Assembly (NCBI RefSeq): GCF_016097555.1 | Contig: NC_054707.1 | Coordinates: forward strand, 202,501 to 266,500 | Direction of reading: 5' to 3' | Length of the DNA stretch: 64,000 nucleotides | Source: Gigantopelta aegis | Lineage: Eukaryota; Mollusca; Gastropoda; Neomphalida; Peltospiridae | In this document: positions 1 through 64,000 of the stretch, one piece after another | Numbering within the stretch: the first letter of the stretch is position 1 | How the letters are laid out: each line of letters begins with the position of its first letter | Notes under the pieces: model-generated | Seen by the model: the letters and a program-made list of their open reading frames with translations, nothing else | Databases searched by the model: none | What the model was told of the DNA's origin: nothing | Program-made: the position numbers and the translations under genes

Positions 1-176
1 CACGACCATCGCACAACATCGTGGGAAGGTCATGCGACGTCTTTAGTTAATATTTCCTGGTAAATGTACGATTAGCCACGAAGTCGTGCGATACCTGTAT
101 ACAATCCTGGGAATCGCAGCCAGGTTTTTGAACATTACCAAATGTCGCAAAGACGTCGTGCGATTACGCACGATTC
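1..176. other. Unassigned flank
   Basis: No gene is seen. Short motifs of the type CGTGCGAT and GACGTC recur several times, which suggests the end of an older repeat, but I cannot name it. Confidence 0.4.
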
Positions 177-388
177 ACTCCTCAAAAGAATTTAAGGGTC
201 AAAAATGTATAACCAAATAAGTTTTAGAGTGTATTAGATTGATGATGTAAACTACACCAAAAATTTAATTTATTGTTCCATATTTACAAAAAACCACAAA
301 TAAACGTCACTGTATACAAGAAAGTCACATGACATGCTGTCAAAGTTAAAGGTTGTCAAACATGGATTTTACACATTAGAACATTCGT

Positions 389-1447
389 TTAATAGTGTGT
401 GAATCCACCCCTGGCGCGAATACACTCGACACATCGTTGCCTCATGCTGTTGATCAGACGTCTGAAGAACTCTTGGGGAATGGCCTGCCACTCTTCCATA
501 AGAAGTTGACCCAGATCATGAAGGTTGGCCGGAGGGGCATGGTTATCCCGAACTCTTCTGCCTAATTCGTCCCAGGCGTTCTCTATTGGGGCCAAGTCAG
601 GCGAATATGCTGGCCAATCCATCCTGGCGATACCTTGTTGTCTGAGAAAGTCCGTTACCACCCTGGCGCGGTGGGGTCTGGCATTGTCATCCTGCAGAAC
701 TGCCCCGCCGCCAATCTACTGAAGGCCTGGGAGAACCAACGGCCGGATAATCTCATTCAGATAGCGGATTCCATTCAGATTGCCATCCACCACAGGACCC
801 CCCCCCTCTATGTGGTGGATGGCAATCTGAATGGCGCTCCACACCATAGAGATGCCGCTCCACACCATGACGCTGTCACCACCGAACCGGTGACGTTGTT
901 TAACGTTAACGTCAGCGAAGCGCTCCCCAGGACGTCTGTAGACACGAACCCGACCGTCGTTGAACTGGAGACTAAACCTGGACTCATCAGTGAACATCAC
1001 TCGACCCCACTGAACACGTTGCCACCGCAGATGAAGCGTGCACCAGTGACGTCTGGCCGTTCTGTGACGTGGTAGGAGTGGTGATCGAACAGCCTGGCGA
1101 CGGCAGCGTAGATTATTGGCTCTCAGACGATTGCGTATGGTTTGATCAGACACTCGAGTTCCAGTCGCAGTCCGCAGATTGTCACGTAATCGGCGTGCAG
1201 TGGTTGTGCGTTGACGTAGAGCCATATTGGTGATGTAGCGGTCCTCTCTATTTGTAGTGCTTCGGGGTCTTCCCGAACGTGGACGATTTCGAACAGAATT
1301 CGTTGCTTGGTACCGTTGCCACAGTCGGCCAACGACACTCTGACTGACACCAAGTCTCAGAGCAACATTTCTTTGCGTATTGCCATCCTGAAGCCAAGCA
1401 ATAGCCCTTCCTCGATCTTCGATAGTCAGTTGAAGTCGTACCATTGT
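389..1447 (-). pseudogene. Tc1-like transposase, broken
   Basis: Reading leftwards from about 1447 the product has an N-terminal helix-turn-helix region (GVSQSVVGRLWQRY), a second DNA-binding half (RSGRPR, VSDQTIRNRLR), then the catalytic domain: FTDESRFSL holds the first Asp, and PAYSPDLAPIENAWDEL, in the separate 389-661 stretch, holds the Asp-Glu end of the DDE triad. The reading frame is lost near 715-840, where a hairpin duplication (771-834) and a second small repeat (a GCTCCACACCAT motif occurring twice near 837-870) disrupt the segment that normally reads through GNLNGIRYL. Family assignment is firm; activity is excluded for this copy. Confidence 0.85.
771..834. repeat. Perfect inverted repeat inside the transposase
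   Basis: Arms 771-794 and 811-834 are 24-bp exact inverses separated by 16 nt that are mostly C. The arm sequence encodes the transposase segment ending in VVDGNLNG, so part of the gene has been copied back inverted, as expected of a snap-back template switch. Confidence 0.9.
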
Positions 1448-1816
1448 CGAATTTGGAGTGTGCACCGTACACGAACGCAAGCTCCAATTATACGGAAATT
1501 CAGCATTGGGAACATGGAATACACGTGCAAAGCGTGCAAATGAAGCGCTTTGTGAAAAAGCAAGTTATGGGCACTTAGCAGACCTTTCGCTTTCGCCCTA
1601 ATTTACGTGCAAATGTAAGCATGTTTTCGCCATTAGAACTAGTCGACAGTGTCAATGACAGTGGATTTTAATTCATTTATGGGTTGCTTAGACCCACTTT
1701 CGTCAAAATGGAACAATACTATGCGTGACATTATGGTCTAGCTAATATAATTGACATTCAGAAAATATTGTCGAAAATATCGTCTGACCCTTAAATTCTT
1801 TTGAGTAGTATATATA

Positions 1817-1867
1817 ATTAAAATTAGCTCCACTATTACATGTATAACGAGTAGAGCTAATTTTAAT
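1817..1867. repeat. Short palindromic element
   Basis: Arms ATTAAAATTAGCTC (1817-1830) and GAGCTAATTTTAAT (1854-1867) are exact inverses around a 23-nt loop. It looks like a small foldback or MITE remnant between two larger transposons. Confidence 0.6.
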
Positions 1868-1915
1868 CAGATTGACCCGAAATTCACCCATCGCAGGTGA
1901 TTGTACGACGTCTTA

Positions 1916-3533
1916 GGGGAAAGTGCCTAAAACGCCCACTGCGCCTAAGAAGCCCACTACCATTTTCGCACGTTTTCCAAAAGCTTGATGTTGTAATTAT
2001 GTCATAAATGTTTTGTCCACGTGTTCTGTGACCTTGTGCAATGCATATTGATAGCTAAAGAAGTAGTGGCACTAACCAAGAAACAGAAATGTAATTTGAT
2101 ATTTTTACTTACTATTTTTCCATAATTTCAAAGTGTGATATCTAACAAATTTTTATAGATAGTACATAATGTAAAGGATGTCCGTCATAAGCAATCTCTT
2201 TTGTGCATATTTTTGCAATAAATCAAGTAAAATGAGTCTCCATATTTAAGCAACGCTCTTCTAAACTAAAAGCGTGCTTGTGCTCAAAACGCACACGTCT
2301 GATGTTCCTAAAACGCACAGTGGGTGTGCGTTTTAAGACCAGAGGTGGGCGTTTTATAAACATATTAAGCTGGTGTGATTTAGTTGTTAATTAGTATTTA
2401 CATGAACTTTAAATAACATAAAATGTTGATTGTTTATCTAAAATCGGTTAAACATAGCCTACTAAACTTAGACGCTGATGACTGGACATAACGTGATGGT
2501 ACCAGAACTCACTGTAGAAAATAGGGAGAAGGCCGTTTTCAGTCTTCAACAGGCTGTTTTAGGTCATGTTCAGTCAGTGGTGGAAATGAGCACACTGTAG
2601 TGGGTGTAAGGGGCTCTGGTCACGATGCTGGTGTTGTGGAACAGGTTGTAGGACGGTAGGAGGTAACCGTGATAGAATGTACACCATTACAAAACTCTCA
2701 ACAAATCAAACGGAAAATGCTAGCACGTTTTCCAATTCTTAAGGCCGAATCACGTAGAAGGAATAAACATGCCCAGGCATTAACTGAAAAAGTTACATTG
2801 AGGAAAAGAGGTATGGAGAGGGGGTCAGGGAGACGAATAACAAGAAGCAAGTCGTATTGGGGCAGCAAGAGCTATGGTACGAGAAAGGAAAAGACTAAAA
2901 AGAAAATTAGTCACCAGGGGTGGATCCTCTGCTTGGACAAGAATCATAACACGTTTTGGAGCAAGTGTAGGTAAGGGGTATGAAGATGGTAAGGAAGCAA
3001 CGTCTGCATATTTTTGTATTTACTGTCAAGAGAAGTACAGTCATCCACCGACAGAAGATCGGCTACAGTGCCAGTCATGAAGCATGTGGCAATGGGGTTT
3101 TTGTGTGTGTGTGACTTGTGTTGTTAAATCGCAAATGTACTTATATCAGTAAATATACGACCAGGAAACGTTAAATGTTACAAGTTTTTATTGCCAAATG
3201 AATTTACAATAACACGTCTTGTTTACTGATGTCTAATATGAGTTAAGTGTTGTTTAAGGGATGAGAGCCTAGAGTGGGCCTTTTGTGACCATTGAAGTAA
3301 TACATAATATGATTGGGTGCGTCTTGTGAACAGTGTCCACAAAAGGCCCACTTTATGCCTAACCCTATTTTTCTGTCATTAATTAAGAACAGAAAATAAT
3401 ATACACGTATAATTCCCAGGATCCAAACATGATTATTAATTAAATCGGCTGTCATAGTTTGTGGTTATAAACACAGACTTTCGGGATGTATATGTCATCA
3501 ATGTTAAGGGGGTGCATTTTAGGCACTTTCCCC
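1916..3533 (+). mobile_element. pogo-like DNA transposon remnant
   Basis: The ends GGGGAAAGTGCCTAAAA and its inverse (ending at 3533) form inverted repeats of about 18-20 bp, and both ends abut TA (1914-1915 and 3534-3535), giving a 1618-bp element with a TA target duplication. Decayed coding matter lies at about 2660-3110. Its C-terminal part (FCIYCQEKYSHPPTED followed by further Cys and His residues) resembles the zinc-binding tail that many invertebrate pogo/Tigger-type transposases carry. The DDE core is not recognisable, so the family call is tentative. Confidence 0.6.
2669..3110 (+). pseudogene. Decayed transposase C-terminus, probable pogo type
   Basis: Overlapping short frames encode Arg/Lys-rich matter and a cysteine cluster (CIYCQEKY, then LQCQSC) resembling the terminal zinc-binding motif of pogo-like transposases. 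No intact frame spans it. It sits inside the inverted-repeat-bounded element at 1916-3533 and is read in the same direction as ETNK by chance. Confidence 0.45.
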
Positions 3534-3540
3534 TAAGGTC

Positions 3541-3916
3541 GGTGTGTCTTTAGATTTAGAGTGCAAGACTCACTGGCCCGTGGTGGGTTATTGCATACAA
3601 TTGTGGTACACTTTTGCTATTTATAGTTTTCATTGCTAGTCCAAACAAAGTGTGTGGTTAGTCACCCAATTCATCCCGTCTAAATCTTCCCATGAATAAT
3701 CAAACAACGAAGGTCGCTCCATCAAACAAGCTTTTATGCACACTAGTTTACCCGCTCACTTTTCATTCGGAACTCCTCGCATATTTCGCGAATAGTTGCG
3801 AGAATCTCCGATTGGAAATTAAGACACTGTTACGGAAATAGACGAAATATTTCGATTGGTGACGGTGTGTTGTGTGAATTTAGACGAGGCAGCAGTCGAC
3901 ACGGCGAGTGTGAAAC
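3541..3916 (+). promoter_or_regulatory. ETNK promoter and 5' UTR region
   Basis: This is the sequence directly upstream of the ETNK start codon. Two inverted CCAAT motifs (ATTGG) lie at about 3810 and 3854 in locally GC-richer sequence, with no clear TATA box, as is usual for housekeeping promoters. The transcription start cannot be placed from sequence alone. Confidence 0.4.
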
Positions 3917-4036
3917 ATGTCGACCGACATCCCTCACTTCGACATCAACATCAAACTAGAGACACCGGAGGACGACGCAGTGAAACTCGTCTGCAAACTG
4001 AAGTCGACATGGCCAGCGAAAGACATCAAGATCAAG
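3917..4036 (+). CDS. ETNK: ETNK exon 1 (coding)
   Basis: Codes residues 1-40 (starts MSTDIPHFD, ends AKDIKIK) and finishes in phase 0 at donor GTAATG. The ATG is the first in frame and leaves a short N-terminus like that of other ethanolamine kinases. Confidence 0.9.
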
Positions 4037-7000
4037 GTAATGCGCGCAAAATCCGGGAATGCACATTGCCTCGCGACACATGACAGGGGCGTAGCGTGGT
4101 CTGGACCGGGGGGGGGGGGGGGGGGAATTGGGGGGTCGAATATGAACCAAGTGGACCTTTTTCTATTTTGTTTTTGCACCACCCGAAACTCCATATTTAT
4201 AAACCTGTATGTTTTAGTACTGAAAGCGGACCATTTGCTTCAGCGGGGGGATGACCCCCCCCCCCAAGCCTACGCCCCTGCACGAGTCCGACTGCGATCA
4301 CTGCCGACTTAGCCGGCTAGGGCGGGTCTAGGGTTACATGGAGGAGGGATGGGGGCTTGTCAGCTTTTGCTGAAAATGTCTATCTCTGTAAAGCAATATT
4401 TCATATTAATTATTGTACCACGCTTTGGTGTCGGTCCCTTTGATTTTACCCGTGGTGTATCCCATTGGTATTAGAACATTGTTTTAAAAAGTACTTTCAC
4501 TAACATTAGTAATAAAATTAAAATATAAATTGTATCGATAAATATAAAATAATTATTTTCTTAAGAAAAAAAAATATATTAACAGCACTAGTATAATATC
4601 CATCCGGTACCCCCATTATTATTTTTAGTTAGGGTTACCGTTAGGGGGTTAGGATTCGGGTTTGGGTGAGGGTTAGGGGAGAGGGGGGGGGGGGGAACTG
4701 TGTGGCTATTTTCCTCTTAACCCAGTTGAATCCAGTTCTACGTGCAGGGATAAGTTCAGCCTGCCGTTTGTGTGTGTGTGCACACATGTTAATCTTGTAT
4801 TTTATAGCCACCTACCCCCCCCCCCCCGATAAAAAACTGCCCCCTCTACCCCACAAAGGTAGTAGTAGGCTAATAATAATAATAGTAATTGTAAAATAAT
4901 TGTGTATTATTATTATTATTATTATTAATTATTATCATGACATGTATTATAATGTCGCAGTAGGGTGGGTGAGGACGATTGTTACAGAAACATTACATAA
5001 ATTTAGAGGGGGACCCGGGAGTGGTCTCAGCATTACTGGTATAAAAAATATGTATTTTGAGGTTTATTGCCCCATGCAATTTTGCACATTTGAAATATGA
5101 CTAAATACAGCAAAATAACCTTTTAAGCATATTTATTTGCGGTAAAATTAACTTTTTACAAAATTTAGGTAAGCAGCCTCAGAATTGCAATCAGTGAAAA
5201 ATTATCACGTTCAAGCCCTGTTGTTTGTTTGTGTACTGTCCGAAGTTGGTTTCTCTTTCAGATAATCTACCTCAGCAGCTGATAATTTGTAATTTTTATT
5301 TATTTATTTATTCATTCATTACTTTTTTTTATTATTATTTTTAATTTATTATTATTAATTTGTTGTTGGCACTGTAGGGGTAATATTACACTATTCATAT
5401 GTCTATGGAAAACATATACAAAAGGGTCTGCCATATAATATACAATCCTCTCCTCTACCCTGATCAGACAACGCACTGTTCGTACAATACTTAGTATGTA
5501 TAATACTTAGTATGTAGTCCTCCTGTTCCAGATGGTTCATATAATATACAATCCTCTCCTCTACCCTGATCAGACAACGCACTGTTCGTACAATACTTAG
5601 TATGTATAATACTTAGTATGTATTCCTCCTGTTCCAGATGGTTCATATAATATACAATCCTCTCCTCTACCCTGATCAGACAACGCACTGTTTGTACAAT
5701 ACTTAGTATGTATAATACTTAGTATGTAGTCCTCCTGTTCCAGATGGTTCAGTAATATGGATCAATCAAATACTTATTTACGGCCTATATACATTTTTCC
5801 TGTGAATATAGCCAGCCCTTGTTAGCGGAGGCTATATACACGGCCGTCGTATATATAGTCACATTGTGTATAAACACCGTCTAGTTCAGAATATTCTTTA
5901 AAAATGTAACAATTCCTATATCCCAAGTCAGCTGTTATGGCATATTTTGCATAATAATGAGTTTGACAAGGTGGAAAATGGTGTTTGTGATCCAGATGTT
6001 TAGAGTTTTTCGCATACGACTGACGAAAATTTACCTACATGTATATAGATGCAAAGGCCTAACTAGTTGGGATTGTCAGTGTTTTAAATGCTTCTGTTAC
6101 TAAAATAAATTAATGTATAAGCTTACTCAGTACATATTTTTATTAATTTTTAATAACTTCTTTTCATTTTTATTGTTTTTCAATTTACCCTACGTCGCAG
6201 AGGACGGTCAAGCGTTCTCGCTACACGAGCTTGGTGAATCGTTTTGACAGTGTGGTTATTCGGGGGATGCCCGTCACGTGACTCAAAATAATACGTCACA
6301 CATCTGCTCTCCAAATAGCCGTTATTTTTCTCAGAATTATGGACCGTACCCATAATTCAATTTTTTTTTTATAAAATATCAATAATAAATGGGATATGGT
6401 GGTTATGTAGATGGTTCAATAAAGTACTTTTAGGTAAAAATCAAATGTATATATTGTCATATAATACTTTGTTGGATCAATAATTAGGTCAATCATCGGT
6501 GACTGAGTGCCTTTAAATAGTTTCGTTTCATTTTCCATTACATTACTTTATCAATTGCAACATTTGAAAAGGACACCTCCTGTATAGAGGGCGTTAGCAG
6601 TGTTAAAAAGGACGCCTATAGTAAGAGGTCATGGCACACCACCCACTTTTCCATGTTACACTGTTCAAAAGGCTTGAAATGTATTTAGCCCGAGTACTCT
6701 GACTTCCTTCCTATCAAGGAACATAATTCGCTATGCAAGTTTCAGAGATCACTACACTATTTTAAAACATAAAACAATAGTTGCTACAATTTTCAATTGA
6801 CTAGAAATGTCGCTAATCAAAACTCTGAAGGAAAACCACTGTTCTCTGTCTGAAAAACATTCAGTGCTGTACCCAGTGAGATGAAGGGCTGAAAACTGTC
6901 CATAGTCTCTAGCTTGAGCAGACCATCACTTTCTTTGCTTTTTTTATATATATTTTTTTAACTGGATCAGACCTCGCTATGAAATTGTTCAGACGAGTGT

Positions 7001-10000
7001 TTAATTGCCCCCCTAATGTAATTTATGTGGGAAGCCATATTTCAATATTGAACATTAATATTTAATTCTATTGTTTAAGTTTTTTAATTAGCATTCTAAG
7101 GGAAGCTTAAAATTACTTTCTTTGAACTAGTGCCTGCAGATGTTGGGGTCTGCTGCCCCACCCTCTTGTTATATTTGTCAATGTCCAACCTCATATACTT
7201 GCACCAACTAGAATCTGTTTATTGATTTTTTTAATTCAAGATTAAGTTAAAAAAAGAGAAAAGTTCTTCAAAAATTACCAATAAATTCCATCTCCTTTTT
7301 GATCAGAGATAAAGGCATCTGCTGGAACAGCCAAGGTAGGCAATTGCATGTGAAGTTGTGTGTTTTGCCCCTGTGTGGTTATGCCGTGTCGTACATTCTT
7401 GAAAAAATATGAGTTACCTGTTGTGATAATTCAGTGACTGTGTGAGGTGTTCAGTCAAACAGACTCTTTAGATGTTTTCAGTGTTTTATGAACATTGTGA
7501 AATGTAGTCTAGACAAGCTCTCTGTAACTGAGCTGTGATGGTGTGTAATGTAGTCTAGTCAAGCTCTCTGGAATTGAGCTTGACTCGTGATGGTGTGGAA
7601 TATAGTCTAGACAAGCTCTCTGTAACTAAACTGTGATGGTGTGGAATGTAGTCTAGACAAGCTCTCTGTAACTGAACTGTGATGGTGTGGAATGTAGTCT
7701 AGACAAGCTGTCTGTAACTGAACTGTGATGGTGTGGAATGTAGTCTAGACAAGCTCTCTGTAACTGAACTGTGATGGTGTGGAATGTAGTCTAGACAAGC
7801 TCTCTGTAACTGAGCTGTGTTGTTGTGGAATGTAGTCTAGACAAGCTCTCTGGAACTGAGCTGGACTCGTGATGGTGTGGATTGTAGTCTAGACAAGCTC
7901 TGGAACTGAGCTGGACTTGTGATGATGTGGAATGTAGTCTATACAAGCTCTGTAACTGAGCTGTGATGGTGTGGAATGTAGTCTAGACAAGCTCTCTGTA
8001 ACTGAACTGTGATGGTGTGGAATGTAGTCTAGACAAGCTCTCTAGAACTGAGATGTACTCGTTATGGTTTGGAATGTAGTCTATACACGCTCTGTAACTG
8101 AGCTGTGATGGTGTGGAATGTAGTCTAGACAAGCTGTCTGTAACTGAACTGTGATGGTGTGGAATGTAGTCTAGACAAGCTGTCTGTAACTGAACTGTGA
8201 TGGTGTGGAATGTAGTCTAGACAAGCTCTCTGTAACTGAACTGTGATGGTGTGGAATGTAGTCTAGACAAGCTCTCTGTAACTGAGCTGTGTTGTTGTGG
8301 AATGTAGTCTAGACAAGCTCTCTGGAACTGAGCTGGACTCGTGATGGTGTGGATTGTAGTCTAGACAAGCTCTGGAACTGAGCTGGACTTGTGATGGTGT
8401 GGAATGTAGTCTATACAAGCTCTGTAACTGAGCTGTGATGGTGTGGAATGTAGTCTAGACAAGCTCTCTGTAACTGAACTGTGATGGTGTGGAATGTAGT
8501 CCAGACAAGCTCTCTAGAACTGAGATGTACTCGTTATGGTTTGGAATGTAGTCTATACACACACTGTAACTGAGCTGTGATGGTGTGGAATGTAGTCTAG
8601 ACAAGCTCTCTGTAACTGAACTGTGATGGTGTGGAATGTAGTCTAGACAAGCTCTCTGTAACTGAACTGTGATGGTGTGGAATGTAGTCTAGACAAGCTC
8701 TCTGGAACTGAGCTGTACTCGTTATGGTGTGGAATGTAGTCTAGACAAGCTCTCTAGAACTGAGATGTACTCGTTATGGTTTGGAATGTAGTCTATACAA
8801 GCTCTGTAACTGAGCTATAACAGTGATGGTGTGAAATGTAATCTAGACAAGCTCTCTGGAACCAATTTATAATAGTGATGGTGTGGAATGTAATCTAAAC
8901 AAGCTGTATAGAACTGAGTTGTTATAGTGATGAAGTGGAATGTATTCTAGACAAGCTTTATAGAACTGAGTTGTTACAATGATGGTGTGAAATGTAGTCT
9001 AGACAAGCTGTATAGAACTGAGTTGTTATAGTGATGGTGTGGAATGTAGTCTAAACAAGCTCTCTAGAATTGAGTTGTTATAGTGATGGTGTGAAATGCA
9101 GTCTAGACAAGCTCTCTAGAACTGAGTTGTTATAGTGATGGTGTGGAATGCAGTCTAGACAAGCTCTCTAGAACTGAGTAGTTATAGTGATGGTGTGGAA
9201 TGTAGTCTAGACAAGCTCTATAGAACTGAGTTGTTATAGTGATGGTGTGGAATGCAGTCTAGACAAGCTCTCTAGAACTGAGTTGTTATAGTGATGGTGT
9301 GGAATGCAGTCTAGACAATCTCTCTAGAACTGAGTTGTTATAGTGATGGTGTGGAATGCAGTCTAGACAAGCTCTCTAGAACTGAGTAGTTATAGTGATG
9401 GTGTGGAATGTAGTCTAGACAAGCTCTATAGAACTGAGTTGTTATAGTGATGGTGTGGAATGCAGTCTAGACAAGCTCTCTAGAACTGAGTTGTTATAGT
9501 GATGGTGTGGAATGCAATCTAGACAAGCTCTATAGAACTGAGTTGTTATAGTCATGGTGTGGATTATGAAATGTAGGAAGGAAGGAAGAAAATGTTTTAT
9601 TTAACGATGCACTCAACAATTTTTTTTACGGTTATATCAGCATCGAACATATGGTTAAGGACCACACAGATATTGAGAGAGGAAACCTGCTGTTGCTACT
9701 TCAAGGGCTACTCTTTTCGATTAGCAGCAAGGATCTTTTATATACACCATCCCACAGACAGGATAACACATACTACAGCCGTTGATATACCAGTAGTGAT
9801 GCACTGGCTGGAGTGAGAAATGGCCCAATGGGCCCACCGACAGGGATTGATCCCAGACTGATCGCACATCAAGAGAACGTTTTACCACTGGGCTATGTCC
9901 CGCCCCCTGTGAAATGTAGGAACAGATCTTATTGGAGGTCCGAGGCATTACAGGGTTCACCTACACAGTGTCACCCACTTCATGGAGGTGTATGACCACC

Positions 10001-13000
10001 TACACAGTGTGTCACCCACTTCACGGAGGTGTATGAGCACCTACACAGTGTCACCCACTTCACGGAGGTGTATGACCACCTACACAGTGTGTCACCCACT
10101 TCACGGAGGTGTATGAGCACCTACACAGTGTCACCCACTTCACAGAGGTGTATGACCACCTACACAGTGTCACCCACTTCACGGTGTAGTTACGAGTGTG
10201 TCTGCTGGGGGTATGACCACATACACAGTGTCACCCACTTCACGGTGTAGTTACGAGTGTGTCTGCTGGGGGTATGACCACATACACAGAGTGTCACCCA
10301 CTTCACGGGTGTAGTTACTAGTGTGTCTGCTGGGGGTATGACCACATACACAGTGTCACCCACTTCACGGGTGTAGCTACGAGTGTGTCTGCTGGGGGTA
10401 TGACCACATACACAGTGTCACCCACTTCACGGTGTAGTTACGAGTGTGTCTGCTGGGGGTATGACCACATACACAGTGTCACCCACTTCACAGTGTAGTT
10501 ATGAGTGTGTCTGCTGGGGTATGACCACATACACAGTGTCACCCAGTTCACGGGTGTAGTTACGAGTGTGTCTGCTGGGGGTATGACCACATACATAGTG
10601 TCATCCAGTTCACGGGTGTAGTTACGAGTGTGTCTGCTGGGGGTATGACCACATACACAGTGTCACCCCCTTCACGGGTGTAGGTACGACTGTGTCTGCT
10701 GGGGGTATGACCACATACACAGTGTCGCCCACTTCATGGTGTAGTTACGAGTGTGTCTGCTGGGGTATGACCACATACACCGTGTCACCCACTTCACGGT
10801 GTAGTTACGAGTGTGTCTGCTGGGGTATGACCACATACACAGTGTCACCCACTTCACAGTGTAGTTACGAGTGTGTCTGCTGGGGGTATGACCACATACA
10901 CAGTGTCACCCACTTCATGGGTGTAGTTACGAGTGTGTCTGCTGGGGGTATGACCACATACACAGTGTCACCCACTTCACGGTGTAGTTATGAGTGTGTC
11001 TGCTGGGGTATGACCACATACACAGAGTGTCACCCACTTCACGGGTGTAGGTACGAGTGTGTCTGCTGGGGGTATGACCACATACACAGTGTCACCCACT
11101 TCATGGTGTAGTTACGAGTGTGTCTGCTGGGGTATGACCACATACACAGTGTCACCCACTTCACGGTGTAGTTACGAGTGTGTCTGCTGGGGGTATGACC
11201 ACATACACAGTGTCACCCACTTCACGGTGTAGTTACGAGTGTGTCTGCTGGGGGTATGTCCACATACACAGTGTCACCCACTTCACGGTGTAGTTACGAG
11301 TGTGTCTGCTGGGGGTATGACCACATACACAGAGTGTCACCCACTTCATGGGTGTAGTTACGAGTGTGTCTGCTGGGGGTATGACCACATACACAGTGTC
11401 ACCCACTTCACAGGTGTAGTTACGAGTGTGTCTGCTGGGGGTATGACCACATACACAGTGTCACCCACTTCACGGTGTAGTTACGAGTGTGTCTGCTGGG
11501 GGTATGACCACCTACATAGAGTGTCACCCACTTCACGGGTGTAGTTACGAGTGTGTCTGCTGGGGGTATGACCACATACAGAGTGTCACCCACTTCACGG
11601 TGTAGTTATGAGTGTGTCTGCTGGGGGTATGACCACATACAGTGTCACCCACTTCATGGTGTAGTTACGAGTGTGTCTGCTGGGGGTATGACCACATACA
11701 CAGTGTCACCCACTTCACGGTGTAGTTACGAGTGTGTCTGCTGGGGGTATGACCACATACACAGAGTGTCACCCACTTCATGGTGTAGTTACGAGTGTGT
11801 CTGCTGGGGGTATGACCACATACACAGAGTGTCACCCACTTCACGGTGTAGTTACGAGTGTGTCTGCTGGGGGTATGACCACATACACAGAGTGTCACCC
11901 ACTTCATGAGTGTAGTTACGAGTGTGTCTGCTGGGGGTATGACCACATACACAGAGTGTCACCCAGTTCACGGGTGTAGTTACGAGTGTGTCTGCTGGGG
12001 GTATGACCACATACACAGTGTCACCCACTTCACGGGTGTAGGTACGAGTGTGTCTGCTGGGGGTATGACCACATACACAGTGTCACCCACTTCATGGGTG
12101 TAGTTATGAGTGTGTCTGCTGGGGGTATGACCACATACACAGTGTCACCCACTTCACGGGTGTAGTTACGAGTGTGTCTGCTGGGGGTATGACCACATAC
12201 ACAGTGTCACCCACTTCACGGTGTAGTTATGAGTGTGTCTGCTGGGGTATGACCACATACACAGTGTCACCCACTTCACGTTGTAGTTACGAGTGTGTGC
12301 TGGGGGTATGACCACATACACAGAGTGTCACCCACTTCACGGGTGTAGTTACGAGTGTGTCTGCTGGGGGTATGACCACCTACACAGTGTCACCCACTTC
12401 ACGGGTGTAGGTACGAGTGTGTCTGCTGGGGGTATGACCACATACAGAGTGTCACCCACTTCACGGGTGTAGTTACGAGTGTGTCTGCTGGGGGTATGAC
12501 CACATACACAGTGTCACCCACTTCACGGTGTAGTTACGATTGTGTGCTGGGGGTATGACCACATACACAGAGTGTCACCCACTTCACGGGTGTAGGTACG
12601 AGTGTGTCTGCTGGGGGTATGACCACATACACAGTGTCACCCACTTCACGGTGTAGTTATGAGTGTGTCTGCTGGGGTATGACCACATACACAGTGTCAC
12701 CCACTTCACGGGTGTAGTTACGAGTGTGTCTGCTGGGGGTATGACCACCTACACAGTGTCACCCACTTCACGGGTGTAGGTACGAGTGTGTCTGCTGGGG
12801 GTATGACCACATACAGAGTGTCACCCACTTCACGGGTGTAGTTACGAGTGTGTCTGCTGGGGGTATGACCACATACACAGTGTCACCCACTTCACGGTGT
12901 AGTTACGATTGTGTGCTGGGGGTATGACCACATACACAGAGTGTCACCCACTTCACGGGTGTAGGTACGAGTGTGTCTGCTGGGGGTATGACCACATACA

Positions 13001-16000
13001 CAGTGTCACCCACTTCACGGTGTAGTTATGAGTGTGTCTGCTGGGGTATGACCACATACACAGTGTCACCCACTTCACGGTGTAGTTACGAGTGTGTCTG
13101 CTGGGGGTATGACCACATACACAGTGTCACCCACTTCACGGGTGTAGTTACGAGTGTGTCTGCTGGGGGTATGACCACATACACAGTGTCACCCACTTCA
13201 CGGTGTAGTTATGAGTGTGTCTGCTGGGGTATGACCACATACACAGTGTCACCCACTTCACGGTGTAGTTACGAGTGTTTGCTGAGGGTATGTCCACATA
13301 CACAGAGTGTCACCCACTTCACGGGTGTAGTTACGAGTGTGTCTGTTGGGTGTATGAATCCACATAGACAGTGTCACCCACTTCACGGGTGTAGTTACGA
13401 GTGTGTCTGTTGGGTGTATGAATCCACATAGACAGTGTCACCCACTTCACGGGTGTAGTTACGAGTGTGTCTGTTGGGTGTATGAATCCACATAGACAGT
13501 GATCACCTGGCAGACACTGCAGGTTTCAAGTGGCTCCGGTAATACCAAGATAGCTTAACAGACAGCATATGTATTGGCTATTGATTAACCCTGATATAGA
13601 GCCTGTAATACAGTTGATATACATTGCTTTCTTTTCAGTACTTAATATATGTATTGGCTGTTGATTAACCCTGATATAGAGCCTGTAATACAATTAATAT
13701 ACATTGCTTTCTTTTTAGTACTTAATATATGTATTGGCTGTTGATTAACCCCAATATAGAGACTGTAATACAGTTGATATACATTGCTTTCTTTTTAGTA
13801 CTTAATATATGTATTGGCTGTTGATTAACCCCAATATAGAGACTGTAATACAGTTGATATACATTGCTTTCTTTTCAGTACTTAATATATGTATTGGCTG
13901 TTGATTAACCCCAATGTAGAGACTGTAATACAATTAATATACATTGCTTTATTTTCAGTACTTAATATATGTATTGGCTGTTGATTAACCCTGATATAGA
14001 GCCTGTAATACAATTGATATATACTCTTCAAAAAAAGAAACGCAAAAGGGTACAAATGGGTTATAACTCCGATTTTATGTTTCCTACCGGTTCATGCTTT
14101 GTGAATATAAGGTCATTGCATGTCCCAAACACATTCCCACGGTTACATTCGATAAAACACAGCTACTGTACAATAAAGTTCCAAAATGTGAATATTCGCA
14201 AAAACGCAGCCACGTGCAAGCCATGTCACCACTGCACGTGCGTTGTCTGCACGTGCAACATGAACACCGACAGTATAAAAGTGCAGGGTGTTCGCTTGCC
14301 TGGCCTCTGTATCTGGCCGACAGTTGACAATGCAGGACATGCCACGTCTCAGTGAACCGCAGAGAAACAATGCCATCGGCCGACTAGACGCAGGCGAATC
14401 CAGAACGGCCGTTGCCAGGGCATTCCATGTGTCCCCAAGCACCATCTCCAGACTGTGGGACCGTTACCAGCAACATGGATCAACACGTGACCTCCCTAGA
14501 TCCGGTCGACCACGGGTCACTACCCCCGGGCAGGACCGCTACATCCAGGTACGCCACCTTCGGGAACGATTGACTACTGCCACCTCCACAGCCGCAGCAA
14601 TACCAGGTTTGCGCAGGATATCCGACCAGACCGTACGGAACCGCCTACGTGAGGTAGGAATTCGTGCCAGACGTCCAGTTCGAGGTGTCATCTTAACACC
14701 ACAACACCGTCGACTCCGACTGCAGTGGTGCCAGATTCATCGACAATGGCCTCAACTGCGATGGAGACAGGTGTGGTTCAGTGACGAGTCCCGATTTCTG
14801 CTCTGACGTCATGATGGAAGATGTCGCGTGTATAGGCGTCGTGGTGAACGTTATGCGGCAAACTGCGTGCAGGAAGTGGACAGATTCGGCGGGGGTAGTG
14901 TCATGGTGTGGGCAGCCATCTCACACACTGGCAGAACTGACCTGGTCCACGTGCAGGGCAACCTGAATGCACAGGGCTACATTGACCAGATCCTCCGGCC
15001 ACACATCGTTCCAGTTATGGCCAACGCCAACGCAGTGTTCCAACATGACAACGCCAGGCCTCACACAGCACGTCTCACAACGGCTTTCCTACAGAACAAC
15101 AACATTAATGTCCTTCCTTGGCCATCGATATCACCGGATTTGAACCCAATTGAGCATCTATGGGACGAGTTGGACCGACGCCTCCGACAGCAACAACCAC
15201 AGCCCCAGACCCTGCCCGAGCTGGCAGCAGCCTTGCAGGCCGAGTGGGCCACCATCCCCCGGGACGTCATCCGTACTCTGGTTGCTTCAATGGGCAGGCG
15301 GTGCCAGGCAGTTGTCAACACACGCGGAGGCCACACCCGGTATTGATTCCAGATGACCTTGACCTTGGTGGTGTGTCCTATCACTTACTCACAATGGACT
15401 AGAGTGAATTGTGAACAATCCTGCAACATTTGGTAATTATCGGACTCACCATTCAATAATTAAATCAATTCTCCAAATGTTACGACAATGTGGTTTTGCG
15501 TTTCTTCTTTTGAAGAGTATACATTGCTTTTTTTTTCAGTACTTAATATATGTATTGGCTGTTGATTAACCCTGATATAGAGCCTGTAAAACAATAATAA
15601 TAAGAAGAAGAAGAATAATAAAATCTTTATTTATAGAAGATAACTCAGTTAGTTCTAGACTATTCTCCTCTGAGGCCTTCTTACTAATTATAATAATAAT
15701 AACAATAATCATATTAATTATTAAAAATAAAAACTAAGAAAACCATACATGTATGTACAATATATACAACCATACAAGATATTAAGACATAATTATGTAG
15801 TAGAGCAATCATGTTTCTAAGAAGTGTTTGTAAAACATTTTCTTAAGTATATTTAAACTAGTACATTTTTTAACATCATTAGATAAACTCTTCCAGATAC
15901 CGACTCCAGAAAATTGAAAACATTTCTTGTAGTGCTCTATTTTTGGTCGGGGAGCTAACATATTTCCATCGTCAATGGAGCGAAGTTCATAAATTGATGA

Positions 16001-19000
16001 TATTGGATTGAACAGGTCTCTGAGGTCCTGATTAGTAAGTCCGTTTAGTGTTTTATATACAAGAATGGCTTTTTGATATTTGACTCTTCTGTTTATTTTT
16101 AACCACTTTAGTTCATGAAAAAGTAAATCAGTTGGATCATCAGGTGATTTGTCAAAAATAATATGTGCTGTTCTTTTTTGTAATTTATTTATTCTTTCTA
16201 AGTCTAATTTAGAACAATTTCCCCATATGGTCAAGCAGTAATCGAATAATGGTTGAATATAAGCATTAAAATACACTATTCTAATGTTTAGAGGAAGATA
16301 CTTCTTTATTTTTGCTAGCAGAGTTATTTTTGAAGTTAGTGCTTTGTATACCTTGTCAACTTGTGTATCCCATTGAAGAAAACTGTCTATATATGTTACA
16401 GTTAATCTGTATAATCAGGTAATATGTATATTAGCTGAAAAAAATCAGGTAATATACATATTACCTGAAATATACTTCACTAATTTATACAGATTACCTG
16501 AAACGTGCAGAATGGTATTAACAAGTCTTTAGATCAATGTAGACCAAGTTCTCAGTTCAAAACAAGTCTTTTGATCAATGTAGTCCATGTTCTCAGTTCA
16601 AAACAAGTCTTTTGATCAATGTAGTCCAAGTTCTCCTTGATTGGTCACAATACCTTTGATGTACATGTTCATTGTTAAATCATTTCATAGACAATGTTAC
16701 AGTTAATCTGTATAATCCACCACTGCTGTTTTAACTAATCCTGTCTGTAGAGCACAATCAAGATGTGCCAACCTGCTAGGATGCAGATGGGATTAGTTGG
16801 AAAAACAATGCTTGATTTAGGCTGCTAATTTCCTTTGACTGGCTTCATTTGATTGGTAGGTATAAATATCCTGGTGAATGGTGTTCTCTGTCACTAGCAA
16901 AATGGATGTAGAGGAGACTTTCAGGCGTTCGCTGTACACGAGTTATGGAGAGAATAAGTGTATCTTGCTACCTAAGGACGAATACATTAAGACTGTTGGC
17001 GAGTTGCTGGAAGCCACCCAGGCACCCAAGAAATCACTGTGTCAGGAAAATCCACTGTACTTCGCTACCATCGAGGAGACCGTTGACATCATCAAGCGTG
17101 CCCACATCGCTACTGGTCATGGAGGACGAGACAAGATGATCAAGGAGATCAACAAGAAGTATGCCAACATCACCCAGGATGCTATTACCTTGTTCAAGTC
17201 CATGTGCATCGAGTGCCAGAGAAAACAGAAACGGACAACTACCAAGGGAATTGTCGTCAAACCAATCCTGTCTAAGGACTTCAGTTCCAGAGCGCAAGTT
17301 GACCTCCTGTCTGCAGTATCCCATCCAAACCCAGTCGAGCAATCCAGCGAGGAAGCAGAACCTGTACCAGTCTCACCCATCTCTATACGTCAGGAGGAAA
17401 TTAGGCTGCAGAGAGAGAGTGCCAGAGATGCCCAGTTCCAGCAGGCAGAGAGAATGGTCAAACGAAGTCGCATTGTGTTTTCTAGTGTGCAAATCAAAAG
17501 CAATGTGACAGTGCCCATTCCTTCAGTTGACAGAGGACGTGCAGATCCTAGGAACATCATTGGAGTTGTGACAGAGTGCAGTGAGAACGAGTTGTACATA
17601 ATTGCTGTAAAAGGAGGAATATTGGATCGAAAGTAATCAAGAAACCAATTCGATGTGTGTGCTACGACATTGTATTCACCCGATGATGTCTGTACAGATA
17701 AGGAATTTCCCTGTGTCAAGTTGTGCAACTGGAGTCAAGATGCGGTGGACAAGGTTTCACAAGATGTAACTGTGCTGGAAGTAAGAGGTGTCAGACAAAT
17801 CGATGTAAATGCTTCAAAGCCAGATTGGTGTGCAATTCCCGCTGCCATTCCAGCCTGCCATGCATAAACAAGAACTGTTGTTGATGAGAACTTTGACTAC
17901 ATTGATCAATAGACTTGTTTTGAACTGAGAACTTTGACTACATTGATCAATAGACTTGTTTTGAACTGAGAACTTTGACTACATTGATCAAAAGATCTTG
18001 TTGTTTGTTCTGCAGTAGTGTGTGTGTTGTGTGTTGCAAATGGTATGTGTTTTGACCGCGTAATAACAGATGCAGTAAGGTTTAATAATTTGGGGCTTTT
18101 ACAATTAATATACATTGCTTTTTTTTCAGTACTTAATATATGTATTGGCTGTTGATTAACCCTGATATAGAGCCTGTAATACAGTTGATATATATTGCTT
18201 TCTTTTCAGTACTTAATATAGGTATTGGCTGTTGATTAACCCTGATATTGAGCCTATAAGGTATCAATAAATACTGTTTGACTGCTTTCTTTCCAGTACT
18301 TCACGGCAGGCATCTCTAACTTCCTGATGGGCTGCTACCTCCCGGAGAAGCCAGACGACATTGTTCTAATTCGGATTTACGGCGAAAGTTCGGAACTCTT
18401 CACCGACCGCAGCGCTGAGAGACAAGCTTTCAATATTCTCCACCAAGCAGGGCTCTCTGCCCCCATGTACTGTACGTTCGATAATGGCATGGCATACGGC
18501 TATCTCAAGGGGAAACCACTCACACAGAAAATGGCCATCCATGATGAAAATATTAGGAAGTATGTTAAATTGGTGTTACATACACACTGGAGCAATATAC
18601 CAGGGCTGCAGAAAGTGCTCGCCCGGTCGCCAAATGCAAGTAAAAATTCTGATGGACTAGATACAAAATGCAACTACAAGTCCAACGGGCAATCTGTCTT
18701 TTTCTGACTGACTAATTTAATTTGTTCTATACATATTTTGTCTTTGCATTGAATCCGCGATGTGTTCTGAATAGATTGTTCTGTTAAACTCTTTCAGGAT
18801 GTCACTTGAATTTTGTAAATCTATATAAAAGAAATGTGAAAACTTAGTATTTACCAGAGTATTTAAAAATGTATTGATTTTTGTCAGTCAAGGTCTGGGT
18901 CTTGTTTTCGTTTGTTATATGATGTTGATCACTTACCAAATGTCCTTAATTTTTTGTCATTATATATGCCAGGCTAGTAAATTTTAGTTGGTTCTGGTCC

Positions 19001-21699
19001 AGAGGACTAGTGAAATATTTTCTATTTCTGCACACCTGTATATTGTGTATTACACACAGTGGCATAATAAATGTATAACTTACACACTGGGGCAATATAA
19101 TGTGTATTACACAGTGGCGTATTAAATGTATAACATACACCATGGGACAATATATTGTGTATTACACACAGTGGCGTAATAAATGTATAACATACACCCT
19201 GGGGCAATATATTGTGTATTACACACAGCAGCGTAATAAATGTATAACATACACCGTGGGGCAATATATTGTGTATTACACACAGTGGCATAATAAATGT
19301 ATAACTTACACACTGGGGCAATATATTGTGTATTACACACAGTGGCGTAATAAATGTATAACATACACCATGGGGCAATATATTGTGTATTACACACAGT
19401 GGTGTAATCAATATATAACAGTGATAGAAATGAGCAAATTTGTTTACAAGTCCAGCGCACAAATACATCTAGAAATCTACTTGTCAGCCAATATTTTCAC
19501 GTGTCCAAATAAATGGTTTGTTTTGTTCAAGTACCAGGATGATGATTGTGATTGCTCAAACTGAGATTGCATTGAATAACCACCGAGGCACATTTTGCTT
19601 GTCCAAATAGATTCTCACTTGTCTGGACAAATGGACAAGTACTTATTTTGAACACTATAACTTACACACTGAGGCAATGTATTGTGTATTACTCACAGTG
19701 ACATAATAAATGTATTACATACACATTGAGGTGATGTATTGTGTATACATATAAATTGGGGTAATGTATTGTGTGTTACACACAATGGAGTAAAGAATTT
19801 ATTACATACACATTGGGGTAATGTATTGTGTAGTACGTACATTGGAGTAATAAATGTATTGCATACAAACTAGGGTAATGTATTGTGTGTTACACACAAG
19901 GGTGTAATAAATGTATTTCATACACATTGAGGTAATATACATATATTACGTTTTACACACAATGGCATAATAAATGTATTGTATACACATTGGGATTATA
20001 TAATTGTGTATTACACACAATAGCATAATATATGTATTACATACACATTGGGGATATATATTGTGTATTAAACTCAATGGCGTAATATATGTATTGCATA
20101 CACATTGAGGTTATATATTGTGTATTGCACACAATGGCGTAATGCATGTATCACATACATTGGGGTAGTATATTGTGTATTACACACATTGATGTAATAT
20201 ATGTATTACATACACATTGGGTTAATATATTGTATATTACATCACAGTTTCTACACTCACATTTAATGTTATTTGAGAACTTCATATTTGCTATATTTTC
20301 AGTAACCTATTGATACGACTAAAACTATTCACTTGTCAGACATTGTATTTATGGATTGTTTTCTAGGATTCCTCCAGAACCATAAATATAATTTAACATA
20401 GATATTTTGGGATTATGGCTCATAATCTATTGCTTCTGAACCAAATTCAGGGATTTGTACAGCAAGCACAGAATCAAGCTAAATTTGCTGCATGCTTATT
20501 GTTTATTGTTTTCAGATTGATAGCTCAAGAAATGGCCAAACTCCATTCACTCAATGGACCTGAGGGAGATGGGAAGAAAGTCTTGTTTTTCTTTAAGAAG
20601 ATGGATATTTTCTTCAGCCTCTGTCCAGACAGCTTTCCAGATCCTGAGAAACAGAAAATGTAGGTCACAGACTCAGCCTGAATAATCTATTTGTTTTCAT
20701 AGTGTGGTCTCTCAATAATTTCATACCTACGGAAAAACATCCATTAGGAATGTATCATTAGGATGATCAGAAACACACTTGATATACAGCCACTGATAGT
20801 TTATACAGAACTAGTGAAAATCATTTAATATGTAATTATAGTTAATAAAACATTTCTGTTGGTCAGCAATGTCTCAACAATGGCAACAAACTCGGTTCAT
20901 TTAATTTTGTAATTAACAATCTCACCCACTTGTTTTTACTGATAATGTTTAACTATTAAAATTCTTTAGTAATACATGTACAGAGCTGGCCAAAAGTACT
21001 CGTCCGCACGAGTAAAAATTTACTCGGACGAGTAAATATTACAATTCAGTTGTCCGCCGGGCAACCAAAATTTCTGAACACAAACTGCCTCTTTATCCCT
21101 TTTGTAGCCTACACTTGCCATTTTTGTAATTCCGTAGCCTGCAGCAAGCGTCGTCCACCATTTCAAAGCTTGGCCAAGACCGTGAGATTGTTCACAGACT
21201 TTGGTTGGTGGTGCAAGTAAAAAAAGTTATATCTCACTCAGTTTTTGGTGCATTGAAGGATCGAGGAAAAGCTGTTTACAACGTTATGATCTAGCATGTT
21301 ACCAAAATGGATAAGTAGACTCTTTGTAAAGTTAGTTTTTGCTTTATCTGTGTGAGCTCGCGCAACACATGTGTGACGTAAAAATAGGTCGGAATTCCCA
21401 CAGCACAGTCTATTTTTCACTAACATAGCAGTGTTTCGTATTACAAAATTAGGTTGTTCATCTGCAAATTTTCGCATTGTTTCCCAATTAAATTGATGTA
21501 TCAATGTACATATAATTAACATTTAATTGACTAATTGTTAAAGAACTGTGAGTAGGCGTGTGCAGGAAAATTTGTAACAGGATCTAAGCAGTCTCCGACT
21601 GTGTCGGGCTCACATCGAGAGCGCCAAACACCGTAGTCCGAAGTGACATAGAAAGTGTGATTCTTTCTACATCCCAATATTACATACCCTAAATATATA

Positions 21700-21786
<87 letters not shown>

Positions 21787-24700
21787 CTGGTATTCAAAAA
21801 CTTGTGGCACCATGTTTCAACCATTTCTTAACTGAAATAGTGCGACAAATGGACACACAAACAAAAAATGTATAACTTACCATACACTTACCATCACTAA
21901 ATCCCGATTGAAGTACTTTCATCATTAACAAAATAAATCTTCCACAAACAACATAAAAAATTGCCCCTCCATTTTAAATTTGCTAATGAGTGCCCTGCAC
22001 TACAAACGCTGGTGTTTATAAGAAAAACCTGAAATGCAATGTCCTGTATTCTACAAGGAGAATTCATCATGAATTTTTTTTTTATCATTTAAAAACAAAA
22101 GATCTCTTTGGTACACTCATCCGTTATAACCCCCCGCCCCCCTCCAAAAAAACAAAAACATAAACAAAACAAACAAAGTAGCATATTTTTTATGATTATT
22201 CTAAAATAAGGTAGAAAACATATTTAGTGATACAGGGCTTACAAGTGTTTTGTATGATATGAACTTGTTTGACAAATAGAGTTTAAATTTTGATTTAAAC
22301 TGCTTACATTTTGGGATTAGTTAATTTTTTTGTTGGCAAGTGATAATTGAGAGTTACTTGCCCGGTGGGCAATTGAAAATTTTAGGATAATGCCAGCCCT
22401 GCATGTACATCATTAATAAGGGGTGAGACCTAGCTCAGTCAGGATCAACTAGATTTTCCCATCCCCACGAGAGGTATATCAAAAGCTGTGGTATGTGCTG
22501 TCCTGTCTTTAGAAAAGTGCATATAAAAGATACCCTGATGCTAATTGAAAAATGTGGCATGTTTTCTTAGAATTGTAAAATATGTGACACCCTATAGCCA
22601 TTCAATGAATCAGTGTACTGTAGCGATGTTATTAAACGAGACAAACATACCGTTTTAATTCATCCATGTTTTCTTTGACTAAATTCTCTGTCTGTGATTG
22701 ATACGTTTCATAGATTTCAGACAAAATTGGGTTCAAAGAAAGCTGTGCAGGAAGAGTATGATGTCCTGCGGTCCCGCCTCGAGAAAATGGACTGTCCCGT
22801 GGTCTACTCTCACAACGACTTGTTGCTACAGAACATCGTCTACGACGAAGCCGCTGGTATGCGTATTGTCTGATCGCTGGTATGCGTATTGTCTGATCGC
22901 TGGTATGCGTATTGGCTGATCGCTGGTATGCGTATTGCCTGATCGCTGGTATGCGTATTGCCTGATCGTATGCGTATTGCTTGATCGCTGGTATGCGTAT
23001 TGCCTGATCGCTGGTATGTGTATTGCCTGATCGCTGATCACTGGTATATGTATTGGCTGATCACTAGTATGTGTATTGGCTGATCGCTGGTATGTGTATT
23101 GGCTGATCGCTGGTACGTGTATTGTCTGATCGCTGGTACGTGTATTGTCTGATCGCTGGTACGTGTATTGTCTGATCGCTGGTACGTGTATTGTCTGATC
23201 GCTGTTACGTGTATTGCCTGATCGCTGTTACGTGTATTGCCTGATTGCTGTTACGTGTATTGCCTGATCGCTGGTACGTGTATTGGCTGATCACTGGTAT
23301 GTGTATTGGCTGATCACTGGTATGTGTATTGCCTGATCGCTGTATTGCCTGATCGCTGTTACGTGTATTGGCTGATCGCTGGTACGTGTATTGGCTGATC
23401 GCTGGTACGTGTATTGCCTGATCGCTGGTACGTGTATTGCCTGATCGCTGGTACGTGTATTGCCTGATCGCTGGTACGTGTATTGGCTGATCGCTGGTGG
23501 TATGTGTATTGGCTGATCGCTGGTATGTGTGTTGGCTGATCGCTGGTATGTGTGTTGGCTGATCGCTGGTATGTGTGTTGCTTGATCGCTGGTATGTGTA
23601 TTGGCTGATCGCTGGTATGTGTATTGGCTGATTGGTCAGTCTAGGACTGATCCCCATTGGCGGGCCCACTGGGCTATTTTTTATTCTAGCCAGTGCTCCA
23701 CAACTGGTTTAAAGGTAGACTAAACTCCAACAAGAGCCTTATGTGTTGGAAAGATGCATACCCAGACCACCAAGACATACTGACACTTTAACAAATGAAA
23801 AACGCGTAATTTTAGAATTAATAAAAAAACTTGATTATTCCTGCTAACTGGGGGCAGCCATTTTGTTTCGTTTTTGTGATGTCCGGTGGTATAGCTTGGA
23901 GCGAAGTGACGTCAGCTCAGGTCCAACTTCTCTATTATGCACAGTGTAAACAAATGCTCTAAGTTACGACAAGGCACTTCGCTTTCATCAACCTGACTTG
24001 TAAAACAACATAAATGACTTGATAGTATAATAAACTATTTAAATATATTTCAGTTTGCATCAGTATAACGAAATGGCGTTATAGTTGTTTTGTTTTTTTA
24101 AAAATCCAAAGAAAAAATGCATATTATTAGGCCTATTGGTAGGGTACGTTTGAGCAAAAATGACCACTCACAATACCCAAATGATAATTTTCTTTTCTCT
24201 GGGACTACGTAATTGGTCAGTTTTGTCATTTTAGATGGGAAAGTCTACTTAATCGAGGGTTTTACAGAATTACTTACAGTAATAAAGCTGGTAAAGTCCA
24301 TTACGATTTGAGGTTATCACACAATACCCTGTGATCTTCATAAAAGAGGCACGTCTTTTTAGTGTGTCTAGACACAGTGTCTAGGGACCGTCTAAATATA
24401 CACCTGCCAATCAAGAACCACAGGTACAGGCCATGGAAAGAAAAGACCAATTAAGCAAGAAAACACTCCAACTATTATTTCAGTACATGGGTTAATTTAT
24501 ATACAAAATATAATAGTTATTTCAACACTTTGACAATGGTGGTTTATTTTGTATTGAAAAATAAACCACATATAGCCTACACGTTGCTGTGTTATGGGAT
24601 GAATATTATTACAGAACATTGCGATGCATCCGCAAAAATCAGGTATGTTTTGTTTCTTGAGTTCGAAGACTTGATGTGACACGTTAGGTATTACGTAACC

Positions 24701-27700
24701 ACTAGCTTGCCAGAGTGCGTATTCACTGGGATGGTACAAAATGGCTGCGCCTGTTATATATAATAGCCGTCGCATTTAACCGTTTTATTAATTAACTATA
24801 CAATTATACTTGTTGATATTAAGCAATAATGTGCATTATGTATCGTTGTATATGCACACCAGTCCAAAAGCCTTGCTTAAGCATTCCTTTAACAGAGGCT
24901 GTGATATGTACTATCCTGTCTGTGGAATACTGCATTGATTAATATTAATAATCCCTTGCTACTAATTGGAAAGAGTAGCCATTGTGTGGTGGCAGCAGCT
25001 TTCCTCTTTCACTATCTCTGTGGTCCTTAACCATATGTCCGACACCATATTACAGTAAAACCTCTCAAGACCGGACCCTCTGTAAACCGGTATTCCCTCA
25101 AAACCGGACTTTTACAGAGTCCCTTTAAGAAAACCAGGACAGAACTTAACCTCTCTAAACCGGATCCCTCTTGAAACCGGACATTTTTCTTGGTCCAAGG
25201 GTGTCCGGTTTAGAGGGGTTTCACTGTACCCTAATTATGTGTTGATTAGTTGTTAAATAAAACATTCCTTCATTTCTACTGCTAGAAGGAACTTATTTGA
25301 AACTGGATTAAAATTGATGTTTTCGCACTATCAGTTTAATAATTAAAATCACTAACAAAACACACAGGATATTTAAAACTAGTATTCTGAAAGTATTGCT
25401 AAAGCAATACATGTCCCCTACCGGGCCCAAAACGTTTTCATATATCAGAGTCCGGAGACCATAACTGTCAAAAACGGGTAATTTAAATCTTCATGGAAGT
25501 CAAACTTGATGTGTAACTGTACATGATAAAGCTATTCACAAAGTGTCAGCTCATTATGTTGAGGCATTGTGTGTGTGTATGTGTGTGTGGTGGGGGGGGG
25601 GGGGGGGGGGGGGTTGTTGGAAAAATGGACAGATAACAGACAGATGGAGAAGAAACCAGTACTCCCATCCAGTTGGACTGGGAGGGAACTAATCATTTTG
25701 TCAGTGGAAGCGACTTGGGTACATTTTGTTTTCTCACAATAATGGCACCTAGAATCTCTTTCAAAATGATTGTAAAATAATTCTAGTAATTTTTTGTTTG
25801 TTTACTGTATACTGTTGGTATCTTTAAACATTGGTGATGTTTCTATATTTTATTGATTACCAATACTGTTATATTTTTCAGATAAAATTGGTTTCATTGA
25901 TTATGAATACTGTTTTTACAATTTTCAAGCTTTTGACATTGGCAATCACTTCAACGAATATGCAGGTTAGTACTATAGGAGACTGTGGATGAAAATATAG
26001 TTTAAATGTCTATAAAATATGATTCTTTGAGAATAAAACACCATTTATATTCAGTTTTCTTTTGTTCACACATTTTAATTTGTGTTCCATTGTCTGACAC
26101 TCAATAGCCAATATATATTTTGTGCTTGGGTGTCGTTAAACATTCATTCATTCATAGTTTAAAATTGGAACATAAACATAAGATAGTGATCTTCTAGTGA
26201 TTAAAAAAAATAAAAATGATCAGTTAGGCATTACTGATGTGATTATCGATTATAAAAATCCATAATTGACTATCGTGTAAAATGTTAACTGTAATTATTA
26301 CTACAGCTTGGAATTGATGTAAATATGTTTTGATTTGGGTTTGTTTTTCGTATGTAAATAAAGAAAACTGATGTATTAAATGTGAAATCAGTGATCTGTG
26401 GGGTCCCTCTGGTAAACACAACAATAGCTGCTTAGTCCTGACAATTCAAATCTTTCTTAAGTTTATATAATTTTAACTGATTTATAATTAAAAATTGATG
26501 ATTAATAAATCAATGTACTCTAGTGGTGTCGTTAAACAAAACAAACTTTTAACATTTAGTACAAATCAGTTTCAACCCATAATCAATGATGAATTTCCAA
26601 CCGATTCCCACTACTAAAATAAGAATCCTATTATTACTACGGTAACTGTAAATGAGTCGGTTACTTGTGAATTACATTTTGCATTTGTGTTGTTATTTGT
26701 GGGTTTTTTACTGTAAATTATTTTCCATTTGATATAAATGATTATCAGTTTACCTTTATTGTGCATTTTGTGTTTGCGTTATATATTAGTGTGTATTTTG
26801 AGTTTTCTTTATAAATTGTGTATTTTGCATCAGTTATAAATTATTTTATATTTTGTTTATTCATGTATTATAAATTATAATGTCCATGTTATTTTTTCAT
26901 TATAAATTATAGTCTGTGTGTATTTCATGCTTCTTTGTTTCGTTTAGGTATTGACGAGATTGATTATAACTTGTACCCTAACGACGAGTACCAGTTGTCA
27001 TGGATACGAACCTACCTGGAATGTTACAAGAAATTAACACAGCCATCTTGCTGTGAGGTGACGGATGAAGAAGTTCGAAATTTCCATCTGAACGTCCAAC
27101 TGTGTTCCCTGGTAATATTTATCTCCCTTTGTTTATCAGTAATATTTATCTCCCTTTGTTCATCAGTAATATTTATTTCCCTTTGTTCATCAGTAATATT
27201 TATCTCCCTTTGTTCACTAGTGGGGCGGAACATGGCCTACTACTAAAGCACTTGCCTGATGTGTAGTCAGTCTAGGATCGATCCCCGTCAGTTGACCCAT
27301 TGGACTATTTCTCATTCCAACAAGTGCATCAGTGTATTTAAAACATTTCCTGGGAGTATCCCCCACCCCGAACCCCCAGTAGATCTCTCTCTCTGTGTGG
27401 GAGCTCTCCTCATGTTATCCCCCCACCCCCGAACCCCCAGTAGATCTCTCTCTCTGTGGGAGCTCTCCTTATGTTATCCCCCCCACCCCCGAACCCCCAG
27501 TAGATCTCTCTCTGTGGGAGCTCTCCTTATGTTATCCCCCCCACCCCCGAACCCCCAGTAGATCTCTCTCTGTGGGAGCTCTCCTTATGTTATCCCCCCA
27601 CCCCCGAACCCCCAGTAGATCTCTCTCTGTGGGAGCTCTCCTCATGTTATCCCCCCACCCCCGAACCCCCAGTAGATCTCTCTCTCTGTGGGAGCTCTCC

Positions 27701-30700
27701 TTATGTTATTCCCCCCACCCCCGAACCCCCAGTGGATCTCTCTCTGTGGGAGCTCTCCTTATGTTATCCCCCCCACCCCCGAACCCCCAGTAGATCTCTC
27801 TCTGTGGGAGCTCTCCTTATGTTATCCCCCCCACCCCCGAACCCCCAGTAGATCTCTCTCTGTGGGAGCTCTCCTCATGTTATCCCCCCACCCCCGAACC
27901 CCCAGTAGATCTCTCTCTCTGTGGGAGCTCTCCTTATGTTATCCCCCCCACCCCCGAACCCCCAGTGGATCTCTCTCTGTGGGAGCTCTCCTCATGTTAT
28001 CCCCCCACCTCTGAACCCCCAGTGGATCTCTGTGTGGGAGCTCTCCTTATGTTATCCCCCCCACCCCCGAACCCCCAGTAGATCTCTCTCTGTGGGAGCT
28101 CTCCTCATGTTATCCCCCCCACCCCCGAACCCCCAGTAGATCTCTCTCTCTGTGGGAGCTCTCCTTATGTTATCCCCCCACCCCCGAACCCCCAGTAGAT
28201 CTCTCTCTCTGTGGGAGCTCTCCTTATGTTATCCCCCCCACCCCCGAACCCCCAGTGGATCTCTCTCTGTGGGAGCTCTCCTTATGTTATCCCCCCCACC
28301 CCCGAACCCCCAGTAGATCTCTCTCTGTGGGAGCTCTCCTTATGTTATCCCCCCCACCCCCGAACCCCCAGTAGATCTCTCTCTGTGGGAGCTCTCCTTA
28401 TGTTATCCCCCCACCCCCGAACCCCCAGTAGATCTCTCTCTGTGGGAGCTCTCCTCATGTTATCCCCCCACCCCCGAACCCCCAGTAGATCTCTCTCTCT
28501 GTGGGAGCTCTCCTTATGTTATCCCCCCCACCCCCGAACCCCCAGTGGATCTCTCTCTGTGGGAGCTCTCCTCATGTTATCCCCCCACCTCTGAACCCCC
28601 AGTGGATCTCTCTGTGTGGGAGCTCTCCTCATGTTATCCCCCCACCTCTGAACCCCCAGTGGATCTCTCTGTGTGGGAGCTCTCCTTATGTTATCCCCCC
28701 ACCCGAACCCCCAGTAGATCTCTCTCTGTGGGAGCTCTCCTCATGTTATCCCCCACCCCGAACCCCCAGTAGATCTCTCTCTCTGTGTGGGAGCTCTCCT
28801 CATGTTATCCCCCACCCCGAACCCCCAGTAGATCTCTTTCTCTATGTGGGAGCTCTCCTCATGTTATCCCCCCACCCCAGAACCCCCAGTAGATCTCTCT
28901 CTCTGTGGGAGCTCTCCTCATGTTATCCCCCACCCCGAACCCCCAGTAGATCTCTCTGTGGGAGCTCGGCTCATGTTATCCCCCCACCCCCAAACCCCCA
29001 GTAGATCTCTCTCTCTGTGGGAGCTCTCATGTTATCCCCCCCACCCCCGAACCCCCAGTAGATCTCTCTGTGGGAGCCTGGCTCATGATATCCCCCCACC
29101 CCCGAACCCCCCCAGTAAATCTCTCTCTCTGTGGGAGCTCGACTCATGTTATCCCCCCACCCCCGAAACCCCAGTAGATCTCTCTCTGTGGGAGCTCGAC
29201 TCATGTTATGCCCCCACCCCTGAACCCCCTGTAGATCTCTCTCTCTGTGGGAGCTCGACTCATGTTATCCCCCCACCCCTGAACGCCTAGTAGATCTCTC
29301 TCTGTGGGAGCTCGGCTCATGTACCATCGACAAGCTCAAATTGCCTTTTTTAGAATTTTGTGAACCCTCCCCCCTCCCTTACAAAATCCAGCATCCGCCC
29401 CTTTTGATAGCGAAGCACCTTTTTTAATTACAGGCATCACAAATTACAGGCATCACAGAATAAGAAATAACACACACACACACCCAACTCTATCTGGAAA
29501 CGCTGAATTTAAAAGGTTTCAATAGCCATATATGTTGTGTAATCACTATGTACTTGTACAGTTGTAGTGAACAAGTTTGTTATTTTTCATTTCAGGCATC
29601 ACATTATTTCTGGGGAACTTGGGCGTTATTACAGGCCAAATATTCCAAAATCGACTTCGACTATCTTGGGTGAGTGTTTTTAAATAAACAAAAGTCTGTT
29701 TGCTTCTTTGTTTTTTAAAATGTGAAAGGAAAACAACATTTGTTTAACATAGATTATTTTAAAATGCAGTAGTGATTAGCTGTCCATCATGGTAATTGTG
29801 ACATTCGATCTAGAAAGCGAGGGAAGAAACCCGCTATCAAAACTCCGATATGTCTCTCATTGTCTATACCTAACAAAGTCAAAAGACGAGATATAGGTTA
29901 TTCTCAACAACATCAACTTTTGCACTAGCTCCAGTATTAGCATCATAAACCAATCCCTGTGGAGTTGACGGTTGACGTTCTCTGTGGCATTTTCATTTGC
30001 CGTGGACTATTTTGGATGTTTATGTTGAAGATGTATTTTTTCCTTATTGTGAAAAATAAAATATACTTTGTGAGCTGAAAACAGATTAAAAGTAAATAAT
30101 AAAAGAGTAACTGCACCGTTATTACTAAATATCTGAATCTTAGCGCCATCGGACATGATTTAAATTACATGTAAATTACCAGGTTTTTTTGGTCTGGTTT
30201 TAAGGTCACGGCCTTGACCTGCTTTTCCTCCCTTACAATCTGCTGCACCTTCGCCCCTGGCAGGTTATTATTATTAACTAGATTTTTAACTTTTCTATCC
30301 GACTTTTAAAAAACTTTTTAATATTTTGTAAATACATTACATTTAATAATAAAATTATTATATATTAAAATATATGTTTATATATACTGTTTTTATCGGT
30401 TGTAAATCTTTTTTATTGTTTGTGTTGTTGGTGTTGTAAGTAAGTGTATGAAAGTGTCAGTTTCAGGTTTGTACGAGGGGGCGATTGTTACCCATGGCTC
30501 ACCCTGGATCAAAAATACCTGTAGCCAAAATATTAGCCAAATGGAATTTTTATTAGCCATATTGAAAATGCTTTAGCCAAAATTGTTTTACCTAGTACTG
30601 TATAGAGTATTTATATATGAATATGAAAATGCATCTTTTTCAGCTAATTGTGTACAAACTGAAATAAATCTGAATAACAAAACCGTATTACCTGATCAAA

Positions 30701-33700
30701 ATCAAAGACAGCAATGGGGATAGGGGCAGTTAATATATTACTTTGATTTTTCAGCTGGGGTGGGGGGGGGGGGTCTCCCCATACACCCACCCCCACTTCT
30801 AAGGCCTATGACATTAAATTAACAATCATACAGAAATATGTGGGTGGGAGAATGTTTATGGAGGGTGTTGTTTTTTCTTTCTTCCTTTTTTTTCCCCAAA
30901 TAAAAAACTTGAGTGTTTTTTTTTTTTTAATATAGAGCTCATTATTTCTTGAAATAGCTATCTTTATGTCAGGTTTGCTTTTTTTTTTTAAAGTGACCCA
31001 TCAATTCCCCACCCCTAACAATTTCATAATTGTTAAATGCTTGTGATTTCTGCTTGTAAAATACCTAGGCAAAGAATGCTGACGTATATATTCCATTTAT
31101 TAAAAAAACAATAATACTCTTCCCCACCCCCCCCCCGAAAAAAAAAAAGTTACGGTCTTTTTAAAATCCAGCTAACTTATTAAATTTCACCTCACAGTCT
31201 TACAAATCTATATCTAACAAATATGATTATTGTAAACTAATTTTATTCAGTGTACATTGAACTGCAATTTGTATAAATACCGCATGTTCATTTCCCGCGA
31301 TCGCGATCTGCATGCGTGCTCTCGACCATGGGTACGAAATTAACAAAGACAAAGAAATAACCGAAACTGCAGTTAGGTATTCATTGCTGCGAACAAGTAT
31401 TGTTTTTCTACAAATTTACATCCAAGATTTACTCCTTTGTAATCGTATTGTTTAATGTCCGCAACAATGTCTCTTGACACGTGGGTGTCAGCTGACTGAA
31501 GCCTGACGTATTTGTGCCGAGAACTTTCCTCAGTTCAGCCAACGAACGTTCTTCCTAACATTCGCGAACTATTTGATTGGTGTCTGTCGTGTCCATTTGG
31601 TTTAACTGTGAAGCGCACAAACCAGTCTAGCGAACGTTTTCTTTTCGCTCGGTCTGGCTGAACTGGCATGTGTATTCAAATTGACACGCATTGTCGGTCT
31701 GTTTTTATTACTTTGGTCCAAAGACTTTACAAAGTTAAAATAACACGTTACAGACTTTGATTTTATACATGTTGAATGCATGCCGTTAAAATTAATAACC
31801 GTGTTTATTAAAGGGACATTCCTGAGTTTGCTGCAGTTTTTAAGATGTTATCAGCTAACAGAGACTTTTTGACGAATGTAAATATATATATCAAATATAT
31901 TTTTCTGCATAAAATATTAGTGGCTGTATATTAAACGTGTTTCTGATCGTTCTAATATTTGTACTAGATCAAATTTCATTTTATTTCCTAAAATATCTTT
32001 TTTTCGTACGTACGAAATTATTTCAAGACAAAATCCAGTTTGGGCTTCTTATAAATATTAAGACGACCAGAAACATATTGAATATACAGACACTGATATA
32101 CTAAACAACAAAATATATTTAATATGTAAGTTTAATTGTAGAAATATTTTATTAGTCGGAAACATCTTTCAATGCAGCAAAGTCAGGAATGTCCCTTTAA
32201 AATAAGCAAACTTCATTAGGCCCATGCTGTATTCTGGATGACATCGTTTCTTGTTACTGGTCGCGAGATCGCTATTAGGCCTACGCTAATTGAATATTTG
32301 GTATTATTATTATGTTTGAGTGTTGACATCAGAAGACAGAAAATGGCTTAGCCAAAATTTTAGCCACTTGCAAATTTTATTAGCCATTTTTTGTAAAAAT
32401 TAGCCAGTGGCTAATTTGACTACCGACAGCGCGAGCCCGGGTTACCTGGCAGTAATATACTCCCCGCTCGCTGGCTTCACCATATATTGTATATAATTAA
32501 TTAATTAATAGTTTGGTATTATTGTTTTTTAAAATTATTAACGTTTACAAAGCGTGCTCTTTTTAATAAGTTGTTATATATTTTATCCTGTTTTTATTAT
32601 ACATTGAAATAAAAAGAATTTTTTTATTCAATAGGGCAGTATGCTGCACCTATGCCGACGGGCAAGACCTGGTACTTTACCTTGTTCAACCCCCCCCCCC
32701 CCCCTTCCGTTCGGTTTTTAAACATTAAAGTGGTGACAGCGTCTTATGAATTACGTAAATTTTTTGTTCTCTTGCTTGACAGAGAGGCGCCTCTGCTCTC
32801 CGGGATCGCCAGAATACGTTTCGCTCTCCACAGCTCACCAGACGCTTAACTTTCCTAAAAACCCTCCCTTCCTGGACAATACCAACGATGGATCTTGCCG
32901 CTCTCCTAGTGGCACCAACATTGGATCTTTTTCAACAATCTTGAGGGGCATCGAGACTAGAGGGCACGGCAGTTAGATCAGCTGGGGGGGGGGGGTCTTG
33001 TGTGGGGGGTACTCCAGCAGACACTAGGGGTGCTTAGGAGTAGGCGGTTTCGGTTGTAGGGAGTGTTAGTCTGTCCGAGGGCCTGTGCCTCCCCCCTCCT
33101 CTTCCCCCCCCTCTGGTGGGTCACACCAATGTTCCAAAATCGATGGATGCCCCTCCATACCCCAACCAATAATTAACTTCCTGTGGCTGGGGCCCAACTT
33201 CCCTTACCAACCTCACAAAAATTATATAACGTCCACCATAAATTTTTAGGCTGTAATAATCAAAATTGTCCCATGCTCGAAATCTCCGTGGTATATGAGC
33301 AAGTTAAAATGACACGCAACGCAATGCATTAAGCAAGTTTCAACTAGGTCATTGAACTATGTTGATTGTTCATAGCACATGTATTGCAGGTGGGATGGGG
33401 GGTGACAGCGTATACATTGTTGAACCGTGGCTATGGTGTGTTATGGGTGTTTTATTTTCAGTAAAATGTTCAACATACACTCCTACAAGTCACTTGATGT
33501 GTTATGGTTGGCCGGATGATGAGATATTTGAGATGATGAGAGATTTTTCCAATAGTTTCAAGGTTGAAAATGAACATGGAAACCATAGTCACCAGCAGGG
33601 CCAGTTGAAGAAAAATCTCACTGAACCTTCTCAAATTCAACTAGCCCTCCAGTTATCACATTGAAATTTAACTGCACAGCCAAAATGAAAACTAGAATGT

Positions 33701-36700
33701 TCTTTGTTGAACACTGTATATAGTCAAAAGAAAACTGACGAATTGGCATGTAACTTCATGAATAAATTTAAAATTCATATAAAAACATTTTAAGTTTTAA
33801 CCCCATACCAACAGGGGTGAAGACAAAATAGTAGAACAGCCAAATAATACAGCTTTACTTGCATTGCCTCTGAAGTGAAAAAAAAAAATGCAGTACAACG
33901 ACAATAAAGGTAGAACTGCGCGTGCTGTAGTATATAAAACTAGTATGGGGTGACAGTCCTCTTTATGGGGATGTAAGGGTAAAATCTGAAGTAAAGGATT
34001 TTCTCGGGAGTGGCTGCCCTCCTATAGACGAATAACCCACACGTGTATGTTTAATGTGAATATTGTAAATGCTACAGTAGAAGGTTACTAATAAAATAAA
34101 TATCAAAAGAAAAATAAATCTGTGAACCCCCCCCCCCCCCATAAAAAACAAAACAAAACATTTGACCAAAATATACGATGTAACTTAGTTATCATATTAC
34201 AAAGCATAACAAATGTACTTAATGTTTATTACAATAATATTTGGACGGTTATGTCATCATGTAAGTCTTCGTGTCACTTTAGATCAGTTCTTATTTCATG
34301 GAAATCACTTAAACTTAAAAAAATACCAACAACAACAATCAGTTAACTGACCTTTGGAATAAGCCCTGTAGTAATGAAAAATGTCATTGTTATTTGTATA
34401 TGTGCACATGCGCTCATGTTAGTGTGTTCAAACTACAAGAGTTTAATTTTGTACCGGAATAATGTACGCTAATTATATTTTATTCCTTTTCACCATAACA
34501 TTGAATAACAATTGTCAAATAGTAGCTCTACTAGATAATTATGGTGTATCCAGTCCATTCCAATAAGCTGACAACTTCCAGATTTTAGAAATGCATGCAG
34601 TTTCTTCAGTACGTTTTGAGCTCTATTTTTAAAAAGACCTGACCCAAAGCCAATGAAGCCGAGTCTAGCGCTGTCAAAATATAGAGCATGTGCTATGTAT
34701 TCTGCTACCAGATCTGTAGTTCGCACCAACACGGACGCAGTGTGTTTTGTTACCTTCAGTTCAGTTTCAATGTCTTTCTTTTTTCAACTGGTACCATACT
34801 CACCAGACCCTAAAATCGATGGTGACCCAGTGGGCGACTGAGCGACTGCTAACAGCCCTGTAGTTTAATCACAATTTGTTCGTCATTTATATTGGCAAAA
34901 TATACAACCCTTTTCTGGTGCCCAGTGGCCTAATAATAATTTTAAAACCCCCCAGAAATTATGCCATTATTAAAGAAAATAAGTTTAATTCTATATCGCA
35001 TTAAATATATTCTGACACTGACACATTTGTGTGTCTTACAGCATATTAGAAAACAAAACAAATAAACTCATCATTACTTACAATCTAGAGTTGCAAACAT
35101 GTTAATGGTAAAATTGCTGTGGACACTATTTTTCCACGAAAAATTATTTGTCATGGTAATTTTCTTAATTGTAGGTGTTGTGAACAATATTTTCTGGTTC
35201 CAACCAGTGCACCACAACTGGTCAACGGCCATGGTATGTGCTGTCTGTGGGAAAGTGCATATAAAAGATCCCATTCTACTAATGGAAAAATGTAGCTGGT
35301 CTCCTCTGATGACTACGTGTCAGAATTACCAAATTTTGACAGCCAATAGTCGATGATTAATTAATCAATATGCTCTAGAAGTGTCATTAAACAAAATAAA
35401 CTTTTAACATTACCAAAAAGAATCGGGGCACAGTAGCATTGGGTGTGCTCCATGTGAACACAAACAGTTACTGTAGTACTTTCTTTGGAAGCGATGTGTT
35501 TGCTGGGTGCCCACCCCATCCACCTTTTTAGACCTGTACTGCCGGGTGCAACTGCCCATCTCGTCCACCTCTTTAGACCTGTACTGACGGGTGCAACTGC
35601 CCATCTCGTCCACCTCTTTAGACCTGTACTGCCGGGTGCAACTGCCCATCTCGTCCACCTCTTTAGACCTGTACTGCCGGGTGCAACTGCCCATCTCGTC
35701 CACCTCTTTAGACCTGTACTGCCGGGTGCAACTGCCCATCTCGTCCACCTCTTTAGACCTGTACTGCCGGGTGCAACTGCCCATCTCGTCCACCTCTTTA
35801 GACCTGTACTGCCGGGTGCAACTGCCCATCTCGTCCACCTCTTTAGACCTGTACTGCCGGGTGCAACTGCCCACCTCGTCTACCTTTTTAGAACTGTACT
35901 GCTGGGTGCAACTGCCCATCTCGTCCACCTCTTTAGACCTGTACTGCCGGGTGCAACTGCCCATCTCGTCCACCTCTTTAGACCTGTACTGCCGGGTGCA
36001 ACTGCCCATCTCGTCCACCTCTTTAGACCTGTACTGCTGGGTGCAACTGCCCATCTCGTCCACCTCTTTAGACCTGTACTGCCGGGTGCAACTGCCCACC
36101 TCGTCTACCTTTTTAGACCTGTACTGCCGGGTGCAACTGCCCACCTCGTCCACCTTTTTAGACCTGTACTGCCGGATGCAACTGCCCATCTCATCCACCT
36201 TTTTAGACCTGTACTGTTGTGAAAAGTATTCAACATTTTGTTCTTTTCTCTTTCAGATATGCAGTAATTCGGTTTGAAGAATATTTCCGGAGAAAAGAAG
36301 AGTTTAAATTGATGTAATGTACACAAGTTTGCTCACACTATAATCCAGTTTCTAACTCGCTGTTCTAACAGCTTTATAGACATGGATATGGTGGGGATCT
36401 GGGATGAGGTGGGGATCTGGGATGAGGTGGGGATCTGTGATAATGTGGGGATCTAGGCTAATGTGGGGATCTAGGCTAATGTGGGGATCTGTGATGAGGT
36501 GGGGATCTGTGATGAGGTGGGGATCTAGGCTAATGTGGGGATCTGGAATAATGTGGGGATCTGTGATGAGGTGGGTATCTGTGATGAGGTGGGGATCTAG
36601 GCTAATGTGGGGATCTGGGATGAGGTGGGTATCTAGGCTAATGTGGGGATTTGTGATGAGGTGGGGATCTGTGATGAGGTGGGGATCTAGGCTAATGTGG

Positions 36701-37672
36701 GGATCTGGGATGAGGTGGGTATCTGTGATGAGGTGGGGATCTAGGCTAATGTGGGGATGTGTGATGAGGTGGGGATCTAGGCTAATGTGGGGATCTGTGA
36801 TGAGGTGGGGATCTAGGCTAATGTGGGGATCTGTGATGAGGTGGGGATCTGTGATGAGGTGGGGATCTAGGCTAATGTGGGGATCTGTGATGAGGTGGGG
36901 ATCTAGGCTAATGTGGGGATCTGTGATGAGGTGGGGATCTGGGATAATGTGGGGATCTGTGATGAGGTGGGGATCTGTGATGAGGTGGGGATCTAGGCTA
37001 ATGTGGGGATCTGTGATGAGGTGGGGATCTAGGCTAATGTGGGGATCTGTGATGAGGTGGGGATCTAGGCTAATGTGGGGATCTGGGATGAGGTGGGGAT
37101 CTGGGATAATGTGGGGATCTGTGATGAGGTGGGGATCTAGGCTAATTTGGGGATCTGGGATAATGTGGGGATCTGTGATGAGGTGGGGATCTAGGCTAAT
37201 GTGGGGATCTGTGATGAGGTGGGTATCTGTGATGAGGTGGGGATCTAGGCTAATGTGGGGATCTGGGATGAGGTGGGGATCTAGGCTAATGTGGGGATTT
37301 GTGATGAGGTGGGGATCTGGGAAAGGGTGGGGGTCCCTGACAGGGTGGGGGTCTCTGACAGGGTGGGAATCTGGGATGAGGTGGGGGTCTCTGATAGGGT
37401 GGGGATCTGGAATAAGGTGGGTATCTAGTAAATGGTGGGGAATAAGGCAGGGGGGGTCTAGGGTTTTTAAATAGGGAAGGGGACATAACTTTAACACAGT
37501 AAAGTTGGTCGGTGTTGATAAACTGGAGGAAAATTAAGGAGAACTTGGCTTGTCACCTAAATCCACCACACCTGATTACTTCCTTATATAATGATATCAT
37601 ATTCAGTGCATAATAGAAACACCTAACCTAACCTTCTGTTTATACAGGCTCGAAGATATGGGACGACTTTAA
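3917..37672 (+). CDS. ETNK: Ethanolamine kinase, nine-exon gene
   Basis: Phosphorylates ethanolamine with ATP in the cytosol, the first step of the CDP-ethanolamine route to phosphatidylethanolamine. The exons are given in the summary. All junctions are GT-AG and phases agree, giving 357 residues; human ETNK1 is of similar size. Landmarks: N-terminus ending PAKDIKIK (33-40), glycine-loop region FTAGISNFLMGCY (42-54), catalytic HNDLL with Asp211, and the choline/ethanolamine kinase signature FIDYEY...FDIGNHFNEYAG (Asp230, residues 228-252), then SHYFWGTWALLQAKYS (308-323). The signature reads closer to ETNK1/2 than to choline kinase. Exon 8 carries a stop (36315-36317) that overlaps a GTAATG donor, so either 350 residues or, with exon 9, 357 residues result. 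Intron 1 is about 14 kb and full of repeats. ETNK1 and ETNK2 cannot be separated here. Confidence 0.95.
4037..5433. other. ETNK intron 1, 5' part
   Basis: No gene is seen. There are long G runs (from about 4109 and 4683), C runs (about 4255 and 4816), a degenerate TTAGGG-like patch at 4628-4680 and TTATTA microsatellites (4905-4930, 5325-5360). Confidence 0.5.
5434..5751. repeat. 106-bp tandem repeat, three copies
   Basis: The motif TACAATCCTCTCC recurs at 5441, 5547 and 5653, exactly 106 bp apart, and the copies are nearly identical. Each copy contains a further doubled motif, AATACTTAGTATGTA. Confidence 0.9.
5752..7489. other. ETNK intron 1, unique-looking AT-rich stretch
   Basis: No coding frame, RNA gene or recognisable transposon is seen. 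The sequence is AT-rich with scattered T runs. Confidence 0.5.
7495..9560. repeat. ~46-53-bp minisatellite with higher-order structure
   Basis: Units share the core GGAATGTAGTCTAGACAAGC. In the left two thirds the basic period is 46 bp, with longer variants. In the right third units are 52-53 bp and contain GAGTTGTTATAGTGATGG. A block of ordered variants beginning near 7817 recurs near 8289, a higher-order period of about 472 bp. Nearly every unit carries a TCTAGA palindrome. No coding role is seen. Confidence 0.9.
9567..9922 (-). mobile_element. tRNA-derived SINE, complete, with target duplications
   Basis: The body 9580-9909 lies between perfect 13-bp direct repeats (TGAAATGTAGGAA at 9567-9579 and 9910-9922), the mark of retrotransposition. 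On the minus strand it starts with a tRNA-like head (ATAGCCCAGTGGTAAAACG as A box, GGGATCAATCCC as B box), continues through GTGCATCACTACTGG and CCTGTCTGTGGGATGG motifs, and ends in a CGTTAAATAAAAC tail. This copy is the best reference for the SINE family seen elsewhere in the window. Confidence 0.9.
9950..13502. repeat. 60-64-bp minisatellite, about 58 copies
   Basis: The unit runs GGTGTAGTTACGAGTGTGTC, then TGCTGGGGGTATGACCAC, then ATACACAGTGTCACCCACTT plus CAC. Small length changes (one G, an AG dinucleotide) cause the 60-64-bp spread. The left end has shorter units. Because many units are 60 bp, open frames of repeated peptide (such as YECVCWGYDHIHSVTHF) appear on both strands; they look like by-products of the repeat rather than genes. 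Confidence 0.93.
13555..14021 (+). repeat. 80-bp tandem repeat carrying a 3' splice-site copy
   Basis: The motif TATTGGCTGTTGATTAACC recurs every 80 bp (13572, 13652, 13732 and so on). Every unit contains GCTTTCTTTTCAGTACTTAA or a close variant, which matches the real acceptor of ETNK exon 2 (GCTTTCTTTCCAGTACTTCA at 18283-18302). The array was later split by a Tc1 element, a LINE and an integrase-type element, and resumes at 15520 and about 18100. Confidence 0.9.
14022..15519 (+). mobile_element. Tc1/mariner transposon, copy A (1498 bp)
   Basis: Terminal inverted repeats start TACTCTTCAAAA and share a further GAAACGCAAAA block. The insertion lies in a TATA stretch of the 80-bp repeat, consistent with a TA target. 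It is the same length as copy B at 40558-42055 and nearly identical to it, so both are recent arrivals. Confidence 0.95.
14329..15346 (+). pseudogene. Tc1 transposase, copy A, one stop
   Basis: The frame starts MQDMPRLSEPQRNNAIGR. It has a paired-type helix-turn-helix region (AVARAFHVSPSTISRLWDRY), a GRPR hook-like motif, a second helix-turn-helix (ISDQTVRNRLREVGIRAR), and a catalytic core with the first Asp in FSDESRF, the second in HDNARPH and Glu in PDLNPIEHLWDEL. The last two are separated by 34 residues (DD34E), the Tc1 hallmark. A single TGA (14804-14806) right after DESRFLL interrupts an otherwise open frame of about 339 codons; copy B has CGA here. Confidence 0.93.
15520..15600 (+). 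repeat. 80-bp repeat, continuation after copy A
   Basis: The interrupted 80-bp unit resumes directly at the transposon edge (ACATTGCTTT...TTCAGTACTTAATATATG) and runs to GAGCCTGTAAAAC, where the LINE tail begins. Confidence 0.85.
15592..16396 (-). mobile_element. LINE 3' end, 5'-truncated
   Basis: A minus-strand frame (16276-15809) encodes the C-terminal end of a non-LTR reverse transcriptase protein: FNAYIQPLFDYCLTIWGNC, then INKLQKRTAHIIF, typical of the region after the RT domain in jockey/CR1-like LINEs. Below it lie an AATAAA signal on the minus strand and an ATT/CTT-rich tail at 15592-15625. The element lacks its RT core and endonuclease, the usual 5' truncation. It is inserted in the 80-bp array. 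Confidence 0.85.
15809..16276 (-). pseudogene. LINE ORF2 C-terminal fragment
   Basis: An open frame of 155 codons survives, holding only the post-RT region (IQPLFDYCLTIWG near its start, then ELRSIDDGNMLAPRP, then FSGVGIWKSL). This part normally follows the RT thumb, so the piece cannot act alone. The ATG is incidental, because the upstream part is missing. Confidence 0.8.
16397..16520. repeat. Palindrome-rich junction
   Basis: Inverted motifs (CAGGTAATAT and ATATTACCTG, AATCTGTATAAT and TATACAGATT) are packed in about 110 bp, and GTTACAGTTAATCTGTATAATC recurs at about 16694. They look like ends of small foldback elements. Confidence 0.5.
16521..18004 (+). mobile_element. Integrase-type element with tandem-repeat inverted ends, old and broken
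   Basis: Both ends carry about three copies of a 41-bp unit containing GATCAATGTAG. The left array (16521-16636) is the inverse of the right array (17886-18004), so the terminal inverted repeats are themselves tandem arrays. Between them lies a plus-strand integrase-like coding region. I take it as a fossil of an integrase-carrying element (Ginger or retroelement kin; the vertebrate gene KRBA2 derives from this type). It appears broken, with probably a few breaks. It is inserted in the 80-bp array of ETNK intron 1. Confidence 0.7.
16902..17880 (+). pseudogene. Integrase-like coding remnant (KRBA2-type)
   Basis: The readable part resembles the N-terminal zinc-binding module and following region of retroviral-type integrases (RAHIATGHGGRDKMIKEI, then MCIECQRKQ: a His-His-Cys-Cys arrangement) as found in KRBA2-like proteins. 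The stretch after it lacks a convincing catalytic core, and a cysteine-rich tail seems to lie near the right end. It is treated as a broken fossil; no host role is implied by its intronic position. Confidence 0.65.
18100..18301 (+). repeat. 80-bp repeat, last units, ending in the exon 2 acceptor
   Basis: Two further units (acceptor-like TTCAGTACTT at about 18126 and 18206) are followed by a diverged last unit (AACCCTGATATTGAGCC...) that contains the true ETNK exon 2 acceptor, CTTTCCAG, and the first five exon bases TACTT. The real splice site therefore lies inside the terminal unit of the array. Confidence 0.88.
18297..18559 (+). CDS. ETNK: ETNK exon 2
   Basis: Codes residues 41-127 plus two bases of 128: YFTAGISNFLMGCY, then DDIVLIRIYG (the nucleotide-binding N lobe), and YCTFDNGMAYGYLKG. 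The donor is GTATGT at 18560. The open frame runs on into intron 2, but homology ends at NIRK. Confidence 0.93.
18560..19030. other. ETNK intron 2, unique part
   Basis: AT-rich; no gene or recognisable repeat seen. Confidence 0.5.
19031..20250. repeat. ~62-bp minisatellite, decaying to the right
   Basis: Units contain ATTGTGTATTACACACAGTG, then GCGTAATAAATGTATAACAT and ACACCATGGGGCAATAT. Units at 19031-19420 are nearly identical. After a 250-bp interruption (about 19425-19665) the same repeat continues in diverged form to about 20250, so the left part is younger or homogenised. Confidence 0.9.
20516..20659 (+). CDS. ETNK: ETNK exon 3
   Basis: Codes residues 129-175 (LIAQEMAKLHSL, then KKMDIFFSLCPDSFPDPEKQK) with split codons at both ends. 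The acceptor is TTTTCAG and the donor GTAGGT at 20660. The LIAxxxAKLH motif aligns with LIARQLAKIH of vertebrate ETNK1. Confidence 0.93.
20757..20905 (+). mobile_element. Diverged fragment of the TTAA-type MITE
   Basis: The order of motifs (GATGATCAGAAACACACTTG, then CAGCCACTGATA, then CAATGTCTCAACAATGGC) follows the right half of the MITE at 31812-32196 in diverged form. Confidence 0.5.
20981..22401. mobile_element. hAT-like non-autonomous transposon
   Basis: The ends read CAGAGCTGGC and GCCAGCCCTG (inverse of each other with one mismatch), the hAT terminal pattern, and the 8-bp motif CATGTACA sits at each edge (20975-20982 and 22402-22409), matching the 8-bp duplication of hAT elements if two bases were lost at the left edge. 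The 1.4-kb interior has no transposase, a perfect (AT)n tract at about 21703-21784 and a hairpin of ACTCGTCCG-type motifs near 20999-21035. Confidence 0.65.
21703..21784. repeat. (AT)n microsatellite
   Basis: About 80 bp of uninterrupted AT dinucleotides inside the hAT-like element. Confidence 0.95.
22424..22648 (+). mobile_element. tRNA-derived SINE, diverged
   Basis: The head reads AGACCTAGCTCAGTCAGG (A-box type). The body keeps GGTATGTGCTGTCCTGTC and GTGCATATAAAAGATACCC, and the tail ends GATGTTATTAAACGAGACAAAC. The head type differs from the SINE at 9580 but matches that at 59565-59895, while the body is shared. Confidence 0.75.
22714..22856 (+). CDS. ETNK: ETNK exon 4, catalytic loop
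   Basis: Codes residues 177-223 with split codons at both ends, including VVYSHNDLLLQNIVYDE; Asp211 of HNDLL is the expected catalytic base. The donor GTATGC at 22857 is also the first base of the 23-bp array that follows. Confidence 0.95.
22851..23633 (+). repeat. 23-bp minisatellite starting at the exon 4 donor
   Basis: The unit GTATGCGTATTGTCTGATCG plus CTG repeats about 34 times. The last exon bases and donor (CGCTG|GTATGC) recur in nearly every unit as CGCTG|GTATGC, GTATGT or GTACGT, so potential 5' splice sites recur every 23 bp for 780 bp. Unit variants are grouped in blocks (ATGCG first, then TACGTG, then TATGTG). Confidence 0.92.
23713..24888. mobile_element. TTAA-site transposon, copy 1 (~1.18 kb, non-autonomous)
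   Basis: The element is flanked by TTAA (23709-23712 and 24889-24892) and begins AGG and ends CCT, as in piggyBac-type insertions. It shares most of its length with 54122-55319. No transposase is seen; frames are short. It sits inside a SINE, whose sequence resumes on the other side, proving insertion. Confidence 0.85.
25053..25226. mobile_element. 174-bp MITE with CAGT...ACTG ends (Tigger/pogo type)
   Basis: The ends CAGTAAAACCTCTC and GAGGGGTTTCACTG are imperfect inverses, and TA flanks both edges (25051-25052 and 25227-25228). The interior repeats CCGGACTT and TAAACCGG motifs. TA target and CAGT ends fit pogo/Tigger MITEs. It is nested in the SINE. Confidence 0.8.
25270..25881. other. ETNK intron 4, 3' part
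   Basis: No gene is seen. It contains a (GT)n patch and a G run of about 22 near 25590-25612, a potential G-quadruplex site and a likely length-unstable tract. Confidence 0.5.
25882..25965 (+). CDS. ETNK: ETNK exon 5, kinase signature
   Basis: Codes residues 225-251 (KIGFIDYEY, then FQAFDIGNHFNEYA) with split codons on both sides. Asp230 is the metal-binding Asp of the choline/ethanolamine kinase signature. The acceptor is TTTTTCAG and the donor GTTAGT. Confidence 0.95.
25966..26947. other. ETNK intron 5
   Basis: AT-rich, with two SINE tail fragments (GGTGTCGTTAAACATTCATT near 26128 and TAATAAATCAATGTACTCTA near 26503). No gene seen. Confidence 0.55.
26948..27111 (+). CDS. ETNK: ETNK exon 6
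   Basis: Codes residues 253-306 (IDEIDYNLYPNDEYQLSW, then EVTDEEVRNFHLNVQLCSL), starting with a split Gly codon and ending in phase 0. YNLYP aligns with YSLYP of vertebrate ETNK1. The donor GTAATA is followed by exact copies of its intron side. Confidence 0.94.
27112..27219 (+). repeat. 27-bp tandem repeat starting at the exon 6 donor, four copies
   Basis: GTAATATTTATCTCCCTTTG plus TTCATCA repeats at 27112, 27139, 27166 and 27193. Each unit begins with the donor GTAATA. The bases before each copy (TGTTCATCA) resemble the exon end (TGTTCCCTG). Because 27 is a multiple of three and the units lack stops, use of a later donor would add nine residues per unit. Confidence 0.92.
27218..27335 (+). 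mobile_element. SINE head fragment
   Basis: TACTAAAGCACTTGCCTGAT (after the A-box region) and GGATCGATCCCCGTCAG (B box), then GACCCATTGGACTATTTCTC; the rest of the SINE is missing and the 57-bp array follows. Confidence 0.75.
27358..29320. repeat. 57-59-bp C-rich minisatellite, about 34 copies
   Basis: The unit runs CCCCACCCCCGAACCCCCAG, then TAGATCTCTCTCTGTGGGAG, then CTCTCCTTATGTTATCC. The plus strand is strongly pyrimidine-biased and each unit holds a pyrimidine stretch ending in CAG, plus AGATCT and GAGCTC palindromes. Open frames on both strands are by-products of the repeat. Confidence 0.93.
29321..29595. other. ETNK intron 6, end; duplicated acceptor-like motif
   Basis: TTACAGGCATCACA occurs at about 29430 and again at about 29445, and the true exon 7 junction reads TTTCAGGCATCACA (29590-29603). 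The two upstream copies therefore match the acceptor plus the first eight exon bases. Confidence 0.6.
29596..29669 (+). CDS. ETNK: ETNK exon 7
   Basis: Codes residues 307-330 (ASHYFWGTWALLQAKYSKID, then FDYL) plus two bases of Gly331. Very close to ASHFFWGLWALIQAKYS of vertebrate ETNK1. The donor is a consensus GTGAGT. Confidence 0.95.
29670..31811. other. ETNK intron 7, 5' part
   Basis: No gene is seen. TTAGCCA-rich sequence at 30520-30600 recurs in the same orientation at 32340-32420, suggesting that one older repeat element spans about 30480-32450 and was later entered by the MITE at 31812. G, C, T and A runs occur near 30762, 30920 and 31125. Confidence 0.45.
31812..32196. mobile_element. 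TTAA-site MITE (385 bp)
   Basis: Inverted ends AGGGACATTCCTGA and TCAGGAATGTCCCT are exact and flanked by TTAA (31808-31811 and 32197-32200). Internal motifs GCTGCAGTTTTTAAGATG and CTTTCAATGCAGCAAAG extend the inverted structure. TTAA targeting fits piggyBac-type mobilisation. Confidence 0.85.
32430..35190. other. ETNK intron 7, middle
   Basis: No supported gene. Homopolymer runs occur (C at about 32690-32704 and 34128-34140; G at about 32985). Short frames at 32652-32976, 33359-33664 and 34490-34732 show no recognisable domain and no splice context. Confidence 0.45.
35195..35415 (+). mobile_element. SINE body and tail, head missing
   Basis: Motifs in order: CCAACCAGTGCACCACAACT, GGTATGTGCTGTCTGTGGG, GTGCATATAAAAGATCCC, GCCAATAGTCGATGATTAAT and the tail GTGTCATTAAACAAAATAAAC. 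Confidence 0.85.
35505..36215. repeat. 45-bp minisatellite, 16 copies
   Basis: The unit reads CCACCTCTTTAGACCTGTAC, then TGCCGGGTGCAACTGCCCAT, then CTCGT. Since 45 is a multiple of three, both strands stay open for over 200 codons (15-residue periods such as VHLFRPVLPGATAHL on plus). There is no signal peptide, homology or splice context, so I do not call a gene. It ends about 40 bp before the ETNK exon 8 acceptor. Confidence 0.93.
36257..36313 (+). CDS. ETNK: ETNK exon 8
   Basis: Codes residues 332-349 (YAVIRFEEYFRRKEEFKL) with a split Gly before and a split Met after. The acceptor is CTCTTTCAG. The sequence at the end, TTGATGTAATG, can be read as Met-stop (stop at 36315-36317) or spliced at donor GTAATG (36314), which is the same hexamer used after exon 1. 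Confidence 0.9.
36383..37445. repeat. 18-bp minisatellite, about 58 copies
   Basis: Units alternate between GTGGGGATCTGTGATGAG, GTGGGGATCTAGGCTAAT and GGGATAAT forms, all 18 bp. The right end (after 37310) changes to GGTGGGGGTCCCTGACAG. Being a multiple of three, it leaves open frames of 356 codons on plus (hexapeptides such as MRWGSV) and 381 on minus (DPHLIT, DPHISL). It lies between ETNK exons 8 and 9 and would form part of the 3' UTR if exon 8 is terminal. Confidence 0.93.
37648..37672 (+). CDS. ETNK: ETNK exon 9 (last seven residues)
   Basis: After a branch-point-like CTAAC and the acceptor TTCTGTTTATACAG, the 25 bases complete the split Met and add LEDMGRL and a stop (37670-37672). The in-phase join and the good acceptor support it; the short length and the competing exon 8 stop keep it below certainty. 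Confidence 0.65.
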
Positions 37673-37950
37673 TCTTGGACATCTAATAATGCAGACAGTT
37701 GTCTGTTTTTAAAGGTCAGAGTGTATAAAGTAGTTAAAAATAATATTTTAAGAAATTAAAATAGTCATCCTATCATTTTATCATTAACAGACAATTAATG
37801 ATTAAAATAGTCATCCTATCATTTTATCATTAACAGACAATTAAAATAGTCATCCTATCATTTTATCATTAACAGACAATTAATGATTAAAGTTTGTTTT
37901 CCTTAATCAATCGCCAACTAATGGATATCATACAGTATTTTTTATATCAA
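37673..37950. other. Probable ETNK 3' UTR
   Basis: A 50-70-bp AT-rich unit (AAAATAGTCATCCTATCATT) occurs three times at 37757-37880. No polyadenylation signal is decisive; AATAAA occurs at 38308-38313. Confidence 0.4.
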
Positions 37951-37951
37951 C

Positions 37952-38212
37952 TTTCCCATAGGCAGGACAGCACATACCATGGCCTTTGATATACCAGTCA
38001 GAAATTGGGTCCCTGTTGGTGGACCCACTGGGCTATTTCTTGTTCCAGCCACTGCACCACGACTGGACTGTCAAGGGCCATTATATGGGCTATCCTGTCT
38101 GTGGGATGGTGCATATAAAAAGATCCCTTGCTACTAATATTTGACATCCAGCCGATGATTAATACATCCATGTGCTCTAGTAGTGTCGTTAAACAACACA
38201 AACATAATCTGT
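37952..38212 (+). mobile_element. SINE with inverted duplication of its body
   Basis: The first 48 bp (GGCAGGACAGCACATACCAT, then GGCCTTTGATATACCAGT) are SINE body in minus orientation. The rest (GGACCCACTGGGCTATTTCT to GTGTCGTTAAACAACACAAAC) is plus orientation and includes the same segment, so the two can pair as a hairpin. Confidence 0.75.
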
Positions 38213-39037
38213 TTATACAGCACATAAGCACAAACAATTCCGATGTCCACAAGTTATTTATACAAAGATTATGCATGGGATTACTTAATTTCTAGTTATT
38301 TGTTACAAATAAATGTAAAAATAGCAAAATATTGTACTTGTGACTATTTATTAGTGCCTTTAACTGTCAATACTCACTCAAATTTCGATCTTTCAGCATA
38401 ATGAGTTATTTACCAAGGATATTTTACATTTGAAAGCTGTACTTTTTTTTCTTCAAAAGTTTATTTCCATGAAATGCCACATTTACATCCGTGTTATATA
38501 CCCACGTGGTTTGGGTATACTACACACACACATACATAATAAATATTAGACATTTTATTAGAAGAAATAACATTGCAAAATAATAATAATAAAAAATATT
38601 ATGTAATAGGGATTGGCAGTGTCATGCAGGACAGTTATATTAGTAAGAAAATTAAGGAAATGTTTTATCTCCAGCTGAAAGGATGTTTCCCTTAGCATAA
38701 AAATAAACTTAGTGGAATTGATGGATGTATTATTATTATTATTTAAAGTATTAATTTTAAAGAGGTAAAACGCCCCATTTTTCTGTGAAGCGGTCTTCAT
38801 TGTACCCTAAAATAAATTTTTCTATTGTTCTATAATATTTTATAAAACTAAGAGCTTCCATAAATTTGTGTAGTTTTTCTTTATGTTTACAACTATATGT
38901 GTAGCTTTTCAGTATGATAATCAGATGACTTATTAAAATGCTTTGACTAGTTGAAAGCTGTACTTAGTCATTTCAGTACATTCCAAGTTAGTAAGGTTGT
39001 GATGAAATGTTTTACTCCTTGTACATTACTTTATCTT

Positions 39038-39070
<33 letters not shown>

Positions 39071-39390
39071 CAATTCTCGGAGGCCTGTATTAGACAAAGA
39101 TAAACAAACACACAGACCCAATGCCGCATCATTTGGAAGTGGCAGAAAGTGATGAACTAGTTAGGCTTAATTAATTTGTTTAGTGTTGTTAAAATTGATA
39201 CATGGCATTTTGGTATGTAGTAGAATACAGTGGGTTTGATTATTGCATCAGTGTGATGATAAAAAAGGTATGCATTTAACACAGTATTTAACACATAGGG
39301 TTTGCTTTCTTATTTACTGCACAAGCCAACATACAACTTCATCATTATGTCATCTCAGTGTGTTTGCAGACAACAAACGTGTAATATTTA
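38213..39390. other. Spacer downstream of ETNK
   Basis: AT-rich; no gene seen. Microsatellite-like tracts lie at about 38578-38600, 38730-38742 and 39043-39070. Confidence 0.5.
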
Positions 39391-39542
39391 TAGGATATTA
39401 AACAAGCTTCCATTTTATATAATGTATATGTCCCAAGTGAAGCAAGTTTCAGCTGTCACAAACTTTAGTGAGTGACATTGATAATTGTTTCACGAGGGAC
39501 ATAAACATGATACGAAATGGTAGCAAGTTTAATATCCTATTT
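39389..39542. mobile_element. Small MITE (~150 bp)
   Basis: The ends ATAGGATATTAAAC and GTTTAATATCCTAT are exact inverses, followed by weaker inverse motifs (CTTCCATTT/AAATGGTAG, TATGTCCC/GGGACATA). No coding content. Confidence 0.75.
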
Positions 39543-39674
39543 ATTACGTACCCGTAATTCATTTCAGTTTATTTATATCACTCAACTTGTTTGGTATGAA
39601 CCAAGATATTTTTTTAACAATATGGATAATAAATAAGAAATGAAAACCATGTATAAAATTGTGTATACTTACAA

Positions 39675-39928
39675 TTTATAGGGCTATTTCTCGTTCCAGC
39701 CAGTGCTCCACAACTGGTGTAACAAAGACCGTGATATGTACTATCCTGTCTGTGGGATGGTGCATATAATAGATCCTTTGCTGCTAATCGAAAAGAGCAG
39801 CCCATGACTTGGTGACAGCGGGTTTCCTCTCTCAATACTTTTGTGGTACTTAACCATATGTCTGACACCATATAACCGTAAATGAAATGTGTCGAGTGCG
39901 TCGTTAAATTAAAAAACCCCACATAAAA
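39675..39928 (+). mobile_element. SINE, head truncated
   Basis: Begins GGGCTATTTCTCGTTCCAGC, continues with CAGTGCTCCACAACTGG and CCTGTCTGTGGGATGGTGC, and ends with CGAGTGCGTCGTTAAATTAA. Its middle (GTGACAGCGGGTTTCCTCTC, CCATATGTCTGACACCATAT) matches the variant at 9580-9909. Confidence 0.85.
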
Positions 39929-40557
39929 CATAACATTTTTATTTGATATATTTACATATTTTATCTGTCAGTTTCTAATTCATATATATATATCTGTAAC
40001 ATATGTATTGGTGAAATGGGTATTTACCATCATTCTTACAGATCTCCTTTCACAGCTTTCTTTAGCCTTTATTAATGTTTGCAAAATGTTAGAAAATTTT
40101 ATTTCTTTAAAACCAACACCATATTATATGAAATAAAATGATATTTTGATACTCTGTGTTTATTTGTCCTTTTCTGTTGTTAGTGTTGGTTAAAGTCTCC
40201 ATAATATTCTTAAAAACGGGTCCTGGGGGCGGGGGTGTAGGGTGGTGAAGTAGGGGGCGATTTGGGGCATGCTCCCTCAAAAACATTTTGAATTTCAGGT
40301 GTACAAATACAGCATTTCCAGCCTGGTGAGCACAGTAGCAGGGAAAATGTGGGGTGGTGGTGGGAGATAGCCCCTGTGACCCCAGTCATCTGCTGCCATT
40401 ACTAACATCTTCCCTATGAACCGAACCTTTTTAAACTACCAAAATTATATACATGTTAAATATATGTTCTTGTTTAGAATATTAGTATCTATATATCCAT
40501 TTTGGTTCTGGTCATATTAAATATTTTAGCTGAAGCTTCAGTCCATTTCCTAATATA
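39929..40557. other. Spacer
   Basis: No gene seen. AT-rich with a G-rich patch at 40215-40275. Confidence 0.5.
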
Positions 40558-42055
40558 TACTCTTCAAAAAAAGAAACGCAAAAGGGTACAAATGGGTTAT
40601 AACTCCGATTTTATGTTTCCTACCGGTTCATGCTTTGTGAATATAAGGTCATTACATGTCCCAAACACATTCCCACGGTTACATTCGATAAAACGCAGCT
40701 ACTGTAAAATAAAGTTTCAAAATGTGAATATTCGCAAAAACGCAGCCACGTGCAAACCATGTCACCACTGCACGTGCGTTGTCTGCACGTGCAACATGAA
40801 CACCGACAGTATAAAAGTGCAGGGTTTTCGCTTGCCTGGCCTCTGTATCTGGCCGACAGTTGACAATCCAGGACATGCCACGTCTCAGTGAACCGCAGAG
40901 AAACAATGCCATCGGCCGACTAGACACAGGCGAATCCAGAACGGCCGTTGCCAGGGCATTCCATGTGTCCCCAAGCACCATCTCCAGACTGTGGGACCGT
41001 TACCAGCAACATGGATCAACACGTGACCTCCCTAGATCCGGTCGACCACGGGTCACTACCCCCGGGCAGGACCGCTACATCCGGGTACGCCACCTTCGGG
41101 AACGATTGACTACTGCCACCTCCACAGCCGCAGCAATACCAGGTTTGCGCAGGATATCCGACCAGACCGTACGGAACCGCCTACGTGAGGTAGGAATTCG
41201 TGCCAGACGTCCAGTTCGAGGTGTCATCTTAACACCACAACACCGTCGACTCCGACTGCAGTGGTGCCAGATTCATCGACAATGGCCTCAACTGCGATGG
41301 AGACGGGTGTGGTTCAGTGACGAGTCCCGATTTCTGCTCCGACGTCATGATGGAAGATGTCGCGTGTATAGGCGTCGTGGTGAACGTTATGCGGCAAACT
41401 GCGTGCAGGAAGTGGAAAGATTCGGCGGGGGTAGTGTCATGGTGTGGGCAGCCATCTCACACACTGGCAGAACTGACCTGGTCCACGTGCAGGGCAACCT
41501 GAATGCACAGGGCTACATTGACCAGATCCTCCGGCCACACATCGTTCCAGTTATGGCCAACGCCAACGCAGTGTTCCAACATGACAACGCCAGGCCTCAC
41601 ACAGCACGTCTCACAACGGCTTTCCTACAGAACAACAACATTAATGTCCTTCCTTGACCATCGATATCACCGGATTTGAACCCAATTGAGCATCTATGGG
41701 ACGAGTTGGACCGACGCCTCCGACAGCGACAACCACAGCCTCAGACCCTGCCCGAGCTGGCAGCAGCCTTGCAGGCCGAGTGGGCCACCATCCCCCGGGA
41801 CGTCATCCGTACTCTGGTTGCTTCAATGGGCAGGCGGTGCCAGGCAGTTGTCAACACACGCGGAGGCCACACCCGGTATTGACTCCAGATGACCTTGACC
41901 TTGGTGGTGTGTCCTATCACTTACTCACAATGGACTAGAATGAATTGTGAACGATCCTGCAACATTTGGTAATTATCGGACTCGCCATTCAATAATTAAA
42001 TCAATTCTCCAAATGTTACGACAATGTGGTTTTGCGTTTCTTCTTTTGAAGAGTA
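40558..42055 (+). mobile_element. Tc1/mariner transposon, copy B (1498 bp)
   Basis: Same inverted ends (TACTCTTCAAAA) and same length as copy A at 14022-15519, with only scattered base differences, flanked by TA-rich sequence. The pair shows recent mobility of this family in the lineage. Confidence 0.95.
40876..41879 (+). pseudogene. Tc1 transposase, copy B, one stop
   Basis: Same protein as copy A (MPRLSEPQRNNAIGRLDTG onward) with the DD34E core. The start codon used in copy A is changed (ATG to ATC), so translation would begin at the next Met (40876). One TGA at about 41655-41657 replaces the Trp codon of the VLPWPS motif seen in copy A, between the second and third catalytic residues. Copies A and B are broken at different places, so each still matches the family where the other fails. 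Confidence 0.92.
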
Positions 42056-42637
42056 TATATTTTTTTCATACATACAAAATTATAGTAAGGTAAAATCCAC
42101 GTTTAGCGACTAGAAACATTAGGATGACCAGAAACACATTAAATACATACACTGATGAATCTAAACAAGAAATTGTATTTAATAGCAGTCCTTGGTTTTT
42201 GAAAATTATAGGCGAGTGGAAAATCGCACACCTCAATATGCTAAGGCGAGTGAAAAATCACTCTCCAAAATAAATAAAATAGGCAGTCTTATCTCCGATT
42301 GGATTTTGACTGGTATGTCTAAAAAATTGTCTATTAAACCAGTATTTCCCGATTTGTTCAACAAAGAGAAATACCCGTTTAACGACTGCATGGAAGCCAC
42401 TGCCATGTTTTTAATTTTTATTGTTTTAATAAAAATACCTTCCTATCAGCTAAATGAGCTATAAAAACTGTTGATTTTTGTAAACAGTGGAAATAAATAT
42501 ACCCATCTATTTTACGTACGCCGTGTGCTGTTTTTCACTCATCAGATTGAAATTATGTGCGCTGTACAAGTGCAATCGCACCCGCGCACCTTAAAAAGCA
42601 AGGTCTGTAACAGGGAAGTGTAGTTGTTAAAATAGAG
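42056..42637. other. Spacer with MITE fragment
   Basis: Positions 42082-42185 (GATGACCAGAAACACATTAA, then ACATACACTGATGAATC) resemble the interior of the MITE at 31812-32196. The frame 42192-42464 has no recognisable domain. Confidence 0.45.
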
Positions 42638-43545
42638 GGGGGGGGGGGAATGTAGCCCAGTGGTAAAGCACTCACTTGATGTACGGTCAGCCTGAGATCG
42701 ATTCCTGTTGATGGGGGTGGGTGGGGAATGTAGCCCAGTGGTAAAGCACTCGCTTGATGTACGGTCAGCCTGGGATCAATTCCTGTTGATGGGGGAGGGG
42801 GGGGGGGAGGAATGTAGCCCAGTGGTAAAGCACTCGCTTGATGTACGGTCAGCCTGAGATCGATTCCTGTTGATGGGGGGGGGGGGAATGTAGCCCAGTG
42901 GTAAAGCACTCACTTGATGTACGGTCAACCTGGGATCGATCCCTGTTGATGGGGGGGGGGGGGGTGAATGTAGCCCAGTGGTAAAGCACTCACTTGATGT
43001 ACGGTCAGCCTGAGATCGATTCCTGTTGATGGGGGTGGGTGGGGAATGTAGCCCAGTGGTAAAGCACTCGCTTGATGTACGGTCAGCCTGAGATCGATTC
43101 CTGTTGGGGGGGGGGTGGGGGTGGGGGGGAATGTAGCCCAGTAGTAAAGCACTCGCTTGATGTACGGTCAACCTGGGATCGATTCCTGTTGATGGGGGGG
43201 GGGGGGGAATGTAGCCCAGTGGTAAAGCACTCACTTGATGTACGGTCAGCCTGGGATCGATCCCTGTTGATGGGGGGGGGGGGGGGGGGGGAATGTAGCC
43301 CAGTGGTAAAGCACTCACTTGATGTATGGTCAGCCTGAGATCGATTCCTGTTGATGGGCTCATTGGGCTATTTCTCAGGCCGTGGGATGGTTCATATAAA
43401 AGATCTCTTGCTACTAATGGAAAAATTGTAGTGGGTTTCCTCTCTAAGACAATATGTCAGAATTACCAAATGTTTGACATCCAATAGCCATTGATTAATA
43501 AATCAATGTGATCTAGTTAAACAAAACAAACTTTAACTGTTAAAA
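42638..43545 (+). repeat. Tandem array of nine SINE heads ending in one full SINE
   Basis: The tRNA-like head (TGTAGCCCAGTGGTAAAGCA as A box, GGGATCGATTCCTGTTG as B box) occurs nine times at about 75-85-bp spacing, separated by G runs of 8-22. Only the last head (about 43292) continues into a shortened body and tail (GGGCTCATTGGGCTATTTCT to GTTAAACAAAACAAAC at about 43530). Each head has both internal RNA polymerase III promoter boxes. Confidence 0.9.
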
Positions 43546-44334
43546 TGGCAACAATACAATCTTGTTAAATAACATTACAGTTTTTCTTCATCCACTCTTG
43601 GTCCAAACCAATAGAGGAAGAGAAAATGTGAACACGTTAAATATAGCATTATTTTTATCAACATAGTTCCAGAATGAGCATGTTTAACAAAGTTCAACAT
43701 AATACAAAACATTTGCTGTAAACAATGAAATATTTTATTGTAAAAAAAAATATTTAAAAATTCCAACATAAAAAATGACAGTTCTATTGGTAATGGAACG
43801 ATGTGTGTTGAGAGTTAATAATCTCAACTATAAAGTGTTTCCTAAAATCAGGTACTAGTGTACATATTAACATTACTGTATGTACAGTGTTTGTTATGTT
43901 CCAGTGTTGGGAAGTTTGTCGCAAGTGGGTGGCCATATTCATGACTATTTAAAAATCAAAAGTATGTGGCTGTAGATTTTCAAAGTGCATGGGTGGGAAA
44001 GAGGGGGTGCAGGGATGGTGAAGGGGTGGAGTCTACATGCAACCACTTAAATGGAAGTTGTATATTAGTGGTAAATGCACTTTTAAGTGAAAAAGAAAAC
44101 AAAAATTTATTGTGAACAAGGTGATCCCCCCCCCCCCCCCACCTATACTGCTGGATCTGTGCCAGTTTTCAGTGAACATTCTTGCCACCCAATATGAAAC
44201 ACAGTGCCACACATTAAGCAGTATGGTGAAGTTTAATACCACATGGAATCATTTACAGAATAATATGTTATTTTCATACTTTAGTGGTTGCTGCTTAACT
44301 ATTTGTGAGGAGTATATATGTTGTTTGTACGTAC
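43546..44334. other. Spacer
   Basis: No gene seen. A C run lies at about 44127-44140. Confidence 0.5.
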
Positions 44335-47300
44335 AGTCCCAATATCAGTCCACTCTTGGTGTCTGCAGTGTTAGTGTAGGTCTACCTGAATGCCACACTG
44401 TGTCTAGCTGAATGCCACACTGTGTCTAGCTGAATGCCACACTGTGTCTAGCTGAATGCCACACTGTCTAGCTGAATACCGCACTGTGTCTACCTGAATA
44501 CCACACTGTCTACCTGAATACCAGTGTCTAGCTGAATGCCACACTGTGTGTAGCTGAATGCCACACTGTGTGTAGCTGAATGCCGCACTGTGTCTAGCTG
44601 AATACCGCACTGTGTCTAGCTGAATACCACACTGTCAAGCTGAACACCGCACCGTGTCTAGCTGAACACCGCACCGTGTCTAGCTGAACACCACACTGTG
44701 TGTAGCTGAATACCCCACCGTGTCTAGCTGAATGCCAATGTGTAGCTGAATGCCACACTGTGTGTAGCTGAATACCCCACTGTGTGTAGCTGAATACCCC
44801 ACTGTGTCTAGCTGAATGCCACACTGTGTGTAGCTGAATGCCGCACTGTGTCTAGCTGAATACCGCACTGTGTCTAGCTGAATACCGCACTGTGTCTAAC
44901 TGAATACCACACTGTCAAGCTGAACACCGCACCGTGTCTAGCTGAATGCCGCACTGTGTCTAGCTGAATACCGCACTGTGTCTAGCTGAATACCACACTG
45001 TCAAGCTGAACACCGCACCGTGTCTAGCTGAACACCACACTGTGTGTAGCTGAATACCCCACCGTGTCTAGCTGAATGCCAATGTGTAGCTGAATGCCAC
45101 ACTGTGTGTAGCTGAATACCCCACTGTGTGTAGCTGAATACCCCACTGTGTCTAGCTGAATGCCACACTGTGTGTAGCTGAATGCCCCACTGTGTGTAGC
45201 TGAATACCGCACTGTGTGTAGCTGAATACCGCACTGTGTGTAGCTGAATGCCACACTGTGTGTAGCTGAATACCCCACTGTGTCTAGCTGAATACCGCAC
45301 TGTGTCTAGCTGAATGCCCCACTGTGTCTAGCTAAATCCCGCAGTGTGTCTAGCTGAATCCCGCACTGTGTGTAGCTGAATACCGCACTGTGTGTAGCTG
45401 AATACCGCACTGTGTGTAGCTGAATACCGCACTGTGTCTAGCTGAATACCGCACTGTGTCTAGCTGAATACCGCACTGTGTGTAGCTGAATACCGCACTG
45501 TGTCTAGCTGAATACCGCACTGTGTGTAGCTGAATACCGCACTGTGTCTAGCTGAATGCCCCACTGTGTCTAGCTGAATGCCCCACTGTGTCTAGCTGAA
45601 TACCGCACTGTTTAGCTGAATGCCCCACTGTGTCTAGCTGAATACCGCACTGTCTAGCTGAATGCCCCACTGTGTCTAGCTGAATGCCCCACTGTGTCTA
45701 GCTGAATGCCCCACTGTGTCTAGCTGAATACCGCACTGTCTAGCTGAATGCCCCACTGTGTCTAGCTGAATACCGCACTGTCTAGCTGAATGCCCCACTG
45801 TGTCTAGCTGAATGCCACACTGTGTGTAGCTGAATGCCCCACTGTGTGTAGCTGAATACCGCACTGTGTCTAGCTGAATACCGCACTGTGTCTAGCTGAA
45901 TACCCCACTGTGTGTAGCTGAATACCGCACTGTGTGTAGCTGAATACCGCACTGTCTAGCTGAATACCGCACTGTGTCTAGCTGAATGCCCCACTGTGTG
46001 TAGCTGAATACCGCACTGTGTGTAGCTGAATGCCCCACTGTGTGTAGCTGAATGCCCCACTGTGTGTAGCTGAATACCGCACTGTGTGTAGCTGAATACC
46101 GCACTGTCTAGCTGAATACCGCACTGTGTGTAGCTGAATACCGCACTGTGTCTAGCTGAATACCGCACTGTGTCTAGCTGAATGCCCCACTGTGTGTAGC
46201 TGAATACCGCACTGTGTCTAGCTGAATACCCCACTGTGTGTAGCTGAATACCGCACTGTGTCTAGCTGAATACCGCACTGTGTCTAGCTGAATACCGCAC
46301 GGTCTAGCTGAATACCCCACTGTGTGTAGCTGAATACCGCACTGTGTCTAGCTGAATACCCCACTGTGTGTAGCTGAATACCGCACTGTCTAGTCTAGCT
46401 GAATACCCCACTGTGTGTAGCTGAATACCGCACTGTGTGTAGCTAGCTGAATACCGCACTGTGTGTAGCTAGCTGAATACCGCACTGTGTCTAGCTGAAT
46501 ACCGCACTGTCTACTGTGTGTAGCTGAATACCGCACGGTCTAGCTGAATGCCCCACTGTGTGTAGCTGAATACCGCACTGTGTGTAGCTGAATACCGCAC
46601 TGTCTAGCTGAATACCGCACTGTGTGTAGCTGAATACCGCACTGTCTAGCTGAATACCGCACTGTGTCTAGCTGAATACCGCACGGTCTAGCTGAATGCC
46701 CCACTGTGTGTAGCTGAATACCGCACTGTGTGTAGCTGAATACCGCACTGTCTAGCTGAATACCGCACTGTGTGTAGCTGAATACCGCACTGTCTAGCTG
46801 AATACCGCACTGTGTCTAGCTGAATACCGCACTGTCTAGCTGAATGCCGCACTGTGTCTAGCTGAATGCCCCACTGTATGTAGCTGAATACCGCACTGTG
46901 TGTAGCTGAATACCGCACTGTCTAGCTGAATGCCGCACTGTGTCTAGCTGAATGCCGCACTGTCTAGCTGAATGCCGCACTGTGTCTAGCTGAATGCCCC
47001 ACTGTGTCTAGCTGAATACCGCACTGTGTCTAGCTGAATGCCCCACTGTGTGTAGCTGAATACCGCACTGTGTCTAGCTGAATACCGCACTGTCTAGCTG
47101 AATACCGCACTGTGTCTAGCTGAATGCCGCACTGTGTCTAGCTGAATCTAGCCCCACTGTGTCTAGCTGAATACCGCACTGTGTCTAGCTGAATGCCCCA
47201 CTGTGTCTAGCTGAATGCCCCACTGTGTCTAGCTGAATACCGCACTGTGTCTAGCTGAATGCCCCACTGTGTCTAGCTGAATACCGCACTGCACTGTGTC

Positions 47301-47938
47301 TAGCTGAATGCCCCACTGTGTCTAGCTGAATACCGCACTGTGTCTAGCTGAATGCCCCACTGTGTCTAGCTGAATGCCCCACTGTGTCTAGCTGAATGCC
47401 GCACTGTGTCTAGCTGAATGCCCCACTGTGTCTAGCTGAATCCCGCACTGTGTCTAGCTGAATGCCCCACTGTGTCTAGCTGAATACCGCACTGTGTCTA
47501 GCTGAATGCCCCACTGTGTCTAGCTGAATACCGCACTGTGTCTAGCTGAATACCGCACTGTGTCTAGCTGAATACCCCACTGTGTCTAGCTGAATACCGC
47601 ACTGTGTCTAGCTGAATGCCCCACTGTGTCTAGCTGAATACCGCACTGTGTCTAGCTGAATGCCCCACTGTGTCTAGCTGAACACCGCACCGTGTCTAGC
47701 TGAATACCGCACTGTGTCTAGCTGAATGCCGCACTGTGTCTAGCTGAATGCCCCACTGTGTCTAGCTGAACACCGCACTGTGTCTAGCTGAATGCCCCAC
47801 TGTGTCTAGCTGAATACCGCACTGTGTCTAGCTGAATACCGCACTGTGTCTAGCTGAATACCCCACTGTGTCTAGCTGAATACCGCACTGTGTCTAGCTG
47901 AATGCCCCACTGTGTCTAGCTAAATCCCGCAGTGTGCT
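44335..47938. repeat. 22-bp minisatellite, about 160 copies
   Basis: The unit is CTGTGTCTAGCTGAATACCG plus CA, with GTGTGTAG, CCCCAC and TGCC variants and an 18-bp form lacking GTGT. Blocks of variants recur (for example 44640-44880 and 44930-45170). No coding role; minus-strand frames such as YSATHSAVFSYTQCGIQLHT arise from the repeat. Confidence 0.95.
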
Positions 47939-48019
47939 TGTTTCGATGCCGGGTAGAATCTGTAAGACTAAAATAACTCAGGGAATTGTGAAATGGGGAG
48001 AAATATTCATCGGAAAACA

Positions 48020-49278
48020 CTAATATAGGGCCTTCTCATGTAGACAAAACAGCACTAATATAGGGTTAACTCCATGTAGACAAAACAGCACTAATATAGG
48101 GTTAACTCCATGTAGACAAAACAGCACTAATATAGGGTTAACTCCATGTAGACAAAACAGCACTAATATAGGGCTAACTCCATGTAGACAAAACAGGACT
48201 AATATAGGGCCTTCTCATGTAGACAAAACAGCACTAATATAGGGCCTTCTCCATGTAGACAAAACAGCACTAATATAGGGTTAACTCCATGTAGACAAAA
48301 CAGCACTAATATAGGGCTAACTCCATGTAGACAAAACAGCACTAATATAGGGCTAACTCCATGTAGACAAAACAGCAGTAATATAGGGCTAACTCCATGT
48401 AGACAAAACAGCAGTAATATAGGGCTAACTCCATGTAGACAAAACAGCACTAATATAGGGCTAACTCCATGTAGACAAAACAGCAGTAATATAGGGCTAA
48501 CTCCATGTAGACAAAACAGCAGTAATATAGGGCTAACTCCATGTAGACAAAACAGCAGTAATATAGGGCTAACTCCATGTAGACAAAACAGCACTAATAT
48601 AGGGCTAACTCCATGTAGACAAAACAGCACTAATATAGGGCTAACTCCATGTAGACAAAACAGCACTAATATAGGGCTAACTCCATGTAGACAAAACAGC
48701 ACTAATATAGGGCTAACTCCATGTAGACAAAACAGCAGTAATATAGGGCTAACTCCATGTAGACAAAACAGCAGTAATATAGGGCTAACTCCATGTAGAC
48801 AAAACAGCACTAATATAGGGCTAACTCCATGTAGACAAAACAGCAGTAATATAGGCCTAACTCCATGTAGACAAAACAGCAGTAATATAGGGCTAACTCC
48901 ATGTAGACAAAACAGCACTAATATAGGGCTAACTCCATGTAGACAAAACAGCACTAATATAGGGCTAACTCCATGTAGACAAAACAGCACTAATATAGGG
49001 CCTTCTCATGTAGACAAAACAGCACTAATATAGGGCTAACTCCATGTAGACAAAACAGCACTAATATAGGGTTTACTCCATGTAGACAAAACAGCACTAA
49101 TATAGGGTTAACTCCATGTAGACAAAACAGCACTAATATAGGGCTAACTCCATGTAGACAAAACAGCACTAATATAGGGCTAACTCCATGTAGACAAAAC
49201 AGCACTAATATAGGGCCTTCTCCATGTAGACAAAACAGCACTAATATAGGGCTAACTCCATGTAGACAAAACAGCACT
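48020..49278. repeat. 36-bp minisatellite, about 35 copies
   Basis: The unit is ATGTAGACAAAACAGCACTA, then ATATAGGGCTAACTCC, with GCAGTAAT and GGGCCTTCTC variants. A multiple of three, it leaves a 263-codon minus-strand frame of 12-residue periods (LFCLHGVSPILV). It lies about 190 bp beyond the IMMP1L stop and could be part of its 3' UTR. Confidence 0.94.
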
Positions 49279-49467
49279 TTTAAACTACAAGCACTTTTTC
49301 ATATCCGAGGGTGGGGTGGGGTGGGGTGGGGGACTGTAACCCAATGATATCTCCACCAAGTACCACCATGGTGCACAATAGTGTCACAGTGGCCATACAT
49401 CCCAGGTGTTTATATAGTTTGTGTATATATGGTACAGTAATACGTGTTTCATGGTAACACACCACTG
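49279..49467 (-). other. IMMP1L 3' flank
   Basis: Between the IMMP1L stop codon and the 36-bp array. It has a GGGGT-repeat patch (49311-49332) and no obvious AATAAA on the minus strand, so the transcript end is not defined. Confidence 0.4.
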
Positions 49468-49524
49468 TTAGTTCATTTCATCTGGACAGAACTTCACAGT
49501 ACCAATGTCCTTAGGTGGCCAGAT
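49468..49524 (-). CDS. IMMP1L: IMMP1L last exon
   Basis: After a TTTCAG acceptor it codes [18 protein letters not shown] and TAA. IWP followed by a short polar tail is the typical IMMP1L end (human IWPLSDFG...). Confidence 0.9.
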   Translation of the reverse strand: MWPPKDIGTVKFCPDEMN

Positions 49525-52500
49525 CTGAAACAAACATTTAAATAAACAGTAGTACTTACAGTTAAAAAAACACTCTTTACAGACATACGGTAATAAACAT
49601 TTTAAATGATGAAATGTGCTGTTTTCAAAAATAAGATTTTGTTGTGTAAGAAGAATACACACAAGTTAAAACTGTTAAAGTTAAGTTTGTTTTGTTTAAC
49701 GACACCACTAATGCAATTTTGTTTATTAGTAATCCTTGGTTAAAGGACCGGCCTCTGTGGCATCGTGGTTAGGCCATCGATCTACAGGCTGGTAGGTCAT
49801 GGGTTCAGATCCCAGTCGAGGCATGGGATTTTTAATCCAGATACCAACTCCAAAGCCTGAGTGAGTGCTCCGCAAGGCTCAATGGGTAGGTGTAAACCAC
49901 TTGCACCGATCAGTGATCCATAACTGGTTCAACAAAGGCCATGGTTTGTGCTATCCTGCCTGTGGGAAATGCAAATAAAAGATCCCTTGCTGCCTGTCAT
50001 AAAAGAGTAGCATATGTGGTGATAGCGGGTTTCGTCTTAAAGACCATATGTTTGACGTCTAATAGCCGATGATAAGATAAAAATCAATATGTTCTAGAGG
50101 CGTCGTTAAATAAAACAAACTTTACTTTCATTGGTATACAGGTGCACATTTTTGTATGGGGCAGACTGGCTTTTGCCCGAATTAAACGAAAATGCCCGAA
50201 TCTTCATTTATTCATATTAGCATTACTAGCATAGGGTTGCAAAGGAATCACTATGCATTTTTACATGGATTACAACTACTTTTGAGGGTAGAATGATGGA
50301 AATACATGGTAAAAAGGTCTCAGGTTAGCACATTTTTCTAGAATATCTGTATACGTTTTGCCCGAATTTGAGGTTTTGCTCAAGTACCCCCTTGTGCCCT
50401 GTCTTGTATGCTTATGTTTGCATTAGCAGCAAGGGATCATGAACATCCACTTTCCCACAGATTGGACAGCACATACCACAGCCTTTGGGGAAATGATTAA
50501 AGTTTGATTTGCTTAACACCACCACTAGAGCACATTCTCTGATGTACTGATCATGAGCTATTGGGTATGTGCTCTAGTGGTGTTATTAAACAAACCAAAT
50601 TTTGTAACCGGCCTCGCTCGAGACCACTACAATGGGCCCAGCGACGGGGATCAATCCCAGGCCGACTGCACATCAGGTTAGCACTTTACCACTGGGCTCC
50701 ATCCCGCCCCAGTCATTATTCAATGTGTTCTAATGATGTTATTAAACAAAACATACTTTAACCAAATATATCTTTTTTTAACACCTTCACTTCAGATCAC
50801 GACCCAGACATTATACCAACCTTGAAGAAAACTCTGCTGCGTAACAAAGCATAGGGAACTGGTCCGTAAGTCCGTGAGTCCGTTGAGTTGTCTTTATTGT
50901 CGCCTTCCAGCCAGACGTGACCACGAGGAACCTGAAAGGGTTAAATCTTTAGTGGGTCGTCCAGTGGAATAATTCAGAGCTAACCAAATTAGCCAACTGT
51001 CAGTTTTAAAATCAACTGGTCAATTTTAGTTTAATTTTGTGAAATAAATTCATGTCATTATTCATATATGCAACTTGGGTGTCCTGCAATTTTTTATAGT
51101 TAAATACATAATTTGTCAAATGTATTCCAGGACTAGACTTTATTCCGCCAGTCACATTCCAATGAATTCTCCCCCACCCTAACCACTGGTCTCAAATTTC
51201 TGACCAACACACAAGACATGTTTACAAAATATAAATAAGGTATTATACACAAAGTATGTAGACAAAGACACATGACTGTCTCCCTGTAGTGGAGTACATA
51301 ACTCCTCACCTTCAGCCATATGTTAACATCCTCCATGCAGTCATGACTTAATTAACTAGAAACCGGCCTCGGTGGTGTCGTGGTAGGCCATCGGTCTACA
51401 GGCTGGTAGGTACTGCGTTCGGATCCCAGTCGAGGCTTGGGATTTTTATCCAGNNNNNNNNNNNNNNNNNNNNNNNNNNNNNNNNNNNNNNNNNNNNNNN
51501 NNNNNNNNNNNNNNNNNNNNNNNNNNNNNNNNNNNNNNNNNNNNNNNNNNNNNNNNNNNNNNNNNNNNNNNNNNNNNNNNNNNNNNNNNNNNNNNNNNNN
51601 NNNNNNNNNNNNNNNNNNNNNNNNNNNNNNNNNNNNNNNNNNNNNNNNNNNNNATGGTCTGTCTCGTCACACTGATGTGTTGACACAGTTAGGGTTAACT
51701 TACATCTGGATGGTCTGTCTCGTCACACTGATGTGTTGTCAATACAGTTAGGGTTAACTTACATCTGGATGGTCTGTCTCGTGACACTGATGTGTTCCGT
51801 CAGTACAGTTAGGGTTAACTTACATCTGTATGGTCTGTCTCGTCACACTGATGTGTTCCGTCAATACAGTTAGGGTTAACTTACATCTGTATGGACTGTC
51901 TCGTCACACTGATGTGTTGACACAGTTAGGGTTAACCTACATCTGTATGGTCTGTCTCGTCACACTGATGTGTTGACACAGTTAGGGTTAACTTACATCT
52001 GGATGGTCTGTCTCGTCACACTGATGTGTTCCGTCAGTACAGTATGGGTTAACTTACATCTGGATGGTCTGTCTCGTCACACTGATGTGTTCCGTCAGTA
52101 CAGTTAGGGTTAACTTACATCTGGATGGTCTGTCTCATCACACTGATGTGTTCCGTCAGTACAGTTAGGGTTAACTTACATCTGTATGGTCTGTCTCGTG
52201 ACACTGATGTGTTCCGTCAGTATAGTTAGGGTTAACTTACATCTGTATGGTCTGTCTCGTGACACTGATGTGTTCCGTCAGTATAGTTAGGGTTAACTTA
52301 CATCTGTATGGTCTGTCTCGTCACACTGATGTGTTGACACAGTTAGGGTTAACTTACATCTGGATGGTCTGTCTCGTCACACTGATGTGTTGTCAATACA
52401 GTTAGGGTTAACTTACATCTGGATGGTCTGTCTCGTGACACTGATGTGTTCCGTCAGTACAGTTAGGGTTAACTTACATCTGTATGGTCTGTCTCGTCAC

Positions 52501-55500
52501 ACTGATGTGTTCCGTCAATACAGTTAGGGTTAACTTACATCTGTATGGACTGTCTCGTCACACTGATGTGTTGACACAGTTAGGGTTAACCTACATCTGT
52601 ATGGTCTGTCTCGTCACACTGATGTGTTGACACAGTTAGGGTTAACTTACATCTGGATGGTCTGTCTCGTCACACTGATGTGTTCCGTCAGTACAGTATG
52701 GGTTAACTTACATCTGGATGGTCTGTCTCGTCACACTGATGTGTTCCGTCAGTACAGTTAGGGTTAACTTACATCTGGATGGTCTGTCTCGTCACACTGA
52801 TGTGTTCCATCAGTACAGTTAGGGTTAACTTACATCTGGATGGTCTGTCTCGTCACACTGATGTGTTCCGTCAGTACAGTTAGGGTTAACTTACATCTGG
52901 ATGGTCTGTCTCGTCACACTGATGTGTTCCGTCAGTACAGTTAGGGTTAACTTACATCTGGATGGTATGTCTCGTCACACTGCTGTGTTCCGTCAGTACA
53001 GTTAGGGTTAACTTACATCTGTATGGTCTGTCTCGTCACACTGATGTGTTCCGTCAATACAGTTAGGGTTAACTTACATCTGTATGGACTGTCTCGTCAC
53101 ACTGATGTGTTGACACAGTTAGGGTTAACCTACATCTGTATGGTCTGTCTCGTCACACTGATGTGTTGACACAGTTAGGGTTAACTTACATCTGGATGGT
53201 CTGTCTCGTCACACTGATGTGTTCCGTCAGTACAGTATGGGTTAACTTACATCTGGATGGTCTGTCTCGTCACACTGATGTGTTCCGTCAGTACAGTTAG
53301 GGTTAACTTACATCTGTATGGTCTGTCTCATCACACTGATGTGTTCCGTCAGTACAGTTAGGGTTAACTTACATCTGGATGGTCTGTCTCGTCACACTGA
53401 TGTGTTCCGTCAGTACAGTTAGGGTTAACTTACATCTGGATGGTCTGTCTCGTCACACTGATGTGTTCCGTCAGTACAGTTAGGGTTAACTTACATCTGG
53501 ATGGTATGTCTCGTCACACTGATGTGTTCCGTCAGTACAGTTAGGGTTAACTTACATCTGTATGGTCTGTCTCGTCACACTGATGTGTTCCGTCAGCACG
53601 ATGTCACTGCTGTGAATTGTGGGCTCCATGGATGGACCCTTGCACTGGAATATTTTAATATTTGTCAAACAATCAAATGCATTCTTGTTCAAACATAAAG
53701 CAATTGCAAGTTTTGAATGAGAGAATTCAAGTTTTAAAATTAAATTACATTTTTAACAGAATCAGATGACATGCATTCACCTATTTTTTAAAATGTTAAA
53801 TTTTGTTTTGTTTAACAAGACCACTAGAGCACATTGATTTATTAATGATCAGCCATTTGGTAAAGCTGTAAAAAAAATGTGTTTCTGATGACACAATCCT
53901 TCCTATATGGGTGAATGTAGTAAAAAAAAATGAAACAATAAAAATAATAAAATAATAAAAAATAAATAAAATAAAAAAATAAATAAAATTAAAGCTGACC
54001 ACCCTACCAAATTCTTTTTGGCATGTCTCCATTAAACACACATCTTAAAGGTGTAATAATAAGAATTTTTTGTGTGAATTTATCGATGGGTAACTACAAA
54101 ACTTTAGTATATATTATTTAAAGGGAGGGTAAACTCAAATAAGAGCCTTATGTGTTGGAAAGATGCATACCCGAACCACCAACACATACTGACACTTTAA
54201 CAAATGAAAAACGCGTAATTTTAGAATTAATAAAAAAAACATGATTATTCCTTCTAACTGGGGGCAGCCATTTTGTTTCATTTTTGTGACGTCCGGTGGT
54301 ATAGCTTGGGGCGAAGTGATGTCAGCTCCGTCCAACCTCTCTTAAGCACAGTGTAAACAAACGCTCTAACTTACGACAAGGCGCTTCGCTTTCATCAACC
54401 TGACTTGTAAAACAACATAAATGACTTGATAGTATAATAAACTATTTAACTAAAAATATTTCAATTTGCATCAATAGAATGAAATGGAGTTATAGTATTT
54501 TTCTCTTTTAAAAAAATTCAAAGCAAAAATGCTTATTATTACTATTAGGCCTATTGGTAGGGTACATTCGAACAAAAACGACCACTCACGATACCCAAGT
54601 GATAATTTTCTTTTCTTTGGGACTACATAATTGGTCAGTTTTGTGATTTTAGATGGGAAAGTCTACCTAATCAAGTGTTTTACAGAATTACTTACAGTAA
54701 TAAAGCAGCAGGACGGCTGGTAAGGTCCATTACGATTTGAGGTTATCACACAATACCTTGTGATCTTAATAAAAGAGGCACGTCTTTTTAGTGTGTCTAG
54801 ACACAGTGTCTGGGGACCGTCTAAATATACACCTACCAATCAGGAACCACAGGCAAAAGGCCACAGAAAGAAAAGACCAATTAACCAAGAACACACTCCG
54901 ATTATTATTTCAGTATGTGGGTTAACTTATGTACAAAACAAGTATATATTATTTTTCAATACAAAATAATCCACCATTGTCAAAGTGTTGAAATAACTAT
55001 ATTATGTTGCCGGCTTACTGGGATGGATATTATTACAGAACATTGCGATGCATCTGCAAAAAAGCAGGTATTTTTTGTTTCTTCAGTTCGAAGACTAATT
55101 CCTGACGTGACATGTTAGGTATTACGTAATCACCAGCTCGCCAGAGGGCGTATTCAGTGGGATGGTACAAAATGGCTGCACCCGTTATATATAATAGCAG
55201 TCACATTTAAGCGTTTTATTAATTAACTACACGATTATACTTGTTGATATTACACAATAATGTGCGTTATATATCGTTGAATATGCATACCAGGCCAAAT
55301 GCCTTAATTACCCCTTCCTTTAAAGTGCTTCACTTATATGAAATTTTATACAATTTGTGACTTTTATACATCTGTAAGTCAGAAAAAAATTAAATTAAAT
55401 CTAAACAATGTTGTACTTACAGACACAAAGTCTACGACAAATTCCAGTGAACAGTGCGCGATACATCCATACTGCAGAATGCTAATTAAAATTCCTCCCG

Positions 55501-55537
55501 TCTTTGACAAGATCCTGCCAAACATTGAGACAGTCAT
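49468..55537 (-). CDS. IMMP1L: Mitochondrial inner membrane protease subunit 1, one exon in assembly gap
   Basis: A signal-peptidase-type Ser/Lys protease of the inner membrane that trims intermembrane-space sorting signals and normally works with IMMP2L. Visible exons, in order: 55537-55421, 53644-53556, 50931-50821 and 49524-49468, all with GT-AG junctions. They encode a membrane-anchor region with [13 protein letters not shown], the catalytic-serine box [20 protein letters not shown] and [20 protein letters not shown], and the end [18 protein letters not shown]. The part with the catalytic Lys (KRVIGLEGD in other species) is not found and should lie in an exon within 51454-51653. Visible parts total 123 residues; adding about 42 missing ones gives the usual ~166. 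Starting at the second Met (55525) puts the serine at residue 40, as I recall for human IMMP1L. Confidence 0.92.
49680..50118 (+). mobile_element. SINE with a second head type
   Basis: After an inverted tail piece at 49683-49735, the head ACCGGCCTCTGTGGCATCGT, then GGTTAGGCCATCG, then GGGTTCAGATCCCAGTCG (B box), joins a TTGCACCGATCAGTGATCCA spacer to the same body as the other SINEs (CTATCCTGCCTGTGGGAAAT, then the tail GGCGTCGTTAAATAAAAC). It shows that at least two tRNA-like heads share one body. Confidence 0.85.
50430..50765. mobile_element. Composite SINE fragments, tail-to-tail palindrome
   Basis: Minus-strand body (GCAGCAAGGGATCATGAAC to CACATACCACAGCCTTTGG) precedes two tails meeting head-on at 50504-50597 (CACCACCACTAGAGCACAT against ATGTGCTCTAGTGGTGTTA). 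A minus-strand head then follows (CCACTGGGCTCCATCCCGCC at 50688-50708) and another plus tail ends at about 50760. Confidence 0.75.
50821..50931 (-). CDS. IMMP1L: IMMP1L exon with GHVWLEGDN motif
   Basis: 37 codons, phase 0 at both ends: [20 protein letters not shown], then [31 protein letters not shown] and YGP are conserved in the IMP1 branch of signal peptidases. Confidence 0.95.
50932..51362. other. IMMP1L intron, unique part
   Basis: AT-rich. I looked here on the minus strand for the missing KRVIGLEGD-type exon and did not find it. Confidence 0.6.
51363..51453 (+). mobile_element. SINE head (second type) running into the gap
   Basis: ACCGGCCTCGGTGGTGTCGT, then GTAGGCCATCGGTCTACAGG and GGATCCCAGTCGAGGC match the head at 49750-49860. 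The rest is cut by the N gap. Confidence 0.85.
51454..51653. other. Assembly gap (200 N)
   Basis: Exactly 200 undetermined bases, probably an arbitrary gap length. One side is a SINE and the other the 61-bp array. By gene order it must contain, or be next to, the missing IMMP1L exon. Confidence 0.95.
51654..53612 (-). repeat. 56-61-bp array carrying the IMMP1L exon 2 end and donor, ~33 copies
   Basis: On the minus strand each unit reads GACGGAACACATCAGTGTGA, then CGAGACAGACCATACAGAT, then GTAAGTTAACCCTAACTGTA: about 40 nt of IMMP1L exon 2, its donor GTAAGT, and 15-20 nt of intron. The genuine exon (53644-53556) is the outermost unit. Variants of 56, 59 and 61 bp differ in the linker. Ordered variants recur at 654 bp (for example 51735 and 52389; 51890 and 52544), so the array also grew by larger blocks. 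Confidence 0.95.
53556..53644 (-). CDS. IMMP1L: IMMP1L exon 2 with catalytic serine
   Basis: 29 codons plus two bases: [20 protein letters not shown], then ISVTRQTIQ. Ser of SMEPT is the catalytic nucleophile of signal-peptidase-type enzymes. The acceptor is ATTCCAG and the donor GTAAGT. Its last 40 nt are the source, or a member, of the tandem array. Confidence 0.94.
53613..54121. other. IMMP1L intron 1, with SINE tail fragment
   Basis: Apart from exon 2, holds a minus-strand SINE tail (TTTTGTTTTGTTTAACAAGACC at about 53801-53860) and an A-rich (AAATAAAAT)n-like tract at 53920-53990. Confidence 0.6.
54122..55319. mobile_element. TTAA-site transposon, copy 2 (~1.2 kb)
   Basis: Flanked by TTAA (54118-54121 and 55320-55323), starts AGG and ends CCT. 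It follows copy 1 (23713-24888) in the same orientation along its whole length (GAGCCTTATGTGTTGGAAAG, GGGGGCAGCCATTTTGTTTC, GTTATCACACAATACC and so on), with moderate divergence. No transposase. It lies in IMMP1L intron 1. Confidence 0.87.
55421..55537 (-). CDS. IMMP1L: IMMP1L first coding exon
   Basis: 39 codons from the first Met ([15 protein letters not shown], then [20 protein letters not shown]), ending phase 0 at donor GTAAGT. The second Met (55525) gives the same spacing to QYGCIAHC as the human protein, so it may be the true start. A hydrophobic ILISIL stretch fits the membrane anchor. Confidence 0.92.
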
Positions 55538-55552
55538 CTTCCCAACATCACT

Positions 55553-55622
55553 AGAGAAACACACACGGCATGATGGATGAAGATACCTGAAACACACACG
55601 GCATGATGGATGAAGATACCTG
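55553..55622 (-). repeat. 33-bp duplication containing the 5' UTR acceptor
   Basis: On the minus strand, GTGTTTCAG followed by GTATCTTCATCCATCATGCC occurs twice, 33 bp apart (CAG at 55589-55587 and 55622-55620). Either copy can be the acceptor of the first coding exon; an upstream non-coding exon is implied but not located. Confidence 0.75.
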
Positions 55623-55905
55623 AAACACAGAAACCATACTTTGTTAACAAATTAAATACAAATACTATTAGGTCATATGTAAACAAAATTGTATGAATTA
55701 TGTATGCATCATGGGTATTTACCGTATAGTTTCGATACATTTAATGAAGAATAATTATGTTGTGTTTTGTTATTACATTGTTGATTTCATTATATGTTGA
55801 GTAATAATGTTTAATACTTAATAGACAGAAGGCCACAAGGGAGATTAGTGTACTACTATTTGTGTAACCTTCTTTAAATAAATATTATTATTATTATTAT
55901 TATAA
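55623..55905. other. Spacer upstream of IMMP1L
   Basis: AT-rich; no gene seen. Ends in an ATT microsatellite (55883-55905). Confidence 0.5.
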
Positions 55906-55906
55906 T

Positions 55907-56067
55907 AAATAGAGGATTCGTCACGAGTATTTTTTAATATGGAATATATCAACAGAGTCTGTGTTAAATGGTATTTGTCGAGGCTCTGCTGAGACAAATA
56001 CTGATTAACTAGACGAGGTTGATATTTTACATATTAAAAAACATGAGTAGTGAATTCTATTTATCCT
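55907..56067. mobile_element. Foldback MITE (~160 bp)
   Basis: Left half (AATAGAGGATTCGTCACGAG, TTTTTTAATATG, ATATCAAC) and right half (GTTGATAT, CATATTAAAAAA, GTGAATTCTATT) are imperfect inverses around a GTATTTGTC...GACAAATAC core hairpin. Confidence 0.75.
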
Positions 56068-56526
56068 TTAACACTTCTAAAATAACATTTTAATTAATTG
56101 TTTAGTAAATCACATTACTAAAGTTGCCGCCATCAATAATATGACATCATCACGATTAGCACAGATTAGTTTGACGTCACGCATTTTAAACAAATCTTTG
56201 AAAACGTTATGCTCAGGTACACGGGTCTTGTTGGCTTGTAAGCAAATGACCCATGCACAGCAACACATTACCTAGAAACCTTGCAAATTAACCAGGTTAA
56301 TAAAGTAAATTATCACATGGGTTTATCACATGGATATCATGGGTAAGTTATAGGATAAATATATGTTATAATATAGCAGGCTGCCAGGGATCACCCTGAA
56401 AATAACTTTTATTTAGACAATTTTCAGACATGAAGAGTATTTTCAATTTTTTTTTGTTTTAATTGGCTAATTAAAGCAAAATATTATTAGCTAAACACTA
56501 AATGATGTACCGGTATCCATTTTGTA
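56068..56526. other. Spacer
   Basis: No gene seen. CAGGGATCACCCTG at about 56387 resembles a hAT-type end. Confidence 0.4.
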
Positions 56527-57018
56527 TAGAAATTAGCAATCAACTGATTTGTTTATGGTCAGGGTAAGCTCTGCGTGGGAATTTAGCAATTGACTGATTT
56601 GTTTGTGGTCAGGGTGAGCCCTGCGTGGGAATTTAGCAATCAAGTGATTTGTTTGTGGTCAGGGTGAGCCCTGCGTGGGAATTTAGCAATTGACTGATTT
56701 GTTTGTGGTCAGGGTGAGCCCTGCGTGGGAATTTAGCAATCAAGGGATTTGTTTGTGGTCAGGGTGAGCCCTGCGTGGGAATTTAGCAATTGACTGATTT
56801 GTTTGTGGTCAGGGTGAGCCCTGCATGGGAATTTAGCAATCAACCGATTTGTTTGTGGTCAGGGTGAGCCCTGCATGGGAATTTAGCAATCAACTGATTT
56901 GTTTGTGGTCAGGGTGAGCCCTGCGTGGGAATTTAGCAATCAACCGATTTGTCTGTGGTCAGGATGAGCCCTGCGTGGGAATTTAGCAATCGACTGATTT
57001 GTTTGTGGTCAGGGTGAG
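56527..57018. repeat. 50-bp minisatellite, about ten copies
   Basis: The unit reads GTGGTCAGGGTGAGCCCTGC, then GTGGGAATTTAGCAATCAAC, then TGATTTGTTT. It contains the near-palindrome CAGGGTGAGCCCTG, which looks like two hAT-type ends face to face. Two variants (CAATTGACTG and CAATCAACTG) partly alternate. Confidence 0.92.
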
Positions 57019-58540
57019 CAAGATTTTAGGGTGCTTTACTACCAATAATATTTATGATTCAGAATTACTGGGGGGGGGGGGGGGGGGGGGAGAGCCCCCC
57101 AGTCCCCATGCTCTGCTGTGCCTGACTACAATAAATTACTTAATAACTGATGTATCCAAGGTGATGACAATAAAGCATTACCTAGTCTAAAATAACATCA
57201 GGACTCGAACTTAACAATGGCTCAAATCTCACTAACATGGGCACCACAAGTTTGTTTGTTTTTGTTGCGGTCTGTTCTGAGCACAACAAGGTCTTTTTAG
57301 TGAGATGTTGTAACTAGTTGTTGAAGGGTGGTGGATGTTCAGAAATTCATTTCAAGTTATTTCATTTCTGTGGTTTTAAGGTCAGCATGTTGGACTTAAT
57401 TTGAGCACAACATTTATCACCTTGACTTTGGTCTATCTAAAGCCGTGGCAGCTTTTGCTGCTGGATAAAAATTATTGCTGTCAATTCACTGGCGATGGTT
57501 TTAATATATATTTTACATGTATTTATATATATGTGTGTGTGTGTGTGTGTCTGTGTATGTGTGCCCCCCCCCCCCCCCCCGTTTTGGCACCTTCCTAAGG
57601 TTCAAAATTGCCTTCTGTCCCGGACCAGGTCACTGGCTATCCGGAGACTTGGTCTGTGACAGACATGCCTGAAACCTTAGTGGTATATGGGCATGTTAAA
57701 GATACTCTCTCTCTCTCTCAGTCTGTCTCTCTGCCAGTCTCGCTCTCTCTCTGTCTGTCTGTGTGTCTCTCTCTCTGTCTCTCTCTCAAAATCTCCCTAG
57801 TTGAACATTTTGCCTAGATGTATGACAAAAAGCTTTCAAAAAGTCTTGATGGAATATAAGCTGGGGGGTTTAGACTTGTGAGAAAAATTTATAGGGGACC
57901 AAGTCATGCTTCCCCAGAAAATATAATATTAAAAAAAAAAAAAAATATTGCTTGAGCCAGGGGTGGTGGGTAGTGTGTGTTTTTGTCCATCCAAACACAC
58001 CCCCCACCACCACCCCCCCCCACCACCCGCAACAAGTTCTTGGGTTCGAGCCCTGTAACTTGGGGAGGGGGGATACAGCAGAATTTGTTGCGGGGGGGGG
58101 GGGACAATAATTGGCGGTCTTCACCCGTAAAACTATAAAAAAAAACTTTTCGATATCTTTGAAAGGGTGGAGAAAGTGACCCCCACCCCCATGAACGCCC
58201 CACTTGTTGATATGTTTAATTATAATACAAACCTAAATTGTAACGAATTGAATACCTATTTACTCAAACATCGCTGTAATACGGGTGAGTTTCTGTTCGA
58301 GACAAAAGAAATCAGCGGTTCTTGTACAAAGAGGAGAAAAATAGTAACAAAAACAGAAAAAGTTGTGATTGTCAATGTCAAACGTTGATCTCAACTCAAG
58401 GTTAGGCTATTTCTTTTTAAAACCAATTTGGGATTAATTAATTATCACAAATGATATTGCTTTGATGTTATTGTGCTGTATATCGCACTCAAGTCCGATA
58501 TGTATTCGGTCTGTCGATAGACGAATCGGACTAATCGCAC
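57019..58540. other. Spacer with homopolymer and CT tracts
   Basis: G run at about 57071-57090, GT/C runs at 57535-57580, CT-rich tract at 57706-57790, A, C and G runs at 57930-58103. No frame has a recognisable domain. Confidence 0.5.
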
Positions 58541-58897
58541 TTAAAATACCTTTCCACGTGGATGTAATTTGACAGCTACAAGCCGAACTTGCCACGCTGT
58601 TCATTCTACTTCCTTTCGCTTTGCGATTGGTTCTGTTTATAGCCCGGCCACGTTGACATCGGTCCGATTGGTTTATCACAGTCACGTGGTTGCGAACCCC
58701 GTAAGTGATTGGTTAAACCGTTTAATGCTTGCAGGGTGAAAAAGGTCACAACTCTTAATCATCCAAGTTTAACCCCTCTGCAGAAATCTTTCTGTCATTT
58801 CGCTCGGTTGTCAGCAACAACTGTCGCATTAGAACATCGATCGTCCTTTTGTTGTTCTGGGGGCGTTATTAAAACCGTCCAATAGCTTCAAATCAAA
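58541..58897. promoter_or_regulatory. Probable promoter, possibly bidirectional
   Basis: Three inverted CCAAT boxes (ATTGG at 58626, 58667 and 58708), one direct CCAAT (58879) and two CACGTG E-boxes (58555-58560 and 58683-58688) lie in GC-richer sequence just upstream of the 5' exon at 58900. The region also lies 3 kb upstream of the first coding exon of divergent IMMP1L and could serve both genes. Boxes are seen directly; promoter activity is inferred. Confidence 0.5.
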
Positions 58898-60552
58898 ATG
58901 GTAAGTCATTGCATGCAATAGTAACCATCTAAGGCATCTTTCGTAACACTTTCAAGTTTCATTTGTGCACCTTCTTTCTATCACAAGTGTTAGTTGTGAC
59001 AAGCTCACGGAAACAGAAGAGCAAAGATATATGTTGACACGGTTTAATTGTTATTAGAATTACTAACATTAAATGATGTTCTATATTTATCCAATGATCT
59101 GTATGTTTAGAACTAGCAGGTGCAATTGTTAGAATTGATCAAAACGTGCAATGATGCGGTGCCAAAATATGAACCAACTTGCAGGAAACGTTGGAAGATG
59201 CCACGTCACCAAATTGTGTTGGTGCCACTGCATATTTGTGAAAAACACTTCACAGATCATTCACAAACTCTCTGTGCAAGTTAAACATTTTATGATTTTG
59301 CATACCAGTATTAGAAAAAGTATAAAAAGCATAGACATTATAAAAAAAACTAACAAATTTACTACAAATATTTATTGTTACAAGTTTATAAAGACTTATA
59401 AATTAGAGTTCATAATAATTTGCGAGTAAATAATTCCAAATTTAATGGTTACTGTATTCCTCCAACTAATATTAAAAAAACAAAAAACAAAAAAACATTA
59501 CCCATTTGGGTTATTCTTTGGGTGATCTCATTTAGTTTGCACTAATTTTTCTTATGTGTACATTTAAAAAGTTTGTTTTGTTTAACAACACCACTATAGC
59601 ACAGTAATTAATTAATCATCAGCTATTGGATGGCAAATGTTTGGTAATCTGACTCATAGTCATGAGACGAAACCCACTACATTTTTCCATTAGCAGCAAG
59701 GGGTCTTTCTATGCACTTTCCCACAGTCAGGAAAGCACATACCAAAGCCTTTGACCAGTTGTGGGGATGGTGCACTTGTTGGAATGAGAAAAACCCAATC
59801 AGTTGAATGGATCCACCGAGATGGTTTGATCCTGTAATGTAAACACCTCAAGTAAACACTCAACCGACTGAGCTAAATCCTGCCCTGTGTACATAGAGAA
59901 TACTACATGAGCAGCCATTAAATACCATTTATAATACAAGTTATTTAAAAACGTATCTAACGAGCAAGAGGGAGTTAGATCCCATTTATAATACAAGTTG
60001 TTTAAAAACGTATCTAACGAGCAAGAGGGAGTTAGATCCCATTTATCATACAAGTTGTTTTTAAAAGTATCTAACGAGCAAGAGGGAGTTAGATACGTTT
60101 TTAAACAACAAGTTGTAAGATAAATGGTATCTAACAGACACCGATGTAGTATTCTATTTCTTACATATCTTCAGAAAACAATTTTAAAATAAAATGTACG
60201 GTCCTAGTGCTTATATAGTTAACTTGTGCATCACAGACAAGTCATTTCCAGGTTAACTTATATGTCTCATCTAGTTGTCGATTTCTACCATATTTTTTTC
60301 CATTGGTTGCTATGGCATTGGTGATCTGGTCATCACCTAGGTGCATCAAGTCGTATATCTGTAAAATTTAATCACACATGTGTGTGTTAACAAGTATGTG
60401 TTCTCAAAAATAACTTATAATGTTAATTCTAACCAATGGGTGTGTAAGAAATTTAAAGAAATGTTAAGTTGCAGACTCATGGGCGTCGATCGGTGGGGGA
60501 CAGGTCCCCCTCACTTTTCAACGCCGGTGGACAATCTATATAAATGTCCTGT

Positions 60553-60594
<42 letters not shown>

Positions 60595-63402
60595 TTTTTC
60601 GTTCAGCAAAAACAACAACACCACCACCAACAACAACAAAAAAAGAAGAAAAAAAGCGACACACGACGTACTGTTTTTGGTTGGTTTTAAAACACAGACA
60701 ACTATTTTGTTAAACTGTCAGACAGCAACGTTTTGATGCAATTTGGATTTGTTTTCTTGAATTAAAAGTTTAACCACTAATGTGTAGCTTTATCATTTTC
60801 ATTCACATTCCTTTATCACGCACGCACGAACGCACACACACACACACACACACATCCCCCCCCACTTTTAAAGCCGGATTGACGCCCATGTGCCATTTCA
60901 TATTACATATGTAGAATTTGTGGATTTATTATTATTGTTTTTAATGATTCTGCTCTTGTGATGACATGTATTATAGATATTTGGGGATTCCATCTCAGAA
61001 TCTTGCACTTCCGACCCAAAATCTGTGATTCGCAGAAGCATGGGATCCTACTAAATTCACACAGCCTGTTTAACTTGTAACATTGTTTTTTAATGCAAAA
61101 TAGAAACAACACATAAAATTGCAACTGTTATTAATTTGTGTTTTTGCTATTATAGTGTAAACTGCCTTGATCTATACAACAGACAAGTTTATCACTTTAT
61201 AATACATTGTTACAGAAGATATCTTCATTTTTGACTGATAATGACAAGTTGAGACATTTTGATGGGCCTGGATGTTGAAGAATGGTGTACAAATATGTGG
61301 AGGAAATTTTAATTATATTTTTTAACTCAAAATACCTTCACTGGATTCGCCCTGCCCATTGCCAAATTAGCCAACTGCAAACATTTTCCAAACTGGCTAG
61401 AAAATATATCACTTGTGACTTGGGTACTAAATTTGTTTTTGAATTGGCTACTTGTTTCATTATTTTCAACAAAATACTCTTCCTATGTGAAAATTGGTTA
61501 AAACAAAATAGTTTCCAGTATGATCCCTGTAGCATCAGCAGCTTTGAGGTGCACACACAGATTATAGATGTAGATGGAAAACATTAAATTAAATTTGAAA
61601 AATGAAAACAAAGAATGTTTATCATTGGATAGACAGCCAGATTTAATTAGCAGTGGCTAACATCATTTTCAAAAGCATGTCCACCATGCTCAATGTGATC
61701 TTGTCTCGCAAGGTTTGGTATTTCCTATCAAGTCGAACTACAGTGTACCTTTTATTAAAATGTCCCAAACAAAAGTGTGACATTTGCTGTGAGCCATGAG
61801 TCAGCCAGGGATCGGCTCTTGGGGTGTTTCACTTATATACATTTTACTTGTTAGACATTACCTTACTGCTAGGAGCAGTATCTTTTGAATAATTAAATTT
61901 TTATGAAAATTCCATAAATTTTATTTTGAAAGTTGTCATGTCACATGTCCTGGGGTCAGTGCATCTTTGGTGCTTAAATCACCAAGCATCATCCTGTTTA
62001 ACAATCTGATTTGAGAACTGGTCTTCACTTGGAGAGTTTTATGAGACTGACAAATTGATCGCCTTGCAATAAACAATTTAATACATTTTATTTATAATTT
62101 TACGTTCATGATTGCTCACCTAGCATCATTTCAGGAGAGTGACAAATTGATCGCCTTGCAATAAAACATTTAATGCACTTTATTTGACATTTCACATCCA
62201 TGATTGCTCACCTAGGACCATTTCAGGACAGTGATCTTCAGCTCACCTTCATTTTGCTCTTGGCAAAGACTGGGAACTATGAAAAATATATTTGGGTATT
62301 AATATTATATTTCACATTGAACATCATCTACTTTTGTTGTGTTTCAAAGGTGATAATTTTATACCCAAGTTGATTGTTGGAATTTTTTATTAAAGTCACA
62401 AAACTTTTTATTCTACTGTAATAGAATTTAACTGTGTATATATGGATATATTTGGAAGTTTTGATATTTAAAACATTTGAATCTCTATACATATTCCCCC
62501 TCCCCCAGCTCTTTACACAGTGTTTTTACTTTATATAGTTTTTATTTTTAATGTAAGTAATCATGGATGATTGATTATTGACACCTAATTGCTGATGTGT
62601 ATTTTTGTGTTGGCATTTTTCTGCAAGAAAGAAATTTTGGGGTATGGCACTATGGAATTGAATATTTACAATGTGTGTGCTGAATACAACCATAATCATA
62701 GGGAGAATGGGTTAGGTTTAGGGTTAGGGTTAAGAAAATCAGACAGTAATGATAAGAGTCATTCATTTTGCCAAACGGTCAACTTAAAAAATAAAAATCT
62801 GCAAACAAATTTGGATATGGTACCATACCTATTTTGCCCTTTGGCAGAAACCCTGGCCGGGGTGTCATTAAACATTCATTCATGTATTTTTGTAATAATC
62901 TAGAACAATAGGACATTTCTGGAATGTTGGGCTGTATGACAGATTGTCTCACCACATGGGTGTTATTCTGCAAACAGCAGACCAGGTTAACTATTAAACA
63001 CTGGGACATGGTGATTACTGAAGTCTTGGACCCCTGGGTGTAATTACACGACGTCCTACAGGTCTACTCATTAGGACAGCTTTGTCAACCGCCTCAATAC
63101 ACACACTCTCAAATACTTTGCATGGGTGTGTATTTATAAATGAAGTACACACATATATAGGTTTTCATTTCAAGCCGTGATATTATCACTGATACATGGC
63201 TAAATAGTCTCACTCAGTGTTACATGGTACGAGTATACATGTGAGTAAAACAATTGGTTTCTTGTTGCAGGTGTTCACTACGAGTCAAGCCATGCGACTG
63301 TATGGGTGTGTTCTAGTCCTGGCCGTTCTAACGTTTACTTCAAGCTCAGCCATTCCAAAACCGGACAAAGAGAAAGAACACAAAGAGAGAACGAAGGAAA
63401 AG
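58898..63402 (+). CDS. Start of a secreted or ER protein gene, partial
   Basis: A 5' exon ends exactly with an ATG (58898-58900) at a consensus donor (AAAATG|GTAAGT). Joining it to the next exon (63271-63402, after TTGTTGCAG) keeps frame and gives MVFTTSQAMRLYGCVLVLAV, then LTFTSSSA: a signal peptide with h-region CVLVLAVLTF and probable cleavage after SSA. Then follows a charged stretch (IPKPDKEKEHKERTKEK) in phase 0 at donor GTACTG. Translation could also start at the internal Met (63292). The rest lies beyond the window. A KP-rich charged start after a signal peptide is seen in calumenin/reticulocalbin proteins, but this is only a guess and I assign no name. Confidence 0.55.
58901..59560. 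other. First intron of the secretory gene, 5' part
   Basis: No recognisable repeat. The frame at 59151-59429 has no domain and is AT-rich. Confidence 0.45.
59565..59895 (-). mobile_element. SINE with a third tRNA-like head
   Basis: On the minus strand, GGATTTAGCTCAGTCGGTTG (good A box) and a B-box-like CAGGATCAAACC lead into the shared body (CCCATCCCCACAACTGG, GGTATGTGCTTTCCTGAC) and the tail GGTGTTGTTAAACAAAAC. The AGCTCAGTCGGTTGAG head is closest to a real tRNA among the SINEs here. Confidence 0.85.
59897..60165. mobile_element. Foldback element with internal tandem units
   Basis: The outer parts (AGAATACTACATGAGCAGCC and, inverted, CACCGATGTAGTATTCT) pair. Inside, a 57-bp unit containing CGTATCTAACGAGCAAGAGG repeats three times, and the last meets an inverse copy (TTAGATACGTTTTTAAAC). 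No coding content. Confidence 0.75.
60166..62040. other. Intron of the secretory gene, middle
   Basis: A C run of about 40 (60555-60594), a (CA)n tract (60834-60855), otherwise AT-rich. The frame at 61282-61587 shows no domain. No gene supported. Confidence 0.5.
62044..62235. repeat. ~92-bp tandem duplication
   Basis: GACAAATTGATCGCCTTGCA occurs at 62049 and 62141, and CATGATTGCTCACCTAG follows in both copies at the same spacing. Confidence 0.85.
62236..63270. other. Intron of the secretory gene, 3' part
   Basis: Holds a short telomere-like patch (GGTTTAGGGTTAGGGTTA, 62714-62731) and a SINE tail (GGTGTCATTAAACATTCATT at 62860-62880). No gene seen. Confidence 0.5.
63271..63402 (+). CDS. Signal-peptide exon of the secretory gene
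   Basis: Acceptor TTGTTGCAG, then 44 codons: VFTTSQA followed by MRLYGCVLVLAVLTFTSSSA and IPKPDKEKEHKERTKEK. The donor is GTACTG. The hydrophobic core and small residues before the Lys/Glu-rich stretch are seen directly. Confidence 0.65.
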
Positions 63403-63714
63403 GTACTGCATTGTTTATCTTTGCATTTAACAGTGTTTAACCATATCACCTGTACTTACTGGACACTGACATTGTTTAAGAACTCATAAAGTGACCGTTC
63501 TACTGTGGCACGAACTGGCTAGACTTTCACAAACAATCCTCATCGGCTCTCTGTCAGTGCATTTGGAATTCAGATGTCACTTAAAGTCTTTAAACACTAA
63601 AACTACACAAACAACCAACAACATGGGACAACTAGTGATGTAGGCAAACATAAATTAATGGCAAATCATATTGCAACTGGTGAACAGTCATTTAATGAAT
63701 AATGCACCAAGAAC

Positions 63715-63985
63715 ATACACACTACTTATTAAACATACACACTACCTATTAAACATACACACTACTTAATTAAACATACTTGATTAAACATACACACTAC
63801 TTATTAAACGTACACACTACTTATTAAACATAAACACTACTTATTAAACATACACACTACCTATTAAACATACACACTACTTAATTAAACATACTTGATT
63901 AAACATACACACTACTTATTAAATGTACACACTACTTATTAAACGTACACACTACTTATTAAACATAAACACTACTTATTAAAGA
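63715..63985. repeat. ~20-21-bp minisatellite, about 13 copies
   Basis: The unit TTATTAAACATACACACTAC has short variants with AATTAAACATACTTG. The block 63735-63800 recurs at 63855-63925 in the same order. Confidence 0.9.
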
Positions 63986-64000
63986 ATGAAGGAAACATTG

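Follow-up and report, generated by a model that had tools for sequence, protein, structure and literature searches.

Tandem arrays that carry splice junctions in the snail Gigantopelta aegis resemble the mirage minisatellites of amphioxus

In a 64,000-nt stretch of the Gigantopelta aegis genome (the window), splice junctions of two genes lie within or beside tandem arrays, and at four of these junctions (those with the 80-, 23-, 16- and 61-mer units) the unit includes exonic bases, so that the claim of an earlier note on this DNA, that of arrays whose unit contains the junction, largely holds. That local duplications are present at junctions of the window is beyond doubt; how far they cluster there depends on the test. 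We demonstrated the units, their exonic bases, the mostly intact GT or AG and the recurrence of such arrays in some unrelated genes, and each array searched appears to have originated at a single locus. The arrays of the window are probably minisatellites of the mirage type, that is, ordinary local duplications shielded from selection by splicing. This kind of array is known already, and the mollusc case adds to it.

The first gene, of the ethanolamine kinase (ETNK) type, occupies positions 3917..36313 of the plus strand. Its exons were read from the sequence: 3917-4036, 18297-18559, 20516-20659, 22714-22856, 25882-25965, 26948-27111, 29596-29669 and 36257-36313 (or with a stop at 36317). The end of the gene is uncertain, with a possible short exon 9 at 37648. 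The reading frame is unbroken across the eight spliced exons, and the product matches the Pfam family Choline_kinase over its full length (E 3.1e-74) and the PDB choline/ethanolamine kinase 3feg (E 1.6e-37). The second gene, at 49468..55550 of the minus strand, encodes a mitochondrial inner membrane peptidase that we take to be of the IMMP1L type. Exon translations placed its exons at 55550-55421, 53644-53556, 50931-50821 and 49524-49468, and one middle exon is missing from the model. The C-terminal exons match Peptidase_S26 with an E value of 2.7e-8, and the match of the N-terminal exons (E 0.0039) is below the cut-off. These sequence-read models give 23 splice junctions in the window, among which the intron 8 pair rests on the uncertain last exon of the kinase gene. 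Dispersed repeats and transposase frames are abundant in the window, and ARAGORN listed no tRNA genes in it. Patterns built from the dispersed repeat matched nothing in viral or bacterial genome contigs or in the texts of papers. The mollusc haemocyanin domain occurs in the assembly, though on unplaced contigs.

Three ETNK junctions are copied in tandem. Using TRF and a listing of copies, we found an 80-mer array at 13567..18259 (plus strand) with copies of the intron 1 acceptor, whose real site is at 18297. The array is apparently broken by later insertions into pieces at 13567-14021, about 15518-15599 and 18100-18259. The copied acceptor comprises a polypyrimidine tract, AG and TACTT, the last five bases being shared with the start of exon 2, and AG is kept in all 7 additional copies. 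The same methods gave a 23-mer array at 22852..23632 (plus strand) that begins 5 bp within exon 4, so that its unit has five exonic bases, and contains the intron 4 donor (GT at 22857). It has about 33 copies including the real one, and GT is kept in 28 of the 32 additional copies. The intron 6 acceptor junction, which divides CAG from GCATCACA, recurs in two 16-mer copies at 29426..29457 (plus strand), found by TRF and a junction-centred match. They do not adjoin the real acceptor at 29596, lying 162 and 146 bp upstream of it; each has eight exonic bases, and their match scores across the junction are 15 and 12. The ETNK intron 3 and intron 4 acceptors are also alike, a resemblance left out of the case count.

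Two further arrays detected by TRF on the plus strand touch or approach ETNK junctions. A 27-mer array at 27112..27216 starts exactly with the GT of the intron 6 donor, but its exonward match is 0, so no exonic bases are demonstrated; in-frame read-through from this donor stays open across the array. A 45-mer array (35508..36216) stops 40 bp short of the intron 7 acceptor, does not span it and was scored as a non-case.

In the peptidase gene, the copy listing revealed a 61-mer array at 51654..53596 (minus strand) with the exon 2 donor at 53555. The unit joins about 40 exonic to 21 intronic bases, and every one of the 32 copies, the real one included, carries GTAAGT or GTAGGT. The exon-derived portion of the copies is 82-100% identical to the true end of exon 2. 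The weak case is a 33-mer with 2.2 copies at 55556..55629 (minus strand), which adjoins the exon 1 acceptor; it has acceptor-like AGs, but the true acceptor is different and did not pass the match test. Thus, of the five clear junction arrays and one weak one that the earlier note had counted, four have units that contain the junction, the 27-mer only abuts it, and the 33-mer is adjacent.

We assessed whether the arrays cluster at the junctions of the window with several tests, all of them post hoc, in a stretch that is 33% array. Under a unit-target null, 0.75 cases were expected, and P was 0.037 for three cases, 0.0055 for four and 0.0006 for five. In a crude edge test on three arrays, P was 2.5e-6 at 0 bp and rose to 0.009 at 20 bp. 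The sliding test found 2 cases where 0.71 were expected (P=0.15), or 3 where 1.19 were (P=0.10). With a matched intronic control, copies were found at 4 of 21 junctions and at 69 of 1775 control positions at score 14 (P=0.009), and P was 0.08-0.11 at scores 18-30. The flank rule of this control drops two real junctions per sample, including the true cases at the IMMP1L exon 2 donor and, in the gene family described below, the C4c donor; when it was lifted for real junctions only, the ratios in the window were 5.5-5.9 (P 0.002-0.018). Under the first within-window null the pattern had looked strong, and stricter controls lowered the apparent clustering.

Junctions were also surveyed in TCP1/HSP60-family and kinesin genes of the same genome, picked blind to repeats. 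Junction-copy arrays were found at 7 of 116 TCP1/HSP60-family junctions. This set leaves out exon ends at the first or last positions of the profile, hits that lay on unplaced contigs or outside the fetched stretches, and copies that were isolated or had a single exon; three hits were hand-trimmed or hand-split. Junction matches occurred in five of the nine family loci and showed exonic bases in four, visibly at C11, C4a (two) and C4c and in fainter, degenerate form at C3. Among exon-interior positions, 10 of 611 had copies. The kinesin sample comprised the best-ranked 10 of 124 matches (chromosomal, stop-free exons), and none of its 20 junctions had an array (10 exons, 300 bp of flank); 80 myosin and 14 aldehyde dehydrogenase matches were left out of the survey. 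Family and kinesin junctions were set by a splice-site score; some may be misplaced, and a few kinesin donors score low.

In the TCP1/HSP60 family, 6 arrays had their near edge at -20..+10 bp from a junction, against 1.66 expected from a permutation over 55 gaps (P=0.004); when the margin on the exon side was widened, P rose to 0.045. For arrays of at least three copies, 4 were at junction edges against 0.89 expected (P=0.0076). The density of array edges per junction per kb was 1.67 at junctions, 0.83 at 11-41 bp and 0.2-0.6 beyond 42 bp (P 0.0014-0.015). Against matched intronic pseudo-junctions (6 of 114 junctions versus 108 of 2807), the ratios were 1.4-2.7 with P from 0.28 to 0.04; they were 1.7-2.3 (P 0.15-0.26) when the match had to cover both sides, and 1.6-3.2 (P 0.17-0.014) without the flank rule for real junctions only. 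By the different tests, splice edges may be hit about 1.4- to 3.6-fold more than other intron positions, an excess that is not firmly established.

These numbers bear on the proposal of the earlier note that splice edges are a preferred birthplace of arrays; a polymerase paused at the polypyrimidine tract, R-loops or nucleosome edges might promote tandem duplication there. Arrays at junctions exceed random placement in the family, the edge density peaks at junctions, and donors and acceptors are both hit. However, the excess shrinks with the wider exon margin, the intronic control leaves only the modest ratios given above, the kinesin junctions have no arrays, and array content varies from 0.5 to 43% across the family loci. 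We therefore regard a preferred birthplace as weakly supported and unlikely. That junctions are true duplication hot spots, several-fold over the adjacent intron, owing to splice-site DNA or to transcription or splicing, seems to us quite improbable; if it were true, hot spots common to lancelets and the snail would mean a general remodelling of intron edges in repeat-rich animal genomes.

The mirage explanation, which we prefer, is supported by the intronic background rate, which is similar to that of the family junctions. A short local tandem duplication would by chance span an exon edge or begin exactly there, and would then expand and homogenise like other minisatellites of this repeat-rich genome. 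The exon-proximal copy would stay intact and still be chosen by the splicing machinery, and the additional copies would sit in the intron and go out with it. Because the exon-proximal site would be kept and the copies removed with the intron, selection would hardly see the additional copies, which would be nearly neutral. Pure tolerance may be incomplete, since there is an excess at junction edges in the permutation and edge-density tests, and the 4 of 21 junctions in the window are above the control.

The state of the copies fits the suggestion that the arrays are kept since a usable site remains. GT or AG is intact in 92 of 97 additional copies from eight arrays; as the copies were chosen for their resemblance to the junction, this count is biased towards intact sites. 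If translation ran on past the IMMP1L exon 2 donor or the ETNK intron 4 donor, it would reach a stop inside the first repeat unit, and so the exon-proximal donor is presumably the site in use; judging from the sequence, the intact ETNK frame is consistent with undisturbed regular splicing. In six arrays, mismatches affect 2.7% of GT/AG positions versus 6.2% of other positions (P=0.055), which could reflect constraint on the additional copies. Together with the intact sites, this would suit additional copies that are useful as amplifiers binding U1 or U2AF, aid exon definition and are kept by selection. Homogenisation and the picking of copies by likeness yield the same pattern, however, and 109 of the 116 family junctions do without copies, so such a role is very unlikely.

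The arrays could also be the trace of intron gain of the Rogers or potato RdRp type, and the passages cited (PMC4974935, PMC3087553, PMC2812944) indeed treat tandem duplication at a boundary as a well-established way in which introns arise. Exonic and intronic sequence are both present already in every unit that spans a junction, which indicates that the introns are older than the arrays. In the alignment of the ETNK product with solved kinases, no inserted block larger than a few residues was found. Intron gain, which the earlier note had raised, thus finds no footing here and is highly improbable. That the arrays are a mobile satellite inserting near exons, as the common dispersed repeats and transposase frames of the window might suggest, is scarcely credible, since the units hold the host gene's own exon bases and the 61-mer, the 80-mer (including its middle piece) and the 23-mer, the three arrays searched, matched their own locus only in a search of the 1.15 Gb assembly that skipped very common words; they are locus-specific and share no satellite.

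The earlier note took the arrays for an undescribed phenomenon, but mirages have been published for amphioxus, where the cited passages name Adh, the globins BflGb6 and BflGb9, troponin C and PGBD5 (PMC3087553, PMC3902484). As described there, they too are minisatellite-like tandem duplications over exon-intron boundaries with variable unit length, they hit donors and acceptors in several genes of one genome, and AG or GT is present in many but not all units. RT-PCR in amphioxus suggests regular splicing (PMC3087553). The arrays reported here differ in that the host is a mollusc and the two largest have 32-33 copies. In human CBS, the boundary between exon 13 and intron 13 carries a 31-bp VNTR, and the 844ins68 variant duplicates the intron 7/exon 8 junction, with the more distal site used and the upstream copy spliced away (PMC1395315, PMC5188458, PMC2630376). 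Here too the copies lie in tandem and adjoin or cross a splice junction; unlike the Gigantopelta arrays, seen in several genes of one assembly, they concern a single human gene and, in these reports, are known to be polymorphic. Minisatellites at exon-intron boundaries also form the internal tandem repeats of human segmental-duplication genes, where they alter splicing and 27 intron modifications are reported (PMC2812944). According to the parts cited, those came to light in a comparison of recent paralogs and concern novel introns, whereas the Gigantopelta arrays sit in existing introns. The intron gain described in PMC4974935 also involves a tandem duplication that crosses an intron-exon boundary, but there, in the part cited, a new intron arose, and here an existing intron just holds the copies. 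Among the papers that literature searches listed, none reported mirages or boundary minisatellites in molluscs; an intronic minisatellite of abalone is described without a boundary in the passage cited (PMC6905558), and first-intron minisatellites of an earthworm with no boundary stated there (PMC12783039).

The present arrays extend to a mollusc the mirages that have apparently been named so far in lancelets only, and the family and kinesin counts provide a first rate from a choice of genes blind to repeats. Junction arrays hold spare splice sites beside exons, on which alternative splicing or changes to introns could draw. They can also mislead gene prediction and assembly: a run of 200 N (51454-51653) lies within the IMMP1L gene at one end of the 61-mer array.

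The window holds two genes. The spliced reading frame of the ethanolamine kinase gene ETNK (+ strand, 3917–36313) is open, and its product matches Choline_kinase (Pfam) at residues 40–341; in a PDB comparison its nearest solved structures are choline/ethanolamine kinases. The gene on the - strand (49468–55550) matches S26 signal peptidase, above cut-off for its C-terminal exons only, and we take it to be IMMP1L. From the two genes we read 23 splice junctions, of which the two of ETNK intron 8 are uncertain. The sequence around each junction was matched to other nearby places, and a score of at least 14 reached through a local repeat was counted as a case. Five of the 23 junctions were cases: the ETNK intron 1 acceptor, intron 4 donor, intron 6 donor and intron 6 acceptor, and the IMMP1L exon 2 donor. 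The earlier note had claimed five clear arrays and one weaker case whose unit includes the junction, out of some 20 junctions. This count largely held, but at the ETNK intron 6 donor the match is entirely intronic, and at the intron 6 acceptor the copies are displaced from the junction. The acceptor regions of ETNK exons 4 and 5 (22714–22736 and 25878–25902, 3.2 kb apart) also resemble each other, with a junction-centred score of 14–15, by chance or else through an old duplication; this mutual match of the intron 3 and intron 4 acceptors was left out of the count.

The finest case is the IMMP1L exon 2 donor. Its array has 32 copies if the real one is included, and every copy carries some 40 exonic bases and a GTAAGT or GTAGGT donor. 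Exactly 200 N (51454–51653) adjoin the end of this array. The assembly may be broken here, because one middle exon of IMMP1L, expected in the intron region of the array, was not identified in the window. Reading through the exon 2 donor gives an immediate stop, and reading through the ETNK intron 4 donor gives a stop inside the first unit. Past the ETNK intron 6 donor, the frame is open across the 27-mer array (27112–27216); if an inner donor were used, nine-residue repeats would be added to the protein. A search of the 1.15 Gb assembly, in which very common words were skipped, listed the 61-mer (IMMP1L donor), 80-mer (ETNK intron 1 acceptor) and 23-mer (intron 4 donor) arrays at their own loci alone. 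Between the two known pieces of the 80-mer array, this search also revealed a third, which suggests one array split by later insertions.

Junction arrays are real and recur in some other genes of this genome. Using the TCP1/HSP60 family (PF00118), picked blind to repeats, we obtained nine loci plus weaker exon hits, and 64 exons gave 116 inferred junctions. Seven of these scored at least 14, spread over five of the nine loci. By eye, exonic bases are visible in the copies at four junctions: the C4c donor, the C11 acceptor and two acceptors of C4a. Two copies lie at the C3 donor, one degenerate with a score of 15 and the other poorer, and at the C3 acceptor and C7 donor the arrays abut the junction. 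For kinesin (ten exons, 300 bp flank only), 0 of 20 junctions scored at least 14. Small unplaced contigs (e.g., C758, C950 and C861) also carry TCP1-family hits, broken by short interruptions and in-frame stops, which may represent haplotigs, pseudogenes or another organism.

The earlier note also raised, as one of two possibilities, splice sites as a preferred birthplace of arrays, and the outcome of the enrichment test depends on the control chosen. When arrays were moved randomly within their own introns, the family set had 6 near-edges lying at junctions where 1.66 were expected (P = 0.004), 4 against 0.89 for arrays of at least three copies (P = 0.0076), and 6 against 2.75 with a wider exon margin (P = 0.045). 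The window had 2 against 0.71 (P = 0.15). Edge-density tests on the family set gave P of 0.0014–0.015 for 116 junctions and 0.0006–0.0021 for the first 88. However, against pseudo-junctions in the same introns with a unique exon-side flank, the family set gave 6/114 junctions compared with 108/2807 at score 14 (ratio 1.4, P = 0.28), and 5/114 with 45/2807 at score 30 (ratio 2.7, P = 0.04). Requiring a match on both sides gave ratios of 1.7–2.3 (P = 0.15–0.26). Dropping the flank rule for real junctions alone, which biases towards enrichment, gave 7/116 (ratio 1.6, P = 0.17) and 6/116 (ratio 3.2, P = 0.014). With the flank rule in place, the window gave 4/21 against 69/1775 (P = 0.009) and 2/21 against 39/1775 (P = 0.08), rates to be read in light of its selection for a striking look. 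Thus, arrays do not avoid junctions and perhaps hit them somewhat more often, the excess being modest and not robust.

Tandem arrays make up about one third of the window and 19% of the nine family loci, unevenly (0.5–43%). Some of them begin at the edge of an exon; the extra copies sit in the intron and would be removed by splicing while the exon-proximal site is used. GT/AG is kept in 92 of 97 extra copies from eight arrays, copies that were selected by likeness to the junction. The dinucleotide mismatch is 2.7%, compared with 6.2% elsewhere in the copies (P = 0.055), and homogenisation alone can yield such a low value. By analogy with amphioxus mirages (PMC3087553) and human CBS 844ins68 (PMC2630376), the proximal site is probably used and the arrays may be near-neutral. 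The phenomenon, which the earlier note held to be its best candidate for an undescribed one, has been described before. Mirages, minisatellite-like duplications crossing exon-intron boundaries, are already on record in amphioxus (PMC3087553 and PMC3902484), and the cases found here share every described feature that was checked. Human genes, too, can carry repeats at such boundaries (PMC1395315, PMC5188458, PMC2630376 and PMC2812944). The junction arrays belong to this described kind, in an apparently new lineage, probably a gastropod one; unplaced contigs of the assembly contain mollusc haemocyanin domains.

Other repeats occur in the window. Directly downstream of IMMP1L, a 22-mer is repeated in about 163 copies (44380–47936), beside a 36-mer array of 35 copies (48018–49278). 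The unit of a 78-mer array (42637–43358) resembles the head of a dispersed repeat found elsewhere in the window, presumably SINE-like. Two transposase frames on the + strand (14279–15346 and 40815–41882) are closely similar by eye, and a third lies on the - strand (716–1564); we take all three to be Tc1/mariner-like. The 80-mer array seems to have been interrupted by the frame at 14279–15346, which lies next to it.
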